This document shows, one piece after another, positions 1 to 64,000 of a stretch of 64,000 nucleotides of DNA. Source of the stretch: Mycolicibacter minnesotensis. Lineage in GTDB: Bacteria > Actinomycetota > Actinomycetes > Mycobacteriales > Mycobacteriaceae. Each line of letters opens with the position of its first letter. Position 1 is the stretch's first letter. The position numbers and the translations under genes were made by a program. The DNA is taken from positions 1,426,001 to 1,490,000 of the forward strand of contig NZ_AP022589.1 of the NCBI RefSeq assembly GCF_010731755.1, read 5' to 3'. A model generated the notes under the pieces. That model had not been told where the DNA came from. It worked only from the letters and a program-made list of their open reading frames with translations, and searched no databases.

Positions 1-66
1 TGTCACCTCCGACAGGGTACTAATTTGTGACCCCAACGAGACCTTGCCCATGTTTACTGACGACTT

Positions 67-207
67 GTGTCCTGGTTGTTGATCACCGCTATCCCGACGC
101 TGCTGATGCTCTCAGCGGTCGGGCTGGAACGCATCGAAACCGGGTTGAGTCGGGTAGAGCAGGCGAATCCGCAGTTTCCCCCGAATCGCCATGCCAATCG
201 TGTGTAG
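67..207 (+). CDS. small single-pass membrane protein upstream of crp
   Basis: A 46-residue frame opens at GTG 67, just after an in-frame stop at 58-60, and closes at TAG 205. It begins VSWLLITAIPTLLMLSAVGL, a plausible membrane segment, followed by the amphipathic stretch ERIETGLSRVEQ and a polar tail. Rv3675, a possible membrane protein, lies beside crp in M. tuberculosis; this frame would be a short counterpart. It runs towards crp with a 106-bp gap. No strong ribosome binding site is seen and it is shorter than the relatives I recall, so it may be a decayed copy. Confidence 0.45.
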   Translation: MSWLLITAIPTLLMLSAVGLERIETGLSRVEQANPQFPPNRHANRV

Positions 208-313
208 CGTTGTAACGTCGCTTGACGCCTGGCTCTAGACTCAGGTGGCTGGCCGGGATTCGGCTGGTGCTTACGATTACAAAAACCTTCATCAAAAACA
301 TTTAAGGGGCATC

Positions 314-988
314 GTGGACGAGATCCTGGCGAGGGCCGGAATCTTCCAGGGAGTTGAGCCCAGCGCCGTGGCGGCGCTGACCAAGCAGCTTCAGCCCGTG
401 GACTTTCCGCGCGGACACACCGTGTTCGCCGAAGGAGAGCCCGGCGACCGGTTGTACATCATCGTCTCCGGGAAAGTGAAGATCGGCCGGCGGTCTCCCG
501 ACGGCCGGGAGAACCTCCTGACCATCATGGGTCCCTCGGACATGTTCGGCGAACTCTCGATCTTCGACCCCGGCCCCCGGACCTCCGGCGCGACCACCAT
601 CACCGAGGTGCGCGCCGTCTCGATGGACCGTGACGCGCTCCGGTCGTGGATCTCCGACCGGCCCGAGATCGCCGAGCAGTTGCTGCGCGTGCTGGCCCGC
701 CGGCTGCGGCGTACCAACAACAACCTGGCCGACCTGATCTTCACCGACGTGCCCGGCCGTGTCGCCAAGCAGCTGCTGCAGCTGGCGCAGCGGTTCGGCA
801 CTCAGGAAGGCGGGGCCCTGCGGGTCACCCACGACCTGACTCAGGAAGAGATCGCCCAGCTGGTCGGTGCGTCGCGGGAGACGGTGAACAAGGCGCTGGC
901 CGACTTCGCCCACCGCGGATGGATCCGCCTTGAGGGCAAGAGCGTATTGATCTCCGACTCCGAGCGACTGGCTCGCCGAGCGAGGTAA
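314..988 (+). CDS. crp: cAMP receptor protein, Crp/Fnr family transcription regulator
   Basis: 224 residues, near-identical in sequence to M. tuberculosis CRP (Rv3676), the global cAMP-responsive dimeric regulator. The cyclic-nucleotide domain covers about residues 20-115, including [18 protein letters not shown] and [15 protein letters not shown] long dimer helix follows, then a C-terminal helix-turn-helix around [22 protein letters not shown] 314 (start VDEILARAG) matches the family start; the frame is open to 245, but the extra 23 residues are not family-like. CRP binds TGTGA-N6-TCACA-type sites. No clear copy of such a site is visible in its own short upstream region. Confidence 0.97.
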
Positions 989-1064
989 GCAGTCTCGCCG
1001 AACCCGACGTTTTGCAGATGTCTACTCGTACTTTCTCTGCAGAACGTCGGTTTCGAGCCGCCGG

Positions 1065-1841
1065 TCAGCCCCTCAGATAGTTCAACTGGGCCTGAACCGA
1101 GTGTTCGGCCGCACCCCACAGCTCCTCGGCAACGTCGGTGTAGACGTGTTCCACGACCTGACGAGCGGTGGCGTCGTCGCCTAACGCGGCAAGCGCGGAG
1201 CGCACCTGGTCGAGCCGTTGTTCGCGGTGAGCCAGATACCCGTCGGCCACTGCTTCGATATTCGGCAGTTCTGGGCCGTGCCCGGGCAGCACGGTGCGTC
1301 CGCCCAACCCGCGCAGTCGCCGTAGCGAGTCCATATAGCGCGTCAGGTCGCCGTCTTCGGAGTCGATGACGGTGGTGCCACGGCCCAGCACGGTGTCGGC
1401 GGTCAGGACAGCGTCGTCCAGCACGAACGAGAGCGAGTCAGCGGTGTGCCCCGGGGTGGCGAACACCGTGATGCGTAAACCGGCGGCATCGATCACCTGA
1501 CCGTCAGTCAGGCCGCCGCCGAGCCGGCGCTGAAATCCGCTGCCCGCCGAATACACCGGCACCCCGACCGCGTCCACCAGCTTGTCGATGCCCTCGGTGT
1601 GGTCGAAGTGCCGATGGCTGATGAGCACCAAGGCGATCTTGCCGATCTCGGCGAGCCGACCGATGTGCTCATCGTCTTCGGGCCCCGGGTCGACGATCAC
1701 CACCTCGTCACTGCCGGGCCCGCGCAGCACCCAGGTGTTAGTGCCCTCCAGGGTCATCAGCCCAGGGTTGTCGGCCAACAACACCGACGCGGTCTCGGTG
1801 ACCGGCCGCAGCCGACCGTAGGCGGGATGACTGGCCGACAC
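1065..1841 (-). CDS. MBL-fold metallo-hydrolase (Rv3677c-like)
   Basis: 258-residue metallo-beta-lactamase-fold protein of the glyoxalase II/LACTB2-like group. The zinc-binding motif HRHFDH is at residues 76-81, with further ligands in PGHTADS (H132), TADT (D149) and LPGHGPE (H188). Substrate is unknown; relatives are hydrolases of thioesters or nucleic acids. It is the last gene of a three-gene minus-strand operon. Only 6 bp separate it from the RidA gene, so translation is probably coupled. It ends about 75 bp from the convergent crp gene. Confidence 0.9.
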   Translation of the reverse strand: MSASHPAYGRLRPVTETASVLLADNPGLMTLEGTNTWVLRGPGSDEVVIVDPGPEDDEHIGRLAEIGKIALVLISHRHFDHTEGIDKLVDAVGVPVYSAGSGFQRRLGGGLTDGQVIDAAGLRITVFATPGHTADSLSFVLDDAVLTADTVLGRGTTVIDSEDGDLTRYMDSLRRLRGLGGRTVLPGHGPELPNIEAVADGYLAHREQRLDQVRSALAALGDDATARQVVEHVYTDVAEELWGAAEHSVQAQLNYLRG

Positions 1842-1847
1842 CGCGGT

Positions 1848-2315
1848 CTACTCCGCCGCTGCCTTCAGCTCGACGATCAGCTCGACTTCGACCGGTGCAT
1901 CCAGCGGCAGTTCGGAAACCCCCACCGCCGAGCGGGCGTGCTTGCCGGCATCCCCGAACACCTCGCCCAACAGCTCGGAGGCGCCGTTGACCACGGCGGG
2001 TTGGCCATTGAAGTTCGGCGCCGACGCGACAAACCCGACCACCTTGACCACCCGGGCCACGGCGTCGAGCCCGACCAGGGCATCGACTGCTGCTAGCGCA
2101 TTGAGAGCGCAGGTGCGGGCAAGCGCGTGGCCCTCCTCCGGACTGACCTGCGCACCTACCTTGCCGGTCTGCGGCAAGGCGCCGGCCTGCATAGGCAGCT
2201 GGCCGGAGGTGTACACCAGGTTGCCGGTGCGCACCGCGGGAACGTAGGCCGCCAGCGGCGCCACTACCGCGGGCAGTTCGATCCCGAGCTCGCCCAGCCG
2301 GGCTCGCCAGCTCAT
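1848..2315 (-). CDS. RidA/YjgF family protein (Rv3678c-like)
   Basis: 155 residues of the RidA/YjgF/UK114 superfamily. Canonical RidA is a trimeric enamine/imine deaminase that removes reactive 2-aminoacrylate made by PLP enzymes. This is the longer actinobacterial type, with features such as GNLVYTSGQLPM near residue 30 and a C-terminal VEVELIVELKA. The canonical substrate-binding arginine is not obvious, so deaminase activity is not assured. It sits mid-operon: its ATG overlaps the DUF4177 stop by 4 bp and the metallo-hydrolase follows after 6 bp. Confidence 0.88.
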   Translation of the reverse strand: MSWRARLGELGIELPAVVAPLAAYVPAVRTGNLVYTSGQLPMQAGALPQTGKVGAQVSPEEGHALARTCALNALAAVDALVGLDAVARVVKVVGFVASAPNFNGQPAVVNGASELLGEVFGDAGKHARSAVGVSELPLDAPVEVELIVELKAAAE

Positions 2316-2473
2316 TGCGGGCGCTTCAGGAAGGCGATGAGCTGCTCACCCGACGGCCCCGGGACCACTGAAACAAGCTCCCAGCCGTCCTCTCCCCATT
2401 GGTCGAGGATCTGCTTGGTGGCGTGCGTGAGCAAGGGGACGGTGGCGTACTCCCAGGCCGTGCGTTGACTCAT
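2312..2473 (-). CDS. DUF4177 family small protein
   Basis: 53 residues starting MSQRTAWEYATVPLL and ending LIAFLKRPQ. The central ILDQWGEDGWELVSVVPG is the typical DUF4177 core (small antiparallel sheet, function unknown). ATG 2473 is supported by a TAAGCT -10 hexamer (complement of 2481-2486) exactly 7 nt upstream, fitting leaderless transcription. It is the first gene of the DUF4177-RidA-metallo-hydrolase operon and overlaps RidA by an ATGA. A longer reading to 2554 lacks family-like sequence and is not supported. Confidence 0.85.
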   Translation of the reverse strand: MSQRTAWEYATVPLLTHATKQILDQWGEDGWELVSVVPGPSGEQLIAFLKRPQ

Positions 2474-2520
2474 GACAGCGAGCTTATCGCTAGCGCGCCC
2501 CGGCCCTTGGTTAGCATGCA

Positions 2521-3543
2521 GTGGTGACAGCCACATCCAGCAGCGCGCCTGCACTCGGCTGGCCTTCTCGATTGACGAAGGCCCGGCTGCATTTCGTGAC
2601 CGGCAAGGGCGGTACCGGCAAAACTACGGTTGCGGCCGCGCTGGCATTGTCGCTGGCCGCCGGCGGGCGCCGGGTATTGCTGGTGGAAGTCGAAGAGCGC
2701 CAAGGCATTGCGCAACTCTTCGACGTTCCGCCACTACCCATCGAGCCGCTCAAGGTCGCCACCGCCGAGGACGGCGGGCAGGTCGATGCGCTGGCGATGG
2801 ACATCGAGGCCGCGTTCCTGGAGTACCTCGACCTGTTCTACAACTTGGGGATCGCCGGACGCGCTATGCGGCGGGTCGGCGCAGTCGAGTTCGCGACCAC
2901 CATCGCGCCCGGTCTGCGCGACGTGATCCTCACGGGCAAGATCAAGTACCACGTGGTCCAGGTCGACAAGAACAACAAACCGGTCTACGACGCCATCGTG
3001 GTCGACGCACCGCCGACGGGCCGGATCTCCCGGTTCCTCGACGTCACCAAGGCGGTGTCGCAGTTGGCCAAGGGCGGGCCGGTGCATTCGCAGGCCGACG
3101 GGGTGGTGAAGCTACTGCACTCCGATCAGACGGCGATCCACCTGGTGACGCTGCTGGAAGCTCTGCCAATGCAGGAAACCCTCGAGGCCATCGAGGAACT
3201 GCGCGAGCTCGACCTGCCGATCGGCAGCGTGATCGTCAACCGCGACATACCTGCGCACCTGGAACCCGCCGACCTGGCCAAGGCAGCCGAGGGCGTCGTC
3301 GATGCCGACGCGCTACGGGCCGGCCTGGCCGCCGCGGGAATCACGCTGGCCGACGAGGACTTCGCCGGGTTGCTGACCGAGACCATCCAGCACGCGACCC
3401 GCATCAGCGCTCGGACGGAGACGGCCGAGCAACTAGAGGATCTGGACGTGCCACGTTTGCAACTGCCCACGATCACCGATGGGATCGACCTGGGCAGCCT
3501 CTATGAACTTTCCGAGATTCTGGGCCAACAGGGGGTTCGATGA
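2521..3543 (+). CDS. bagA: Get3/ArsA-like ATPase, BagA (Rv3679-like)
   Basis: 340 residues, deviant Walker [16 protein letters not shown] at residues 26-40 (signature lysine K29, P-loop K34) and a switch-II-like DAPPTG. It belongs to the ArsA/Get3 family. In M. tuberculosis the Rv3679 and Rv3680 proteins interact and have been reported to protect against glycerol and nitric oxide toxicity; no arsenite role is established. GTG codons lie at 2521 and 2524. A TAGCAT hexamer at 2512-2517 would put a leaderless start at 2524. It overlaps bagB by ATGA (3540-3543). Confidence 0.93.
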
Positions 3544-4700
3544 CACCCGATACGACCGGCAAACCGCTGGCACTGGATTTGGCGGCGATCCTGGCCGACA
3601 CCACCAATCGCGTCGTGGTGTGTTGCGGCGCCGGCGGCGTCGGAAAGACCACCACCGCGGCGTCGATGGCCCTGCGGGCCGCCGAGTACGGTCGCAACGT
3701 GGTGGTGTTGACCATCGACCCGGCGCGCCGGCTGGCGCAGGCCCTGGGCATCGAGGACCTGGGCAACCACCCGCAGCGCGTGCCGCTGCCTGCCGAGGTC
3801 CCGGGTCAGCTGCACGCGATGATGCTCGACATGCGCCGCACCTTCGATGAGATGGTGGCGCAGTATTCCGGGCCGGAGCGGGCCGAGGCGATCCTGAACA
3901 ACCAGTTCTACCAAACGGTGGCCACCTCGCTCTCCGGCACGCAGGAGTACATGGCGATGGAGAAGCTCGGCCAGCTGCTCGGCGAGGACCGCTGGGACCT
4001 GGTGGTCGTCGACACCCCGCCGTCGCGCAACGCGCTGGACTTCCTGGATGCGCCCAAGCGCTTGGGCAGTTTCATGGACAGCCGGCTGTGGAAGTTGCTC
4101 CTGGGCCCCGGTCGAGGACTCGGCAAGCTGGTCGCCGGCGCGCTCGGCCTTGCGATGAAAGCCTTGTCGACCGTCCTCGGTTCCCAGATGCTCTCCGACG
4201 CAGCGAATTTCGTGCAGTCTCTCGATGCCACTTTCGGCGGCTTCCGGGAGAAAGCGGACCGCACCTATGAGCTGCTCAAACGGCGGGGCACCCAGTTCGT
4301 GGTGGTGTCGGCGGCCGAACCCGACGCACTGCGGGAGGCGGCGTTCTTCGTCGATCGGCTCGCAGGCGAGCGCATGCCCCTGGCCGGGCTGATCCTCAAC
4401 CGCACCCACCCGATGCTGTGCGACCTGCCTATCGAGCGCGCCATCGACGCCATCGAGACACTGCATGAGCCGGCCGGAGAATCATTGCCCGAGGGCGCGA
4501 AAGCGCTCACCACGGCGGCGCTGCAGATTCACGCCGAGCGCGGTGCCACCGCTAAGCGTGAGATTCGGCTGCTCTCGCGATTCACCCGGGCCAACCCGCG
4601 GGTTCCTATCGTGGGAGTGCCGTCGCTGCCGTTCGATGTCTCCGACCTGGAGGCACTGGGAGCGATCGCCGATCAGCTCACGGCGAAGAAAGAGAAGTAG
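3540..4700 (+). CDS. bagB: Get3/ArsA-like ATPase, BagB (Rv3680-like)
   Basis: 386 residues. The P-loop [18 protein letters not shown] spans about residues 28-45 (K36), then [13 protein letters not shown] (switch I-like) and [18 protein letters not shown] (switch II-like). It is the partner of the preceding ATPase; the two genes overlap by 4 bp and are expected to be made in equal amounts as a complex. No membrane segments are seen, so the protein is cytosolic. whiB4 is convergent 26 bp downstream, as in M. tuberculosis. Confidence 0.93.
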
Positions 4701-4725
4701 AACCGGAGAGAGACTCAGCCGGTGT

Positions 4726-5094
4726 TCAGCCGACGTCGCGCTGCTTGCGCTGGGCGGCGAAGTACTCGCGCCAAGACGTGACCTCGGGGTGCTGCTTGAG
4801 CAGCGCCCGGCGTTGCCGCTCGGTCATGCCGCCCCACACACCGAACTCGACGCGGTTGTCGAGAGCGTCAGCCAGACACTGCAGCACGACCGGACAGTGC
4901 CTACAGATGACCGCGGCTTTGCGTTGTGCAGCACCGCGAACGAAGAGCTCATCGGGGTCCGCGGCCCGGCAGACGGCCTGGGAGACCCAGGCGATTCGAC
5001 CTTCGTCCTGCACACCACGCAGGCCCGTTCGGGGAGTTTGGGAATCCGACGCCGTTGCCATACTGGTGTGAACCGCTGTCGCTGCAACAGACAC
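4726..5094 (-). CDS. whiB4: WhiB-family Fe-S redox regulator WhiB4
   Basis: 122 residues. Four cysteines, C42, C64, C67 and C73, form the C...CxxC...C cluster site of WhiB proteins. The turn EFGVWGGMTERQRRALLK and a basic C-terminus follow. Sequence from the first Cys onward closely follows M. tuberculosis WhiB4 (Rv3681c), an oxygen-sensitive [4Fe-4S] protein that acts as a DNA-binding repressor when oxidised and influences antioxidant and beta-lactam responses. GTG 5094 follows a GGAGG-like site. It is divergent from ponA2 across a 390-bp region, as in M. tuberculosis. Confidence 0.95.
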   Translation of the reverse strand: MSVAATAVHTSMATASDSQTPRTGLRGVQDEGRIAWVSQAVCRAADPDELFVRGAAQRKAAVICRHCPVVLQCLADALDNRVEFGVWGGMTERQRRALLKQHPEVTSWREYFAAQRKQRDVG

Positions 5095-5267
5095 TGACGA
5101 TCCTCCGTCCCGGCCGCCCCGGCAGCCACCTATTCAACATCGACACCGATCCGATACTGCGATCTGCGCCACATCGCCTCATCAGTGTTACCTGAATCGC
5201 ACTTGATGTCCAAGTTAGGTGGTCAGGTGGCGTCTGCGCAACAGGTTGATCGGCACTTTTTTGGGAC

Positions 5268-5299
5268 AACCGTGCAATCCGATCATGATCTGCACGGTT
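5268..5299. promoter_or_regulatory. inverted repeat in the whiB4-ponA2 intergenic region
   Basis: Arms AACCGTGCA (5268-5276) and TGCACGGTT (5291-5299) are perfect 9-bp complements around a 14-bp spacer that contains the palindrome GATCATGATC. A second, smaller repeat, ATTGAC-N6-GTCAAT, lies at 5334-5351. The 390-bp region 5095-5483 between the divergent genes otherwise holds only the ponA2 promoter. Either repeat could be an operator; the first could also fold as a hairpin. Confidence 0.5.
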
Positions 5300-5483
5300 G
5301 AGGCCGGGGCCGGATGGACGGAAACGGGCCTTTATTGACGTATATGTCAATTTTCACGGCGGGGACCCTCACCCGCGTCAGGGGTCTTCGGCGAGCACCC
5401 CGGCCGGCCGGGGCTGAGCCGCCGGCGGCCGCCCCGCTTCGCCCGGCTCCACCGCGCTTGCGACCACCGCTAGTGTGTTAGCC

Positions 5484-7904
5484 ATGTCGGAGCGCCCCCC
5501 GACCGGCCCAACTGTGCTCAAACTGGCCGGGTGTTGTCTGCTCGCCGCCGTGCTACTCGCGGCGCTGCTGTTTCCCGTCGCCGGCGGCGTCGGCCTGATG
5601 TCCAACCGTGCCTCGGACGTGGTGGCCAACGGGTCGGCCCAGTTGGTCAGCGGAGACGTGCCTGCGGTGTCGACGATGGTCGATGCCAAGGGCAACACCA
5701 TCGCCTGGCTGTACTCGCAGCGCCGCTTCGAGGTGCCCAGCGACAAGATCGCCGACACCATGAAGCTGGCGATCGTGTCAATCGAGGACAAGCGCTTCGC
5801 CGAGCACAGCGGAGTGGACTGGAAGGGCACTCTGACCGGGTTGGCCGGCTACGCCTCCGGGGACATCGACACCCGCGGCGGGTCCACGCTGGAGCAGCAG
5901 TACATCAAGAATTACCAGCTGCTGGTGCTGGCCCAGACCGACGCCGAGAAGCGTGCCGCGATCGAGACCACCCCCGCGCGCAAGCTCCGAGAGATCCGGA
6001 TGGCGCTCACGCTGGACCGGACCTTCACCAAGCCGCAGATCCTGACCCGCTACCTGAACCTGGTGTCGTTCGGAAACAACTCGTTCGGGATCCAGGACGC
6101 CGCCCAGACCTATTTCGGTGTCGACGCCGCCGACCTGAACTGGCAGCAGGCGGCCCTGCTGGCCGGGATGGTGCAGTCGACCAGCACGCTGAACCCCTAC
6201 ACCAACCCCGAAGGCGCACTGGCCCGCCGGAATCTGGTGCTGGACACCATGATCGAAAACCTCCCCGGCGAGGCCGACGCGCTGCGGGCAGCCAAGGCGG
6301 AGCCGCTGGGCATCCTGCCGCAGCCGAATGAGCTGCCGCGCGGCTGCATCGCGGCCGGCGACCGGGCGTTCTTCTGCGACTACGTGCAGGAATATCTGAC
6401 GCGGGCCGGCATCAGCAAGGAGCAGGTGGCGCGTGGTGGCTACGTCATCCACACCACGCTTGACCCCGACGTCCAGGCCCCGATCAAAGAGGCGATCGAC
6501 AGTTTCGCCAACCCCAACGTGCAGGGCATCGCCAGCGTGATGAGTGTGATCAAGCCCGGCAACGACGCACACCCGGTGCTGGCAATGGCCAGCAATCGCA
6601 CCTACGGACTCAACGCCGACCTTGGCGAGACCATGCGCCCGCAGCCGTTCTCGCTGGTCGGCGATGGCGCAGGGTCGATCTTCAAGACATTCACGGTGGC
6701 CGCGGCGCTGGAGATGGGCATGGGGATCAGCGCCGACCTGGAGGTGCCGGGCCGATTCCAGACCAAGGGCATGGGCAGTGGCGGGGCAAAGGGCTGCCCC
6801 AAGGAGACCTGGTGCGTGGTCAACGTCGCCCCCTACCGGTCCCCGATGAACGTCTCCACCGCACTGGCCACCTCACCCAACACCGCGTTCGCGAAGCTGA
6901 TCTCCCAGGTCGGAGTGGAACGCACCGTGGACATGGCGATCAAGCTCGGCCTGCGCTCCTACGCCGATCCCGGCACCGCCCGCGACTACGACCCGGACAG
7001 CAACGAAAGCCTGGCCGACTTCGTCAAACGGCAGAACCTGGGTTCGTTCACCCTGGGCCCGATCGAGGTCAACGCGCTGGAGTTGTCCAACGTCGCCGCC
7101 ACCCTGGCCTCCGGTGGGGTCTGGTGCCCGCCGAACCCGATCGACAAGGTCTTCGACCGCAACGGCAATGAGGTGGCCGTCGCCACCGAGGCCTGCGAGC
7201 GAGTGGTTCCCGAAGGACTCGCGAACACCTTGGCCAACGCCTTGAGCAAGGACATCCAAGGCGGCGGAACCGCAGCGCCGGCCGCCGGCTCGGTGGGCTG
7301 GGATCTGCCGATGGCGGGCAAGACCGGTACCACCGAGGCGCATCGCTCGTCGGGCTTCCTGGGGTTCACCAACCGCTATGCCGCGGCCAACTACATCTTC
7401 GACGACTCCCTCTCGCCGGGAGATCTGTGCTCGTTCCCGCTGCGGCACTGTGGGGACGGCGACCTCTACGGCGGAAACGAGCCGGCCCGCACCTGGTTCG
7501 CGGCGATGAAGCCTATTGCCACCGACTTCGGTGATGTCGTCATGCCGCCGACGGACCCGCGCTACGTCGACGGCGGCCCCAATTCCCGCGTCCCCAGCGT
7601 CACGGGCCTGGAAGTCGACGCCGCGCGCCAAAGGCTCAAAGAAGTCGGGTTCCAGGTCGCCGAACAGCCGAGCTGGGTCAACAGCAGCGCCCGCTCCGGT
7701 GCGGTCGTCGGCACGTCGCCGAGTGGTCAGACCATCCCCGGTTCGATCATCACCATCGAAGTCAGCAACGGCATCCCGCCGCCACCGCCACCTCCGCCGG
7801 AAGGCTTCCCTCCGTTCGGGCCGGTGGGTTCGACGGTGGTCGAGATTCCGGGGCTGCCGCCGATCACCATTCCGCTGCTGCCCCCACCTGCACCACCGCC
7901 GTAA
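5484..7904 (+). CDS. ponA2: bifunctional penicillin-binding protein PonA2 (class A PBP with PASTA domain)
   Basis: 806 residues. A signal-anchor (about residues 12-38) precedes the GT51 transglycosylase domain, with the catalytic Glu in SIEDKRFAEHSG (E101) and GGSTLEQQYIKN. The transpeptidase has SIFK (S398, K401), SPN (S464) and KTG (613-615). A C-terminal PASTA domain (SRVPSVTGLEVDAARQRLK) and a proline-rich tail follow. It polymerises and crosslinks peptidoglycan outside the membrane; PonA2 supports survival in non-replicating and stress conditions. ATG 5484 lies 7 nt after TAGTGT (5471-5476), a leaderless arrangement. whiB4 is divergent. Confidence 0.96.
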   Translation: MSERPPTGPTVLKLAGCCLLAAVLLAALLFPVAGGVGLMSNRASDVVANGSAQLVSGDVPAVSTMVDAKGNTIAWLYSQRRFEVPSDKIADTMKLAIVSIEDKRFAEHSGVDWKGTLTGLAGYASGDIDTRGGSTLEQQYIKNYQLLVLAQTDAEKRAAIETTPARKLREIRMALTLDRTFTKPQILTRYLNLVSFGNNSFGIQDAAQTYFGVDAADLNWQQAALLAGMVQSTSTLNPYTNPEGALARRNLVLDTMIENLPGEADALRAAKAEPLGILPQPNELPRGCIAAGDRAFFCDYVQEYLTRAGISKEQVARGGYVIHTTLDPDVQAPIKEAIDSFANPNVQGIASVMSVIKPGNDAHPVLAMASNRTYGLNADLGETMRPQPFSLVGDGAGSIFKTFTVAAALEMGMGISADLEVPGRFQTKGMGSGGAKGCPKETWCVVNVAPYRSPMNVSTALATSPNTAFAKLISQVGVERTVDMAIKLGLRSYADPGTARDYDPDSNESLADFVKRQNLGSFTLGPIEVNALELSNVAATLASGGVWCPPNPIDKVFDRNGNEVAVATEACERVVPEGLANTLANALSKDIQGGGTAAPAAGSVGWDLPMAGKTGTTEAHRSSGFLGFTNRYAAANYIFDDSLSPGDLCSFPLRHCGDGDLYGGNEPARTWFAAMKPIATDFGDVVMPPTDPRYVDGGPNSRVPSVTGLEVDAARQRLKEVGFQVAEQPSWVNSSARSGAVVGTSPSGQTIPGSIITIEVSNGIPPPPPPPPEGFPPFGPVGSTVVEIPGLPPITIPLLPPPAPPP

Positions 7905-7942
7905 CGGCAGGAGCGCGTTGGAGGCGCAGTATTCTGAACGCC

Positions 7943-8908
7943 ATGGCTCCTTCACCTGCCCTGACCCGATCCCTCGTCGCCGCCTCGGCAACGCTGGGAC
8001 CGGCGGCGCTCGCTATCGGCTACGGCGCGATCATCGAGCGCAACGCGTTCGTGGTGCGCGAGGCGACCGTGCCGGTGCTGGCTCCCGGTTCGTCACCGCT
8101 GCGGGTGTTGCACATCAGTGACATCCACATGCGCCCCGGCCAGCGCCGCAAGCAGGCCTGGCTGCGGGAGCTGGTGGGACTCAAGCCAGACCTGGTGGTC
8201 AACACCGGAGACAACCTCGCCCATCCCAAGGCGGTGCCGGCGGTGGTTCAGGCCCTGGGAGATCTGCTGTCGGTGCCGGGCGTGTTCGTGTTCGGCAGCA
8301 ACGACTACTTCGGCCCACGCTTGAAGAACCCGGCCAAATACCTGACCAAGCCGACGCATCGCATCCACGGCGTACCGCTGCCGTGGCAGGACCTGCGCGC
8401 GGCGTTCACCGAACGGGGCTGGTTGGACCTGACGCACAACCGTCGCGAGTTCGACGTGGCCGGCCACCGGATCGCCGCAGCCGGTGTCGACGACCCGCAC
8501 ATCGATCGAGACCGCTACGACACCATCGCCGGTCCAGCCGAGATGGCCGCCGACCTGCGTCTGGGACTGACGCATTCGCCGGAACCGCGTGTACTGGACC
8601 GCTTCGCCGGCGACGGCTACCAGCTGGTGATGGCCGGCCACACTCATGGCGGCCAGCTGTGCGTGCCGTTCTACGGCGCCCTGGTGACCAACTGCGGGCT
8701 GGACCGCTCGCGGGTCAAGGGTCCCTCGCAATGGGGTGCCAACATGCGTCTGCACGTGTCCGCGGGAATCGGCACCTCGCCGTTTGCGCCGGTGCGCTTC
8801 GCCTGCCGTCCCGAGGCCAGCCTGCTGACGTTGGTGGCGGCCCCGACCGGCGGTGACGATTCGCAGCTCAACCGGGGCTCGACCCAGCCCTCCGTGTCGG
8901 CCCGTTGA
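7943..8908 (+). CDS. membrane-anchored metallophosphoesterase (Rv3683-like)
   Basis: 321 residues of the calcineurin-like phosphoesterase fold. Metal-site motifs are SDIH (D60, H62), TGDN (D90), GSND (N120, a variant of GNHD) and GHTHGGQ near residue 235. The hydrophobic N-terminus (residues 10-30) suggests membrane attachment; relatives (YkuE-like) act on phospholipid or nucleotide phosphates, substrate unknown here. ATG 7943 is 7 nt after TATTCT (7930-7935), fitting leaderless transcription. It follows ponA2 by 38 bp and its stop overlaps the next TTG start. Confidence 0.92.
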
Positions 8909-10011
8909 CCGTACGGATTGCCGATCACGGGCATCCACGGCGCTGGGCCGACAACGCGATCCGCCTGATCGAGGCGGACGCACGGCGCAGTGCCGACACC
9001 CACCTGCTGCGATACCCGCTGCCCGCGGCGTGGGCCGCCGAAGCGGGCGTGGCGCTGTATCTCAAGGACGAGACCACTCACCTCACCGGAAGCCTCAAGC
9101 ACCGGTTGGCCCGCTCGCTGTTCCTCTATGGGCTGTGCAACGGTTGGATCGCCGAGGGCACCACGGTGGTGGAAGCGTCCTCAGGGTCCACCGCGGTGTC
9201 CGAGGCCTATTTCGCCGCACTGTTGGGCCTGCCGTTCGTCGCGGTGATGCCGGCCTCGACCAGTGCGTCGAAGGTGGCGCTGATCGAGGCGCAGGGCGGG
9301 CGCTGTCACTTCGTGGCGCATTCGGCCGATGTCTACGCCGAAGCGGAGCGGATCGCCGCCGACACCGGCGGGCACTACCTCGATCAGTTCACGAATGCCG
9401 AGCGCGCCACCGATTGGCGTGGGAACAACAACATCGCCGAGTCGATATTCGAGCAGATGCGCGACGAGACCCATCCGGTCCCGGATTGGATCGTGGTCGG
9501 GGCGGGCACCGGCGGCACCAGTGCGACGATCGGCCGCTACATCCGGTATCGCCGGCACGCGACCCGGTTGTGCGTGGTCGACCCGGAGAATTCCGCCTTC
9601 TACCCGGCCTACGAGCAGTGCCGCTACGACATGGCGATCGACGGCTCCTCGCGCATCGAGGGAATCGGCCGCCCGCGAGTGGAGCCATCTTTTCTGCCCG
9701 ACGTGGTGGACCGGATGATGTCGGTGCCCGACGCCGCGTCAGTGGCCGCCGCGCGCCACGTCAGCGCCGTGTTGGGCCGCCGGGTGGGGGCATCGACCGG
9801 TACCAATGTCTGGGGCGCGTTCGCGCTCTTGGCCGAGATGGTGTCCGACGGACGCAGCGGCTCGGTGGTCACCGTGCTCGCCGACAGCGGCGACCGCTAC
9901 GCCGACACGTACTACAACGACGATTGGCTGGCGCAGCACGGACTGGACCCGACGGGCCCCGCGGCGGCATTGGTGGAGTTTGAGAGGTCCTGCCGGTTCG
10001 ACTGCGCCTGA
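8905..10011 (+). CDS. PLP-dependent cysteine-synthase-like lyase (Rv3684-like)
   Basis: 368 residues, fold-type II PLP enzyme. The Schiff-base lysine is K65 in TGSLKHR, the phosphate-binding loop is [12 protein letters not shown] near residue 197, and [13 protein letters not shown] binds substrate carboxylate in the family. It resembles O-acetylserine sulfhydrylases and cystathionine beta-synthases, but its true substrate is not known. The likely start is TTG 8905 overlapping the previous stop (TTGA); no better ATG or GTG is near. It forms an operon with the phosphoesterase and probably ponA2. Confidence 0.88.
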
Positions 10012-10106
10012 ACCCGCTCATCGGTTGCGTCGGGGTTGGTGGCGACGAGCCACAGCGCAGCCAGCGCGAAGAAACCGGCGTACACCGCTCCGCCTAACAG
10101 CGTCAT
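9912..10106 (-). CDS. putative small membrane protein
   Basis: 64 residues beginning [20 protein letters not shown], one clear membrane helix, then a polar tail. ATG 10106 is preceded by an AGAGGGAG-like ribosome binding site at good spacing. The 3' 100 bp overlap the end of the convergent lyase gene, so the C-terminal third may not be conserved. I do not recognise a family. Confidence 0.42.
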
Positions 10107-10327
10107 GATGCGACTCCCTCTGGACTAAACCTTATTAGTCAGTCTGCCTAATTCGGACCGGATTTTCACCTCCGCACGCCGGAATGTGGGGCGTTTCATG
10201 CTCCCGAAGACCCGTGAGCTGTGCCTCGAGAGCGGCTGGCAATCCCTGGCATGCCGCCCCCGTCAGCGCCGTCACCAGCCGTTTGGGTGACCGGCGGGCC
10301 AGTGCGATACGCTGTCGTGGCTTCACA

Positions 10328-10401
10328 CGGGGTGTGGCGCAGCTTGGTAGCGTGCTTCGTTCGGGACGAAGAGGTCGTGGGTTCGAATCCCGCCACCCCG
10401 A
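10328..10401 (+). tRNA. tRNA-Pro (anticodon CGG)
   Basis: Acceptor stem CGGGGTG/CACCCCG, D-arm GCGCAGCTTGGTAGCG, anticodon stem CTTCG/CGAAG around the loop TTCGGGA (anticodon CGG), and T-arm GTGGGTTCGAATCCCGC. CCA is not encoded. It matches the proline tRNA downstream of Rv3684 in M. tuberculosis. Its last bases lie within the 15-bp duplication made by the adjacent insertion sequence. A TACGCT hexamer just upstream could be its -10. Confidence 0.96.
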
Positions 10402-10404
10402 CAG
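10390..10404. repeat. left target-site duplication of the IS481-family element
   Basis: The 15 bases CCGCCACCCCGACAG, covering the 3' end of tRNA-Pro, occur here and again at 11706-11720, exactly flanking the inverted repeats. The length is within the range known for IS481-family elements. Perfect identity suggests a recent insertion. Confidence 0.9.
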
Positions 10405-11705
10405 TGTGATGTCGCACGACATCGGAATAGCTCTGAACCTGCATTAGGTTCGGGGCTTTTTCCGTTTTGGTCCGGGTGGGATTCCGCGGGGTTGGTAGTC
10501 CCTGGTGGGGTCGAGGGTGAGTTGGCGGATGAGTTCGCCGGTGGCGGCGTTGATGACTCTGATGTCGAGGTCCTGGATGAGCATGAGGATTCGGGTGCCG
10601 GCGTGGGTTCGGCCGACGCCGATGTGGTGTAGCCGGCCGTTGAGGCGTAGGGACAGGGCGCCGGTGGTGTCGACGCGGTCGTGTCGGACGCGGTTGTGGG
10701 TGTCGGTGCGGTTTGCCGGGTCGGCTTTGGGGCGGGCGGTGTAGGCGGTTGTTGGGGTGGCGTGGTGGGCCAGGCTGCGGTGTGGGCGGCGGTGGTTGTA
10801 TTCCTCGACGAAGGCGTCGAGTTGGGCTTGCAGTTCGGTGAGGGTGGTGGCCCGCGGTTGGGCTTTGAGCCATTTCTTCAGGGTTTGGTGGAATCGTTCG
10901 ATTTTTCCGCAGGTGGTGGGGTGGTTGGGGGTGGAGTTGATCTGTTGGACGCCCAGGCGGTGTAGTTCGGTTTCGAACGCGTTGCGGCCGCCTTTGCCGC
11001 CGGCCAGGCGGGTGGTGAAGACCATGCCGTTGTCGGTCAGTGTTGAGTAGGGGATTCCATGGTGTTCAACGGTTTTGCGGAATTGGGTGAGGACGATGGA
11101 GCCGGTGACGCGGTGGTGGGCGGTGACCGAGAGGGCGTAGCGGGCGTGGTCGTCGATGAAGTCGAGGATTTCGACGTGGGTTCCATCAGCGAGCCACCAG
11201 TGGGTGAAGTCGGCCTGCCAGCGTTCATTGGGCTGTTCGGCCGCGAAGCGGATGTAGGAGGATTTGGGCCGTTTGTGGGGTTGGGGATCGATGAGGCCGG
11301 CGGCGTGTAGGTGACGGTGCACGGTGCTTAGGGCCACGGTGATGCCGTGGTGGTGGGCTAGGTGCCAGGCGATGGTCGCCGGTCCGTGGTCGAGGCCTTT
11401 GCCGGCTAGCTCCGCTCGCAGGGTGCAGATCAGTTCGATGGTGTTCTCGGGTAGCCGTGCTGGGCTGGTGTGTGGTCGGCGTGAGCGGGGTTCGAACGCG
11501 GACTCGCCTTCGAGGGTGTAGCGGCGCACGAGCCGGGAGATCCAGCTCTGGGATACCCCGTACGCGAGGGCGACCTCGGATTGGCTGCGTCCCTCGGTGA
11601 CGACAGCGGTGATGACCAGACGGGCTTTCGACACCGCTCGACGGTGTGCCCGGCACCTATTCCGATGTCTTGAGACACGCTATTCCGATGTCCTGGAATC
11701 ACACA
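10405..11705 (-). mobile_element. IS481-family insertion sequence, 1301 bp
   Basis: The ends form imperfect 26-bp inverted repeats: both begin TGTG and both end with GACATCGGAATAG read inwards. The element carries one transposase gene on the minus strand and is flanked by a 15-bp direct repeat. Near the right end CTATTCCGATGTC occurs twice (11657-11669 and 11680-11692), perhaps a transposase-binding repeat. It has inserted between tRNA-Pro and that tRNA's terminator. Confidence 0.93.
10444..11634 (-). CDS. IS481-family transposase
   Basis: 396 residues. The N-terminal helix-turn-helix (QSEVALAYGVSQSWISRLV) and HTH_29-type region bind the IS ends. The central DDE integrase core includes RWQADFTHWWLADG, DNGMVFTT and an HPTTCGKIERFHQTLKKW segment carrying the catalytic Glu. 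The C-terminal 90 residues are the extension common in the family. The frame is intact from GTG 11634, so the element could still be active. Confidence 0.95.
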   Translation of the reverse strand: MSKARLVITAVVTEGRSQSEVALAYGVSQSWISRLVRRYTLEGESAFEPRSRRPHTSPARLPENTIELICTLRAELAGKGLDHGPATIAWHLAHHHGITVALSTVHRHLHAAGLIDPQPHKRPKSSYIRFAAEQPNERWQADFTHWWLADGTHVEILDFIDDHARYALSVTAHHRVTGSIVLTQFRKTVEHHGIPYSTLTDNGMVFTTRLAGGKGGRNAFETELHRLGVQQINSTPNHPTTCGKIERFHQTLKKWLKAQPRATTLTELQAQLDAFVEEYNHRRPHRSLAHHATPTTAYTARPKADPANRTDTHNRVRHDRVDTTGALSLRLNGRLHHIGVGRTHAGTRILMLIQDLDIRVINAATGELIRQLTLDPTRDYQPRGIPPGPKRKKPRT

Positions 11706-11720
11706 CCGCCACCCCGACAG
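11706..11720. repeat. right target-site duplication of the IS481-family element
   Basis: Second copy of CCGCCACCCCGACAG, identical to 10390-10404. It is followed at once by the original downstream sequence of the tRNA locus. Confidence 0.9.
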
Positions 11721-11726
11721 GTTTTG

Positions 11727-11771
11727 CAAACAAGAAGGCCCTGACTGTTTCAGTCAGGGCCTTCTTGTTTG
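11727..11771. terminator. strong hairpin terminator, originally of tRNA-Pro
   Basis: A perfect 21-bp stem (arms 11727-11747 and 11751-11771) with a TTT loop. The GC-rich core AAGGCCCTGACTG/CAGTCAGGGCCTT is flanked by A/T-rich arms giving T-runs on both strands, so it can stop transcription in both directions. It lies 6 bp past the insertion duplication, so it probably terminated tRNA-Pro before the IS arrived. It also faces the end of the SDR gene. Confidence 0.88.
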
Positions 11772-11810
11772 CCGGCGCGCCATCAGAACCTGCCTGGCGC
11801 GGAACCGCCG

Positions 11811-12620
11811 TCATCCCTCAATCCGGTCCAGATAGTTTCGGCGTTTGCCTTCGTCGAAGTGACCCGGGGGCTCGTTGCGCGTAGCGAGGCGCTTCATCCG
11901 TTGCATGAGCGGTTCGGGTGTGATGTCTTCGATGAGCCCGAATGGCGATAGCCACCGGGGCACCGTCACCTCACGTCCGGGCCGGCGGGCGCTGGCCGCG
12001 ATTGCCGCCGCGATCTGCTCAGGTTGCCGCGTGGGCAACAAGGACAGGTTCACTCCCGCAGTCAGCTCCGTGTGGACCGCAGTCGGCATGATCGTGGTGA
12101 TCGTCACTCGGGTGTCCGCGATCTCGGCTCGGACGGCCCGCGACAGCGCTGCCACCGCGTACTTTGTCGCGCAGTAGACCGACATGCCGGGGGTCGTCAC
12201 CTTGGCCGCCATCGACGCCACGTTGACGATATGGCCGTGATTGCGGGCGATCATCTCGGGCAGAAACTCGTGCATCCCATTGATGACGCCACCCAGATTC
12301 ACCGCCATCTCGCGGTGATAAGCCGAGAGTTTCTGGTCGACAAAAGGGCCCATGTATTGGATTCCCGCATTGTTGACCAGCATGGCCACCGGACCGTCCC
12401 CAGCGGCGGAGCGGTGAAACGCGGCGACGCTGTCTTCATCGGTCACGTCCAGATGAGTCGACTTGGCACCGAGCTCGTGAGCGGTACGCGCGGCTTCCTC
12501 GGCATCAAGGTCGCCGATCCACACCTTGGCCCCCCGCCGCTTCAGAGCAGCTGCGGTGGCTCGACCGATGCCGCGTGCACCGCCGGTTACACAGACGACG
12601 GCACCGTCGAGATCGATCAT
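11811..12620 (-). CDS. SDR-family NAD(P)-dependent oxidoreductase
   Basis: 269 residues, classical short-chain dehydrogenase. Cofactor motif TGGARGIG is at 12-19, D37 in IGDLDAEE suggests NAD preference, NNAG is at 83-86, and the catalytic set is S136, Y149, K153 (YCATK). The C-terminal 40 residues extend past the fold. Substrate unknown. It is the second gene of a two-gene operon, overlapping the upstream gene by ATGA, and is probably controlled by the divergent TetR regulator. Confidence 0.93.
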   Translation of the reverse strand: MIDLDGAVVCVTGGARGIGRATAAALKRRGAKVWIGDLDAEEAARTAHELGAKSTHLDVTDEDSVAAFHRSAAGDGPVAMLVNNAGIQYMGPFVDQKLSAYHREMAVNLGGVINGMHEFLPEMIARNHGHIVNVASMAAKVTTPGMSVYCATKYAVAALSRAVRAEIADTRVTITTIMPTAVHTELTAGVNLSLLPTRQPEQIAAAIAASARRPGREVTVPRWLSPFGLIEDITPEPLMQRMKRLATRNEPPGHFDEGKRRNYLDRIEG

Positions 12621-13297
12621 CGGGTCGGCCTTTCTTCGGTGAAGTCCCTCAATCCGAAGTACGCGATAAGACGAATCTCACCGCTGTGCATGGTCAGCAG
12701 CGCGCGTCCGAGATACAGACCTGGGACGAGCTCGACCACTTCGTCACGAGTCCGTTTGATGGGGAATGTCCGCACGCTGGGATTGCGATATTCGGCGGGG
12801 CCGTAGTCCAACGCGCGAACCTTGACGAAAGGCGCGATCGCGGCGGTGTCGATCCGATGATTGAATCCGAAGCCCACCATCTCGGATCCCACTCGACGAA
12901 GACCGCCATAGAGCGGTGCGATGACGCGCATCGCATACCTGGCCAGCGGCGCGAGCCGGTTGAATCCGGTCTCGGCGTCAAAGGTCTTGCCGCGCCATGT
13001 CGGGTTGATCTTCAACAAGGGGTTGGCCAAGTACGCCTCCGGTATGCCGAACAGGTTCCCGACGATCAGGCCTTCCAGCGCACCGTGAATCTCCTCGGGA
13101 GCGTGTCCGCGCTCAAACAGGGCGGCAAGTTGGTCACGCCGCCCGGCTTTCCCGAGTTCTTGCAGGTAGCTCCAGCCTTGTTGGCGCGCCAGGACCGGCG
13201 AGCTGAGCGACAAAGCCCGAAGATCGTCCAGCACAGATGCGCTGGACGGCTCCTGGGACTGGCTATCGGCGCGAGCACTAGGGGTCGAAGTTGTCAT
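12617..13297 (-). CDS. conserved protein of unknown function, TetR-linked operon
   Basis: 226 residues from ATG 13297, chosen because GGGAGGACTC precedes it; upstream codons fall in the operator region. No signal peptide or membrane helix. The first 25 residues are polar and disordered-looking. Recurrent features are TWRGKTFDAETGFNRLAP in the middle and TRDEVVELVPGLYLGRALL near the end, suggesting one folded domain. I do not recognise the family with confidence. Coupling to the SDR gene suggests a shared metabolic step, possibly lipid or steroid related, which is inference only. Confidence 0.72.
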   Translation of the reverse strand: MTTSTPSARADSQSQEPSSASVLDDLRALSLSSPVLARQQGWSYLQELGKAGRRDQLAALFERGHAPEEIHGALEGLIVGNLFGIPEAYLANPLLKINPTWRGKTFDAETGFNRLAPLARYAMRVIAPLYGGLRRVGSEMVGFGFNHRIDTAAIAPFVKVRALDYGPAEYRNPSVRTFPIKRTRDEVVELVPGLYLGRALLTMHSGEIRLIAYFGLRDFTEERPTR

Positions 13298-13320
13298 GAG
13301 TCCTCCCGATCGGTTCATCT

Positions 13321-13360
13321 GGTACGAAATCGTGCCTATTATCTGGTACGGAACCGTGCC
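13321..13360. promoter_or_regulatory. tandem TetR-type operators
   Basis: Two near-identical inverted repeats, GGTACGAAATCGTGCC (13321-13336) and GGTACGGAACCGTGCC (13345-13360), each fit GGTACG-N4-CGTGCC and are 24 bp apart centre to centre. Both are preceded by TCTG or ATCTG. They lie between the divergent SDR operon and tetR gene, where a TetR dimer pair would block both promoters. Confidence 0.8.
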
Positions 13361-13371
13361 AGACTCTTCAA

Positions 13372-14079
13372 GTGGTGTCAACGGGCAATCGAGTGGGTTC
13401 GTTCGACGAGTGCGACGATCTAGCGGTGCCCGACACACCACAGCGCGCCTACGGAGGGCAGTCAGCTGAGACGCGTCGACAACTTCGGCGAACGCGGCTC
13501 CTGGAAGCCGCGATGGACGTCATGGCGCGCAATGAATGGCGCGGAGCAACAGTCGACAAGGTCTGTGCCGCAGCCAATCTGAACAAGCGATATTTCTACG
13601 AGAGCTTCCGGGACCTGGACGGCCTCTCGGCGGCGGTGGTGGACGATGTCGCCGAAGACGTTCGTGCCGCGACTGTCGCCGCTGCGCAAGCCACCGGATC
13701 GGAGTCCCTGGAAGCCCAAGCGCTGGCGGGTGTCGCCGCTGCGGTGCGCTCCCTTGTCGACGATCCTCGTCGCGCACGTGTCCTCCTAGGCGGGGTCGCA
13801 GCCTCGCCGGAATTGGACGCTCACCGCACGATGGTGATGCACCGCCTCACCGACGTGCTGATCGACCACGGACGCACGGTGCACGGCGTCGAACTGGAAG
13901 TCGACCCGCTGGCCAAGGTCGCACCGGCATTCATCGTCGGTGGCACCGCAGACGCGATCTTGGACTTCGTCAATGGGGAAGTCGACTTAGAGCTGGACGA
14001 TTTCATCGCCCAGCTCGCCACCCTCTGGCTCATCACCGGCAGCGGCGCAGCACAGGTCGCTCGTGCACGAATGCCCTAG
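13372..14079 (+). CDS. TetR-family transcriptional regulator
   Basis: 235 residues from GTG 13372; GTG 13426 (start VPDTPQRAYGG) is an alternative that would give 217 residues and a more usual N-terminus. The TetR helix-turn-helix is TVDKVCAAANLNKRYFYESF at about residues 60-79 of the longer form, after RRTRLLEAAMDVMARN. The C-terminal ligand domain is all-helical and divergent, as usual. It is divergent from the SDR operon; the double palindrome 12 bp upstream is its likely operator. Inducer unknown. Confidence 0.9.
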   Translation: MVSTGNRVGSFDECDDLAVPDTPQRAYGGQSAETRRQLRRTRLLEAAMDVMARNEWRGATVDKVCAAANLNKRYFYESFRDLDGLSAAVVDDVAEDVRAATVAAAQATGSESLEAQALAGVAAAVRSLVDDPRRARVLLGGVAASPELDAHRTMVMHRLTDVLIDHGRTVHGVELEVDPLAKVAPAFIVGGTADAILDFVNGEVDLELDDFIAQLATLWLITGSGAAQVARARMP

Positions 14080-14161
14080 CAATCGACGTCCGTCGTCAGC
14101 AAGATTGTCGTCAGCCCGTCGTTTCCTCAATCAGGTCCACCAGCCGTTTCGGCCGTACACA

Positions 14162-14572
14162 ATGGCTCCCGTGGACTTCCCCATGCGTTATGACCGGTGG
14201 TACCGCCCGCTGGCGACCGTGTTGGGGCTGGGGCCAGCCCGCGCGCGTATTGAGGTATCCGACGGACTTCTGCAGGTTCGCAGTGGGTGGGCGTTCGCGA
14301 TGGACATCGCGCTGAACAACATCGAATCTGCGCGGCCCGCTCCGGAGCGGATGTGGGGCTGGGGAGTTCATCAGGCGTGTAATGGCTGGCTGGTCAACGG
14401 ATCCCGGCATGGTGTGGTCGAGATCGGTCTGGCCCACCCCGTCAAGCCGACAAAGGCCCCGACCGCCGGCCTGTTCAACAGGCCGGTCCGGCGCCTCTAC
14501 GTCAGTGTGGCCGATCCGGACGCTCTGATCACCGCGTTGACCAGCCGGCAGTTGCCGGCAACCGGCACCTAG
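14162..14572 (+). CDS. conserved hypothetical protein
   Basis: 136 residues beginning MAPVDFPMRYDRWYRP. Features are RIEVSDGLLQVRSGWAFAMD, WGWGVHQACNGWLVNGSRHG and a C-terminal LYVSVADPDALITAL, which read like a compact beta-rich domain similar to small mycobacterial proteins of unknown function. No signal peptide. Its stop overlaps the stop of the convergent YqeY-like gene by 4 bp. It sits 82 bp after tetR, so it could be co-transcribed. Confidence 0.72.
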   Translation: MAPVDFPMRYDRWYRPLATVLGLGPARARIEVSDGLLQVRSGWAFAMDIALNNIESARPAPERMWGWGVHQACNGWLVNGSRHGVVEIGLAHPVKPTKAPTAGLFNRPVRRLYVSVADPDALITALTSRQLPATGT

Positions 14573-15033
14573 AGCCGTTCGCGGACGGCGGCCGACAGCC
14601 GCGCGCCGTCGGCCTTGCCCGCAGCGATCGCGGTGGCCGCCTTCATCACCTGGCCAAGGTGCTTGGTGTGCGGCCGCTCCCCGATCTCTTCGGCCACCTG
14701 AGCCAGCGCAGTGTCGACGACGTCGGCCAGTTCTGCCTCGGTGAGCGGCGTGGGAAGGTACTCGTCGATGATCCGGGCCTCGGCGTGTTCTTCGGCGGCG
14801 AGGTCACCCCGGCCATTCTGGGTGTAGATCGTCGCGGACTCCGCACGCTTGCGGGCCTCGCGCGCCAGCACCTTGAGCACGTCCTCATCGGTCAGTTCCC
14901 GGGCCTGTTTACCCGAGACCTCTTCGGCCTGGATCGCGGCCAACAACATTCGTAAGGTCGCCGTGCGCAGCTTGTCCTGCGCCTTCATCGCGGCCGTCAG
15001 ATCTGTACGCAGCTGGGATTTGAGTTCCGCCAT
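14569..15033 (-). CDS. GatB/YqeY domain protein (Rv3688c-like)
   Basis: 154 residues, all YqeY domain: MAELKSQLRTDLTAAMKAQD, RTATLRMLLAAIQ, EARIIDEYLPTPLTEAEL and a C-terminal GKADGARLSAAVRERL. The domain resembles the helical tail of the GatB amidotransferase subunit, a tRNA-binding part, but the stand-alone protein's role is unsettled. ATG 15033 is 8 nt from a TAGCGT hexamer (complement of 15042-15047) that overlaps the -10 of the divergent membrane-protein gene. Confidence 0.93.
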   Translation of the reverse strand: MAELKSQLRTDLTAAMKAQDKLRTATLRMLLAAIQAEEVSGKQARELTDEDVLKVLAREARKRAESATIYTQNGRGDLAAEEHAEARIIDEYLPTPLTEAELADVVDTALAQVAEEIGERPHTKHLGQVMKAATAIAAGKADGARLSAAVRERL

Positions 15034-15041
15034 GCCTCATC

Positions 15042-15058
15042 ACGCTACGCTCAGGCCC
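15042..15058. promoter_or_regulatory. overlapping divergent -10 elements, leaderless
   Basis: ACGCTACGCT (15042-15051) contains TACGCT on the plus strand, 7 nt before ATG 15059, and TAGCGT on the minus strand, 8 nt before ATG 15033. The two start codons are only 25 nt apart, so one short AT-poor segment would serve both genes. The same ACGCTACGCTCAGGCCC is repeated before ATG 16079. Confidence 0.65.
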
Positions 15059-15114
15059 ATGGTGAATCCGCCTCCGCAGGGATTTGGCCCCCGCCGAATT
15101 ATCCGCCGCCGGAA

Positions 15115-16020
15115 ATGAAACCCGGGATCATTCCGCTGCGTCCACTGAGCCTGACCGACATCTACAGCGGTGCCATCGGCTACATCCGGACCAATCCCAA
15201 GACCGTCTTCGTACTGAGCCTCATCGTCGTAGTGGCCACTCAGATCATCAGCTGGATCGTCGAGTTCGGCCTGGCGGCGGGCGGGCTACTGGATCCAAGC
15301 AAGGATTTCTCGGATCAGTCCGGAGGCGAGGCGGCAGCGTCTCTGATCAGCGAGTTCATCCCCTCCATCGTGCACGTACTGGGCAGCCCCATGCTGACCG
15401 GCCTGCTCACCGCCGTGGTCGGGCGCGCGGTATTCGGCTCACCGACAAGCATCGAGGAGGCGTGGGCCCTCGTCCGGGACCGCTTTGCGTCACTGCTCGG
15501 CCTGGTTGCATTGATGTCTCTGGCCGTATTGATCGGCTCGGCCGCGATGGCGCTGGGGCCGCTACTGATGGTGGCGTACATCTACGGCTACATGATGCTG
15601 GTCTTCGCTCCGACGGTGATCGTGCTGGAACGCCAACCGGTGGTCGAGGCGTTGCGCCGTTCGTTCCGCTTGGTGCGCCACAGCTTCTGGCGGGTGCTGG
15701 GCATCCTGGCGCTGGCCGAGCTGATTGCCGCGCTGATCAGTTTCGCCGTGATGGCTCCGTTCACCCTCATGACGCTGGCCACCCAAGGCACGGACGCCCT
15801 GTTCAACAGCACCGGGTTCAGCCCGTTGGCCGAAATCGGCTCGGCCATCGGTCAGCTCATCCTGCTGCCCTTCATCGCCGGCGTGTCAGTACTGCTGTAT
15901 ACCGACCGCCGCATCCGCAGCGAGGACTTCGATCTGGTGCTGCGAACTGGCGTCACCGGCGGGTCGTACGTTGGCGAGTCGACCGACACTCTGTGGCTGA
16001 CACCGCCGCCAGGGTATTGA
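15115..16020 (+). CDS. multi-pass membrane protein, paralogue of the next gene, N-terminal frameshift
   Basis: 301 residues from ATG 15115, a glycerophosphoryl diester phosphodiesterase membrane-domain-like protein with about five or six helices and the conserved GIIPLRPLSLTDIYSGA start and LYTDRRIRSEDFDLVLRTG end. Comparison with the next gene shows that the original start was ATG 15059. Reading from there is knocked out of frame by one missing base near 15083-15091 and stops at 15116. The shortened protein lacks the proline-rich head and has no ribosome binding site. Confidence 0.75.
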   Translation: MKPGIIPLRPLSLTDIYSGAIGYIRTNPKTVFVLSLIVVVATQIISWIVEFGLAAGGLLDPSKDFSDQSGGEAAASLISEFIPSIVHVLGSPMLTGLLTAVVGRAVFGSPTSIEEAWALVRDRFASLLGLVALMSLAVLIGSAAMALGPLLMVAYIYGYMMLVFAPTVIVLERQPVVEALRRSFRLVRHSFWRVLGILALAELIAALISFAVMAPFTLMTLATQGTDALFNSTGFSPLAEIGSAIGQLILLPFIAGVSVLLYTDRRIRSEDFDLVLRTGVTGGSYVGESTDTLWLTPPPGY

Positions 16021-16078
16021 CCCGCGCAGTAACCAGGACTGAAGTGCCGACGCGCCGCGTAACGCTACGCTCAGGCCC

Positions 16079-17329
16079 ATGGTGAATCCGCCTCCGCCCG
16101 GCTACCCCGGACCTGGTTTTCCGCCTCCGGGCTATGGCCCTGCGCCTGGTTTTCCGCCTCCGGGCTATGGCCCTCCACCGGGGTACGGTCCCCCACCGCC
16201 GCCGGCATATGGCCAACCCCCTCTGGGCTACGGTCCCCCACCCGCATACGGTCCCCCACCGCCCGGCTACGGGCCCCCACCCGGATACGGCCCACCACCA
16301 CCGGGTTACGGGCCTCCACCCGGATACGGCCCACCACCGGGCTACCCACAACCTGAGCTGAAACCCGGAATCATTCCGCTGCGCCCACTGAGCCTGACCG
16401 ACATCTACAACGGTGCCGTCGGCTACGTCCGGGCCAATCCCAAGACAGTGCTCGGGCTCACCGCCGTCGTCGTGGTGATCAGCCAGATCATCAGCAGTAT
16501 CGCGCTGTTCGGGCTGTTGTCGGCCGTGGGCCCCACAGGTCCGGGCAAGTCAGCCACCGAGCCCTCCGGCGGAGACATGGCGGCATGGCTGATCGGCTTC
16601 TCCGGCGCGGCAATAGTGACCGCCGTCGGCACCATCGTGTTGACCGGCCTATTGACCGTCGTCGTCGGGCGCGCGGTGTTCGGATCGCCGATCAGCCTCG
16701 GTGAAGCTTGGGCGATCGTCCGGGACCGCTTTGGTTCGCTGATCGGCTTGGCGGCCCTGATGGGCCTGGCCGCAGTGGTGCTGTGTGGATTCGCGGTGAC
16801 GGTCATCGCGTTCGCCGCCGGAGCCGGCGGTACCGGCGCCGCGGTGTTGATCGGTACGGCGGTGGTGCCGGGCCTGATCGCGGCGCTCGCTTACGGCTAC
16901 ACGGTGCTGGCTTTCGCGCCGACCATCATCGTGCTGGAACGGCAACCCGTTTTCGAGGCGATCCGGCGGTCGTTTTACTTGGTGCGCAACAGTTTCTGGC
17001 GGGTGCTGGGAATCCTGGCGTTGACCGCCTTGATCGTTTCCCTGATCAGCAGCGCTGTGGCGTTCCCGTTCAACATCCTTGCCATGGTGAGTGCCCACGA
17101 TGCGGGCGCCCTGTCCGGCGGCGTGGAGTTGAGCCTGCTCTCCCGGATAGGCACGACGATCGGTGAGATCATCGTGCTGCCGTTCACCGCCGGAGTGTCG
17201 GTTCTGCTCTACACCGACCGCCGCATCCGCGGCGAGGCGTTCGACCTGGTGCTGCGATCCGGGGCGGTCGGTGGCCCCTACGTCGGAGGCTGGACCGACC
17301 ATCTGTGGCTGACCCGGCCGCCGGGGTAA
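16079..17329 (+). CDS. proline-rich multi-pass membrane protein (Rv3689-like)
   Basis: 416 residues. Residues 1-95 are a Pro/Gly/Tyr-rich cytoplasmic head made of GYGPPP-type repeats. Then comes KPGIIPLRPLSLTDIYNGA and about six hydrophobic segments (for example VVVVISQIISSIALFGLL, LIGLAALMGLAAVVLCGF, IIVLPFTAGVSVLLYTD). It is the intact paralogue of the preceding gene, and both carry identical sequence from the -10 through MVNPPP. ATG 16079 lies 7 nt after TACGCT (16066-16071). Function unknown; it heads the MoxR-operon region. Confidence 0.9.
   Translation: MVNPPPPGYPGPGFPPPGYGPAPGFPPPGYGPPPGYGPPPPPAYGQPPLGYGPPPAYGPPPPGYGPPPGYGPPPPGYGPPPGYGPPPGYPQPELKPGIIPLRPLSLTDIYNGAVGYVRANPKTVLGLTAVVVVISQIISSIALFGLLSAVGPTGPGKSATEPSGGDMAAWLIGFSGAAIVTAVGTIVLTGLLTVVVGRAVFGSPISLGEAWAIVRDRFGSLIGLAALMGLAAVVLCGFAVTVIAFAAGAGGTGAAVLIGTAVVPGLIAALAYGYTVLAFAPTIIVLERQPVFEAIRRSFYLVRNSFWRVLGILALTALIVSLISSAVAFPFNILAMVSAHDAGALSGGVELSLLSRIGTTIGEIIVLPFTAGVSVLLYTDRRIRGEAFDLVLRSGAVGGPYVGGWTDHLWLTRPPG
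16130..16350. repeat. Pro-Gly-Tyr coding repeat
   Basis: Short direct repeats such as CCTCCGGGCTATGGCCCT and CCACCCGGATACGGCCCA encode GYGPPP units in the head of the membrane protein. Such runs are prone to slippage, which is consistent with the one-base loss in the paralogue's corresponding region. Confidence 0.8.
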
Positions 17330-17341
17330 AGGACCGCGGGT

Positions 17342-17950
17342 GTGACCATCGTCGACATCGACAGCGACGCCGCCCGCGAGGCGGCAGAACGTGAGCTGTC
17401 CAAACCGATGTACCCGCGTCCATCACCCAAGCAACAGTTCTTCGACTTCGTTGAGACACTGATACGTCGGCTCGTCCTCAAGGGGGCGGAACTGCCAGGC
17501 GGATGGTTCACCATCACCGTGCTACTGATCCTCCTCGCAGCAGGCATCGTGGCCGCGGTGCACGTGGGGCGGCGGACGCTGAGTGACCGCCACCGCAGCG
17601 AGACCCTTTACGGCCCAACCCAACTCAGTGCCGCGCAGCATCGCTCCGCCGCGCAACACCATGCCGCCTCCAACGATTGGGGCCCGGCCATTCGGCACCG
17701 CCTGCGTGCGGTGGCTCGCGGACTTGAAGAGGCCGGGCTCGTGCAGCCCGCTTCGGGCCGTACCGCCACCGAACTGGCCCGCATTGCCGGCGCGGCACTG
17801 CCCTATCTGGCTGGTGAACTGATGCGGGGCGCTGAGACGTTCAACGACATCAGCTACGGAGAAGTGCCTGCCACCGCAGACGGCTATCGGATCGTCACGG
17901 ATCTGGACGAGCGGGTGGCGGCCACGACCGAGACTCGGCTAGTGCGGTGA
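17342..17950 (+). CDS. DUF4129 membrane protein (Rv3690-like)
   Basis: 202 residues from GTG 17342. One central membrane helix (about residues 57-75, FTITVLLILLAAGIVAAVHV) separates a short N-terminal region from a C-terminal DUF4129 domain containing DWGPAIRHRLRAVARGLEEAG and SGRTATELARIAG. DUF4129 proteins accompany MoxR/DUF58 systems and some transglutaminase-like proteins. It overlaps the next gene by GTGA (17947-17950). Confidence 0.88.
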   Translation: MTIVDIDSDAAREAAERELSKPMYPRPSPKQQFFDFVETLIRRLVLKGAELPGGWFTITVLLILLAAGIVAAVHVGRRTLSDRHRSETLYGPTQLSAAQHRSAAQHHAASNDWGPAIRHRLRAVARGLEEAGLVQPASGRTATELARIAGAALPYLAGELMRGAETFNDISYGEVPATADGYRIVTDLDERVAATTETRLVR

Positions 17951-19056
17951 CGGCCACCCGGCGGACGTGGGCCTGGGTCGCGGCGGCCTTGGCGGTGATT
18001 GTGGCGATCTCCGCGGCGGGGGCCTACCTCACCACGCCACGGCCAGGTGGCCGGATGGATCCCGATGCCACCGGCCCGGAGGGCGCGCACGCGCTGGTGA
18101 CGTTGCTACAACACCGTGGTGTGCAGGTGGATGCCGCCGCCACCGTCGACGACGTTGTCCGTCAAGCACGTCCGGACACTGTGGTGTTGGTGGCGCAGAC
18201 CCCGCGTATCGCCGGCGACGAGTTGCTGAACCGCCTCGCCAACCTGCCCGGCGACCTACTCCTGGTGGCGCCGGACGCCGCGGCCCGTAGGGCATTGGCG
18301 CCCGGAATCCGGTCCGGGCCCGCACGAGCGTTCACCCACCAGCCCGACTGTGATCTGCGGGAGGCTCAACGGGCCGGGCCGGTCGACTTGCGCACCACGC
18401 AGACCTACCTTGCGGCCGGGCGCCAGTCGATCGACAGCTGTTACGACGGAGCGTTGGTGCGCTACCGCGACGGCCAGCGGACTATCACGGTGGTCGGCAG
18501 CGACTCGTTCATGACCAACGCGGACCTGGCCCGAGAGGGAAACGCGGCGCTGGCGATGAATCTGGCCGGCACATCTGGCCGTTTGATCTGGTATGCGCCC
18601 CAGCATATTCAGGGCGCACAGTCCGGCAGGTCAACCCTTGCCGGTCTGGTTCCCGCAAATGTGCGGTGGCTGGCCTGGCAGCTGTGCTTGGCACTGGCCT
18701 TGGCCGCTGCCTGGAAGGCCCGCCGGTTGGGCTCACTGATCGCCGAGCCCATGCCCGTAGTCGTCCGCGCATCCGAGACCGTCGAGGGTCTGGGCCGGCT
18801 CTACCGCTCCCACCGTGCCCGGGATCGGGCCGCCGGAGCCCTGCGCACCGCAACGCTGCGGCGACTGGCTCCGCGCCTGGGCCTGGGGCCGGCACCCGAA
18901 CCACCCGCAGTGGTCGCCGCGGTCGGCCAGCGGTTAGTGGCACACCCGGACTGGTTGTGGCACTTGCTGTTCGGACCGCCGCCGGAATCCGATGATGCCC
19001 TGATCGCCCTGGCCCACGCACTCGACGACATCGAAAGGCAGGTCACCCACTCGTGA
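17947..19056 (+). CDS. DUF4350 membrane protein (Rv3691-like)
   Basis: 369 residues. An N-terminal helix (about 8-27) precedes an extracytoplasmic DUF4350 domain (RPGGRMDPDATGPEGAHALVT, then a Rossmann-like region with TVVLVAQTPRI). A second helix lies near residues 240-256, followed by a cytoplasmic tail. It is part of the four-gene MoxR cluster, with GTGA overlaps on both sides. Such clusters are thought to assemble or activate envelope protein complexes through the MoxR chaperone; the client here is unknown. Confidence 0.88.
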   Translation: MTATRRTWAWVAAALAVIVAISAAGAYLTTPRPGGRMDPDATGPEGAHALVTLLQHRGVQVDAAATVDDVVRQARPDTVVLVAQTPRIAGDELLNRLANLPGDLLLVAPDAAARRALAPGIRSGPARAFTHQPDCDLREAQRAGPVDLRTTQTYLAAGRQSIDSCYDGALVRYRDGQRTITVVGSDSFMTNADLAREGNAALAMNLAGTSGRLIWYAPQHIQGAQSGRSTLAGLVPANVRWLAWQLCLALALAAAWKARRLGSLIAEPMPVVVRASETVEGLGRLYRSHRARDRAAGALRTATLRRLAPRLGLGPAPEPPAVVAAVGQRLVAHPDWLWHLLFGPPPESDDALIALAHALDDIERQVTHS

Positions 19057-20030
19057 CACATCCATCCGCAGAGAATCCGGCGGCGACCGCAGCCCGCGAG
19101 GCACTGCTGGCGCTGCGCAGTGAAGTAGCCAAGGTGGTGGTCGGCCAGGACCCGGTGGTCAGCGGCCTGGTGATCGCGTTGTTGTGCCGCGGCCACGTGC
19201 TGCTCGAAGGCGTTCCCGGCGTGGCGAAAACCCTGCTGGTCCGCACGCTGAGCGCCGCACTGCGATTGGACTTCAAGCGAGTCCAGTTCACCCCGGACCT
19301 GATGCCTGGCGATATCACCGGCTCACTGGTCTACGACACCCACACCGCGGAGTTCGTGTTCCGCCCGGGCCCGGTCTTCACCAATCTGCTGCTGGCCGAT
19401 GAGATCAACCGCACGCCACCCAAGACCCAGGCAGCGCTGCTGGAGGCGATGGAGGAGGGACAGGTCAGCGTTGACGGCACCGCCAAGCCGCTGCCGGACC
19501 CATTCGTGGTGGCCGCCACCGCAAATCCCATCGAGTACGAGGGCACCTACCGGCTTCCTGAGGCTCAGCTCGACCGGTTCCTGCTCAAGCTGACGGTGCC
19601 GCTGCCGCCGCGCGAGGCCGAAATCGACATCTTGTCCAGGCATGCAAACGGTTTCGACCCGCACGACCTTTCCGCGGTGGAGCAAGTGGCCGGTGCGCAG
19701 GATCTGGCGGCTGGTCGAGCGGCGGTCCGCGAGGTGCTGGTGGCCGACCAGGTACTGGGCTACATCGTCGACGTGGTCGCGGCAACCCGGCGCTCCCCCG
19801 CCCTGCAGCTGGGCGTCTCACCGCGCGGCGCGACCGCCCTGCTGGCCACGTCCCGCTCTTGGGCGTGGCTGTCGGGACGCAACTACGTGACTCCCGACGA
19901 CGTCAAAGCGATGGCTCGCTCCACGCTGCGACACCGGGTGATGTTGCGTCCGGAGGCCGAACTCGAAGGCGCTACCGCCGACGGGGTTCTGGACAGCATT
20001 TTGGCCTCGGTTCCGGTGCCGCGCTGGTGA
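19053..20030 (+). CDS. moxR2: MoxR-family AAA+ ATPase (Rv3692, MoxR2-like)
   Basis: 325 residues. Walker A GVPGVAKT is at 53-60, Walker B/sensor LLLADEINRTPPKTQAALLEAMEE near 113-136, and FVVAATANPIEYEGTYRLPEAQLDRF carries the sensor-1 and arginine-finger region. The C-terminal lid has GVSPRGATALL. MoxR ATPases act as chaperones for metal-cofactor insertion or complex assembly, working with DUF58/VWA proteins. The DUF58 partner follows directly with a GTGA overlap. Confidence 0.95.
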   Translation: MTHPSAENPAATAAREALLALRSEVAKVVVGQDPVVSGLVIALLCRGHVLLEGVPGVAKTLLVRTLSAALRLDFKRVQFTPDLMPGDITGSLVYDTHTAEFVFRPGPVFTNLLLADEINRTPPKTQAALLEAMEEGQVSVDGTAKPLPDPFVVAATANPIEYEGTYRLPEAQLDRFLLKLTVPLPPREAEIDILSRHANGFDPHDLSAVEQVAGAQDLAAGRAAVREVLVADQVLGYIVDVVAATRRSPALQLGVSPRGATALLATSRSWAWLSGRNYVTPDDVKAMARSTLRHRVMLRPEAELEGATADGVLDSILASVPVPRW

Positions 20031-21346
20031 TTCTGACCGGTCGCACCGCCTTGATCGCACTGCTGTGTGCCGTGCCGATCACGGTGGCCCCCTGGCCGGC
20101 GGTGGCGTTCGTGGTGTTGCTGACCGGCCTCGCCCTGGCGGTGGCGCTTGACGTCGCCTTGACCACGGATCCCGCGACGTTGCGGTTGGAGCGTTCGATG
20201 GACAGCGCTGCTCGGCTCGGCCAGAGCACCCCGACTACCTTGTGGATCGGCAATGGCGGCCGCCGATTCCGCGGCCAGATCCGTGACGCCTGGCCACCGA
20301 GCGCCTGTGCCACACCGCGTTCCCATCGGCTGGAGCTGGCGGCCGATCAGCAGACACGGGTGTCCACCCAACTGTGTCCGGCCCGCCGCGGTGATCAGCA
20401 TGCCGCCGGGGTCACCGTGCGTTCGATCGGCCCGTTGGGCCTGGCGGGGCGTCAGAGATCCCGTCAGGTGCCCGGCCAGGTGCGGGTGCTCCCGCCGTTC
20501 TTGTCGCGCCGACACCTGCCGGCACGACTGGCCCGCCTGCGGGAGGTCGACGGGAACCTGCCGGCGCTGGTGCGTGGGCAGGGCAGCGAGTTCGACTCAC
20601 TGCGCGAATACGTCGCCGGCGACGACGTTCGCTCGATCGACTGGCGGGCAACCGCGCGACGATCCGAGGTGGTGGTGCGGACCTGGCGGCCGGAGCGCGA
20701 TCGGCGGGTCATCCTCGTGCTCGACACCGGCCGTACCGCTGCCGGCCGGATCGGGGTCGACCCGACCGCTTTGGACCCCGCGGGCTGGCCCCGGCTGGAT
20801 TGGTCGATGGACGCCGCACTATTACTGGCGGCGTTGGCATTACGCGCCGGTGACAACGTCGATCTCCTGGCTCACGATCAGGTGACCCGGGCCGGTGTTT
20901 TCGGGGCGTCGCGGACCCGCCTGTTCCCCCAGCTCGTCGATGCGATGGCACCGCTGCAGCCCGCGCTGGTCGAGTCCGACTTCGCCGCGATGCTGGTCAC
21001 CTTGTCCCGTCGGGCACGCCGCGGCAACCTGGTGGTGTTGTTGACCGACCTCAATGCGTCCGCCTTGGACGAGGGCCTGCTGCCGGTGTTGCCGAAACTG
21101 ACTTCCGAGCACCAGATGATCGTGGCCGCGGTCGCCGATCCGCGGGTGCAACGGCTGGCCCAGGGCCGCGCCGACGCTGCCGCGGTCTATGACGCCGGCG
21201 CCGCCGAGCGTTCCCGCAACGACCGCCGCGCGATGGCGGCCCGGCTGCGTCGCAGCGGCGTGCAGGTCATCGATGCCCCGCCCGAGGACCTGGCGCCCGC
21301 GTTGGCCGATGCCTATCTGGCCATGAAGGCCGCCGGGCAGCTCTGA
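20027..21346 (+). CDS. DUF58 protein, MoxR partner (Rv3693-like)
   Basis: 439 residues from GTG 20027, chosen because it overlaps the moxR stop (GTGA) and gives the family length. Two N-terminal helices (about 6-45) anchor it. The DUF58 signature GSEFDSLREYVAGDDVRSIDWRATARRSE is near residues 185-213, and a VWA-like domain begins RRVILVLDTGRTAAG, with a DxGxT MIDAS-type sequence. These are membrane-bound partners of MoxR ATPases. Confidence 0.92.
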   Translation: MILTGRTALIALLCAVPITVAPWPAVAFVVLLTGLALAVALDVALTTDPATLRLERSMDSAARLGQSTPTTLWIGNGGRRFRGQIRDAWPPSACATPRSHRLELAADQQTRVSTQLCPARRGDQHAAGVTVRSIGPLGLAGRQRSRQVPGQVRVLPPFLSRRHLPARLARLREVDGNLPALVRGQGSEFDSLREYVAGDDVRSIDWRATARRSEVVVRTWRPERDRRVILVLDTGRTAAGRIGVDPTALDPAGWPRLDWSMDAALLLAALALRAGDNVDLLAHDQVTRAGVFGASRTRLFPQLVDAMAPLQPALVESDFAAMLVTLSRRARRGNLVVLLTDLNASALDEGLLPVLPKLTSEHQMIVAAVADPRVQRLAQGRADAAAVYDAGAAERSRNDRRAMAARLRRSGVQVIDAPPEDLAPALADAYLAMKAAGQL

Positions 21347-21361
21347 TCCTGGGCCGCTGGG

Positions 21362-22354
21362 TCAGCGGGTCGGGACGACGTCGGGCGCATCGGCGATGTC
21401 GCCGGTTTCGCCGAGGGACACCGCTTTGCGCCCGAAGTGCATCACATACGCCAGAAAAGCAGCCTCGACAAGGATTCCGACGCCGATCCGCAACCAGGTC
21501 GGCCACGATGACGGCGTCACCACCGCCTCGATCAGCCCGGCCACGGCAAGCACCCCCACCAGGCCCACGGCGACCGCGACGACGGCACGGCCCTGCTCGG
21601 CGAGCACCTGTCCGCGGGGTCGATCACCGGGCGCGATCACCGCCCAGCCCAGCCGCATCCCGACGGCTCCGGCCAGGAACACCGCCGTCAACTCCAGCAA
21701 TCCGTGCGGGGCGAGCAGGCCCAGCATGAATGCGCCCCGCCCGGCATGGAACATCAACCCCAGCCCCACACCGAGGTTGGCGGCATTGGCAAGCAGCATC
21801 ACTGGGATCGGCAGACCCAGCAGGACCGCGAACGCGATCGCGCGGGCTGCCACCCAGGCGTTGTTGACCCAGACCTGTAGCGCGAACGATCCGGCCGGGT
21901 GATCGCTGTAGTAGGCGGCGAAATCATGGTCGACCAGCCGGTCGATCTCCGCGGGGGTGCCGATCGCCGCCTGCACGTCGGGATTGCCGGCCACCCAGCA
22001 CGCGATGACCACCGAGGCCGCCAGGAACACCAAGGCGGTGCCCAGCCACCACCGCCAAGCCCGGTAGGCGACCACCGGAAACGAGACCGTCACGAAACGG
22101 ATCAGCTCGGATCGGAGCGGGGCGTGCGCCCCGGTGACGGCCGCGCGTGAGCGCGCCACCAAGCTGGAGAGCCGTCCGATGAGTGCGGCATCCGAGGACG
22201 ACGAGCGCACCACCGACAGGTGCGTGGACACCCGCTGATACAGGTCAACGAGTTCGTCGATCTCGGCACCGGTGAGCCGTCGCCGGCGCCTGACCAGCGA
22301 CTCCAGCCGATCCCAAGTCGGTCGATGAGTCAGCACGAAGGCGTGCACATCCAC
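21362..22354 (-). CDS. stage II sporulation protein M-like membrane protein (Rv3694c-like)
   Basis: 330 residues from GTG 22354, the same length as Rv3694c. The N-terminal THRPTWDRLESLVRRRRRLTG is followed by five to six membrane segments, typical of SpoIIM-family proteins that co-occur with MoxR/DUF58 genes in non-sporulating actinobacteria. A TAGGCT hexamer (complement of 22362-22367) lies 7 nt upstream, so transcription is probably leaderless. It ends 15 bp from the convergent DUF58 gene and is divergent from the RDD gene. Confidence 0.9.
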   Translation of the reverse strand: MDVHAFVLTHRPTWDRLESLVRRRRRLTGAEIDELVDLYQRVSTHLSVVRSSSSDAALIGRLSSLVARSRAAVTGAHAPLRSELIRFVTVSFPVVAYRAWRWWLGTALVFLAASVVIACWVAGNPDVQAAIGTPAEIDRLVDHDFAAYYSDHPAGSFALQVWVNNAWVAARAIAFAVLLGLPIPVMLLANAANLGVGLGLMFHAGRGAFMLGLLAPHGLLELTAVFLAGAVGMRLGWAVIAPGDRPRGQVLAEQGRAVVAVAVGLVGVLAVAGLIEAVVTPSSWPTWLRIGVGILVEAAFLAYVMHFGRKAVSLGETGDIADAPDVVPTR

Positions 22355-22361
22355 GTCGACG

Positions 22362-22411
22362 AGCCTAGCGAGCACCGCGATACCGCCGACACGGCGAGTA
22401 GCGTTTGAGCT
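22362..22411. promoter_or_regulatory. divergent leaderless promoters
   Basis: Between GTG 22354 (minus) and ATG 22412 (plus) lie two -10 hexamers, TAGGCT on the minus strand and TAGCGT at 22399-22404 on the plus strand, each 7 nt from its start codon. No ribosome binding site is visible for either gene. Confidence 0.6.
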
Positions 22412-23239
22412 ATGTCGTACCGCGGCCCTGAGCTGGTGACCGGTGACGCCGTCGTCCTCGACATCGCTGTCGCGCAACTGCCCGTGCGCGCAGTCAGTGC
22501 GCTGATCGATATCACCGTGGTGCTGGTGGGTTACCTGTGCGCGATCGTGTTGTGGGCCACCACACTCGGCCGGTTCGACGACGCGTTGACCACCGCGATC
22601 ATGATCATCTTCGCCGTGCTGCTGCTGGTCGGCTACCCGGTCATCATGGAGACCGTCACCCGTGGCCGTTCGTTGGGCAAGATGGCCATGGGCCTGCGGG
22701 TGGTGTCCGACGACGGCGGCCCCGAGCGCTTCCGGCAGGCACTGTTTCGAGCCCTGGCTTCGGTCATCGAGATCTGGGGCCTGTCGGGCAGCCCCGCAGT
22801 GATCTGCAGCCTGCTGTCACCGCAGGGCAAACGCCTGGGCGACATCTTCGCCGGCACCGTGGTGATCAGCGAACGCGCTCCTCGATCGGCTCCGCCGCCT
22901 CTCATGCCGCCCGGGCTCGCCTGGTGGGCCTCGACGTTGCAGTTGGCGGGGCTGCGTGCCGAATCCGCAGAACTGGCGCGGCAATTCCTTGGTCGGGCTG
23001 CGCAGCTCGACCCGCATACCCGCCAGATGATGGCCTACCGGATCTCCGGCGATGTGCTCGCGCACATCTCTCCCCCGCCGCCGCCCGACGCCCCACCGGA
23101 GCTGGTGCTGGCCGCGGTGCTGGCTGAACGGCATCAACGGGAGCTGGCGCGGTTACACGCCGTGCCGGCGGGGCCGTACTATCCGCCGCCGGCGCCGTGG
23201 CCGCCACCGAGTCCGGGCGGCTTCGCCCCGCCGAGCTGA
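22412..23239 (+). CDS. RDD-family membrane protein (Rv3695-like)
   Basis: 275 residues. The RDD domain runs from about residue 10 to 150: RAVSALIDITVVLVGYLCA (first R and D), a second helix with AIMIIFAVLLLVGYPVIMET, then GRSLGKMAMGLRVVSDDGG and GKRLGDIFAGTVVI. The C-terminal 110 residues are cytosolic and proline-rich near the end. Function unknown. The position beside the SpoIIM-like and MoxR genes is conserved in mycobacteria. Confidence 0.92.
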   Translation: MSYRGPELVTGDAVVLDIAVAQLPVRAVSALIDITVVLVGYLCAIVLWATTLGRFDDALTTAIMIIFAVLLLVGYPVIMETVTRGRSLGKMAMGLRVVSDDGGPERFRQALFRALASVIEIWGLSGSPAVICSLLSPQGKRLGDIFAGTVVISERAPRSAPPPLMPPGLAWWASTLQLAGLRAESAELARQFLGRAAQLDPHTRQMMAYRISGDVLAHISPPPPPDAPPELVLAAVLAERHQRELARLHAVPAGPYYPPPAPWPPPSPGGFAPPS

Positions 23240-23254
23240 CACATCCTCGTTGCA

Positions 23255-23280
23255 TAACGATAGTTCCCGATATATCGTTA
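23255..23280. promoter_or_regulatory. PadR operator candidate
   Basis: Perfect inverted repeat TAACGATA-N10-TATCGTTA, 50 bp before the padR start, with an internal overlapping palindrome CGATATATCG (23269-23278). PadR regulators usually bind such repeats at their own promoter. It lies downstream of the RDD stop, so it most likely serves padR only. Confidence 0.7.
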
Positions 23281-23329
23281 GCGTATCGGGAGCGAGGGTC
23301 GCTCCCCTTGTGACCCATCGAGGTGACGT

Positions 23330-24103
23330 ATGAATACCCCCTTCGGTCCGCCCGGCGGACCCTTCACAGACGACGCCGTACACGGTTTCGGATTCGGCCC
23401 CGCGACGCCGCAGCAACGCCGCGCCGCGCACATCGCGCGCCGTCAGGCTCGACGCGAGTTTCGCCGGCAATTACGCGATCACGCCTCGGAGAATTGCGCA
23501 CCGTTGGGCTTCGGCACCGGCCACCAAGGCACCGCACCGGGATGCGGCCCGGAATTCCGGCACGGGTTCGGGCCGGGCTTCGGGCCTGGGTTCGGGCCCG
23601 GGGGGCCGGGATTCGGCTTCGGGTTCGGACCCGGCGGACACCGGGGCCACCGACGCGGCAATCGGGGCCGGCGCGGCGACGTGCGGCTGGCGATCCTGGC
23701 CTTGCTGGCCGAGGGCCCGATGCACGGCTACGAGATCATCCAGCAGATCGCCGAGCGCAGCCAGGGATTGTGGCGGCCCAGCCCCGGATCGGTCTACCCG
23801 ACTTTGCAGATGCTGGTCGATGAAGGCCTGATCGCCGGTAGCGAAACCGACGGCAAGAAACGCCTTTTCGAGCTGACCGAGGATGGTCGTGGCGTAGCCG
23901 AGACGGTCGAGACACCGCCTTGGGAGCAGATCACCGACGGCGCCGATCCGGGACAGATCAATCTGCGCACCGCGACCGGCCAGTTGTTCGGCGCGGCCGC
24001 ACAGGCGGGGCAGGCGGCCACGCCCGAACAGCAACAGCGCATCGTCGACATCATCAACAACGCGCGCAAGGAGATCTATGGAATCCTCGGCGAGACCGAC
24101 TGA
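23330..24103 (+). CDS. PadR-family transcriptional regulator with Gly/Phe-rich head
   Basis: 257 residues. The PadR winged helix spans about residues 116-190: VRLAILALLAEGPMHGYEII, then SPGSVYPTLQMLVDEGLI and ELTEDGR. The first 110 residues are unusual: a basic segment (RRAAHIARRQARREFRRQL) followed by FGPGFGPG-type repeats. The C-terminal region is helical, as in the two-domain PadR type. Ligand and targets are unknown; no transporter lies next to it, so it may control itself and a distant gene. Confidence 0.9.
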   Translation: MNTPFGPPGGPFTDDAVHGFGFGPATPQQRRAAHIARRQARREFRRQLRDHASENCAPLGFGTGHQGTAPGCGPEFRHGFGPGFGPGFGPGGPGFGFGFGPGGHRGHRRGNRGRRGDVRLAILALLAEGPMHGYEIIQQIAERSQGLWRPSPGSVYPTLQMLVDEGLIAGSETDGKKRLFELTEDGRGVAETVETPPWEQITDGADPGQINLRTATGQLFGAAAQAGQAATPEQQQRIVDIINNARKEIYGILGETD

Positions 24104-24112
24104 ACCCGGCTG

Positions 24113-24847
24113 TCAACAACGCCGAAGCACGCGTTGCATCGCGGTCTTCTCGTTCGCTGAAACCCACAGTCCGTAAACGGTTTTGACCGAGATCTGACGG
24201 GCGACGAACTCGCATTCGAACGCGACGTTCGCCGGCAGCCAGCCGGCGGCGTCGCGGAATGCCTTGTCGAAGTTCGCCTGTCCGCCGACCGCAAGCAGAT
24301 TGCGCGGATCGTTGGCGAAGTCGCGGCGGCGCCTGTCGTCCCAGGATCGTGCGCCTTTGTACCAGGCGTCGGCCAGCGACACCAGGTGATCCACCTGCAC
24401 CGCCTCGGATGTCTCCGGGCCGCGAACGAACGCAATGGTCTGCCCGGAGTACGGGTCGCGCAGGACGCCACGCTGCACCAGGCAGGTTCCGCGCCGCAAC
24501 TGAACTTGTGTCAGATCTCTACGCAGGATGTCGTCGCGGGTGTTGCACCCGTTGTGGCCGAACTCGACGTCAACATCATCGCTCCACCGCTCTCCAAAGC
24601 GGTAGCGCTTGAAGTCCTGTACGCGATCCCAGCCCTTGACGGGCAGCACTTCGAGCATCCGGCGGGCCTCGTCATAGCCGGGGTTGAGTGGCAGCGCGCT
24701 CGGCGACGACGGAATCGATGTCGGCGAGGGTCCCGACGGCTCCGCATCCCCGGCCTGCCCGCGGTGTTGCCACCACGCCCAGCCGACCACACCCACTACG
24801 AGCAGCGCTACCAGCGCACCGGGCACCACCCGCCTGCCTGCGGCCAT
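24113..24847 (-). CDS. secreted HNH-type nuclease (DUF1524-like)
   Basis: 244 residues. An N-terminal hydrophobic segment (about 7-24) is a signal peptide or anchor, then a Ser/Pro linker. The nuclease domain has QVDHLVSLADAWYKGA (the D-H pair at the active site), FANDPRNLLAV and AAGWLP. This is the HNH pattern of the DUF1524/GmrSD C-terminal family, but stand-alone and exported, as in many actinobacterial extracellular nucleases. Cysteines in the mature part could form disulphides. It ends 10 bp from the convergent padR gene. Confidence 0.85.
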   Translation of the reverse strand: MAAGRRVVPGALVALLVVGVVGWAWWQHRGQAGDAEPSGPSPTSIPSSPSALPLNPGYDEARRMLEVLPVKGWDRVQDFKRYRFGERWSDDVDVEFGHNGCNTRDDILRRDLTQVQLRRGTCLVQRGVLRDPYSGQTIAFVRGPETSEAVQVDHLVSLADAWYKGARSWDDRRRRDFANDPRNLLAVGGQANFDKAFRDAAGWLPANVAFECEFVARQISVKTVYGLWVSANEKTAMQRVLRRC

Positions 24848-24850
24848 CGC

Positions 24851-26368
24851 TTAGGGCAACTCAACCCAGTCCAACGTGCGCTGCACAGCTTTTCGCCACC
24901 CGGCGTAGCCTTCGGCACGCTGATCGTCCGACCAGTTCGGGGTCCAGCGTTTGTGCTCGCGCCAGTTGGCGCGCAGATCGTCAGGTCCCTTCCAGAACCC
25001 GACGCCCAATCCGGCCGCGTAAGCCGCGCCCAGTGCGGTGGTTTCAGGCACCACCGGCTTGACCACGTCGACCCCGAGCACATCGGCCTGGATCTGCATA
25101 CACAGATCGTTGGCGGTGATACCTCCATCGACCTTAAGCACACCCAGGTGCACCCCGGAGTCGGCTTCCATCGCCTCGGCCACGTCGCGGCTTTGGTAGC
25201 AGATCGCCTCCAGCGTGGCCCGGGCCAGGTGCGCATTGGTGTTGAAGCGCGACAACCCCACGATCGCGCCGCGCGCGTCCGATCGCCAGTACGGCGCGAA
25301 CAGGCCGGAGAACGCGGGTACGAAATACATCCCGCCGTTATCGGAGACCTGGCGGGCCAGAGTCTCGACCTGGGTGGCGCCGCTGATGATGCCCAGCTGG
25401 TCGCGCAACCACTGCACGGCCGATCCGGTGACCGCGATCGAGCCCTCCAGTGCATAAACGGGTTTGGCGTCCCCGAACTGGTAGCAGACCGTGGTCAGCA
25501 ATCCGTTGTCGGAGCGCACGATCTGCTCGCCGGTATTGAGCAGCAGAAAGTTCCCGGTGCCGTAGGTGTTTTTGGCCTCGCCTGCCGACAGGCACACCTG
25601 GCCGACCATCGCGCTCTGCTGGTCCCCCAGGACGCCGGCGATCGGTACTTCACCCCTGACCGGCCCGGTGCTGGCGGTGACCGCATGCCGCCGCCGTGTC
25701 GACGACGCCGTGATCCGCGGCAACATCGCCCGCGGGATCGAGAACAGCGCCAGCAGTTCGTCGTCCCAGTCCAAGGTCTCCAGGTTCATCAGCATGGTGC
25801 GACTGGCGTTGGTGACGTCGGTGAGGTGCACGCCGCCGCGCGGACCGCCCGTCAGGTTCCACAGCACCCAGCTGTCACACGTGCCGAACAGCGCTTCGCC
25901 TCGCTCGGCGTCCGCGCGCACGCCCTCGACGTTGTCTAGGATCCACTGCAGCTTGCCGCCGGAGAAGTAGGTGGCCGGCGGCAGCCCCGCCTTACGCCGA
26001 ATCACCTCGCCATGGCCTTCGCGCTCCAGCGCCGCCGCGATGGCGTCGGTTCGGGTGTCCTGCCAGACGATCGCATTGTGGTAGGGCTGGCCGGTCCGGC
26101 GATTCCACACCACCGTGGTCTCGCGCTGATTGGCGATGCCCAGCGCCGCCAGGTCGGACGCGTGCAGCTTGGTGGTGTTCAGCGCCGAGACCAGCACCGC
26201 CGCGGTGTGATTCCACAGTTCGAAGGGGTCGTGTTCCACCCAACCCGCCCGCGGCAGAATCTGCTCATGCTCGAGCTGATGACGGCCGACTTCGGCACCG
26301 TCATGGTCGAAAATGATGCATCGGGTACTGGTGGTGCCCTGGTCGATCGATGCGACGAAATCGGCCAA
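24851..26368 (-). CDS. glpK: glycerol kinase
   Basis: 505 residues, FGGY kinase. The N-terminal ATP/glycerol motif [18 protein letters not shown] is near residues 7-24, with [25 protein letters not shown] and a C-terminal [15 protein letters not shown] signature. It makes glycerol 3-phosphate from glycerol and ATP in the cytosol. The locus matches glpK (Rv3696c). It stands 3 bp after the nuclease start on the same strand, so the two may share a transcript with glpK first. Confidence 0.96.
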
Positions 26369-26663
26369 GTCTGACTCCTGTCCATACCGGTGCCGGTCGG
26401 TGCCGGGTCCATCATGGACTACCGGACCCGGATCGCGGGCCGCTACGCGGCAGGATCGCCGCCCGCTCCACGGACGTCAGCGCACACTTTCAGCCTTTCT
26501 TCACCAACCCATCAGACGCTATTCATTCACTCAAGCGCATATTTCCATGTATCGCGAGTAGATCTCGTAATGGTGAACAAACGGTGTCGGAACGCCGCCG
26601 ATGTCTGCGCCCCCTCACCGCCACGACCGACCGTGTGCGGGTCAGAACTGAATCGGAGGAGCA
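26369..26663. other. intergenic region between glpK and the DUF7159 gene
   Basis: 295 bp between divergent genes, with a locally A/T-rich stretch at about 26510-26580. It must hold both promoters, but I see no clear palindrome or recognisable operator. A good ribosome binding site, GGAGGAG, ends about 6 nt before ATG 26664. Confidence 0.5.
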
Positions 26664-28940
26664 ATGGACGTCGTTCTCGGTGTGGCACTCGCGTCGAGTG
26701 CGCCCGCCACCATCCACACCGTGCTGGTCTGCGGTGAAAACGGTGACGGCGTCACGCTGGAGGAGCGCAGCTACGACGTGCCGACCGAGGACACAGAGTT
26801 CGCCGCAGTCGACGCGCTGATCGCCGCCATCCTGCGGGCGCGCGACGCCGCCGACACGGCCGGGCATCACCTCACGGCGACCGGGGTGACGGTGACGGAC
26901 CCACTGGATGCGGCCGCATTGAATTCCCGGCTTTCCACCGGTGCACTGGCGAGCCTGGAGAACCTGGCACTGATCTCGCCGGTACTCGCGGCGGCAAGCC
27001 TGGCCCACAACCTGGGCCAGACGGTCGGCTGCGACCAGATGGGCCTGCTGTCCGTCGAGACGGCAACGGCAACCCTTGCCGTGGTCGACTGCACCGACGG
27101 CACCGTCACTCAGATCTTCCGCGCGCCCCTGGCCGACGGCGATGCCACCGCCGCGATCGACACCGTCGCCGATCAGCTGAATGCGGCCCAGACACACCCG
27201 GGCGGCCTTTTTCTGATCTGTTCCGACGGAGACTCGACAGCACTGCGGCCGCGGCTGGAAGAGACCATCGCTCCCGAGGTGTGCGAGCCGGCCGAGCCGC
27301 GATCGGCGCTGGCCCGCGGTGCAGCGCTGGCATCGGCGCGCCTGGTAGCGGCCAGTGTGTCCTCGGGCGAACTGGCCTATACCCAAGAACCGGCCTCGGG
27401 GGCGTTGCACCCGTCCTACTACGACATTCCCGGTTCCGAGGTCGACGAGCTGGCCTACAGCCTGGTGCCTGACGAAGAAGCGGAGGCGGCTACCGAATTC
27501 TTCGCGCCCGTCGGCCAGCCGGCCCGACGCCCGCTGCTGGTAGTGGGGGCGGCATTGGCATCGGCGGCGTTCGCCGCGGCGTCGGCGCTGATGGTGGCCA
27601 TGACCCTGGAGATCAGCCCGAATCTGGTCGCGTTGCGGCCCGATCTGGGGCGTGCCCTAGCGTTGCCCCACCGGGCTCCGAACCTGCAGGTTCCCGCCGT
27701 GGAACCGTTTGGCGGGCCACCTCCGGTGATGGGGCAGGCACCGGCGGACTCGGTTCCACTGCCGCCGTTGAGCCTCCCACCGATGCCCGAGATTGGCGGA
27801 CCGGCACCGCTCGACAGCCCAGACCCGGGACTGCCCGCCCCGATGCCCGTGGGCTCTGTTACCCCGCCGCTGTTTGTTCCCGCCCCGGTGTTCGGCCCGC
27901 CGCTACCCGGCCTGCAGCCTCCGGCCGTGCACACGCCCTCCCCGTTCATCGTGGGACCGATCCTGGCGGCCGCGCCCCGGCGCCCCGTCGTCACCGGATT
28001 GCCGGACCTGTCGTTCCTGTGGGGCGTACCGATGAAGAAACCGCCCGCCCCGCCGGTGGTCAAGCCCACTCCACCAGACGTCAAGCCCGACCCGCCGGTG
28101 GTCACTCCGAAGCCGCCGATCGAGCTGCCCGATCCCCCCGTGGTCAAACCCCAGCCGCCGGTGATCAAGCCTGAACCTCCGATCGTCAAGCCCACTCCCC
28201 CGGTGATAAAGCCCAATCCCCCTGTGGTCAAGCCGATTCCGCCGGTAATCAAACCCAATCCCCCAGTCCAACTGCCCGACCCGCCGGTCAGCGTGCCGGA
28301 TGTGCCGATCAAGCTCCCCGACCCGCCGGCCACCGTGCCCGACGTCGCGATCAAGCTCCCCGAGGCGCCCGTCCAGCTGCCCACCCCGCCTGTGGCCAAC
28401 CCCAATCCGTCGCTTCAGCTGCCCGGGCTGCCCTTGCAGCCACCGATCTCGGCACCGCCGGTCGGCCTTCCGGCGATCCCCGCACCCAGCGCGCCGACCT
28501 TCCCGGGCCTGCCGGCGATTCCAGCACCCAGTGCGCCGGTGATCCCTGCGGCACCGAGCGTGCCTGCGTTCACCCCACCGGCCTTGCCCAGCCTGCCGGC
28601 GCCCCAGGCGCCGTCCTTCCCGTCACTGCCGGCTCCCCAGGCCCCATCACTGCCGTCGTTCCCGTCACTTCCGGCTCCCCAGGCACCGGCGCTGCCGTCG
28701 ATTCCCGCACCGAGTGCGCCCTCCATGCCCAAATTGGGCGGAGGCCTGTTCGGTGGGGGCGGCAAGCCAGGAGGCATCTTCGGTGGGGGCGGAAATCCCG
28801 GCGGTGGCCTCTTCGGCGGAGGGGGTCGCGGTGGCGGTGGCCTCTTCGGTGGAGGCGGAGGCGGGGGCCTGTTCGGTGGAGGCGGAGGCGGCGGTCTCTT
28901 CGGTGGAGGCGGCCGGGGCGGCGGACTTTTCGGCCACTGA
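26664..28940 (+). CDS. DUF7159-type mycobacterial protein with Pro-rich and Gly-rich tail
   Basis: 758 residues. Residues 1-270 form an actin/ASKHA-like domain of the mycobacterial DUF7159 type (MDVVLGVALASSAPATIHTV, LLSVETATATLAVVDCTDG). One membrane helix follows near 290-312. The rest, presumably outside the membrane, is low complexity: KPxPPV repeats at about 455-560, then PALPS/PAPSAP repeats, then GLFGGGG repeats to the end. No enzyme motif is visible. The strong ribosome binding site supports the start. Proposed envelope or scaffolding role is inference. Confidence 0.85.
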   Translation: MDVVLGVALASSAPATIHTVLVCGENGDGVTLEERSYDVPTEDTEFAAVDALIAAILRARDAADTAGHHLTATGVTVTDPLDAAALNSRLSTGALASLENLALISPVLAAASLAHNLGQTVGCDQMGLLSVETATATLAVVDCTDGTVTQIFRAPLADGDATAAIDTVADQLNAAQTHPGGLFLICSDGDSTALRPRLEETIAPEVCEPAEPRSALARGAALASARLVAASVSSGELAYTQEPASGALHPSYYDIPGSEVDELAYSLVPDEEAEAATEFFAPVGQPARRPLLVVGAALASAAFAAASALMVAMTLEISPNLVALRPDLGRALALPHRAPNLQVPAVEPFGGPPPVMGQAPADSVPLPPLSLPPMPEIGGPAPLDSPDPGLPAPMPVGSVTPPLFVPAPVFGPPLPGLQPPAVHTPSPFIVGPILAAAPRRPVVTGLPDLSFLWGVPMKKPPAPPVVKPTPPDVKPDPPVVTPKPPIELPDPPVVKPQPPVIKPEPPIVKPTPPVIKPNPPVVKPIPPVIKPNPPVQLPDPPVSVPDVPIKLPDPPATVPDVAIKLPEAPVQLPTPPVANPNPSLQLPGLPLQPPISAPPVGLPAIPAPSAPTFPGLPAIPAPSAPVIPAAPSVPAFTPPALPSLPAPQAPSFPSLPAPQAPSLPSFPSLPAPQAPALPSIPAPSAPSMPKLGGGLFGGGGKPGGIFGGGGNPGGGLFGGGGRGGGGLFGGGGGGGLFGGGGGGGLFGGGGRGGGLFGH
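28057..28290. repeat. KPxPPV-coding direct repeats
   Basis: Imperfect repeats of about 24 bp (variants of CCGGTGGTCAAGCCC) encode PPVVKP and PPVIKP units in the DUF7159 protein. The repeat count probably varies among strains. Confidence 0.75.
28735..28935. repeat. GLFGGGG-coding direct repeats
   Basis: Runs of GGTGGAGGCGGAGGCGG and CTCTTCGGTGGAGG encode glycine-rich GLFGGGG units at the C-terminus of the DUF7159 protein. At least seven units can be counted. Confidence 0.8.
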
Positions 28941-28962
28941 CAGCCCGCAATCAGGGATTTCG

Positions 28963-30042
28963 TCAGGAATGCGGGGCGGCGGCCAACGCCGCGCGGAACG
29001 CCTCCAGATCCGCCTCGGTGGTGTCCAGATGCGGGGAGATCCGCAGCACGGGCGCGGTCAATTCCTCTGGCGCACGTTCCACACCCGCCGCGGTGGTGAC
29101 GATCGCGTGCTCGGCGATCAGCCATGCACGCAGTGCCGCCGGGTCGGCGTCGCCGAGCGGAGCCAAGGTGGTGATGGCACTGGGTTCGTCGGCCGGTTCC
29201 ACCACCCGCCAACCGGGCAGGTCCGCCAGCACCCGTCGGCTCAGCTCCCCGACCTCCGCCAATGCCGCGCGGACGGCCGCCGGTCCGAGCGCGAGGTGTT
29301 CGCCCACGGCGACGCAGAACCCGACCTGCGCAGCGACATTCACATCGCCGGCCTCCGGACCCGACTCGGCCAGTGCGGCCAGCTCCGGCCGAACGGCCAG
29401 CGCCCCGACCCCGCGCGGTCCAGCCAGCCACTTTCGCGATGAGGAATAGACCGCATCGGCCCCGACGGCGCAATCGATCTGACCCAATGCCTGCGCCGCG
29501 TCGACCACCAGGGGAATACCGAGTTCGCGGCAGATGTCCACCATGCCCGCCAAGGGTTGAACCAACCCGCGATGACTGCCGACCGGGGTCAGGTGAACCA
29601 GGTCTGGCGGGCCGGCACCGAGCATGACCGCCGCCTCGTCGAGCAGCAGCCGGCCGGTGTGGTCCACCGGCAGTGTCAGCCGGCGCAACCCGTGGGCCGC
29701 CATCACTGCCAGATTGGGTCCGTACTCGCCAGGCAGGCATGCCACGGTTCGACGTTGGCCGGGCCACCGGGACAGCAACAGTGCCAGTGCATTTCGCGAC
29801 CCGGTGGTGAAGACCACCTCGGCGGCCGCCATGGCCGTCAACGCCGCGAACGCCGCCCGGCCGGCCTCGAGAACCGGCGTGGCGGCTTCGGCGGCGATGT
29901 AGCCGCCGACCTCGGCCTCATGGCGGGCGTGGCGGGCGGCGGCCGCCAAAGCTGCGTAGCTCTGCCGCGAGCACGCGGCGCTGTCCAGGTGCAGTCCGGC
30001 GCCCGGCGGGCGCGCGGCTCGCCAGCAGTCGGCAAAGCTCAC
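28963..30042 (-). CDS. egtE: ergothioneine biosynthesis PLP-dependent C-S lyase EgtE
   Basis: 359 residues, fold-type I PLP enzyme of the aminotransferase class V group. The Schiff-base lysine is K204 in [12 protein letters not shown], and [10 protein letters not shown] (D181) contacts the pyridine ring in the family. EgtE cleaves hercynyl-cysteine sulfoxide to ergothioneine, pyruvate and ammonia. It is the last gene of egtABCDE; GTG 30042 overlaps the egtD stop by 4 bp. Confidence 0.94.
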
Positions 30043-31022
30043 CTGAGCGCCAGCGAGAGTCCGAAATCGCCTGCTGCGTCAGTCCACCAGCGCTGCCGCC
30101 GCAGTCCCGCAGTGGCCAGCTCATCGGCCACCTGCTCCGGCCGGAACTTGCAAGACACCTCGGTCAGCATCTCTTCGCCATCGGTGAATTCGACGGTCAG
30201 GCCGAGCGCCCGGACCGTGACGCGCTGGGCCCGACGGGACCGCAACCACATCTCGATGCGTTGCTCTGCGGCATTCCACCGCGCCACATGAGCAAAGGCG
30301 TCCAGGTCGAAGTCGGCATCGAGTTCCCGGTTCACCACTGCAAGCACGTTGCGGTTGAACGCCGCGGTAACGCCGGCTGCATCGTCGTAGGCACGCACCA
30401 GCCTCCCGGTGTCCTTGACCAGATCGGTGCCCAACAGCAGGCCGTCGCCGGCGTGCATGACGGCGGCTAGGTGTGCCAGGAAGTCGGCGCGCGGGCCCGG
30501 AGTCAGATTTCCGATGGTCGAGCCCAAGAACACGAACAGCCTTCTGCCACCGTCGGGAATGTGCGTCAGATGGTGCTCGAAGTCGCCGCAGACACCTTGT
30601 ACCCGCACACCGGGATAGTCACGAGCGATCGCCTCCCCGGCCGTCTCCAGCACGCCGGCGTCCACGTCGAACGGGATGAACCGGCGCAGCGCTCCTGCGT
30701 CGCGCAATGCGTCCAACAGCATCCGGGTCTTCTCCGAGGTGCCGCTGCCGAGTTCCACCAGGGTGTCGGCCCCTGACAGCGTCGCCACCTCGGCGGAGTG
30801 CGTTCGCAGGATCTCCGCCTCGGCGCGGGTCGGGTAGTACTCGGGCAACCGGGTGATCCGGTCGAACAGATCACTACCAGCATCATCGTAGAACCATTTG
30901 GGCGGCAACGATTTCGGCTGCTGCATTAGTCCGTGCCGGACGTCATCACGCAGTGCGATACGCGCCGCGTCGGCAGCCAGGAAATTGGTGATCGAGACCG
31001 CGGCCGCCTCGGAACCCGTCAT
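30039..31022 (-). CDS. egtD: L-histidine N-alpha-methyltransferase EgtD
   Basis: 327 residues. The SAM-binding loop [15 protein letters not shown] covers about 89-103; [28 protein letters not shown] is the family signature near 41-68. EgtD trimethylates the alpha-amino group of histidine to hercynine, the first committed step of ergothioneine synthesis, in the cytosol. It lies between egtC and egtE, overlapping each by 4 bp. Confidence 0.97.
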
Positions 31023-31711
31023 CGTGTCGCACCCAACGCCGTGACCCGCACCTCGCCGTCGCGCACCTCGACCAGGTGCCGGTCGGGGATGTCGACCCAG
31101 CGTGGGTCCTCGTCGTAGGGTTCACTGGCCAGCACCACGCCGTCTGATCCGTGCAACATCGACAAGGTATCCCCCCAGGTGGTCGCCACCATCTGTGCAC
31201 CGTTGGCCGCCAGGATGTTCAGCCGGGCTTTCGGGTCAGCGGCGCCGATCTCGACGATGACCTCCGCCAACGACTCCACTCCGCGAGCGAAGATCGCTGC
31301 TGCCAGGATCGCGCTGTCGCAGACGGATTCGGCCGCCGCGGTAGTGGGCAACACCGCACGGTTCACCACGCCATTGTGCGACAGCAGCCAGTCGCCGTCG
31401 GTGAAGGGCGCCGTGGCGCTGGCCTCGATGGGCATCCCGACGGTGGCCGAGCGCACCGCGGCCACCACACAGTGGCTGGCGAGCACCGGGGCGATCGAGG
31501 CGAACGAGGCATCCCCCCACAACGGTGCCGCACTGCGCCACCGTCGCGGCAGCGCGCCGTCGAAAAAGCCTGCGCCCCAACCGTCGGCGTTGAGCAGACC
31601 ATGCTGCTGTCGGCGCGGCGCATAGGACTGCACCAGCAGGGAATGCGACGGATCGAGCATCAACTCCGCCACTGATCGCGGTCTGCCCAACCAGCCCAGG
31701 TGCCGACACAT
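31019..31711 (-). CDS. egtC: ergothioneine biosynthesis amidohydrolase EgtC
   Basis: 230 residues from ATG 31711, which places the N-terminal nucleophile cysteine at position 2 (MCRHLGWLG), as required for class II glutamine amidotransferase-type hydrolases. Other motifs are [10 protein letters not shown] and LLSHNGVVN. EgtC removes the glutamate from gamma-glutamyl-hercynylcysteine sulfoxide. A much longer open frame runs upstream through egtB but would bury the nucleophile. It overlaps egtB by one base (TGATG). Confidence 0.96.
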
Positions 31712-33000
31712 CAGACGTCCCAGGCCAGCCGCACACCGGCAAAGATCTGCCGCCGGTAAGGATGGTCCCAATTGCGAAAACTCGGACGCAAGATCTCGCG
31801 CGCGACCGCCCATGATCCGCCGCGCAGCACCCGGTAGTCGCCGTCGAAGAACGGCTCTGAATAGCGTTGGTAGATCATCGGGTGAAATCCCGGCCACGGC
31901 CGAAGCGGTGAACTGGTCCACTCCCACACGTCGCCGAGCAGCTGTTGGGCCCCATAGGCCGACGCCCCGCCCGGGTAGGCGCCGATAGGAGCCGGGCGCA
32001 GGGCGGCACCGTCGAGATTGGCCAGCTGGGGCGACACCTGCGCGCTGCCCCAGGGATAGCGGCGGCGCGCCCCGAGAGCTGGGTCCCAGGCGCAGGCCTT
32101 CTCCCATTCGATCTCGGTAGGTAGGCGGGCCCCGGCCCAGGCGGCGTACGCCTGGGCCTCGAAATAACTGACGTGCTGCACCGGTTCATCGTCGGGAAGC
32201 TCCTCGACGCAACCGAACCGCACCCGGGACCGGTGGTCGGGGCCCCAGAATTCCGGCGCGCTCAGGCCGGCCTGCAGGCAGTGGCGCCAACCGCGTTCGC
32301 TCCACCACCGAGGTTGCCGGTAGCCACCGTCATCGATGAATGCCCGCCATTCACGGTTGGTCACCGGTACCCGGCCGATCCGGAAAGTCGCCACGTCGAC
32401 GCAGTGCGCCGGGCGTTCGTTGTCCAGCGCGAAGGGCTCATCGGCGGCGTTGACGCCCAGCACGAACTCACCTCCCGGCACCAGGACCGAGGTTCCCGCC
32501 AGATCGGACCGGCCGGCGGGCAGTGGGGAACCCGTGCCGAGCAGGGGCGGGCCGGCTCGCAGATTCAACGCCTGCAGCATGGTCTCGTCGTGCTGATGTT
32601 CGTGACTGAGCACCAGGCCGAACACGAACCCTTCCGCCGACCCGTCGGCATCACCGGGCAGGTTCTCCAATTGGTCGTAAACCCTGGAACGCACGGTCGC
32701 GCAGTATTTTCTGGCCTGCTCGGGCGTCAGCAGGGGCAGGTCGACGCGGCTGGCCCGGGGGTGTGTGAAGGCGTCGTAGAGGCCTTCGACGTCGGCGGGC
32801 AGCATGCCGGGCCGGTCCGGGTCGCCCCCGCGTAACAGCCATAGCTCCTCCTGCTGACCGATATGGGCGAGATCCCACACCAGTGGGCTCATCAGGGGGT
32901 CGTACTGGCGGTGCAACTCGACGTCATCGAAATTCACGAGCGCCAACGTGCGGTCGCGCGCCCGGGTGAGGTCACGGGCCAGAATTGCGGCGGTGGTCAT
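31711..33000 (-). CDS. egtB: ergothioneine biosynthesis sulfoxide synthase EgtB
   Basis: 429 residues. The N-terminal DinB-like domain supplies the iron ligands: H46 in [15 protein letters not shown] and H133/H137 in SHEHQHDET (HxxxHxE). The C-terminal FGE-sulfatase-like domain includes [17 protein letters not shown] and ends RLAWDV. It is the non-haem iron enzyme that joins gamma-glutamylcysteine and hercynine with oxygen to the sulfoxide. It overlaps egtA by 4 bp and egtC by 1 bp. Confidence 0.97.
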
Positions 33001-34283
33001 GACAGTCTGCGCGCCAATCGCGTCACCATCGCCGCGGCACCGGTCCGGGTCGCCTCGTCGGCGACATCGTCGGCTGGGCAGCGGCCCCGTTCGACCATGC
33101 CCACCAACCTGTCCATCCCGTCACGCAGGGATGCCGGCGCCCGCTCGGCGACCAGCCGCACGCAGCGCCTGGCCGCGGTATGCAATCGCGGCTCGGCCAG
33201 GCCGACACGGGCCGCCACATCCCAGGCCGTCGCGACGGGTTCGACAGCCTCGGCGGCTCCGCCGGCGGCGACCGGATCGTCGAGCAGGGTCGTGAGCATG
33301 AACACCAGTGCCGGCCACAGTGTGTCGTCGACGCTGTCGAGGTAGCGGATCTCCAGCCAGCCGCGCGGGCGCACCGGCGGAAACAAGGTGGTGAGGTGGT
33401 AGTCGAGGTCCGCGATACCGGCACGGCGGCCGCCAAGGCACACCCGCCCGTCGGCCCAGTCGGCGAACGGCACATAGCGGCTGACCGGAATGGCTTCCGG
33501 CGTGTGCACCAACATGACCGGCGCCTTGAGTGCATAGCGCGCCCAGTCGGTGGCGGGGTCGGTGCCGTCCAGACCGAGGACGGGACCGCAGCGCGCCGAG
33601 TCCAATCGGCTCCATACCCGTTGCCGGGTCGAGCGCCATCCGGAGAACTCCCCAGACAGCAGTGGGGAATTCGCGGCGATCGCCACCATCGTCGGGCCCA
33701 AAGCGTGCGCCAGCCGGACCCGGTCCGCCCAGCCCGGCCGGGCACCGGCGTCCAGGTTCAGCTGAACCGACGCGGTGGCGGTCATCATGGCCGCGCCCGC
33801 CGAACCGGTGTGGCTGGCGGCGAAGAACTGTTCCATTGCGGCATAGCGTTCGCCGGGATTGATCCGCTGCGTTGGCCGCAATGGGTCGGCGCCCAGCTGC
33901 ACCAGCCCCAGTCCGGCTTCGGCGAATGTCGCCCGCAACACCGCCTGATCGGCGGCCATCGCCTCGATGGCGGTAAGGGCACCCGTCAGCGGCGGTCCGG
34001 AGAGCTCCACAGCGCCACCGGGTTCGACGGTGACGACGCTGCGGCCTGGCAACGCAGGCAGCGCCCGCAGCACGTCACCGATCTCCGCCCACCCGGGGCG
34101 GCGGTGTGGGTCGGCCGGGTCGAAACAGTGCGCTTCGATTTCCAGGCCGACACGGCCGTGCGGCGCATCGGTGAGACAGCGTTCGGCGATGTAGTCGGCG
34201 GCTTGGGCGGCACCGGACAGTTCGGGGCCACCAAGACAGGACTCATCTCCGCGGGACAGTTGCGCCGCCGCGGCGAACCCCAT
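32997..34283 (-). CDS. egtA: glutamate-cysteine ligase EgtA
   Basis: 428 residues, GCS2-type ligase: [12 protein letters not shown] near 46-57, [15 protein letters not shown] near 84-98, and SVQLNLDAG. It makes gamma-glutamylcysteine, the thiol donor for EgtB. It is the first gene of the operon. ATG 34283 follows GGAGGGG at proper spacing. The promoter must lie in the 64 bp before the next gene or further upstream, and no -10 near the start stands out. Confidence 0.95.
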
Positions 34284-34347
34284 ATCAACCCCTCCGCCCG
34301 TCGATCTTCCCGACGCTACCCGAGAGGTAGGACAAGAAGTCCGAAGT

Positions 34348-35004
34348 TCACTGTCCCAGGGAGTTCTGCATCGCCCCTGCCAGAACGTTCACCGCCGGTC
34401 CGGCGTTACCGGACTGACAGACCTTGGCCTGCAACACCACGTTGGCCCGCAGTCGGGTCTGGTTGAAACAGCGCCGGTCGGTGCCGGCTTCCTGCTTGGT
34501 CCAGGCCGCGTCGTGCGCCGCGGCCGGCCCGCCGCTGAACTCCCAGACCTGGGTGACTCCGTTGTCCAGATGCATCGCGGTGGTCCGTCCCGAACAGGCG
34601 ACCGTCCGGTCGACGACGCGACGGAAGGCCGCGGTGGCGGCCTCTGGCGTGGCAAACACCCCCACCGCCTGCTTGACGAAATGGCCCTGGTCATTGGCCG
34701 CGGTCTGGGTGACGGCGCTGTTGAACGACGCCAGATCAGCGTCATTGAAGACCTCGGGAAGGCCGATGTCGGCCCAGTTGTTGCATGCCGGGTCGTCGAC
34801 CCAGAACGCCTGGAACGGTTCGCCCGAAACGGCCTCGAAACCCATCGGGGCACCGACGATGTTGCCCACTGAACCCTTGGGCAACACCGCGTAGGACACC
34901 ACGCCCGGTTCCGACGGTCCCGCTGCAGCGATCGGGACTGCCGCCGCGCCGGCAGCGCCCATGCCCAGCAACAGAATTGCGGCGGCTCGCCGGCCTTCAG
35001 GCAA
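34348..35004 (-). CDS. exported PknH-like sensor-domain protein (Rv3705c-like)
   Basis: 218 residues from TTG 35004; an ATG 14 codons later is an alternative. The hydrophobic alanine-rich start ([20 protein letters not shown]) looks like a signal peptide. The mature part resembles the PknH extracellular sensor domain: [13 protein letters not shown], a paired VACSGRT and RRCFNQ/KVCQSG set of cysteines likely forming disulphides, and [16 protein letters not shown]. Ligand unknown. The start overlaps the end of the catalase gene by 8 bp, so the two are co-transcribed. Confidence 0.85.
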
Positions 35005-36445
35005 GGTTAGCTCGCACCCCGGCCTCCACCGCGCTGCCCAGATCGGGGTCGATGTTGCGCCAGTATTCGAACACCCGCGAGAGCACCGGTTCGGTCACGC
35101 CTGCGGACACATGCCCGATGATGTTGGAGGCCAGCCGTTTCCGCGCATCGTCATCGAGAACGTCCCGGACCAGGGTTCGGGCCTGACTGAAGTCGTCGTC
35201 GTCTTCGCGCAGGGTGTAGGCGGCGCGCACCATGTCACCGTCGGCATGCCAGCGCACCTCGGCAGCACGGGCGGGGTCAGCCTTGGGCCCACCCATCGAG
35301 TTCGGCGCGTACACCGGGTCCGTCGCGTTGACGAACCGCATGGCACCGTCCTTGGAATAGCTGTGCACCTCGGACTTCGGTGCATTGACCGGCAATTGGC
35401 TGTAATTGGTGCCGATCCGGGCCCGGTGCGCGTCGGCGTAGGAGAACCCCCGGGCCAGCAACATCTTGTCCGGGCTCAGACCGGTTCCGGGCACCATATT
35501 GTTGGGCTGGAACGCCGCCTGCTCGATCTCGCTGTGATAGTCGCTGACATTGCGATCCAAGGTCAGCTTGCCGACGTCGATCAGCGGGTAGTCGCCATGC
35601 GGCCACACCTTGGTGAGGTCAAAGGGGTTGTAACGGTATGTCTTTGCCTCATCGAACGGCATGATCTGCATCTTGAGCGTCCAACTCGGGAACTCACCGC
35701 GTTCGATCGACTGGTAGAGATCGCGCTGGTGATAGTCGGCATCCGCCCCGGCCAACCGGTCAGCTTCGTCCTGAGTGAGGAAATCGACGCCCTGGTCGCT
35801 GATGAAGTGGTACTTCACCCAGAAGATCTCACCGGCCGCATTGATCCAGCTATAGGTATGGCTGGAATAGCCGTTCATCTGGCGCCACGATTTCGGAATG
35901 CCCCGATCCCCCATCAGCCAGGTCACCTGGTGGGCCGACTCCGGCGTGAGACTCCAGAAATCCCACTGCATGTTGTGGTCACGCAGGTTGCTCGCCGCGC
36001 GGCGCTTCTGGGAGCGGATGAAGTGCTGGAACTTCAGCGGGTCACGCATGAAGAAGACCGGGGTGTTGTTGCCCACCAGGTCGAAGTTGCCCTCGGAGGT
36101 GTAGAACTTCGTCGCGAAGCCGCGGGGGTCCCGCCAGGTGTCGGGGCTACCCCGCTCGCCGGCGACGGTGGAGAATCTCGTCAGGGTCTCGGTCTTGGCG
36201 CCGGGGGCAAAGACTGCGGCTCTGGTGTATCTGGTGACGTCTGCGGTGACTTCGAAGTGGCCGAATGCCCCGCCACCTTTGGCGTGCGGCTGACGTTCGG
36301 GGGTTCGCTCCCGGTTGAACATCGCCATCTGCTCGATCAGGTAGTGATCCTGCAGCAGAAGTGGGCCATCGGGTCCGACTGTCAGCGACTCGCCGTCGCT
36401 GGGTGCGGGGATCCCGGCATCGGTAGTGGTGTAGCGCTCGGTCAT
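34997..36445 (-). CDS. katA: monofunctional haem catalase
   Basis: 482 residues from ATG 36445, which has AGGAGA 10 nt upstream; a start at 36469 is also open. Distal catalytic H54 ([12 protein letters not shown]) and N127 ([11 protein letters not shown]), proximal haem-ligand Y336 in [15 protein letters not shown], and [22 protein letters not shown] all fit small-subunit (clade 3) catalases. It converts hydrogen peroxide to water and oxygen. M. tuberculosis has only the unrelated KatG at this role, so this gene is an addition to the Rv3705c-Rv3705A region. Confidence 0.96.
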
Positions 36446-36504
36446 CTCACTGTCTCCTCTTGCGGTCAAGAGCTCGTGTCTTCGCAGCGCTGGCTCGTGC
36501 GGAA

Positions 36505-36867
36505 TCAGCGTCGCGGCGGAGGTGGCGCGGGTGTTCCGGCGGGACCGCCGGGACCACCAGGAGCATTACCCGGACCGGCCGGCCTGAAACCCGGCCATTC
36601 CGGTTCCTCACCGGGGCCGAAGCCGGGCCCGGCAGGACCGAAGCCGGGACCCATCATGGGACCGTGGTGCATCATGCACGGACCGCGATGGTGCCCGTAC
36701 CAACCGCCACCGCTGAGGTAGGCACCGGTGCCGAAGATGACGGCAGCGACGAAGACGGTTCCGGCGACGATCACCACCCACGCCGCGGCCTGGTAGAGCC
36801 GGTTGGGCGGTGGCGGCGATGAAAGAGAAGGCAGAGACGGAGGGGGATTGATTGGCGGCTCGCTCAT
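36505..36867 (-). CDS. small Pro/Gly/Met-rich membrane protein (Rv3705A/3706c-like)
   Basis: 120 residues: a Pro/Ser-rich head, one membrane helix (about 27-50, [20 protein letters not shown]), then [17 protein letters not shown] and a Gly/Pro-rich tail. The His/Met/Cys cluster after the helix could bind metal such as copper, which is inference. It is a paralogue of the next minus-strand gene. It lies just upstream of katA on the same strand (60 bp). Confidence 0.8.
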
Positions 36868-36948
36868 ACCGATCCATCATGCCGCAGAACGTCGCCGGCC
36901 GTCGCCCCTTCTCTCCAGGGCGACGGCCGGTGTTCGTGAGCTGCCAGG

Positions 36949-37284
36949 CTACCGGCCCGGTGTGGGCGGCGGGGCCTGAGTCGTGACCGAGGGGGGTAGG
37001 TCCTCGGGTCCCGACCGGTCTGGTCCCGGCCACATGGGCCCGGGTCCGCGGTGGTGGGCTTTGTGGAACATCGCGTGCTGGCCGTGGTGTCCGTGGTGTC
37101 CAAGGCAGTGCTGCCCTCGGAAGCCGCCGTGACTGGCCCAGACGCCGGCGAAGAAGATCGACGACACGATGAAGACGATCCCGGCGACGATGACGACCCA
37201 GGCGGCGAACCGGTAGAGCCAGTAGGGCTTGGGCTCTCCCGGCGGTGCGGGCGGGGTGGTGGTGATGTCAGGTGTTTCGGTCAT
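36949..37284 (-). CDS. small His-rich membrane protein, paralogue of the neighbour
   Basis: 111 residues with the same plan: Pro-rich head, helix [21 protein letters not shown] (about 27-47), then a histidine-rich segment HCLGHHGHHGQHAMFHKAHH and a Pro-rich tail. WVVIVAG is shared exactly with the neighbour, indicating tandem duplication. The His stretch suggests metal binding at the outer face; no experimental family function is known to me. Confidence 0.8.
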   Translation of the reverse strand: MTETPDITTTPPAPPGEPKPYWLYRFAAWVVIVAGIVFIVSSIFFAGVWASHGGFRGQHCLGHHGHHGQHAMFHKAHHRGPGPMWPGPDRSGPEDLPPSVTTQAPPPTPGR

Positions 37285-37512
37285 GCAGCGATCCTGCCTG
37301 GGTAAACACCAGGCACCGCTAGGCCTTGGCTATGGGTCAGCTATGAGCCTGCGCCGCAGGGACCCGCCGACGCGCCCCTGGGCAAACCCCTGCACCTAGA
37401 AATAGTTTCAGAAAGTCCAGGGGAAACCCTGTATCGCCGCAACGGTGTGCGGCCCTACTCTCAGGCCTACCACCAGCCGCTAGGGGCGGTGACCAGCAGG
37501 GGAGGTCGAGCA

Positions 37513-38046
37513 ATGGGGAACAGCAAACGTGTGAGCAGCCTGGGAGTGTTGGCTGTGGGGTTGGGCATCGGAGCCGCTATGGCGGCTTCGGAAGTGGCGT
37601 CCGCCGGCACGAACTCCGCTGACGGCGGCGCCGGAGCGCTAGGCGTCTTTGGGGCGCTGGCGGCAGCCGACTTCAGTGACGCCGCCAACGCGGTGGGTAC
37701 GGCTGCGGCGACCTTGCCGACGCTGCCGACGGACTTCGGCAACTTCGCCGTCTCGATCAGCGGGATCGACCTGCTGAGCCTGGGCACCGCATCAGCGGAC
37801 TCGAGTTTCGGCAACATCGCCATCGCTTACGGCGACTACGCGAACGCCAACGCGATGAGCGGGTTCTTCAACTACGCCTCGGCCCAGGGCTCACACAGCA
37901 TCGCCGTGGTCGGGGACACCGGTTCCTTCAACTACGCCACCGCGCTCGGCGACCACGCCAGCGCCACCGCGGCCTGGGGCAACGGCAACGTGGCCACCGC
38001 CACCGGCGACTACGCCGTGGCCACCGCGGGCGCCTCCGTGGTCTGA
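37513..38046 (+). CDS. exported repeat protein, copy 1, interrupted by an in-frame TGA
   Basis: 177 residues from ATG 37513 (GGGGAGG 7 nt upstream) to a TGA at 38044. A signal-peptide-like start (SSLGVLAVGLGIGAAMAASEVASAG) precedes short alanine-rich units such as FFNYASAQGSHSIAVVGDTG and GDHASATAAWGNGN, resembling beta-roll repeats. The paralogue 0.8 kb downstream continues for about 75 residues past this point. The same frame here also continues to 38268 with matching sequence, so the TGA is a nonsense change or is read through. Confidence 0.75.
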   Translation: MGNSKRVSSLGVLAVGLGIGAAMAASEVASAGTNSADGGAGALGVFGALAAADFSDAANAVGTAAATLPTLPTDFGNFAVSISGIDLLSLGTASADSSFGNIAIAYGDYANANAMSGFFNYASAQGSHSIAVVGDTGSFNYATALGDHASATAAWGNGNVATATGDYAVATAGASVV

Positions 38047-38268
38047 GGCGTCTACGACAGCCACTACAACACCGCAACCGCCGAGGGCCTGCACGCCCTC
38101 GCCTACGCGGGCTGGGACGGAAGCAGCAACAGCGAGGCCAGCGCCATCGGCGACTACGTCCAGGACTACGCCCCGGAAGGTAATCCGTACAACCCTGCCG
38201 ACGCGGGCGCCAACCTCCTCGATGGCGGCGGCGCCGATTTCTGGTCCGGGCTGTGGAACCTGTTCTAG
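38047..38268 (+). pseudogene. in-frame continuation of copy 1 after the TGA
   Basis: 73 codons directly after the TGA encode GVYDSHYNTATAEGLHALAYAG and end FWSGLWNLF, matching GVYDSNFNTATAEGAHSVAYAG and FWSGLWSLFS of copy 2. There is no start codon with a ribosome binding site, so it is made only by readthrough of the TGA, or not at all. Confidence 0.8.
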
Positions 38269-38345
38269 AGTCCGAGTTCTAGCCACCCGCACATTCCAGG
38301 AAAGGCACGAACATAGGAAATCTGCGCTATGTCGGCAGCCTCGGA

Positions 38346-39050
38346 ATGCTGGCACTGGGATTGGGAGTCGGAGCCGCGTTGGGCACGGGGGTCGCCCACG
38401 CCGGCACGCCCTCCGCTGATGGCGGGGCCGGCGCGCTGGGAGTCGCCGCAGCTTTTGCGGCAGCGGACTTCAGCGACGCCGCCGTGGTGGGTTCGGCGGC
38501 CGCGACGCTGCCGACCCTGCCCGCCGACTTCTCCAACATCGCGATCTCCATCAGCGGGTTGGACGTGTTGACTTTGGGCACCGCGACGGCGGAGTCGAGC
38601 TTCGGCAACATCGCCATCTCCTACGGCGACGGCGCCGACGCCTACGCCACCAACGGCTTCTTCAACTTCGCCGCCGCCCAAGGGTCGGACAGCTTCGCCG
38701 AGGCCGGGGACAACGGATCGTTCAACTACGCCTGGGCGGTGGGCGACCACGCCAGCGCCTCGGCGGTCTACGGCGATGGAAACGCGGCGAGTGCCGTCGG
38801 CGACTACGCCGTCGCCAGCGCGGGTGCCTCTGCCGAGCTCGGCGTGTACGACAGCAACTTCAACACCGCCACGGCCGAAGGCGCGCACTCCGTTGCCTAT
38901 GCCGGTTGGGACGGCAGTAGCAACAATGTCGCGAGCGCCGTCGGCGACTATGCACTGGACTTCGCACCCCAGGGCCAGGCCTGGTCCGGTGCCGCCGGAG
39001 CCGACCTGTTGGGCGACTTCTGGTCCGGCCTGTGGAGCCTGTTCAGCTGA
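38346..39050 (+). CDS. exported repeat protein, copy 2, original start codon changed to ATA
   Basis: 234 residues from ATG 38346. Homology to copy 1 extends upstream to GNLRYVGSLG, where copy 1 has MGNSKRVSSLG; the matching start codon here is ATA (38313-38315), preceded by AGGAAAGG. Translation may begin at ATA (245 residues) or at ATG 38346 with a shortened signal peptide ending AHA-GT. The body has the same GDYA/GDHASA beta-roll-like units and ends with FWSGLW. Function unknown; YadA-head-like surface structure is only a resemblance. Confidence 0.75.
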   Translation: MLALGLGVGAALGTGVAHAGTPSADGGAGALGVAAAFAAADFSDAAVVGSAAATLPTLPADFSNIAISISGLDVLTLGTATAESSFGNIAISYGDGADAYATNGFFNFAAAQGSDSFAEAGDNGSFNYAWAVGDHASASAVYGDGNAASAVGDYAVASAGASAELGVYDSNFNTATAEGAHSVAYAGWDGSSNNVASAVGDYALDFAPQGQAWSGAAGADLLGDFWSGLWSLFS

Positions 39051-39052
39051 CC

Positions 39053-39084
39053 GACCAGGGCTTGAACGGGTTGACCGCGAACTG
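39053..39084. repeat. attL core of the integrated element
   Basis: 32 bp starting GACCAGGGCTTGAACGGG and ending CCGCGAACTG, identical to 54450-54481. On the minus strand it encodes QFAVNPFKPWS, the end of the DUF4185 protein. To the left, the original last codons (VS, then stop) of that gene remain stranded. Confidence 0.93.
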
Positions 39085-39307
39085 TTTCCTGCGCGTTTAG
39101 CAACGTTGACTGTCATTGATAGTTCGGATTAGCACAGGTCAGCGAGGTTTGTTGAGTTGGCGGCAAACGGGGTGCGCTGGAGCTGCTGCGGACGCACTGC
39201 GGACGCAGGGGGTCGTCTGGTCCCTTGTCGGTGCCGATCGGTATGGTGATGGCCATGTCCACCCAGCACTCGGAGTTGTTGACCGCGCGATTGTCGCGGT
39301 AACTCGT

Positions 39308-39381
39308 GCTTGGGTACGCCAACTGGCAGAGCGACCGGCCTTAAAAGCCGGCGGTTGCGGGTTCGAATCCCACCCCAAGCA
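39308..39381 (+). tRNA. tRNA with UAA anticodon (Leu codon UUA), short variable loop
   Basis: Acceptor GCTTGGG/CCCAAGC with A73, D-arm CGCC...AGCG containing GG, anticodon stem CCGGC/GCCGG with loop CTTAAAA (anticodon TAA at 39342-39344), T-arm GCGGGTTCGAATCCCAC with one C-A mismatch. The variable loop has only five bases (CGGTT), unlike normal tRNA-Leu, which has a long arm. Only CA of the CCA is encoded. It lies just inside attL. Confidence 0.75.
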
Positions 39382-39384
39382 CAC

Positions 39385-39458
39385 GCTGGGGTAGGCAAAT
39401 AGGCAAAGCCGCCGCACTCAAAATGCGGTGCATGTGGGTTCGAGTCCCACCCTCAGCA
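39385..39458 (+). tRNA. tRNA with CAA anticodon (Leu codon UUG), short variable loop
   Basis: Acceptor GCTGGGG/CCTCAGC with A73, D-arm GGC...GCC with GG in the loop, anticodon stem CCGCA/TGCGG with loop CTCAAAA (anticodon CAA), T-arm GTGGGTTCGAGTCCCAC fully paired. The variable loop is five bases (TGCAT). It starts 3 bp after the previous tRNA, so both are processed from one transcript. Element-encoded tRNAs of this kind are typical of mycobacteriophages. Confidence 0.8.
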
Positions 39459-39734
39459 CAAGCCGATGCCAGCGCGTATACGCTCCCGGACGGCCGTGAC
39501 CACATGACGGGCGATCGGGCCATCGACATGATCGAAGTGCTCCGCCAGGACCTCCAACGTGTCCAGCTCCGCGGCCGTCACCGGCGCCATCTCCACAGCT
39601 GTGACGGCGGCGATCTCCAGCTCCCCAGCGGCAAGTGCGTCGCACGCCGCCCAGTACGCGTCGTCCTCCATGACCGGCTGGTAGCGGTCGAGGATGCACC
39701 GCGTGAAGTGCTCCAGGCCGTCGTAGGTCGTCAT
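39453..39734 (-). CDS. small element protein of unknown function
   Basis: 93 residues from ATG 39734 (start MTTYDGLEHFTRCILDRYQP), acidic and probably all-helical (WAACDALAAGELEIAAVTA, ELDTLEVLAEHFDHVDG). No motif recognised. Its stop touches the end of the second tRNA on the other strand. Codon use looks like a real gene. Confidence 0.55.
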   Translation of the reverse strand: MTTYDGLEHFTRCILDRYQPVMEDDAYWAACDALAAGELEIAAVTAVEMAPVTAAELDTLEVLAEHFDHVDGPIARHVVTAVRERIRAGIGLC

Positions 39735-39784
39735 GGTCACCGACGGTAGTGCCTGCCACCGACGGGCGTCCCGGTCCAATGAAG

Positions 39785-39825
39785 TGCGGGACGCCGCACC
39801 CCGTGAAACGGGGGGACGTCCCGCA
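39785..39825. terminator. hairpin, terminator or processing signal
   Basis: Outer arms TGCGGGACG (39785-39793) and CGTCCCGCA (39817-39825) are perfect complements, with an inner CCCCGT/ACGGGG pair around GAA. It lies between the small minus-strand gene and the HTH gene. No T-run follows, so termination is uncertain. Confidence 0.5.
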
Positions 39826-40019
39826 TGATCCAGTCTAACGACGAGAAAGCGGGCCGCAATGCCGCTGTGAAACAGAGGGGCGCACCCGCAACAACAAGTC
39901 TACCGAAGGGCGGGGAGGCAGCCCGCCCCGTTGCAGGACCGCCCCTTCGCCACAGTGCCCGCGATTCGCGCCCGGCCCGCCCACTGCCAGGTGCTCACAG
40001 CCCAGCAGAATCCACCACC

Positions 40020-40658
40020 ATGGATGAACACCCGGAATGCCCTACTCCTGAAAGCGGAGCCGCTGCCCCGTTCAAGACCTACAGTCTGGCTGAAGTTGCT
40101 GCGTTGGTCCTTCCGGAGATGGCTAGCGGTGAACGTTGGCTCGCCGAGCGCCTAAGGAGCGGCAAGGTCCGCGGCTACAAGATCGGCCGAGCTTGGCGGA
40201 TGACCCACGAAGACATCGAAGATTTGATTACCCGCCACAGAAACTCACCACAGCCAGCGGAGCCCGAACGCTACCCAGGCGGCTTGACGCGTCGCGGGTG
40301 GCTGTATCGCCAGAGGTACGGCGCCGCTGGCAACCCCAACATCCAAGGCCCCCGTCGCGCCGCGCCGGCTGCTCCGCCGCCGAAGGTTGAACCACTACCG
40401 AGTTTGTACACGCCGATGTGCGCCGAGCCAAAGGAGATTGTCGAGACGATGCCCCCGTTGACAGAGACCCAGCAGCAACTGCTGCAGCGCGTAGAACGAG
40501 AGGGAACGGTGGTGCTGAATGGCCGTTTCCGCAAGTCCGTTGAGGCTCTAGTTAGGCGCGGGCTCGTCGGGCATGAAGCCGCCTACGTGCTTAGCGACAG
40601 CGAGAAGTCACCGGCATATATCTACCGCTTTACTGTCCACCGCAATGAGACGGATTGA
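40020..40658 (+). CDS. excisionase/HTH_17-type DNA-binding protein
   Basis: 212 residues from ATG 40020; the frame is open from ATG 39825 but that head is low complexity. A helix-turn-helix of the excisionase type spans about residues 19-65: KTYSLAEVAALVLP, SGKVRGYKIGRAWRMTHEDIEDLI. The C-terminal half contains a second likely winged segment, LTETQQQLLQRVEREGTVVLNGRFRKSVEALVRRGLV, so it may bind two sites. It may be a directionality factor or a regulator of the neighbouring toxin-antitoxin operon. Confidence 0.75.
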   Translation: MDEHPECPTPESGAAAPFKTYSLAEVAALVLPEMASGERWLAERLRSGKVRGYKIGRAWRMTHEDIEDLITRHRNSPQPAEPERYPGGLTRRGWLYRQRYGAAGNPNIQGPRRAAPAAPPPKVEPLPSLYTPMCAEPKEIVETMPPLTETQQQLLQRVEREGTVVLNGRFRKSVEALVRRGLVGHEAAYVLSDSEKSPAYIYRFTVHRNETD

Positions 40659-40887
40659 TAGGGGGAGGAGCAGACTCCGCAGTGCAGAAACTGCGGGCGG
40701 GCGGGGTTCGACCGCTAGACGCATGACGGCGCTTTGGCCTGGGGATTTGTGATCGCCGGTATGAGCGATCAGGCCATGCCAGCAGATTTGCCGCGCTGGT
40801 TGTCGCCGATGGATGCTAAAAACTTATGCGCACGTAACATCTCGCCTGGGGCGATGGCATCAGAGCGGATGTCGGTAGCCTGGTCTA

Positions 40888-40902
40888 GCAGGAACGTCCT
40901 GC
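40888..40902. promoter_or_regulatory. inverted repeat upstream of the toxin-antitoxin operon
   Basis: GCAGGA-ACG-TCCTGC, 60 bp before the antitoxin start, within the 300-bp stretch 40659-40961 that has no convincing gene. It could be an operator for the antitoxin-toxin complex or a hairpin. Confidence 0.4.
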
Positions 40903-40961
40903 GCAGTTACGGCGTTTATCAGATAATTGGCGCAATACTACTTGTGACAGGGAGGATGACC

Positions 40962-41537
40962 ATGGCGACTTCGCTTGACGTTGCGGCGTACATCCTCCGT
41001 GTCATGGCAGATGGCGGGGAAGACGCCCCGATCACTCGCACCGTGCAGAAGCTCGTCTACTACACCCAGGCGTGGAGCCTCGCGTGGGACGGGCGGCCAG
41101 CCTTCTATGAGCCGATCGAGGCATGGAAAGACGGCCCGGTAGTCCGCCGCCTGTACTCCGCACACCACAGGCAGTGGCGCGTATCCGAGATACCTGCCGG
41201 CGACCCCGACGCCCTGACTGACGAGGAAAAATCGATCGTTGATGCTGTCATGGCCTTCTACGGTCACATGAGCTTCGATCAACTCGTCGATCAGACGCAC
41301 AAGGAACTGCCTTGGCAACGTGCGCGTGGTGACAAGCCGCCCGGTGCGCATAGCTGGGCTGAGATCACTCAAGGCTCGATGCGGTCTTTCTACACCGTGC
41401 AGAGCCTGAACGGACTGCCGACACCGGAGCGGCCGCAGTCCCGATCCAAGTACGTTGATGCGAATGAAGTGCGGGACGAGACCGCCACACAGACCAAAGT
41501 CTGGCGCGAGACGTTGGACTGGTTGGCTACCCGGTGA
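40962..41537 (+). CDS. Panacea (DUF4065, SocA-like) antitoxin
   Basis: 191 residues from ATG 40962, six bases after GGGAGG. The Panacea/DUF4065 domain fills the first 130 residues: VAAYILRVMADGG, TRTVQKLVYYTQAWSLAW, FYEPIEAWKDGPVVRRLY and SFDQLVDQTHKELPW. Panacea proteins are known antitoxins that neutralise many unrelated toxins. The next gene, overlapping by GTGA, is a Doc/Fic toxin, so this is the antitoxin of a PanA-Doc pair. The extra C-terminal 60 residues could determine toxin specificity (inference). Confidence 0.88.
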   Translation: MATSLDVAAYILRVMADGGEDAPITRTVQKLVYYTQAWSLAWDGRPAFYEPIEAWKDGPVVRRLYSAHHRQWRVSEIPAGDPDALTDEEKSIVDAVMAFYGHMSFDQLVDQTHKELPWQRARGDKPPGAHSWAEITQGSMRSFYTVQSLNGLPTPERPQSRSKYVDANEVRDETATQTKVWRETLDWLATR

Positions 41538-41914
41538 CCAGACGCCTCGACTGCGAGGCCATCATCCACATCAATGAGAGCGTGACTGGTTTCGGTCACG
41601 CTCTCATTGACCGACCGGCTCTTGAATCAGCTGTGGAGCAACCGTTCGCGACCTGGGATGGGAAAGACCTCCATCCAACCTTGGTTGAGAAAGCCGCGAT
41701 CCTGTTGCGCGGCATCGCGTTCAATCACCCCTTCCAGGACGGCAACAAGCGGACGGGATGGATGGCGTGCGTCGAGCTGCTGAGCCTCAACGGTGCGCCC
41801 CTGGATCACACTCGCATTCATCCCGTTCAGGCTGGCGAGATGGTGCTCAGCCTTGTGAAACATCAGATCGATGTGTTCCGACTCGCTGTCTGGCTGGCCG
41901 AGCACCTCGACTGA
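41534..41914 (+). CDS. Doc-type Fic-family toxin
   Basis: 126 residues, whole length of Doc. The Fic signature is HPFQDGNKRTGW at residues 65-76: H65 catalytic, D69-G-N-K72-R binding the nucleotide. The K in place of the usual glycine (GNK rather than GNG) is the Doc form, which phosphorylates EF-Tu instead of AMPylating targets. Overlaps the Panacea antitoxin gene by 4 bp. This pairing is a known Panacea combination type and probably stabilises the element or blocks competing phages. Confidence 0.9.
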   Translation: MTRRLDCEAIIHINESVTGFGHALIDRPALESAVEQPFATWDGKDLHPTLVEKAAILLRGIAFNHPFQDGNKRTGWMACVELLSLNGAPLDHTRIHPVQAGEMVLSLVKHQIDVFRLAVWLAEHLD

Positions 41915-41987
41915 ACTCTTCAGAGTGAAGTCTGGCTCCTCGCCAGGCGTTCATGGCTTGTCGGTGTGTGGGTCTACGTTTCCCGTA

Positions 41988-42233
41988 ATGCCGGGGAACC
42001 CCCCTGGCCCCGGAGGAAGGGCGGCGAAGGTGGAGTTCAAGATCAATGAGGCTGGTATGCGGCAGCTTCAACGTGACTTGGAGAAGCGCGTGGCATCGGG
42101 AGTAGAGATCCCTAGTGGCGGATCTGAGGCTGACGCCATTCGTAGCGTGAAGGATCAGCTGAAGAAGATGGGCCTGACGCCTGACGATCAGGGAGTTCGG
42201 CAGATGGTCCGGGCTGCGCGCAAAGGAACCTAG
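41988..42233 (+). CDS. small charged element protein
   Basis: 81 residues from ATG 41988, which lies 7 nt after TACGTT (41975-41980), a leaderless arrangement. GTG 42030 with GGAGGAAGG upstream is an alternative giving 67 residues (VEFKINEAGMRQLQ). The body is helical and charged (DLEKRVASGVE, DAIRSVKDQLKKMGLTPDD, MVRAARKGT), like small phage proteins. Function not recognised. Confidence 0.6.
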   Translation: MPGNPPGPGGRAAKVEFKINEAGMRQLQRDLEKRVASGVEIPSGGSEADAIRSVKDQLKKMGLTPDDQGVRQMVRAARKGT

Positions 42234-42271
42234 ATCAACCGGGCGCCGCGGTTGGGACCGACCACACCTTG

Positions 42272-42288
42272 AAGACCTACAGTCTGGC
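42272..42288. repeat. 17-bp copy of the HTH gene sequence
   Basis: AAGACCTACAGTCTGGC is identical to 40074-40090 in the excisionase-like gene and encodes the same KTYSLA. It suggests a remnant of a duplicated HTH gene next to the 3' end of the terminase operon. Confidence 0.6.
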
Positions 42289-42319
42289 CGATATAGCGAC
42301 CGGCGCCACTGAAGCCCAC

Positions 42320-42520
42320 CTACAGCAAGACCAGGTGTCCAGCGGCCCTACACTCATCCCCGCAGACCTCGCCCAACTGGGCCGCCTCATACTCATGCGC
42401 AGCCGACTCATCGAAACCGATCAGATTGCCCCGGGCATCGTTGACAGCGATCGCATCCGGAACCTGCGAACACACGGCCACGAAATCCGGCTCCCAATCA
42501 GCCGTACGCCGCCGCCTCAC
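42320..42520 (-). CDS. small element protein coupled to terminase small subunit
   Basis: 66 residues from GTG 42520, which overlaps the stop of the terminase small-subunit gene (GTGA). Acidic, with DWEPDFVAVCSQVPDAIAV, GFDESAAHEYEAAQL and two further cysteines (EVCGDECRAAGH). Translational coupling and amino-acid composition support a real gene. Family not recognised; in phages this place would hold the large terminase gene, which is absent. Confidence 0.6.
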   Translation of the reverse strand: MRRRRTADWEPDFVAVCSQVPDAIAVNDARGNLIGFDESAAHEYEAAQLGEVCGDECRAAGHLVLL

Positions 42521-42891
42521 GGATTCCCCACCGCATAAATCCCACGCATCCCACGACGCTGCGGCCGACCAGACCGGCGCACCGGCTCATCATCGTCCTC
42601 GTCGGACTCCTCGCCCGAAGGCACACGCAACGCCACCAACAACCGCGCCAAAGCAAGCCGCTGCTGCCGAACCTCCCCCAAGCACGGATGCGCACGGCCC
42701 CCATACGCCTCAGTCATCACCCCATCGCGGTCGATACGCTCCTGCAACTGCGCGATCAAGTCCGCCGTCCGAGCAGCATCCTCCAACAACGCCAACTCAT
42801 GCTCATCCAGCTCAAAATCCGCAGTCACCGACGACCACAAGCGCTTACCCCGCGCCCGCAAACCAGCCGGCGCACGATGAACCTCAGCCAC
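42517..42891 (-). CDS. phage terminase small subunit (TerS)
   Basis: 124 residues. The sequence APAGLRARGKRLWSSVTADF, DEHELALLEDAARTADLIAQL and HPCLGEVRQQRLALARLLVALRVP is the pattern of actinobacterial terminase small subunits (P27-like). The C-terminus is acidic then basic (RPQRRGMRGIY). TerS recognises the packaging site on DNA and hands it to the large subunit. No large subunit gene is present, a hallmark of satellites that redirect a helper phage's packaging. Confidence 0.82.
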   Translation of the reverse strand: MAEVHRAPAGLRARGKRLWSSVTADFELDEHELALLEDAARTADLIAQLQERIDRDGVMTEAYGGRAHPCLGEVRQQRLALARLLVALRVPSGEESDEDDDEPVRRSGRPQRRGMRGIYAVGNP

Positions 42892-43147
42892 AGCTACCTC
42901 CTACAGCAAACTTTCCAGCCATTCCAGCAAACATTTTTGCCTCAACATCGGCATACGTTCAGATCGCGGGGGGAGTTAATGCCTATACCGCGAGCGGCGT
43001 CGTGGGAGGTCGGAGGGGTAGTCCCCCAGGGTATACGCAGGTCAGAGCCTTGCGGTCTGCATCGTCGCAGGTCAGGGTGACGCCAGCCCTCGCCCGGCCA
43101 GTTAACTGTCGTGGCCCTTTCAGCAAACTCATTAGCTGCACTTGTCA
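42892..43147. other. gene-free stretch before the terminase gene
   Basis: 256 bp with three copies of CAGCAAAC (T or A next) at about 42905, 42928 and 43124. No convincing gene on either strand. In satellites a packaging (cos or pac) site is often near terS, so this is a candidate region, without direct proof. Confidence 0.35.
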
Positions 43148-43552
43148 TTATCGTTGGTACCAGCGTTCTGCCGCGGTGATGGCGTGGTTGGGCCGGTTGG
43201 TCTCTCGGCAGCGGTCCATGACCACGGTCTTGCCGGGGTCGAGGGTGAGGAGCGTGGCACCGATCTCTTCGTACTGGGCCACGGCTGTGGGTGAGAGGTA
43301 GCTGTCGATGATGAAGACGTTGATCGGCAGCATTGTGGCGAGCTTGAGGGCGCCTTGGATGGCTGTGCGTCTGACGGTCAGCGTGAGTTCGTGGGTGTGC
43401 TGACCGTGGGAGTGGTTGTCGGCGGGTTGTGCGGTGAGGGCGTTGGCGAGGGTGTCGTAGTCGATGGTGATGTCTCGTCCGGGTTGGGCGTGTTCTCGGA
43501 CCCAGGCGCTTTTGCCGGCTGCCGGTGGCCCGGTGATGACGTAGACGGTCAT
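43148..43552 (-). CDS. P-loop AAA/kinase-like element protein
   Basis: 134 residues from ATG 43552. Walker A VITGPPAAGKSAW is at about residues 5-17. ITIDYDTLANAL and VFIIDSYLSPTAV follow, resembling zeta-toxin or polynucleotide-kinase-like small P-loop proteins of phages, and VVMDRCRETNRPNH is near the end. Such genes often lie near phage terminase modules. Substrate unknown. The frame continues upstream but without family-like sequence. Confidence 0.72.
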   Translation of the reverse strand: MTVYVITGPPAAGKSAWVREHAQPGRDITIDYDTLANALTAQPADNHSHGQHTHELTLTVRRTAIQGALKLATMLPINVFIIDSYLSPTAVAQYEEIGATLLTLDPGKTVVMDRCRETNRPNHAITAAERWYQR

Positions 43553-43676
43553 TAGTGGATGGCCTTCCCCGCTGTGGGTTGTGGGGTGCGTGGCCGGTGC
43601 CTGGCTTCCGAGGTTCGGGCACCGGCCACGCCTTTCCGCCCCCCGCCGCCCCGTGTGTCGGGCGGCTGGTGGTGGT

Positions 43677-44330
43677 CTAGATGTAGGCGCGGGTCGGGCC
43701 GCTGCTGGGCTTGGTGGGTGCTTCGGGCGGCGTGGCAGCGAGCTTCTCCAGCTGTCGGGTGTCGCCCATCCCGGAGGGGTAAATCTCCTGTGCGACGTCG
43801 GGCGGAAGGCTGAGGCTTCCGACACTGAATACGACCGCGGTGGCAGTGTTGATGTTGCGGCCGGTGGGTATGGCCTGCAGCTCGTTGTAGGTGTCGGTTT
43901 GGCCGGTGCTGGTGGCATAGGTAGCGACGATGTCGTTGGCGCCGAGGGTCTGGGCGCGAGCGGCAATGGCGCTGGCCATGCTGGTGTCACCCATGTCGAT
44001 GGCGCGGGTGAGCGCCGAGGCCAGTTGGCCGGGATCTGTGATTTGGGTGGCGCGGTCGGTTGCGTCGCGGTAGGCGATGACGGTGGAGGGGTTGGCGGCG
44101 GGGCCGATGCCGAAGAGTTTGCGGCTGAGTTGACGTTGGGCGGTGTCGTTGCCGGCGATGAATACGTCGCGTAGTTCGACGGCTTCCTGGTTGGCGGCGG
44201 CGATGGCTTTGGCTACCTCGTGGACTTGGCCGGCGGTGGAGTACCTGGTGTTCTCGCAGATGGTGTTGATGTCGTTCTGAAGGGCTTTGCGTAGTTCTGC
44301 CATTTGGGTTATGGCTTCGTTGAGTTGCAT
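43677..44330 (-). CDS. element protein of unknown function, possibly structural
   Basis: 217 residues. The N-terminal 70 residues are helical (AITQMAELRKALQNDI, VHEVAKAIAAANQEAVEL), the middle holds QLASALTRAIDMGDTSMASAIAARAQTLGANDI, and the tail is Pro/Thr-rich. No signal peptide or motif. It reads like phage virion or head-associated proteins, but I cannot assign one. It is in the same minus-strand run as the HTH gene before it and the P-loop gene after it. Confidence 0.6.
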   Translation of the reverse strand: MQLNEAITQMAELRKALQNDINTICENTRYSTAGQVHEVAKAIAAANQEAVELRDVFIAGNDTAQRQLSRKLFGIGPAANPSTVIAYRDATDRATQITDPGQLASALTRAIDMGDTSMASAIAARAQTLGANDIVATYATSTGQTDTYNELQAIPTGRNINTATAVVFSVGSLSLPPDVAQEIYPSGMGDTRQLEKLAATPPEAPTKPSSGPTRAYI

Positions 44331-44343
44331 GTGCAGTCTCCGT

Positions 44344-44754
44344 TCAGGCGGTCAGTTTGTGGCTGTTGAGTTGTGCTGTTTGGATGAGCCAGCGGTTTCC
44401 GTGGCGGGTGGCTTGGAGTTGTCCGGCGGTGCATCGTTTACGGATGGCGCGGGTGGTGATGCCGAGCTGGGCCGCGGCTTGTTGAGTTGTGATCCACTGG
44501 GTTAAGTCTGCCGATTCGTCTTGTGCCTCTGCCGGTTTGGTTCCGGAAGCGGAACCGTGGCTGAGGGCGACGATATGGAGCGCCGCCAATGCTTCGTAGG
44601 CTTCGGGGTCGGTCATGCGTAGCCCGATGCGGCGGTCGGCTGTGAGTCCGGCTTGGGATTCCAGCCAGTACGCGATGCGCGGCGGCACGGAGACTGTGCC
44701 GTCGGGGTTGATGTGGCGGGCGATGCGCTCAGCCCAGTTGTCGGCGGGATTCAT
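44344..44754 (-). CDS. helix-turn-helix element protein
   Basis: 136 residues. A C-terminal excisionase-like helix-turn-helix (QWITTQQAAAQLGITTRAIRKRC, then HGNRWLIQTAQLNS) follows an N-terminal region with IAYWLESQAGLT and ALAALHIVALSHG. It shares this plan with the 47020-47409 gene, suggesting paralogues within the element. Divergent from the secreted DUF732 gene across 64 bp. Confidence 0.68.
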   Translation of the reverse strand: MNPADNWAERIARHINPDGTVSVPPRIAYWLESQAGLTADRRIGLRMTDPEAYEALAALHIVALSHGSASGTKPAEAQDESADLTQWITTQQAAAQLGITTRAIRKRCTAGQLQATRHGNRWLIQTAQLNSHKLTA

Positions 44755-44818
44755 CAGCCCAGCTCCTGATAGATGTGAAGACCTGCGGGGGTGGTCTGTT
44801 AGGTGGTACTTGTTGTGA

Positions 44819-45142
44819 GTGGCAAGGATTGGTGTGTTGAAGCGCGTTACGTGGGCAGCGGGTCTCGGCGTGGCGTCGATGGGGTTGTTGCTGGGACCGT
44901 CTGGGGTGGCTCAGGCGGATGACCAGGCTTTTTTGGACCAAATTCCGCCGCGCAACTACATCTCCATGTACACGACCGATGCGGGTCGGCTGGCGAACGG
45001 CTACCAGATCTGCACGATGATCAAGACTGGTACGCCAACGCATGTGGTCGCCGAGTCTTACATGAAACTCGGTGATGGCTGGGCGTGGGTGAATGCTGCG
45101 CAACGTGAACTGTGCCCCGACACCCTTGTCCATTCCGGCTAA
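44819..45142 (+). CDS. secreted DUF732 protein
   Basis: 107 residues from GTG 44819. A signal peptide (residues 1-33, VTWAAGLGVASMGLLLGPSGVAQA) is followed by a DUF732 domain with FLDQIPPRNY, GYQICTMIKTG and a terminal AAQRELCPD, two conserved cysteines. DUF732 proteins are small exported mycobacterial proteins. Being alone on the plus strand between minus-strand phage genes, it looks like a lysogenic-conversion (moron) gene. Its stop overlaps the stop of the tail gene. Confidence 0.82.
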   Translation: MARIGVLKRVTWAAGLGVASMGLLLGPSGVAQADDQAFLDQIPPRNYISMYTTDAGRLANGYQICTMIKTGTPTHVVAESYMKLGDGWAWVNAAQRELCPDTLVHSG

Positions 45143-46929
45143 AACAAGTCGTTGGAGCCGAACAGTGTGCCGATTGCGGACCACATAGTTTGTAGTGTGC
45201 GGACTGCTTGGCCCATGGGGTTTTCCTGCTCCGACCCGGTACCGATCGTCACCTCGAAAGTCTTCGGGGTTGATTCGTCGTAATGCATTCTTATGGCAGT
45301 GAATTGGTCGGTGTAGAGCAGGCCGTCGATCTCGAACAGTGCCCGCGTCCCAAGATCAAAGTCGTAGTAGACCTGGTAGAGGCGGCGGTTCCAGATCGAG
45401 ACTTTGAATGACTGGTAGGGGCGGGTTTTCCAATGCCCCTGCCGCAGTGTGAGTGCGGAGCTGATGGTGTAGGCGGTACCGCCACCCTCCTGAGTGAAAT
45501 ATTCCAAATAGCCCATGTCCCCGGCTGCGATCTCCCGCATCGGGTCCGTGTTCCGCATGAACGCCAACAGCATGTTGTCGAACTGCCCCTGGTAGGACTC
45601 TTCGATGCCGGACCCGATCGGGGCTGGGCCGGTTGCTCCGCCCGTACCAAACGCGTAGACGCCTGCTTGCGTTACCTGAATGAAGCTGAGTCCGTATTTG
45701 ATTCCGAATGTTTGGAGCTGGTTTACCCAACCAGGACTCTTGCCGCCAGCCAGGATCGACTTCGCCTTGCTCTTGAAGATCGCCCGCTCGGACGACTTGA
45801 TCGGCGACTGATCCAACGAGTCTCGGAACACGATCGACGGTTTGATCGGAGCGATACCAAGGAAATCCCGGACATACGGGGGGACGTTCTTCCCGGTGCG
45901 GGGGTCGATGGCGTCGGCGTCACGGAACTCGTACAGAATCTCCGAGATCAGATCGTCTGCTGTCGCCGCAACCAGGTTCACGGCCCCGTCGATCGCGGTG
46001 CCCGTCAACCCCACAACCCCAGACTGGTCCTCGACGGCGAGGACGATGCAGTTCCGGGATGGCCGCGCTGCCTCTTGGCCGATCAGGGCAGCGAGTTCGG
46101 GGTGTGGTGAGTCTTCGTCTTCGGTGAGCCAGGTGTAGGCGCGGACGTTGCAGCCCGCGTCCTTGAGCATGCCTTCGGTGGTGTCGTGGGCTGAGGACCA
46201 GCGTGACGCCAACACCGAGAATCGGCTGATGTCGGTGAGTGGATTCACGAATTGCATTTGGATTGGCCACCCCAACGGGGACCAAAGTCGGCCATCAGTC
46301 AGTGGTTTCAGCCATGCACCGGGGTTGACGAAATTGTCGATTACACCCAAGGGTGGGTAGAAGATCCGGGCGAGGTTGACGAACCCGGTCACCGCCACAA
46401 TCGTGCGCGTGTTCCCCGGTAGCACCCATGCCTTCAGTGGCTGAAATTCCGGTGCACACCACGGCGTCGCCGCGAAATACAGGTGCTTCCAGTGCTCCCG
46501 GTTCTCCGCCACATCGAAATGCAGCTCATGCAACCCTTTTTCAGTCCGAACGTTACGAACCGCGGTGACTTTGCCGCCCCACCGCCACCGCCAGTTCCGA
46601 TTGTTCGGATACGGATCAACCGTGATGTTCAGGTCATCGTTCGACCGAACATCAGTGCGCAGGAACTTGTTGATCCAATCCGAACCCCGCAACACAATCG
46701 ACCCGGTACCCGTGTCATGCAACCTGGTCTCAATGTCGACCGATTTTTCACCGCCGATGCGGCCGATGAACTTCATGTCCTTGTCCCACAGCCGGATCAA
46801 AGGACGAGCACGCGACTCCGCATCCTTCGCATTACGTTTCGCGTCCGCCCACATATAGGCCGAGATCGGATTCTGGACAGGATCAGGTACCCCACCTTCG
46901 CTGATTTTGGGGAAGGTAATGGTGCTCAT
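45139..46929 (-). CDS. Gp37-like minor tail protein
   Basis: 596 residues from ATG 46929. It resembles the siphovirus Gp37-like minor tail proteins of actinobacteriophages: LIRLWDKDMKFIGRIGGEKS and EKGLHELHFDVAENREHWKHLYF near the start, then SRWSSAHDTTEGMLKDAGCNVRAYTW, and GHWKTRPYQSFKVSIWNRRLYQVYYDFDLG near the end. It is normally followed by other tail and baseplate genes; here it is the only structural tail gene. In a satellite it could modify the helper's host range (inference). Confidence 0.8.
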   Translation of the reverse strand: MSTITFPKISEGGVPDPVQNPISAYMWADAKRNAKDAESRARPLIRLWDKDMKFIGRIGGEKSVDIETRLHDTGTGSIVLRGSDWINKFLRTDVRSNDDLNITVDPYPNNRNWRWRWGGKVTAVRNVRTEKGLHELHFDVAENREHWKHLYFAATPWCAPEFQPLKAWVLPGNTRTIVAVTGFVNLARIFYPPLGVIDNFVNPGAWLKPLTDGRLWSPLGWPIQMQFVNPLTDISRFSVLASRWSSAHDTTEGMLKDAGCNVRAYTWLTEDEDSPHPELAALIGQEAARPSRNCIVLAVEDQSGVVGLTGTAIDGAVNLVAATADDLISEILYEFRDADAIDPRTGKNVPPYVRDFLGIAPIKPSIVFRDSLDQSPIKSSERAIFKSKAKSILAGGKSPGWVNQLQTFGIKYGLSFIQVTQAGVYAFGTGGATGPAPIGSGIEESYQGQFDNMLLAFMRNTDPMREIAAGDMGYLEYFTQEGGGTAYTISSALTLRQGHWKTRPYQSFKVSIWNRRLYQVYYDFDLGTRALFEIDGLLYTDQFTAIRMHYDESTPKTFEVTIGTGSEQENPMGQAVRTLQTMWSAIGTLFGSNDLF

Positions 46930-47063
46930 CGGTGGCCTCCCTGCATTGCGGGCTCGGGTGGCCGGACGCGGGCGATCAGTGCCATCCACTCGTCGTCGGG
47001 AAGGTCAGCGAGAAGCTGCTCAACCTCCGGCGTGAGAATGCCGTTGTAGTCGCTCACGGGCAT
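46926..47063 (-). CDS. short acidic protein coupled to the tail gene
   Basis: 45 residues, MPVSDYNGILTPEVEQLLAD...; its stop overlaps the tail-protein ATG by 4 bp. LPDDEWMALIARVRPPEP resembles small phage proteins. The start lies inside the 3' end of the upstream HTH gene, so all three are probably co-translated. Confidence 0.55.
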   Translation of the reverse strand: MPVSDYNGILTPEVEQLLADLPDDEWMALIARVRPPEPAMQGGHR

Positions 47064-47409
47064 ACTCCTGAACCGTGTTCCGATCGAACAACCAGCGACC
47101 ACCGATGCACTGCCCGTCGAGATCCGCGGCGAGGCGCCGCACATGCCTGTTCGACAGACCTAGCAGTGCGCCGGCTTGGGCAGCTGTTATCCATGACTCT
47201 GATTGTTCTGCGCCACTGCTATTTTCATGTCTCGACTCGGACAAAGCTGCAGTCTGCAGGTTGCGGTCGTGGGCACGGATGGCGATGTCAAGGCGCCGAT
47301 ACAAGGCCGTCACAGCGGGAGGGCACCCACGGCCAGCAATGGCGCGTTGCCGCACGAACTGGGCCAGACAGTAATAGCCCGCCTGTACCTCATTGGCGTC
47401 CAGCTCCAT
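47020..47409 (-). CDS. helix-turn-helix element protein
   Basis: 129 residues from ATG 47409 (start MELDANEVQAGYY); the open frame extends to 47481 but would overlap the gene before it. A C-terminal helix-turn-helix, SWITAAQAGALLGLSNRHVRRLA with GGRWLFDRNTVQEY, follows an N-terminal CLAQFVRQRAI and VTALYRRLDIAIRAH. Same plan as the 44344-44754 gene. Probably a small regulator or recombination accessory protein. Confidence 0.65.
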   Translation of the reverse strand: MELDANEVQAGYYCLAQFVRQRAIAGRGCPPAVTALYRRLDIAIRAHDRNLQTAALSESRHENSSGAEQSESWITAAQAGALLGLSNRHVRRLAADLDGQCIGGRWLFDRNTVQEYARERLQRHSHAGG

Positions 47410-47425
47410 CCGCGTCGCCTCGGCC

Positions 47426-47695
47426 TTACCCGCCGAGCGCACTTTCCGCGTCCGCAGTTGCACGCCGAAGCGTTTCGACAACCTGGGACGGTTGGTTGCC
47501 GGTCAAGGAGGCGACATTGCGGCACAGGTTCGTCGTGATCGCGAGCAGTTGTCCCAGGAGGACTTCGCCGCGGTCGGTCCATTGCCGCATCAGAAGCTGT
47601 CCGGCTGCCGGGTCGCTGCGCAGGGACGCGTCGAGTAGGGCGATCGCGTCGCGGGCGGCGTCGAACTGCTCGGCGACCTCAGGATTCGTTGCCAT
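47426..47695 (-). CDS. small helical element protein
   Basis: 89 residues, MATNPEVAEQFDAARDAIALL..., acidic and helical, with one cysteine. No recognised motif. It lies between the WhiB gene (43 bp) and the HTH gene (16 bp) in the minus-strand operon. Confidence 0.6.
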   Translation of the reverse strand: MATNPEVAEQFDAARDAIALLDASLRSDPAAGQLLMRQWTDRGEVLLGQLLAITTNLCRNVASLTGNQPSQVVETLRRATADAESALGG

Positions 47696-47737
47696 TTTTG
47701 TTCCCTTCGTTGTTGTTTTACTTGCGATTTCGGGTGA

Positions 47738-48043
47738 TCACTCGAATACCTGGCCAGCGATCACGCCGCGGGGCCTTCGGGTAGGCGGGTGGGCTTCGAC
47801 CCACGCGGCGCAACTGGCTAAGGCTGGACAGGTACGACAGAGCGACAAGGCGACCGTGTGCCGGTACGCGACCTCCTCGTGCGGCTCGCCCTTGTCGGCG
47901 GGATCGAACGCGGCGAACAGTGTCCGGCATTTGGCGCCGGGCAGGCGTGGGGTGCCGGCCAACGCAGCGGTGAGGAGTTGCAGGGTGCCATCGGCGTCAA
48001 GGGTGCGATTCGGAATCCGATCCTCTGAGGCCGCGGCAGTCAC
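47738..48043 (-). CDS. phage-type WhiB-family transcription regulator
   Basis: 101 residues from GTG 48043 (GTGA overlap with the previous gene). Cysteines C39, C69, C72 and C78 form the C...CxxC...C cluster site, with LCRTCPALASCAAWVEA. The G[VI]WGG turn of cellular WhiB is replaced by GVIAGQ, as in phage-borne WhiB proteins. WhiB of mycobacteriophage TM4 is known to inhibit host WhiB2 and to affect superinfection; a similar role here is inference. Confidence 0.85.
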   Translation of the reverse strand: MTAAASEDRIPNRTLDADGTLQLLTAALAGTPRLPGAKCRTLFAAFDPADKGEPHEEVAYRHTVALSLCRTCPALASCAAWVEAHPPTRRPRGVIAGQVFE

Positions 48044-48255
48044 GAGGCCTCCCGTGGGGTGTGTCGGGGTTCGCTGAAGTCGACCGTTGTGGGCGCTAGG
48101 TCCGCAGTGGCGAGCCTGCCGACGCAGGGCACTCGGGAGACCCGCCCATCGGCCTTGGTGCACGGTGCGCCGGGGTCTGCTTCGCAGTGAGGGCAGGGGA
48201 CGTCCCACGCTCCCGTGTCCCGATAGGCGGCTAGGACGACATGGCCGGCGCTCAC
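48040..48255 (-). CDS. zinc-finger element protein
   Basis: 71 residues. The segment VPCPHCEADPGAPCTKADGR with VPCVGR supplies CxxC...C...C, a pattern frequent in small mycobacteriophage proteins of unknown role. Overlaps WhiB by 4 bp and the DUF2637 gene by 4 bp. Confidence 0.7.
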   Translation of the reverse strand: MSAGHVVLAAYRDTGAWDVPCPHCEADPGAPCTKADGRVSRVPCVGRLATADLAPTTVDFSEPRHTPREAS

Positions 48256-48911
48256 GCCACTGCCCCGCTCTGGTGGTGGTCGAGGATTCTGGTGACGGTG
48301 GAATATCCGACGCCGAGACGGCGGGCGATCATGCTGGGTGCCGCGCCGGCCGAGTGTTCAGCGAGCACCTGCGCGACTCGTTCGGGGGAGATCCGCACGA
48401 CGCCTCGGTCCACGATGCGATGTGCGACGGCCAGGTGCGCATCAGCGCACGCCGGAGGCTCAGCAGAGTGCACGGCGGCGTGCGTGGCGTTGTGCACCTG
48501 CTGTGCGGGGCGGCTGGCGGTGAGGGCAAAGAGCGCGAGGGTGCTGACGCTCATGCCCAAGTCGACGACAGCGGGCGCGATCCACGCCAAGCTTGGCGCG
48601 ATACCGGCCCACGTCATCACGAGGTCGCGAAGCGCTGCGAAGTTGAGTACGAATGCGCCGGTGGCGAGCAGTGCCGCGGCGGCCAGTGCGCAACGATGTG
48701 CAGCGCCGCCGATTCGGGCTTCAACGAGGAGGTGCACGCCGTGGATGGCGCACAACTGGACCAGGACTATGACCGTGGCGACGGCTGAGGCGAGGACGGG
48801 TACGCGTGCGTCGCCGAGCAGTGCGTGCACGATGACCCCGCTGATCGACACCGCCGCCGAGGCCAAGAGCCAGCTCCAAAAGAACCGCTTCCCATTCCGG
48901 GTGGCGTTCAT
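48252..48911 (-). CDS. DUF2637 membrane protein with C-terminal HTH
   Basis: 219 residues. Four membrane segments lie in the first 125 residues (FFWSWLLASAAVSISGVIVHAL, VATVIVLVQLCAIHG, CALAAAALLATGAFVLNF, AWIAPAVVDLGMSVSTLAL). The cytoplasmic tail ends in a helix-turn-helix (APSMIARRLGVGYSTVTRIL). DUF2637 genes are common in actinobacterial integrative elements next to replication genes; role unknown. Overlaps RepA by 4 bp. Confidence 0.82.
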   Translation of the reverse strand: MNATRNGKRFFWSWLLASAAVSISGVIVHALLGDARVPVLASAVATVIVLVQLCAIHGVHLLVEARIGGAAHRCALAAAALLATGAFVLNFAALRDLVMTWAGIAPSLAWIAPAVVDLGMSVSTLALFALTASRPAQQVHNATHAAVHSAEPPACADAHLAVAHRIVDRGVVRISPERVAQVLAEHSAGAAPSMIARRLGVGYSTVTRILDHHQSGAVA

Positions 48912-50488
48912 GAAGTGGCCTCTGCGGGAGCGATGGCATAGACGGTGGACTGGCCGATGCGGCGCACGAAGCTCAGTTCGGGGCTGCGCTGGATGTAGGT
49001 GGATACGTTCGGTGCCCCGTAGCCGTTGGCACGTCCGGCAGCGTGCACAGCAAACGATGTGACCTCGGTTTCGCCGGCGGCGCGGAGGTCGTCGATGTAC
49101 TGGGCGAGCCAGTCCGGGCAGGAAAGCTTAGGGCGGTCGGAATCTGGCGACCTGCGGGAATCCAAGTCAGTGACAGTTGCGGTTCGGTTGGCATCCCTCG
49201 CGCGGGGGGAATCTGCCAACCTGCCATCCTTGCCATCCAGACCCGGGATGGCATCAGAAACACCCTGATCAGAGGCTGGATGGCAGGATGGCAAGCCTCT
49301 CATTGTCTGGGCGCCTTCCTGGTGGCCATCCTGTTCGACGAACGGAAGCAACTGCCAGTAGTACGGGCCGCCGTTTTCCTTGCGGAACGGCTTGCCGATG
49401 CGGCATCGCTTGGCCAGTTCCTCGCGGGCTCGACGGGTCTGATCGGCGCTGTATCCGGCTTCGGCCATCTGAGCTACCGCGGCGTCCTTGGTGACTTCCA
49501 GCAGTGCGCCGTTGGGTCCGGTCAGGATCTGCACCAGCATGGCGGCCTTGTCGGTGACCGGCTTGTCCGTGGGGCTCGCCGCTGGCCCGCCGGCCGCTGC
49601 GTCGCGGAGGGCGTCGGAGACGGTGCGGTCGGTTTCCTCACCGAGGACGAAGCGGCTGACGGCCGCAGTCTTTCCGCTATCGGTGGTTACCTCCACCGGT
49701 TCCAACGTGTAGGTGTACGACAGTCCCTCGGGGCCAATGCTGCTCTTGGCGTGAGTCATCAGCCGAGTTCCGTCTTCGGCGTTGTCGTCCTTGGCGAATC
49801 CGAAAATCGAACGGGCCACTTCACCGAAAGCACTGGACCCATTGAGGGCGGCCACCACGTCTCCGGTGAAGGACTTCTTCAGGTGCGCGATACCGATCAC
49901 TACACCGTCGATGGCTTCAGCCAGCTTGACCCACGGCTCCAAGCGAGCACGTACCTCATTGGAGCGGTTCACGTCGGTGGCCGATCCCACGACGGACATC
50001 AGCGGGTCGAGAACCACCACCTTGATGCCGTGCGCCTTGAACTCGTCGGCCAGCGCCTGCATGTTCAGGTGGCGCAGGATCGACACGGTATCGGTGCCGT
50101 CCTCGGATTCGAATTGGACTTCTGGAATGACCACCTTGTCCATATCGGCGCCTGCGGCCCGTAGTCCGGGCTTCATCATGTACACCTCGGACTCTTCGGT
50201 GCCGATCCATGCGACGCTGACCGGGGTGCCGTACCACGCTCCGGGAAGGGTTCCGTTCGTAGCTTCCGCGCCGAACCATCTGGCTGTCGTGGACTTTCCA
50301 GCGGCGGGACGGCCGCCGAAGATCACCAGGGTTCCGACCGCGATTCCTGGGTATCCCGGTTTCGGTTCCCACGCCAATGTCGGTACGTCGTCGATGACGG
50401 TGGACATAGGGCGCAGGTTGATTCGGATTCGGTGGTTGTTGTTCTGATCCGGCACTCGGTCGGTCAAGCTGTCCTCCTGGGTATGCAT
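48908..50488 (-). CDS. RepA-like AAA+ ATPase, probable element replication protein
   Basis: 526 residues from ATG 50488 (start MHTQEDSLTDR). The RecA-like AAA_25/RepA domain has Walker A GGRPAAGKSTTAR at 58-70, WIGTEESEVYMMKPGLRAAGA and Walker B KVVVLDPLMSVVG with IGIAHLKKS. A helical winged region follows (ADQTRRAREELAKRC), and a final DNA-binding-like domain, SFAVHAAGRANGYGAPNVSTYI. Hexameric helicases of this type drive plasmid and phage-element replication. The long frame upstream overlaps another gene and is not used. Confidence 0.82.
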   Translation of the reverse strand: MHTQEDSLTDRVPDQNNNHRIRINLRPMSTVIDDVPTLAWEPKPGYPGIAVGTLVIFGGRPAAGKSTTARWFGAEATNGTLPGAWYGTPVSVAWIGTEESEVYMMKPGLRAAGADMDKVVIPEVQFESEDGTDTVSILRHLNMQALADEFKAHGIKVVVLDPLMSVVGSATDVNRSNEVRARLEPWVKLAEAIDGVVIGIAHLKKSFTGDVVAALNGSSAFGEVARSIFGFAKDDNAEDGTRLMTHAKSSIGPEGLSYTYTLEPVEVTTDSGKTAAVSRFVLGEETDRTVSDALRDAAAGGPAASPTDKPVTDKAAMLVQILTGPNGALLEVTKDAAVAQMAEAGYSADQTRRAREELAKRCRIGKPFRKENGGPYYWQLLPFVEQDGHQEGAQTMRGLPSCHPASDQGVSDAIPGLDGKDGRLADSPRARDANRTATVTDLDSRRSPDSDRPKLSCPDWLAQYIDDLRAAGETEVTSFAVHAAGRANGYGAPNVSTYIQRSPELSFVRRIGQSTVYAIAPAEATS

Positions 50489-50760
50489 GCGCCGCCGCGG
50501 CCGCGCCGGATGCAGCGGGCAACGGCGGGCCAGTCCTCGATTCGGGCAATGGCTTTCGAGGCGTCGGCAGCGGCCTCTTGACGGGTGTCCTGCTCGAGCG
50601 CCCACCAGACGGCCGCCCACAGCAAGGCACTCCATTTGGCGGGGTTGGCGTCGTCGAGGTGCATCCATGCGGGGGTTCCGGGCACAAGGCCCGGTTCCCC
50701 CAGCAGCGGCGCCACCAGGTCGTAGACGGTCAGGTACGTGACCTGGCGACTGCCGGTCAT
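50464..50760 (-). CDS. DUF2742 family protein
   Basis: 98 residues from ATG 50760. GSRQVTYLTVYDLVAPLL, PGTPAWMHLDDANPAKWSALL and KAIARIEDWPAVARCI fit DUF2742, a family seen in the M. tuberculosis phiRv1/phiRv2 prophage-like elements. It precedes the RepA gene, overlapping by 25 bp. Role unknown; the shared family links this element to phiRv-type elements. Confidence 0.75.
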   Translation of the reverse strand: MTGSRQVTYLTVYDLVAPLLGEPGLVPGTPAWMHLDDANPAKWSALLWAAVWWALEQDTRQEAAADASKAIARIEDWPAVARCIRRGRGGACIPRRTA

Positions 50761-50951
50761 CCGGCTTCCCGGGCCGCACAGGTCTTTCCGATGCCGTCGC
50801 GGACGCTGGCAGGGTCGGTCAGCCAACGGCCGCACCCGCGGCAGCGCATCGCCAACCGCCATTCCGGAAGCTGGTCGGGGATACCGGCCCGCAGTGGGCC
50901 GGCTCCCTTCGCCGTGTCGGCCTTGGCAACGTGGCTGGTCAATGCGACCAC
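50757..50951 (-). CDS. small zinc-ribbon protein (DUF6011-like)
   Basis: 64 residues from GTG 50951. MRCRGCGRWLTDPASVRDGIGKTCAAR has the CxxC...GxGxxC pattern of the DUF6011 type. Overlaps both neighbours slightly, fitting a polycistronic run. Confidence 0.65.
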   Translation of the reverse strand: MVALTSHVAKADTAKGAGPLRAGIPDQLPEWRLAMRCRGCGRWLTDPASVRDGIGKTCAAREAG

Positions 50952-51175
50952 CCGCCCTTAGGCCGGGCGATTACCCGCCCGTACTGATCGTTGGCGTAGT
51001 CCAGCGTGGCCTCATTGATCAGGGCCTCTGCGTTCTCCCCGGCGGTCTGGCAGCCGGGACAAATCAGGCCTAGGATGACGCCGCGCTCGGCGCGCACGTT
51101 CCAACCGTCACCGGCGCCGAGGTTCCGCAGCCGTCTCCCGCACCGTTCGCAGCGAGCCACCTTGGCGGCCATCAC
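50939..51175 (-). CDS. small zinc-ribbon element protein
   Basis: 78 residues from ATG 51175. Two CxxC pairs, RCERCGRRLRNLG and LICPGCQTAG, form a likely zinc ribbon; the rest is helical (NAEALINEATLDYAND). Overlaps neighbours by 4 and 13 bp. Function unknown. Confidence 0.65.
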   Translation of the reverse strand: MMAAKVARCERCGRRLRNLGAGDGWNVRAERGVILGLICPGCQTAGENAEALINEATLDYANDQYGRVIARPKGGWSH

Positions 51176-51603
51176 GCACCGCCCTGGATCTCGGCGACCA
51201 CCGTCAACAGGTTCTTGGCCATGGCGACGGCTTCGGCCGGCGTCAGCTTGAACTCCGTGTCGACGCTCCAGAACTGCCTGCTGCTCTCCCGGTATACGTA
51301 CAGCGCCACGTATGGCAGCCGGTAGTAGCGACCGCAGGCGTAGGCACTGATATGCGGATCGACGTCGATGTCGAGTTCCTTGTGGGATGCCGGTGCAGCC
51401 TCTTCAAGACTGCACCCGACCGAGTAGAGCCGCCCCTGGCACCGCTGATCTACGCGGTGAGACTCCCTCGGGTGGCCGTCGCCTTCAAGACACCATGGGG
51501 CGCAGGGCCAACCGTTGGCGAGAGTCACCTCTGCCGTAGCCGAAGCCCTGGCAAGGGTTGCTGCCGCGTCCCGCATCGTTGTCGACAGAGAGTCGGCGGT
51601 CAT
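51172..51603 (-). CDS. DUF6907-like element protein
   Basis: 143 residues from ATG 51603. The N-terminal helix ADSLSTTMRDAAATLARA is followed by PCAPWCLEGDGHPRESH, a Cys/His set of the DUF6907 type, and a C-terminal beta-rich half ending ELTPAEAVAMAKNLLTVV (TPAEA motif). Overlaps both neighbours by 4 bp. Such proteins are widespread in actinobacterial elements with unknown role. Confidence 0.7.
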   Translation of the reverse strand: MTADSLSTTMRDAAATLARASATAEVTLANGWPCAPWCLEGDGHPRESHRVDQRCQGRLYSVGCSLEEAAPASHKELDIDVDPHISAYACGRYYRLPYVALYVYRESSRQFWSVDTEFKLTPAEAVAMAKNLLTVVAEIQGGA

Positions 51604-51899
51604 CGCTGGCCTGCCCACAGGTCTGCGAGGTCCGCGACCTCGATCAGGGCCGCCGCCACCTTGCGCGCGTCATCGGCGGACATGCTGGTGTCGGCGAAGT
51701 AGACCTCCGGCGGATCGTTCTCGACTGTCACTCGTCCGTCGCCGAGCTGCGCACAGACCGCACGGGGAGCCAGGTCCTCAGATAGACCATTCGGCTTCTC
51801 CGACCAGACCATCCGAATCGGGCAGCCATCCACGATCTCCCAGTCATCGACGTGGCCGGGATCGGCACCGGGCGGCAGGGGGATGGCGTAGGCGCTCAC
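51600..51899 (-). CDS. small element protein
   Basis: 99 residues, MSAYAIPLPPGADPGHVDDW..., acidic, ending ADDARKVAAALIEVADLADLW, a helix resembling the TPAEA segment of its neighbour. No motif recognised. Overlaps the genes on both sides by 4 bp. Confidence 0.65.
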   Translation of the reverse strand: MSAYAIPLPPGADPGHVDDWEIVDGCPIRMVWSEKPNGLSEDLAPRAVCAQLGDGRVTVENDPPEVYFADTSMSADDARKVAAALIEVADLADLWAGQR

Positions 51900-52129
51900 A
51901 GTGCCACCGCCTCGGCGGTGATCCGCTGGGCGACCCGATCGATCAGGCGCTGCGCGGCACGGAGGTGCGCCTTGGCGGTCACGATGTCGATTGCCGCGGG
52001 CAGAGGCGTGTCGTCAGGCAACTCAGTGAGGGCGTCCGCCAATTCCTTGGCGGCCTGGTTAGCGTGGCAGAACGCGGCGGCCAGCCGCCCGTCGATCTGC
52101 GGGGCCAGCCGGGTTATGGGTACAGTCAT
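51896..52129 (-). CDS. small helical element protein
   Basis: 77 residues, MTVPITRLAPQIDGRLAAAF..., helical throughout (CHANQAAKELADALTEL, KAHLRAAQRLIDRVAQRI). No family recognised. ATG 52129 overlaps the stop of the 54-residue gene before it (ATGA). Confidence 0.68.
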   Translation of the reverse strand: MTVPITRLAPQIDGRLAAAFCHANQAAKELADALTELPDDTPLPAAIDIVTAKAHLRAAQRLIDRVAQRITAEAVAL

Positions 52130-52290
52130 GGTTGAACCTCGTTTCTGCTGGTGATGTAGCGATGGGTGTTCCGGCCCTCGGCGGTGTTGGCGCACCGACC
52201 GGGGGCATTTCTTGTGGCGGACACCAGATCCTCTGTCTGGTCCCCCTCGGGCCACAGGCCCAAGTCCTCGTGCTCGGGGTAGACGCGCAT
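52126..52290 (-). CDS. 54-residue coupled element protein
   Basis: A short frame from ATG 52290, two bases after the stop of the AlpA-like gene, to TGA at 52126-52128, overlapping the next ATG by 4 bp. It reads MRVYPEHEDLGLWPEGDQTE and ends RYITSRNEVQP. Its exact fit into the chain of coupled genes is the main evidence; without it the region would be a 160-bp gap. Confidence 0.7.
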   Translation of the reverse strand: MRVYPEHEDLGLWPEGDQTEDLVSATRNAPGRCANTAEGRNTHRYITSRNEVQP

Positions 52291-52292
52291 CT

Positions 52293-52493
52293 CTAGGCCG
52301 CATCCCCGCCGCCGCGTTTGGTGACTTGCTCCTGCTCGGCGATCCAGTTCTCAAGCTCGGATCGCCGGTAGACGACCTTTCTTCCCAGGGAGAACGACGG
52401 CGGACCCTGGTTTGTGCTGCGCCAGTACCGCAGTGTGTTCACGTTGATGCCAGTCGCCTCGGCGACCGCAGCGGTGCTCATGTATTCGGCCAT
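52293..52493 (-). CDS. AlpA/Xis-like excisionase-family regulator
   Basis: 66 residues from ATG 52493 (GAGG five bases upstream). A single MerR/Xis-type winged helix-turn-helix: MSTAAVAEATGINVNTLRYW, then GRKVVYRRSELENWI. It is the first gene of the long minus-strand operon, divergent from the repressor. This is the position of alpA in PICI satellites and of xis/cro in temperate phages. Confidence 0.8.
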   Translation of the reverse strand: MAEYMSTAAVAEATGINVNTLRYWRSTNQGPPSFSLGRKVVYRRSELENWIAEQEQVTKRGGGDAA

Positions 52494-52538
52494 ACCAACC
52501 TCTCTTAGTCGCATTAGGCGTCCACCATGGCCAATAAT

Positions 52539-52617
52539 TGGTCGCCAATCACGACCATAATGGACATGGGCAGCCAACGCAACCACCATGTGGAAAACTG
52601 GTCGCCATGGACGACCA
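52539..52617. promoter_or_regulatory. two operators for the XRE repressor
   Basis: TGGTCG-N7-CGACCA occurs twice with identical arms, at 52539-52557 and 52599-52617, 60 bp apart. The second covers the repressor's own start codon (ATG 52607), the first lies near the divergent AlpA-like promoter. This is a classic lysogeny-switch layout with autoregulation. Confidence 0.8.
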
Positions 52618-53230
52618 TGCGACGTGGAGCCTCTGGACGGGTGCGGGGATGCAGAAGGCGCGCGAGGCTTCCGGCTTGAGCCTGCACAAGCTGGCTGCCC
52701 GATGCGCGGAACTTGAGGTGCCGATCCACCGGGTTGCGCTGAGCAAGATCGAGGCCGGGGAGCGGACGCCAACTATCGACGAGATAACTGTGATCGCGGT
52801 CGCACTCAAAACATCGCCAGCCATGCTGATTTTCGGAGCCGACCTGATAGACGGACCTGTCGAACTACTACCCTCGCTCCGAACTGCGGCAGACCATGCC
52901 CTGCAATGGTTTTCGGGAGAATCACCGCTGACTCCCGACGTGCACAGCGAATATCGACAGGCCAACTACCCGATCTACCTGGCGCAGCGGTTGGAGGACG
53001 TGAAAGAGTCGCTCAGGTACTCCATTCGGAGCATGAAGGACGAACTGGGCCGCAATGATCAACACGCGCAGACATTCCGTCGCATGATGATCGAATGTCA
53101 GGAGTCGCTCTCGATGCTCCAATCCGACGCCCGAGATAGCGGCCTGATTCTGAACGACATTGACGACGGAAACGGCTCAAAACGGCGATTTGCCCATCGT
53201 GACGACCCAAATGATGACCCAGACGCGTAA
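52607..53230 (+). CDS. XRE-family repressor of the element
   Basis: 207 residues from ATG 52607. The N-terminal XRE helix-turn-helix is at about residues 14-70 (MQKAREASGLSLHKLAARC, RVALSKIEAGERTPTIDEI). The C-terminal 110 residues are charged and helical (AQRLEDVKESLRYSIRSMKDE) and lack a LexA-type Ser/Lys protease, so release would not be by RecA self-cleavage. This fits satellite Stl-type repressors that respond to a helper-phage protein. The integrase start lies inside its end. Confidence 0.85.
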   Translation: MDDHATWSLWTGAGMQKAREASGLSLHKLAARCAELEVPIHRVALSKIEAGERTPTIDEITVIAVALKTSPAMLIFGADLIDGPVELLPSLRTAADHALQWFSGESPLTPDVHSEYRQANYPIYLAQRLEDVKESLRYSIRSMKDELGRNDQHAQTFRRMMIECQESLSMLQSDARDSGLILNDIDDGNGSKRRFAHRDDPNDDPDA

Positions 53231-54437
53231 CCGCCGTTCTGGTGTCGAGGACCGCTGGCACCGCGCCGGCGACGGTGAGCCATGCGCGGAGAAGTCTCAC
53301 GGCAAGCTCGGAACGTTGGTTCAGAGCAAGACTCATGGTGTCGGGAAACGTTGGCGGGCGCGGTATGTCGACGACAACAGCAAGGAACACGCGAAGAGCT
53401 TCACCCGTAAGACGGACGCGCAGGCGTGGCTTGATGAGATCACTGCGGCGTTCGCCACCGGGTCCTACATCGACCCGCAGCGCGGCAAGATCACCTTCGC
53501 CTCGTTCTACAAGGCGTGGTCAGCGCGCCAGGTCTGGGTGTCCGGGACGCAGCACGCGATGGATCTCGCCGCCAACAGCGTGACCTTCAGCAACGTCGCC
53601 TTCAACGATCTGCGGATGTCGCACGTCGAGGAGTGGGTGAAGCGGATGCAGGACCGCGGCCTGGAGGCAACGACGATCCGCACCCGGTTCGCCAACGTGC
53701 GCAGTGTCATTCGTGCCGCAGTTCAGGACAAAGCAGCGCCCCGCGACGTGACCGTGACGGTGAAGCTGCCGAGAGTCCGCAAGAGTGAGTCGGCGATGAG
53801 CATCCCGACCGCCCAGGAGGTTGGGGCGGCCATCCGGGCGACAGCCGATATCGAGCCTGAGTATGGGGCGTTCATCGCCGTGTGTGGGTTCGCTGGCCTG
53901 CGGCGCGGTGAAGCGTCAGCCCTGAAGGTCTCCGACGTCGATTTCATCCGCAAGGAGATCCATGTGCGCCGGCAGGTGCAGTGGACCGACGACGGTCGAA
54001 TGGAGGTCCGCGGGCCGAAGTACGGATCTGAGCGCACCATCTTCGCGCCGGAGGGACTGGTGAAGATCCTCGCCGAGCATGTCCGCCTCTACCGGGGTGG
54101 CGATGATCCAGACCGCTGGTTGTTTCCCAGTTCGCGCGACAAGACGCACCCGGCGCATGCTGCCACGGTTGGCCGTTGGTGGCGGATCGTTCGCCAGAAG
54201 GTCGGCATCGAGTACCGGTTGCATGATCTGCGGCACTTCTACGCGTCCGGGTTGATCGCTGCTGGTTGCGATGTGGTGACCGTGCAGCGGGCGCTCGGAC
54301 ATAGCTTGGCGTCGGTCACCTTGGACACCTACGGGCACTTGTGGCCGAACGCTAACGACCGGACCAGGAAGGCCGCAGCGGGCCTTGTTGAGCAGGCGCT
54401 GGGAGCTACTGCGGACGCTCTGCGGACGGATGCTTGA
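53211..54437 (+). CDS. tyrosine recombinase integrase
   Basis: 408 residues from ATG 53211 (53214 is equally possible). The N-terminal AP2-like arm-binding part (GTLVQSKTHGVGKRWRARYVD) is followed by a core-binding domain with TFASFYKAWSARQVW. The catalytic set is R231 (GLRRGE), K270 (PKYGSERT), H338 and R341 (HDLRH), H364 (LGHS) and Y374 (DTYGH), all present. It ends 13 bp from the attR repeat, as usual. Likely target is the 3' end of the DUF4185 gene. Confidence 0.96.
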   Translation: MMTQTRNRRSGVEDRWHRAGDGEPCAEKSHGKLGTLVQSKTHGVGKRWRARYVDDNSKEHAKSFTRKTDAQAWLDEITAAFATGSYIDPQRGKITFASFYKAWSARQVWVSGTQHAMDLAANSVTFSNVAFNDLRMSHVEEWVKRMQDRGLEATTIRTRFANVRSVIRAAVQDKAAPRDVTVTVKLPRVRKSESAMSIPTAQEVGAAIRATADIEPEYGAFIAVCGFAGLRRGEASALKVSDVDFIRKEIHVRRQVQWTDDGRMEVRGPKYGSERTIFAPEGLVKILAEHVRLYRGGDDPDRWLFPSSRDKTHPAHAATVGRWWRIVRQKVGIEYRLHDLRHFYASGLIAAGCDVVTVQRALGHSLASVTLDTYGHLWPNANDRTRKAAAGLVEQALGATADALRTDA

Positions 54438-54439
54438 AA

Positions 54440-55612
54440 TTAGCCTGTTGACCAGGGCTTGAACGGGTTGACCGCGAACTGGATCACCCGATAGGGCGCG
54501 CGGTCCCGTAGCTGGGTGTTCCATTGACTGACGAACACCCGCAGCTCGTCGAGGGTTGATCCCGGCGAGATGTAGCCGCCGTAGGGCTGGGCCAGCCGGT
54601 TGTCGAAGGGCGGCGGCAGGGTCTCGACGGGCATGGGCGGATCCGGCCACTCGGCGTGCTGCACCACCGTGGTCACTGGCGCGGTCCCCAGCCCGGTCGG
54701 TTCATAGGCCACCCGGACCTCCATGTTGCCGGTGGTGCCGTTGAAGTACGACAGCACCGGCTTGCCGTCGATCTGGCGCAGGCTGAGCTCACCGATCTGG
54801 TCGTTCCACAACGGCGTCGGCTTGTGCCCCCAGCCATCGTCGGCCGACCAGCCCTGCCAGGCCGATCGGTCGGTGAACGCATCCGGGGTGACCCGATAAA
54901 GCGTCACCGCGGAACTGCGATTGAAGTTGTTGGCGACGATGTATACCCAGCCGGCGTCGGAGTCCGGTGCCGGAATCGGGTCGTAGTAGCCGCTGATCTG
55001 GGACTGACCGTGATCCTGATAGGAGGCCGGCCGCGCCGATCCCGGCACCGTCTGCCAACCCGGTTGCGCCGGGTCGGCTTTCACCAACCGTGAGCTCTGG
55101 GGCACCAGCATCTTGGCGGTGGTCACCATCAGATAGTTGGTCCGGTTGATCGAGACGATGCCGGCCGGCAATTGGGTGGCACCCACCGGGGCCGGGTCGG
55201 CCAGCAGCGGCTTGTCCACACCGAGCACCCCGGTGTAGCGCACCCCGGCGGCGTCGTCGACAGAGTCGGGATTCAGGCGCAGCGCAATCGGGGAATACCA
55301 ACCGCCGTAGCCCACGCCTTGACCGGCGAAGCTGTCACCGCAGATCTGCAGGATCGCGCTGGGAAACTCCATGAACTCGCACAGATCGGTGGCGCCGATA
55401 CCGTAATCGCCGGTGGGTGTTCCGGTTCCGGCACTGGGCCCGATCCGCACCACCTGACCCTCGGCCAGCGGCCACAGCAGTGGACGCGGGATGGGCGCGG
55501 GCGGCTCGGCATGCGCGGCAGCCGGCAGCACCAACAGCAGTGCCGCCAACGCGGCTCCCGCCGAGCGTGCAATCAGACCGAGAAATCGTGGGAGATTTCG
55601 CGCTGAGTGCAC
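54440..55612 (-). CDS. secreted DUF4185 protein (Rv3707c-like), 3' end remade by the element
   Basis: 390 residues from GTG 55612. A signal peptide (about 11-36, ending AHA-EP) precedes a five-bladed beta-propeller-like DUF4185 domain (CEFMEFPSAILQICGDSF, GWVYIVANNF, SYFNGTTGNMEVRVAYEPTG, YGGYISPGSTLDELRVFVSQWN). The last residues QFAVNPFKPWS lie in attR; the final TG and stop come from the element, whereas the original end, VS and stop, is at attL 15.4 kb away. The protein is therefore nearly unchanged. Function unknown. Confidence 0.9.
   Translation of the reverse strand: MHSARNLPRFLGLIARSAGAALAALLLVLPAAAHAEPPAPIPRPLLWPLAEGQVVRIGPSAGTGTPTGDYGIGATDLCEFMEFPSAILQICGDSFAGQGVGYGGWYSPIALRLNPDSVDDAAGVRYTGVLGVDKPLLADPAPVGATQLPAGIVSINRTNYLMVTTAKMLVPQSSRLVKADPAQPGWQTVPGSARPASYQDHGQSQISGYYDPIPAPDSDAGWVYIVANNFNRSSAVTLYRVTPDAFTDRSAWQGWSADDGWGHKPTPLWNDQIGELSLRQIDGKPVLSYFNGTTGNMEVRVAYEPTGLGTAPVTTVVQHAEWPDPPMPVETLPPPFDNRLAQPYGGYISPGSTLDELRVFVSQWNTQLRDRAPYRVIQFAVNPFKPWSTG
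54450..54481. repeat. attR core of the integrated element
   Basis: 32 bp identical to 39053-39084, within the 3' coding end of the DUF4185 gene. The integrase gene ends 13 bp to the left. Confidence 0.93.
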
Positions 55613-55638
55613 GTTCGGCGCCCGGAGCAGTCGGGAGT

Positions 55639-57955
<2,317 letters not shown>

Positions 57956-58107
57956 GGTCGTCCTTTCCGCCGATCTGACTGATCGGGCCTCTATAAGAAC
58001 CTCAACAAGGATAGGGGACGACGTTCACCCGCTCACTCTGCGTCCAGGGCGGCAACGTGCCAGTACGTCGCGCCGTGGGCACAGAGTCAACGTGTAAGCT
58101 CTGCTAC

Positions 58108-58149
58108 GTGCTGCGCGTGCTCCTGCTCGGACGCCGCGACGGGGTCTGA
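58108..58149 (+). CDS. leuL: leucine-rich leader peptide of leuA
   Basis: GTG CTG CGC GTG CTC CTG CTC GGA ... TGA encodes MLRVLLLGRRDGV, four leucines in the first seven residues. A TAAGCT hexamer (58095-58100) lies 7 nt upstream, so the peptide is the first thing translated on a leaderless transcript. Leucine-codon leaders before leuA are known in actinobacteria. Confidence 0.72.
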   Translation: MLRVLLLGRRDGV

Positions 58150-60067
<1,918 letters not shown>

Positions 60068-60100
60068 ACCCACGGGGGCGATGATGACGCGAGTGACGCG

Positions 60101-61921
60101 ATGGCCGGGGATGACAACCCCCTGCTGAGGGTGGGCGCCGACCGGGTGGCCTCCCCGGAACCCGGCGGTCCCATCGCAGCAGGCGTCTCGGAGGTGATCA
60201 TCGCTTCGTGGGAGCGCAGCCGGGACGCCGGCGTCGACGTCGTCCGCCCCATCAGCACCTACAGCGATGAGATCGACACCGATTCGCTGCTGGCGCGCTG
60301 CGCGCGGCCGGTTATGGACCAGCTCAGAGATGACATCTCCACTTCCGAGCTGCCCTTGGCGGTGGGCCTGACCGACCGCAGGGTGCGTGTCGTTGCGCGA
60401 GTCGACTCCTGCGCGGCGGCCACTCCCCTGTTCGACCGCGTCCAATACGCGCCCGGATTCGACTTTTCCGAGTCGGCCGTGGGCACCAACGGCGCCGGGA
60501 CCGTCTTCGAGTCGGGCCAAGCCGTCAGCATCGTCGGCCCTGAGCATTACAGCGAAAGCCTGACGTCCTTCGCAGCCGGTGGTGCCCCGATCCTCGACCC
60601 GGTCACCGGACGCGTCGAGGGCGTGGTCGCCATCGCCACCCTCGCCGACGCCTGGAGTCCGGCGATGCAGGCCCTGGTCAAGACGGCCGCCCGGGAGATC
60701 GGCCGCAATCTGCTGCTCGACCGCGGCCAGGCCCAACAGGCAGTCTTCGAGGCCTATCTGCGCGTCACCGCCCGCTCGGCACGGGCGGCGGTCTTCGCGT
60801 TCGGGGCGGCCCTGCAGATCGCCAACCCGGCCGCCCAACAGATGTTCGACGCCGGCGAGCAACAGGTGCTCCGCGACCACGCGACCTTCCTGTTAGCCCA
60901 CAAAGAACGTGCCAGCGACACCCTGCTCCTGCCGGGAAGTCAACGCCTGGTGCGCATTCGCGGCGTCCGCGTCTTCGCCGGCGCCCAGATCGCCGGGATG
61001 CTGGTGATCGCCGAACCGGCGACGTCGCGGCGGGCCGGGGCCGCTGGAGAACCCGCCGGGTCCGGCCTGCTGCCACTTGGTGTGCCCACGCTGTTCGGCT
61101 CGCTGGAGCCCCTGGCCGGGGGCCGCTCGCCGGCCTGGGTGCGGGCCTGTGGCGAACTGCGCGAAGCACTCGATCGCCAGACACCTGTGCTACTGATCGG
61201 CGAGGCCGGGGTGGGCAAGTTCACCCTGGCCACACAGCTTTTCCGGTCCGTCTACCCCGGCGCACGCATCGTGACGGTGGACGCCGGACAGGGCGCGACC
61301 GACGGCCCGGACAGCCCCCTGCCCGACGAGTCGGACCAGCCCACCCTGTACGTCGCGCGCAACATCGACCAGGCAGACGCGGAGGGAATCGGCACGCTGG
61401 ACGAGTACTTCGCGCAGGTCGAATCACTCGACTCGCCCAGCTGGAGGGTCGCCACCGTGTCGCACGACCCGGCCGGTTCGCCGCCGGCACTCGGCGCACT
61501 CCTGGGTCATTTCGACGCAGCGATCACGGTGCCCCCACTGCGCTACCGCACCGACGACCTGCCGGGCATCACCGCCGCACTGCTGCGCGGGATCGCGGCC
61601 GAACGCCGGGTGCGACTGAGCCCGGCAGCGCACCGGCTCATCGGCCGCTATTCGTGGCCGGGCAACATCTCGCAGCTGCGGGACGCCCTGGAGCATGCCC
61701 TGCGCCAACGCCAGGTCGGCGAACTCACCGACACAGATCTGCCCGGCTACTGCCAGAGCGTGTCCCGCCGCGCCCTGACTCAGCTCGAAGCGATCGAACG
61801 CGACGCCATCGTCGCGGCCCTGCGGCAGGCCGGCGGCAACCGGGTCGCTGCCGCAGCGCAGCTGGGTATGTCACGGTCAAGCCTGTACCGCAAGCTGAAG
61901 ACCTACGGGATCACCACGTAG
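60101..61921 (+). CDS. AAA+/Fis-type transcription activator lacking GAFTGA
   Basis: 606 residues. A GAF-like sensor (about 60-195, YAPGFDFSESAVGTNGAGT) is followed by an AAA+ domain with Walker A LIGEAGVGKFTLATQLF near 366-382 and a Fis-type helix-turn-helix at the end (IVAALRQAGGNRVAAAAQLGMSRSSLYRKL). It resembles AcoR-type sigma-54 activators, but the GAFTGA loop that contacts sigma-54 is missing, and mycobacteria have no sigma-54. It probably acts as a simple regulator. The convergent lipase gene may be a target. Confidence 0.88.
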   Translation: MAGDDNPLLRVGADRVASPEPGGPIAAGVSEVIIASWERSRDAGVDVVRPISTYSDEIDTDSLLARCARPVMDQLRDDISTSELPLAVGLTDRRVRVVARVDSCAAATPLFDRVQYAPGFDFSESAVGTNGAGTVFESGQAVSIVGPEHYSESLTSFAAGGAPILDPVTGRVEGVVAIATLADAWSPAMQALVKTAAREIGRNLLLDRGQAQQAVFEAYLRVTARSARAAVFAFGAALQIANPAAQQMFDAGEQQVLRDHATFLLAHKERASDTLLLPGSQRLVRIRGVRVFAGAQIAGMLVIAEPATSRRAGAAGEPAGSGLLPLGVPTLFGSLEPLAGGRSPAWVRACGELREALDRQTPVLLIGEAGVGKFTLATQLFRSVYPGARIVTVDAGQGATDGPDSPLPDESDQPTLYVARNIDQADAEGIGTLDEYFAQVESLDSPSWRVATVSHDPAGSPPALGALLGHFDAAITVPPLRYRTDDLPGITAALLRGIAAERRVRLSPAAHRLIGRYSWPGNISQLRDALEHALRQRQVGELTDTDLPGYCQSVSRRALTQLEAIERDAIVAALRQAGGNRVAAAAQLGMSRSSLYRKLKTYGITT

Positions 61922-63009
61922 TCGTCGACACCCTCCGGGACCGCCATCCAATCGGTCACTTCACGGATGTAGGCGCCGATCTGACGCAGCGAGCGGTTGG
62001 CCTCCGGAACTATCGGCGCGATCTGGAACACGTGCATCTGACCGGGCCACACCCGCAGCTGAACCGGAACGCCGACCCCGGCCAGGCTGCGCGCCACCAG
62101 CGTCGCGTCGTGCAGCATGGCCTCGGAACCGGACACGTGGATCAGGGTGGGGCACAACCCTGACTCGATGTGGTCGAGCGGTTCGAAGATCTCCTCGCGC
62201 GTGCCGTCGGCGCCCCTGCGCCTGGCGGCATGGGCGATCAGGTCGACCAACGCGTCGAAGGCCTTGGCGGGGAACATCGCATCGGTGGCACTGTTGGGGT
62301 GCTCGCGCCGCGACGCCTTGGCGATCTGGGTCAACGGCGACAAGCAGACCACGGCAGCGGGCTGTTCCGCCTCATCGAGCAGCCGTACCGCCAGTGCCAA
62401 CGCCAGGTAACCGCCCGCGGAATCGCCGGCCACCACAATCTGATCAGGCGCGTATCCCTGACTCCGCAGCCACTGGTAGCCGTCATAGCAGTCGTCGATC
62501 GCCGCGCCGATGGAGTGCTTGGGGATCATCCGGTAACCGACCACCAACGCCGGGCTGTCCGCATACTTCGACAGCGTGGTGACCATCCGGTCGTGGGTGT
62601 TCACACCGCACGTCAAGAAGGCGCCGCCGTGCAGATACAGCACCACGCGGCCCCTACCGTCGGCTGGCCTGACCCCGGCGGCACGGACCAGTCGTGCCGT
62701 GCACTTCGGCAGCCGAACCGTGCGTCGAACGCTGCCCGGGGCGGAGGGGACGACCCGGGCAGCGTGGTCCAACAGGCCCCATGGCCATGGCGCGTTCGGC
62801 AGTTGGGCACCGACGGCAAGGATGGGTCGAATGCTGAGCCGGGCGGCCAGCCCGACCAGCTGACCGGCAAGGCTGGGTCCGTTCTCCACAACCTCGTCCA
62901 GCATCGAGTGATCCCGGTGGTGAGCGGGGTTCGACGTGCTCCGACTGGCCCACCCTGCCAGCGGTGTCACGTCTGCGGGGGTCCGGTCGTCGCGGACGGC
63001 GGCGGTCAT
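61903..63009 (-). CDS. alpha/beta hydrolase, hormone-sensitive-lipase-type esterase
   Basis: 368 residues from ATG 63009. The oxyanion motif VVLYLHGGAFLTCG is near 135-148, the nucleophile elbow GDSAGGYLAL near 205-214, and later D and H belong to SGSEAMLHDATL and PGQMHVFQ. This is the HSL (Lip) family common in mycobacteria. The first 100 residues are a cap region. It overlaps the convergent regulator gene by 19 bp. A 19-bp palindrome 70 bp upstream is a likely operator. Confidence 0.9.
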   Translation of the reverse strand: MTAAVRDDRTPADVTPLAGWASRSTSNPAHHRDHSMLDEVVENGPSLAGQLVGLAARLSIRPILAVGAQLPNAPWPWGLLDHAARVVPSAPGSVRRTVRLPKCTARLVRAAGVRPADGRGRVVLYLHGGAFLTCGVNTHDRMVTTLSKYADSPALVVGYRMIPKHSIGAAIDDCYDGYQWLRSQGYAPDQIVVAGDSAGGYLALALAVRLLDEAEQPAAVVCLSPLTQIAKASRREHPNSATDAMFPAKAFDALVDLIAHAARRRGADGTREEIFEPLDHIESGLCPTLIHVSGSEAMLHDATLVARSLAGVGVPVQLRVWPGQMHVFQIAPIVPEANRSLRQIGAYIREVTDWMAVPEGVDDYVVIP

Positions 63010-63078
63010 CGCTGTCCTGCGGGGCGCCGCAATTGTTTCGTCACGGTTAACAGCATGGCGGCAACTGTTCATCTGCCG

Positions 63079-63097
63079 ATGTCCCAAATTGGGACAT
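63079..63097. promoter_or_regulatory. 19-bp palindromic operator candidate
   Basis: ATGTCCCAA-A-TTGGGACAT, a perfect inverted repeat between the lipase start and the end of the exonuclease gene. Fis-type AAA+ activators bind such TGTCCCA-like dyads, so the regulator at 60101-61921 is a candidate partner. Confidence 0.65.
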
Positions 63098-63116
63098 TTC
63101 GCGTCGCGGCGACGCG

Positions 63117-64000
63117 TTAAAACAGCGAGATCTGCTCGCCCGCCGCCCCGGCATCGACAAATTCCTCGATGCCGGTGCCCGTGACGACCCCGCCGACGCG
63201 GTCGACGCACGCCATGAAGTCGCGGTCGGAGACCGTCGGAACACCGAGTTCGTGCGCCAGGTAGCCCTTGCCCTGTTCGGGCCGCTCGTCGTTGCAGATC
63301 ACCAGCGAGGTGTGCGTGTCGACGACATCGCTGTACGCCAGCCCGGCATACAAGATGCGCTCAACGAGTTCCTCGTGGGTGCGGGTGCACTCCGCCGACA
63401 ACGCCACCCGCATGCCCTGCACCAATGGTCGTCCCCGCACGTAGCGGCCGGGATTCAGATAGGCACAGGGCATCCGCGACGCCAGCGACTTCAGCGGCCG
63501 CAACTCCTCGTGGGTGATCCGGCCGTTGGGCCAGCGCCGCCGGGTCACCGGTCGCACCGGGAGCCACACGTCACGCTCACGCGCCCGTCGCAGCGCAGGT
63601 TCCAGCACGCCGGCCAGCACCCGCGCATCATCGAGCGCATCGTGCGCACGGGTCTGGACCACACCCCAGTGCGCGGCCAACGTCTGCAACCGCAGGTTCG
63701 GCAGACCCAGGTCCAGCCGTCGAGTGAGTTCCAACGTGCACATCACCGAGTCGACGGGCAGCGCGACGCCGGCCATCTCCGCCTCGGCCGCCAGGAAGGT
63801 GTAGTCAAACGCCACATTGTGGGCCACCAGCGTGCGCCCGGTCAGCAGCGCCGCAACCTCATCGACCACATCGGCGAACTGCGGCTGGCCGACCAGCATC
63901 TCGGCGGTAAGCCCATGCACATGCGTGGGTCCGGGGTCGGTGCCGGGATTGAGCAGGTGCGACACCGCCTGCTCCACGCGGCCATCGGCGTCGAGCGCCA
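63117..64000 (-). CDS. dnaQ: DnaQ-like 3'-5' exonuclease, 5' part beyond the window
   Basis: At least 293 residues; the frame runs off the right edge (ALDADGRVEQAV is its first visible part), so the start and first exonuclease motif are missing. Exo II (HNVAFDYTFLAAE) and Exo III (THDALDDARVLAG, with H) of the DEDDh class are visible. The C-terminal half includes GMRVALSAECTRTHEELVERI, a BRCT-like region. It corresponds to Rv3711c, annotated as a DNA polymerase III epsilon subunit homologue. Confidence 0.9.
   Translation of the reverse strand, partial: ALDADGRVEQAVSHLLNPGTDPGPTHVHGLTAEMLVGQPQFADVVDEVAALLTGRTLVAHNVAFDYTFLAAEAEMAGVALPVDSVMCTLELTRRLDLGLPNLRLQTLAAHWGVVQTRAHDALDDARVLAGVLEPALRRARERDVWLPVRPVTRRRWPNGRITHEELRPLKSLASRMPCAYLNPGRYVRGRPLVQGMRVALSAECTRTHEELVERILYAGLAYSDVVDTHTSLVICNDERPEQGKGYLAHELGVPTVSDRDFMACVDRVGGVVTGTGIEEFVDAGAAGEQISLF

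Follow-up and report, generated by a model that had tools for sequence, protein, structure and literature searches.

The window analysed here, a stretch of 64,000 nucleotides from Mycolicibacter minnesotensis, contains an element of 15.4 kb bounded by perfect 32-bp direct repeats, and the borders assigned to it in a preliminary description (39053–54481) are exactly the outer edges of these repeats. The left copy (attL core, 39053–39084) equals the core of an uninterrupted site in genome G016, and the right copy (attR core, 54450–54481) falls within the 3′-terminal part of a minus-strand host gene (54440–55612). With the element inserted at its 3′ end this gene is still an open reading frame, ending in FKPWSTG versus FKPWSVG in G016, where the core of the same host gene is identical at 32 of 32 positions and where the 20 kb read gave no match to the window's integrase. 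A pair of CTGCGGAC sites, 11 bp apart, occurs near both ends (39186–39204 and 54409–54427) and may represent arm-type-like sites. The element is site-specifically integrated, with att repeats as in phage-inducible chromosomal islands (PICIs), and has its own integration, regulation, replication and terminase small subunit (TerS) genes.

At the right end, a tyrosine integrase (53211–54437, plus strand; PF00589, E = 1e-17) and an XRE-type repressor (52649–53230, plus; PF01381, E = 2e-8) run in one direction, divergent from an AlpA-like/HTH_17 regulator or excisionase (52293–52493, minus; PF12728, E = 1e-10; PF05930 AlpA, E = 0.002, under its cut-off). Also on the minus strand are four small early-region ORFs (50939–51172, 51172–51528, 51600–51899 and 51896–52129), two of which have 68–74% relatives in element L078, a DUF2742 protein (50464–50862; PF10888, E = 1.5e-22) and a RepA-like AAA_25 ATPase for replication (48908–50488; PF13481, E = 3e-16; phrog_10729, E = 3e-78) that is 79% identical in L034 and 75% in L035. 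The integrase and repressor in one direction, the divergent AlpA-like gene and the RepA-like ATPase had all been proposed beforehand, and each is confirmed by its family match. The repressor does lack a self-cleavage domain (HTH_3/HTH_31 only, no peptidase domain), which is compatible with release by a helper phage, as had been suggested, but is not evidence for it. The same strand continues with a DUF2637-like protein (48252–48911; phrog_2342, E = 4e-72; PF10935, E = 2e-4, just under cut-off), a phage zinc-finger protein (48040–48255; PF24623, E = 1e-7), a WhiB-like cysteine protein (47738–48043; weak PF02467, E = 0.02; relatives in L035, L052 and L082), p14, which has no assigned function (47426–47695; 48% relative in L035), the HTH_17 protein p13 (47020–47481, start uncertain and probably near 47409; relatives in L042 and L080) and the small ORF p12 (46926–47057; relative in L042, 52% over 27 aa), which overlaps the start of the hub gene discussed below by 4 nt.

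Convergent with the hub gene is a DUF732 secreted-type protein (44834–45142, plus; PF05305), an arrangement shared with L078 and with the prophages L110 and L155. Two genes adjoin the hub, the HTH_17 protein p09 (44344–44754, minus; PF12728) and the helical protein p08 (43677–44330, minus); both have homologues in L078, L082 and L154. Four elements have the pair close to their hub, and two gene orders occur among them. Five proteins including p08 itself were among the matches listed for p08 in a 5.8-billion-entry database, and a fold search with its AlphaFold model (pLDDT 81) gave no match at E 0.001. Next comes a P-loop (AAA_33) protein (43148–43552, minus; phrog_4581, E = 7e-33; phrog_9644, E = 4e-12; PF13671, E = 6e-6), whose PHROG matches all fall on the P-loop region, one carrying the name of a terminase small subunit (E = 7e-33), one that of a head maturation protease (4e-12) and others those of an ATPase and a polynucleotide kinase; the kinase and ATPase matches explain this region better than a protease identity would. 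TerS itself (42517–42891, minus; phrog_1496, E = 1.9e-21; Pfam Terminase_4 under its cut-off) has 49% identical relatives in L042 and L046. The left part of the element holds tRNA-like genes with anticodons taa (39308–39382, plus; 53.6 bits) and caa (39385–39459, plus; 64 bits), an ORF with no assigned function (39453–39740, minus; weak phrog_35571, E = 7e-4), an excisionase-like HTH protein (40020–40658, plus; phrog_1840, E = 1e-18), a SocA/Panacea-domain antitoxin-like protein (40962–41537, plus; PF13274, E = 1e-17) overlapped over 4 nt by a Fic/DOC-family protein (41534–41914, plus; PF02661, E = 5e-15), and an ORF with no match in family scans (42030–42233, plus).

The largest gene of the element encodes a baseplate hub (minor tail protein) of siphophage type (45139–46929, minus; 596 aa; PF14594, E = 3e-36; phrog_110, E = 4e-178). 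The family match is full length, covering positions 28–582 of 678 in phrog_110, and the match to the hub gp25 in PDB 9d93 (E = 5e-39) spans chain positions 24–597 of 600; the best match in the phage collection is 59%. The gene shares its strand and gene run with the replication and TerS genes, away from the toxin-antitoxin-like cargo. No other virion gene is recognised in the element: portal, capsid, TerL and lysis families had no match in Pfam and PHROGs scans (the latter covering the element's ORFs except SocA, Fic, p12, AlpA and one 53-aa ORF), nor did mycobacteriophage-type TMP/TAC HMMs or the connectors and HNH of capsid-forming PICIs (cf-PICIs). The preliminary description was right that portal, capsid and lysis genes are missing and that TerS stands without a large subunit; the complete hub is a structural gene that it overlooked.

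Among 396 genomes from the genus of the window, 9 have a hub of this lineage (at least 82% identity), eight times in a small integrase-bearing element and once in a full prophage. The window hub is 82–88% identical to those of seven other satellites and 88% and 84% identical to those of prophages L110 and L155, respectively, the range between satellite hubs and these two prophage hubs being 81–92%. Three backbones carry the lineage, characterised by TerS only, by HNH-TerS-TerL (L080, L082, L154) or by a capsid gene (L079, L081, L156). Because the hub itself was the query that led to these satellites, its presence in all of them reflects ascertainment; when other genes served as queries, it was present at 3 of 8 loci with TerL and at 3 of 40 examined loci with a capsid gene, and is thus optional on these two backbones. 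Among the three elements whose Rep proteins are closest (window, L034, L035), one has it. The hub is therefore not required for being a satellite. Capsid matches were obtained in L034, L035, L079, L081 and, by BLAST, L156; no capsid gene was seen in the window element or L078, and no portal or connectors in L079–L082, L154 and L156. Four hub satellites besides that of the window are bounded by direct repeats (9.06, 9.18, 13.6 and 9.18 kb), and the att sites of independent reduced elements differ (tRNA-Gly, -Arg, -Pro, a protein gene). In all eight satellites the hub ORF is full length and stop-free and stands without its normal phage neighbours, TMP, MTP and DTP not being found in the satellites and neither TMP nor TAC beside the hub. 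Its dN/dS of 0.06–0.16 (36 pairs; dS near saturation) indicates strong constraint, and is below that of Rep (0.22–0.26) and level with that of the satellites' TerL (0.09–0.14), again with dS near saturation.

How does the satellite hub relate to that of the prophages? The two interleave in the tree, and the only DNA shared with L110, or with L155 over the 20 kb retrieved there, is the hub ORF and about 40 bp, the homology block ending near the ORF ends. The L082 hub is the most distant from the window's among the seven satellite hubs (82%), and the L082 p08 and p09 are the nearest to the window's; by these comparisons, the hub and its neighbours have conflicting histories. The hub of prophage L110 bears a LAGLIDADG insert, which makes homing-type exchange at the hub gene plausible.

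A decayed prophage with a leftover tail gene would account for the phage origin of the hub and would sit well with phage remnants elsewhere in the same genome (L040). We regard this as very unlikely, since att sites and ORFs are intact, the hub lacks its normal neighbours in eight of eight satellites, and reduced gene sets without TMP, MTP or DTP have turned up repeatedly, in independent elements whose att sites differ. Against the 25 ORFs of a reference phage head/tail region, the window element and the five first-found satellites match one, the hub, and show no head or tail module or remains beyond it; at 36 other loci that have a related hub of full length, 2–25 of these ORFs are matched, the value 2 only on a 3.6-kb contig and otherwise at least 4. 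Related elements with full head and tail modules at this locus had been named beforehand as the sign of a decayed prophage; the nine relatives found elsewhere (L034, L035, L078–L082, L154, L156) each combine an integrase with an incomplete set of genes and show, in the stretch read, no full head or tail module, which argues against that reading. At the very same attB there is one relative only, L143 (G017), with no structural gene in the 20 kb read, its far end not being located. L143 speaks for a non-phage integrative element of IME/ICE type with captured phage genes, as does the fact that integrase/XRE/AlpA/Rep cores are common to many integrative elements. The TerS and hub of the window element, the capsid, TerL and HNH genes of its relatives, and the absence of any relaxase or other conjugation family from general scans of the window element make such an origin extremely doubtful.

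Accepting a phage-related element, the hub might still be a passenger or recombination handle, captured phage DNA kept for exchange with resident prophages. The interleaved tree, the homology block ending near the ORF and the LAGLIDADG insert would all fit; the strong purifying selection on the protein, the intact ORF in all eight satellites and the recurrent vicinity of p08 and p09 do not, and we consider this role improbable. Somewhat less so, though still unlikely, is a hub that serves interference or defence: it would compete with the helper's hub and poison or slow the assembly of the helper's tails, and would not become part of satellite particles. Tail-assembly blockers are known from satellites and prophages, namely Tab and Tai (PMC10884400, PMC11364771), and the hub is optional, as accessory genes are. 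However, Tab and Tai are not presented as hub homologues in the descriptions given there (PMC10884400, PMC11364771), the whole-length constraint and the close identity to prophage hubs fit a working structural protein better, and the gene lies in the replication/TerS run.

The satellite (PICI-like) reading is well supported by layout, att sites and nine relatives, and we think it fairly probable, from gene content, that the window element is a helper-dependent mycobacterial phage satellite carrying its own baseplate hub. Repression would be relieved by a temperate siphophage akin to L110/L155, after which the island would excise and replicate with its AAA_25 protein; the satellite TerS would divert the helper's terminase, and the satellite hub would take the place of the helper's in the baseplate core, with TMP, tail tube, distal tail protein and fibres supplied by the helper. 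Hub-bearing satellites would thus probably replace only the hub, giving chimeric tails from the helper's pieces. Counting against hub-only replacement, published structures, in the parts that concern us, place the hub in a shielded core and not at the receptor (PMC13252515, PMC13033339). The hub could act as a tail-capture module moving between satellite backbones, adjoining a head-side module of TerS, HNH-TerS-TerL or capsid. We see about an even chance that one mobile hub lineage was taken up by mycobacterial satellites of three unrelated architectures, giving chimeric tails via a single baseplate-core protein, with the gene passing between these satellites and the prophages of a single phage family, whose hubs now lie inside the satellite radiation.

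Like PICIs of cocci and enterobacteria as outlined in PMC6092414, the window element has its integrase and repressor facing one way, xis/AlpA-type and replication genes diverging from them, TerS (there in some) without TerL, and a similar size; unlike PICIs, whose virions consist of phage proteins, this putative satellite bears a virion structural gene. PICI-like elements had been thought hardly described in mycobacteria, which does not hold: candidates across the genus Mycobacterium, including phiRv1 and phiRv2, were published with integrase plus capsid as definition (PMC10654092). These share integrase, replication genes, att sites and sometimes terminase, scaffold and tRNAs with our elements, and L034, L035, L079, L081 and L156 fit the definition, whereas no major capsid gene was seen in the window element; that account, in its gene descriptions, names no tail gene (PMC10654092). 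The TerL/TerS/HNH and capsid relatives resemble cf-PICIs, which according to PMC10690885 obtain their tails from the helper, yet carry a tail gene, and the window element lacks the capsid/protease/portal/connectors/TerL/HNH set. MiniFlayer is likewise an actinobacterial satellite with its own tail component, in its case a tail fibre that presumably attaches to the virion of the helper, alongside capsid and packaging genes (PMC10690885).

The closest parallel is PLE of Vibrio cholerae, which a 2026 paper presents as the first known family of satellites that build chimeric tails and which, in our literature search, gave the only other hub-carrying satellites found (PMC12987554). An alternative hub is encoded by some PLE members and, by its family and structure matches, by the window element. 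In PLE11 virions, incorporation of satellite TMP and hub into otherwise phage tails was demonstrated, whereas chimeric tails are a prediction here. PLE brings its own TMP and TAC as well, preys on a lytic phage whose tails are contractile, and has a hub 41% identical to the phage's (PMC12987554); the satellites described here have the hub only, of siphophage type, 81–92% identical to two prophage hubs and spread over three backbones. As far as that report goes, its authors treat the benefit of modulating tail assembly as an open matter and mention that tmp genes are predicted in putative satellites beyond the Vibrionaceae. If our reading is true, satellite tail reprogramming arose independently of PLE and without an own tape measure, and a second, unrelated set with the hub only narrows the question of benefit to one protein. 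Defining satellites by a capsid gene would overlook mycobacterial cases like the present one. The L110/L155 prophages provide a named candidate helper family; no intact helper phage was found in the window's genome, which does hold a remnant of this family's tail genes (54–78%).

The element carries a gene that the preliminary description had overlooked, a baseplate hub (minor tail protein) gene at 45139-46929 on the minus strand. The 596-aa product matches PF14594 (3e-36), the minor tail protein family phrog_110 over positions 28-582 of 678 (4e-178) and, with residues 31-589, the solved baseplate hub gp25 (PDB 9d93, 5e-39). Relatives in a phage collection (2374 records) and on plasmids (five) all share less than 60% identity with it. 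A 5.8-billion-protein database holds 495 matching proteins at E 1e-100 among 7,997 candidates scored; among the best 120 of these 495, 20 are 79-95% identical and the remainder at most 64%.

Within the genus, 15 of 297 genomes contain a hub match at E 1e-40 or better, and nine of 396 genomes contain one at E 1e-190 or better, always with at least 82% identity. Eight of these nine hold the hub in a small element (that of the window, L078-L082, L154 and L156) and the ninth in a full prophage, L155, with tape measure, distal tail, tail tube, tail chaperone and capsid genes. One further, complete-looking prophage with this hub lineage, L110, comes from IMG/VR, and its hub is identical to a database entry from Mycolicibacter heraklionensis (P0005). 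The L110 hub (10001-12760 of L110) is 88% identical to that of the window in both halves, with a LAGLIDADG-bearing insert after residue ~294; this intein-like insert is absent from the eight satellite hubs and from L155. When the 25 ORFs of a phage head/tail region (L091) are taken as reference, the hub is the sole one of the 25 with a match in the window element and in L078-L082, and likewise in L154 and L156; L083-L087, L089, L090 (a 3.6-kb contig) and L092-L120 match 2 to 25. L088, a holder of hub fragments, matches three; at 8883-12198 of this locus (genome G022), DUF732 genes alternate with four convergent C-terminal hub fragments of 26-132 aa, an array that looks as if it were the residue of repeated events at the hub/DUF732 junction.

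The gene order proposed in the preliminary description is borne out, with integrase and XRE repressor on the plus strand and a divergent AlpA-like gene on the minus strand (ORFs were called by a simple codon-score gene finder made for this analysis). From the AlpA-like gene the minus-strand run proceeds through four small ORFs, DUF2742, a RepA-like AAA_25 ATPase (Rep), DUF2637-like, zinc-finger and WhiB-like genes, p14, p13, p12, the hub, p09, p08, a P-loop protein and the terminase small subunit (TerS); a convergent DUF732 gene sits between the hub and p09. The genes reported as missing are indeed without a match in our family scans of the element, which covered capsid, portal, terminase large subunit (TerL) and lysis families. 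The P-loop protein has PHROG matches named terminase small subunit, head maturation protease, ATPase and kinase, and because all of them cover the same region these names leave its role undecided. No match to p08 was found in PHROGs, PADLOC or Foldseek at the limits used, a search of eight genomes or records with the window TerS returned itself and one 31% match, and Rep has no relative in the viral contigs scanned. The left end of the element holds a pair of tRNA-like genes, a gene for an excisionase-like protein, and overlapping SocA-Panacea and Fic/DOC genes (40962-41914, 4-nt overlap) that are likely toxin-antitoxin cargo. The tRNA-like genes lie side by side at 39308-39459, have Leu anticodons taa and caa and are 75 nt long with a short variable loop, features that set them apart from ordinary tRNA-Leu; ARAGORN finds no such pair in L034, L035, L078-L082, L154 or L156.

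In the satellites the intact hub is associated with head-side modules on three different backbones. The TerS type comprises the window element (phrog_1496) and L078 (82-aa TerS, phrog_4479 1.5e-35). The packaging type (L080, L082, L154) encodes HNH, a TerS-like protein and TerL, identified by phrog_9 in L080 (5e-57) and L082 (5e-60), by phrog_1459 in L080 (1.5e-5) and otherwise by BLAST. The capsid type (L079, L081, L156) encodes a major head protein, recognized by phrog_10 in L079 and L081 and by BLAST in L156, and L081 and L156 have a protein in the scaffold position; "scaffold" is assigned here by position and similarity, with a PHROG scaffold match in L035 only (6e-5). The integrase is of the tyrosine class in L078, L079, L080, L081, L154 and L156 and of the serine class in L082. 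L078 has a primase-like gene (phrog_28894 5e-49) with a 68% relative in L154, L079 and L156 have helicase/primase-like genes, and L080, L081 and L082 have DUF3631 genes (E about 1e-56 or better), which likewise count as replication-type genes. Four of these relatives are delimited by repeats, namely L079 (9,059 bp, 22-bp repeat, tRNA-Arg), L081 (9,176 bp, 26-bp repeat, tRNA-Pro), L154 (13,597 bp, 47-bp repeat, tRNA-Gly) and L156 (9,182 bp, 27-bp repeat); in the stretches read, L078, L080 and L082 show no second att copy. The elements with the closest Rep, L034 (8,967 bp, 79% to the window's) and L035 (8,214 bp, 75%), lie at tRNA-Gly and have a capsid without a hub. The tRNA-Gly site, adjoined by a dcd-like gene, is common to three different satellites, L034, L035 and L154. 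In region 1-15620 of L156 (G376), another satellite stands before the hub-carrying one; both have a capsid, and within the part read the hub is confined to one of the two. L046 has a capsid gene flanked by Rep and by a TerS belonging to the window family, roughly at the place of the hub in the window.

Searches with other satellite genes indicate how often the hub accompanies them. The L081 capsid matches 47 places in 41 of 396 genomes, and three of the 40 places examined (35 in L162-L196, together with L079, L081, two in L156, and L046; several fetched loci reach contig ends) carry the hub. The L082 TerL matches eight genomes, of which three carry the hub (L080, L082, L154) and five do not (L157-L161), including L157 with an HNH-TerS-TerL block 66-80% alike. 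The hub is therefore an optional module rather than a core satellite gene. HMMs for tail tube, distal tail and tail chaperone proteins have no match at any of these capsid- or TerL-search loci. The tape measure HMM matches L165 only, weakly (963 aa, E 9e-13), with a Pfam NlpC/P60 match just below the cut-off; L186 has a LysA match (2e-79) ~7 kb from the capsid, L173, L175 and L187 have weak LysB matches (E 7e-5 to 2e-4), and an unnamed phage family, F33, adjoins the capsid in L189, L192, L193, L195 and L196. Some of these matches may speak against a clean picture; the hub is absent from all ten loci. The portal HMM was built from one partial sequence; that the relatives lack a portal is therefore a result of PHROG scans, which covered many but not all of their ORFs.

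The hub gene is under constraint. Its dN/dS is 0.063-0.159 in all 36 pairs of nine genes (eight satellites and L155), values that are approximate because dS (0.60-1.85) is near saturation. The corresponding ranges are 0.215-0.260 for Rep, 0.17-0.53 for the capsid, 0.30-0.49 for DUF2637, 0.30-0.52 for p09 and 0.55-1.57 for p08; TerL, at 0.092-0.140, is therefore constrained as much as the hub. The gene has also been exchanged. Satellite hubs and the two prophage hubs interleave in one clade with a long stem (support 1.000; several inner nodes are weak), in which the window hub pairs with P0001, a protein-database match, and next with L079 (0.954). Its identity to the other satellite hubs is 88% (L078), 87% (L079), 85, 84, 83, 83 and 82% (L082), and 12% and 16% of its residues differ from those of the two prophage hubs. 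The window hub is thus farthest from that of L082, but p08 (62-66%) and p09 (65%) are closest to those of L082, so that the histories of these adjacent genes differ. In blastn comparisons, the hub ORF and ~40 bp are the sole DNA that the window element shares with the whole L110 record, and likewise with 20 kb of L155.

What might a satellite gain from a hub? Structure papers describe the hub as a homotrimer in a core of tail tube, distal tail protein and hub that accessory proteins shield, with a hub region that gates release of the tape measure and contacts it extensively; the Douge paper proposes that the central fibre binds the receptor (PMC13252515, PMC13033339). A role as receptor-binding or host-range factor was set aside in view of this shielded position. 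A decayed prophage was rejected as well: full head and tail modules, which the preliminary description had thought telling if found in related elements at this locus, occur in no relative read. A capsid-forming PICI does not fit the window element, in which the family scans show neither capsid nor portal. A precedent is PLE11, which encodes a tape measure protein, TAC and a hub, and whose particles contain the satellite's tape measure and hub and not the phage's; some PLEs encode a hub, not all (PMC12987554). Judged by this precedent, the hub of the mycobacterial satellites most likely becomes part of a helper's baseplate, which would give chimeric tails; the satellite would depend on that helper, and its TerS would divert packaging. 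The main rival is that the hub interferes with the phage instead of forming chimeric tails.

A remnant of the L110/L155 family lies at ~3.908 Mb of the window's genome; it has a hub C-terminus (78%) followed by two minor-tail genes (54-75%) and indicates that this family, or a close one, once entered this host. We found no intact copy of this type in the genome. Another tail region, at ~3.19 Mb, whose hub is only distantly related (26%), belongs to a partial prophage (~3182-3194 kb) that adjoins transposase-like ORFs. As to precedent, the preliminary description held such islands to be hardly described in mycobacteria, which needs correction, as Mycobacterium PICI candidates with capsids are already published; section 9 of that paper names no tail gene (PMC10654092). 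In our searches of open-licence PMC papers, PLE was the sole satellite with a hub, and only PMC12987554 treats both baseplate hub and phage satellite.

The limits proposed for the element, 39053..54481, coincide with the outer edges of two identical 32-bp copies of a direct repeat, at 39053-39084 and 54450-54481. The right copy lies inside the 3' end of a host gene (54440-55612, minus strand) whose last codons are newly supplied by the element, and the gene therefore remains open. In genome G016, the same host gene has an identical core (32/32) and ends in FKPWSVG, compared with FKPWSTG in the window. The 20 kb read around this site contain no match to the window's integrase, and the gene that borders the element on the left in the window (38346-39050) was not found there; genes resembling the left flank (36505-37284) are present again, with other genes in between. 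Pairs of CTGCGGAC motifs with 11 bp spacing lie close to both element ends (39186/39197 and 54409/54420) and are placed like arm-type integrase sites, their putative role. In G001, an arm-site-like sequence adjoins the core, with no match to the window's integrase there, and in G017 the attB of the window element holds another Int-XRE-AlpA element. Just outside the element, at 37680-38773, two 300-nt repeats, 78% alike, lie in adjacent secreted-protein genes.
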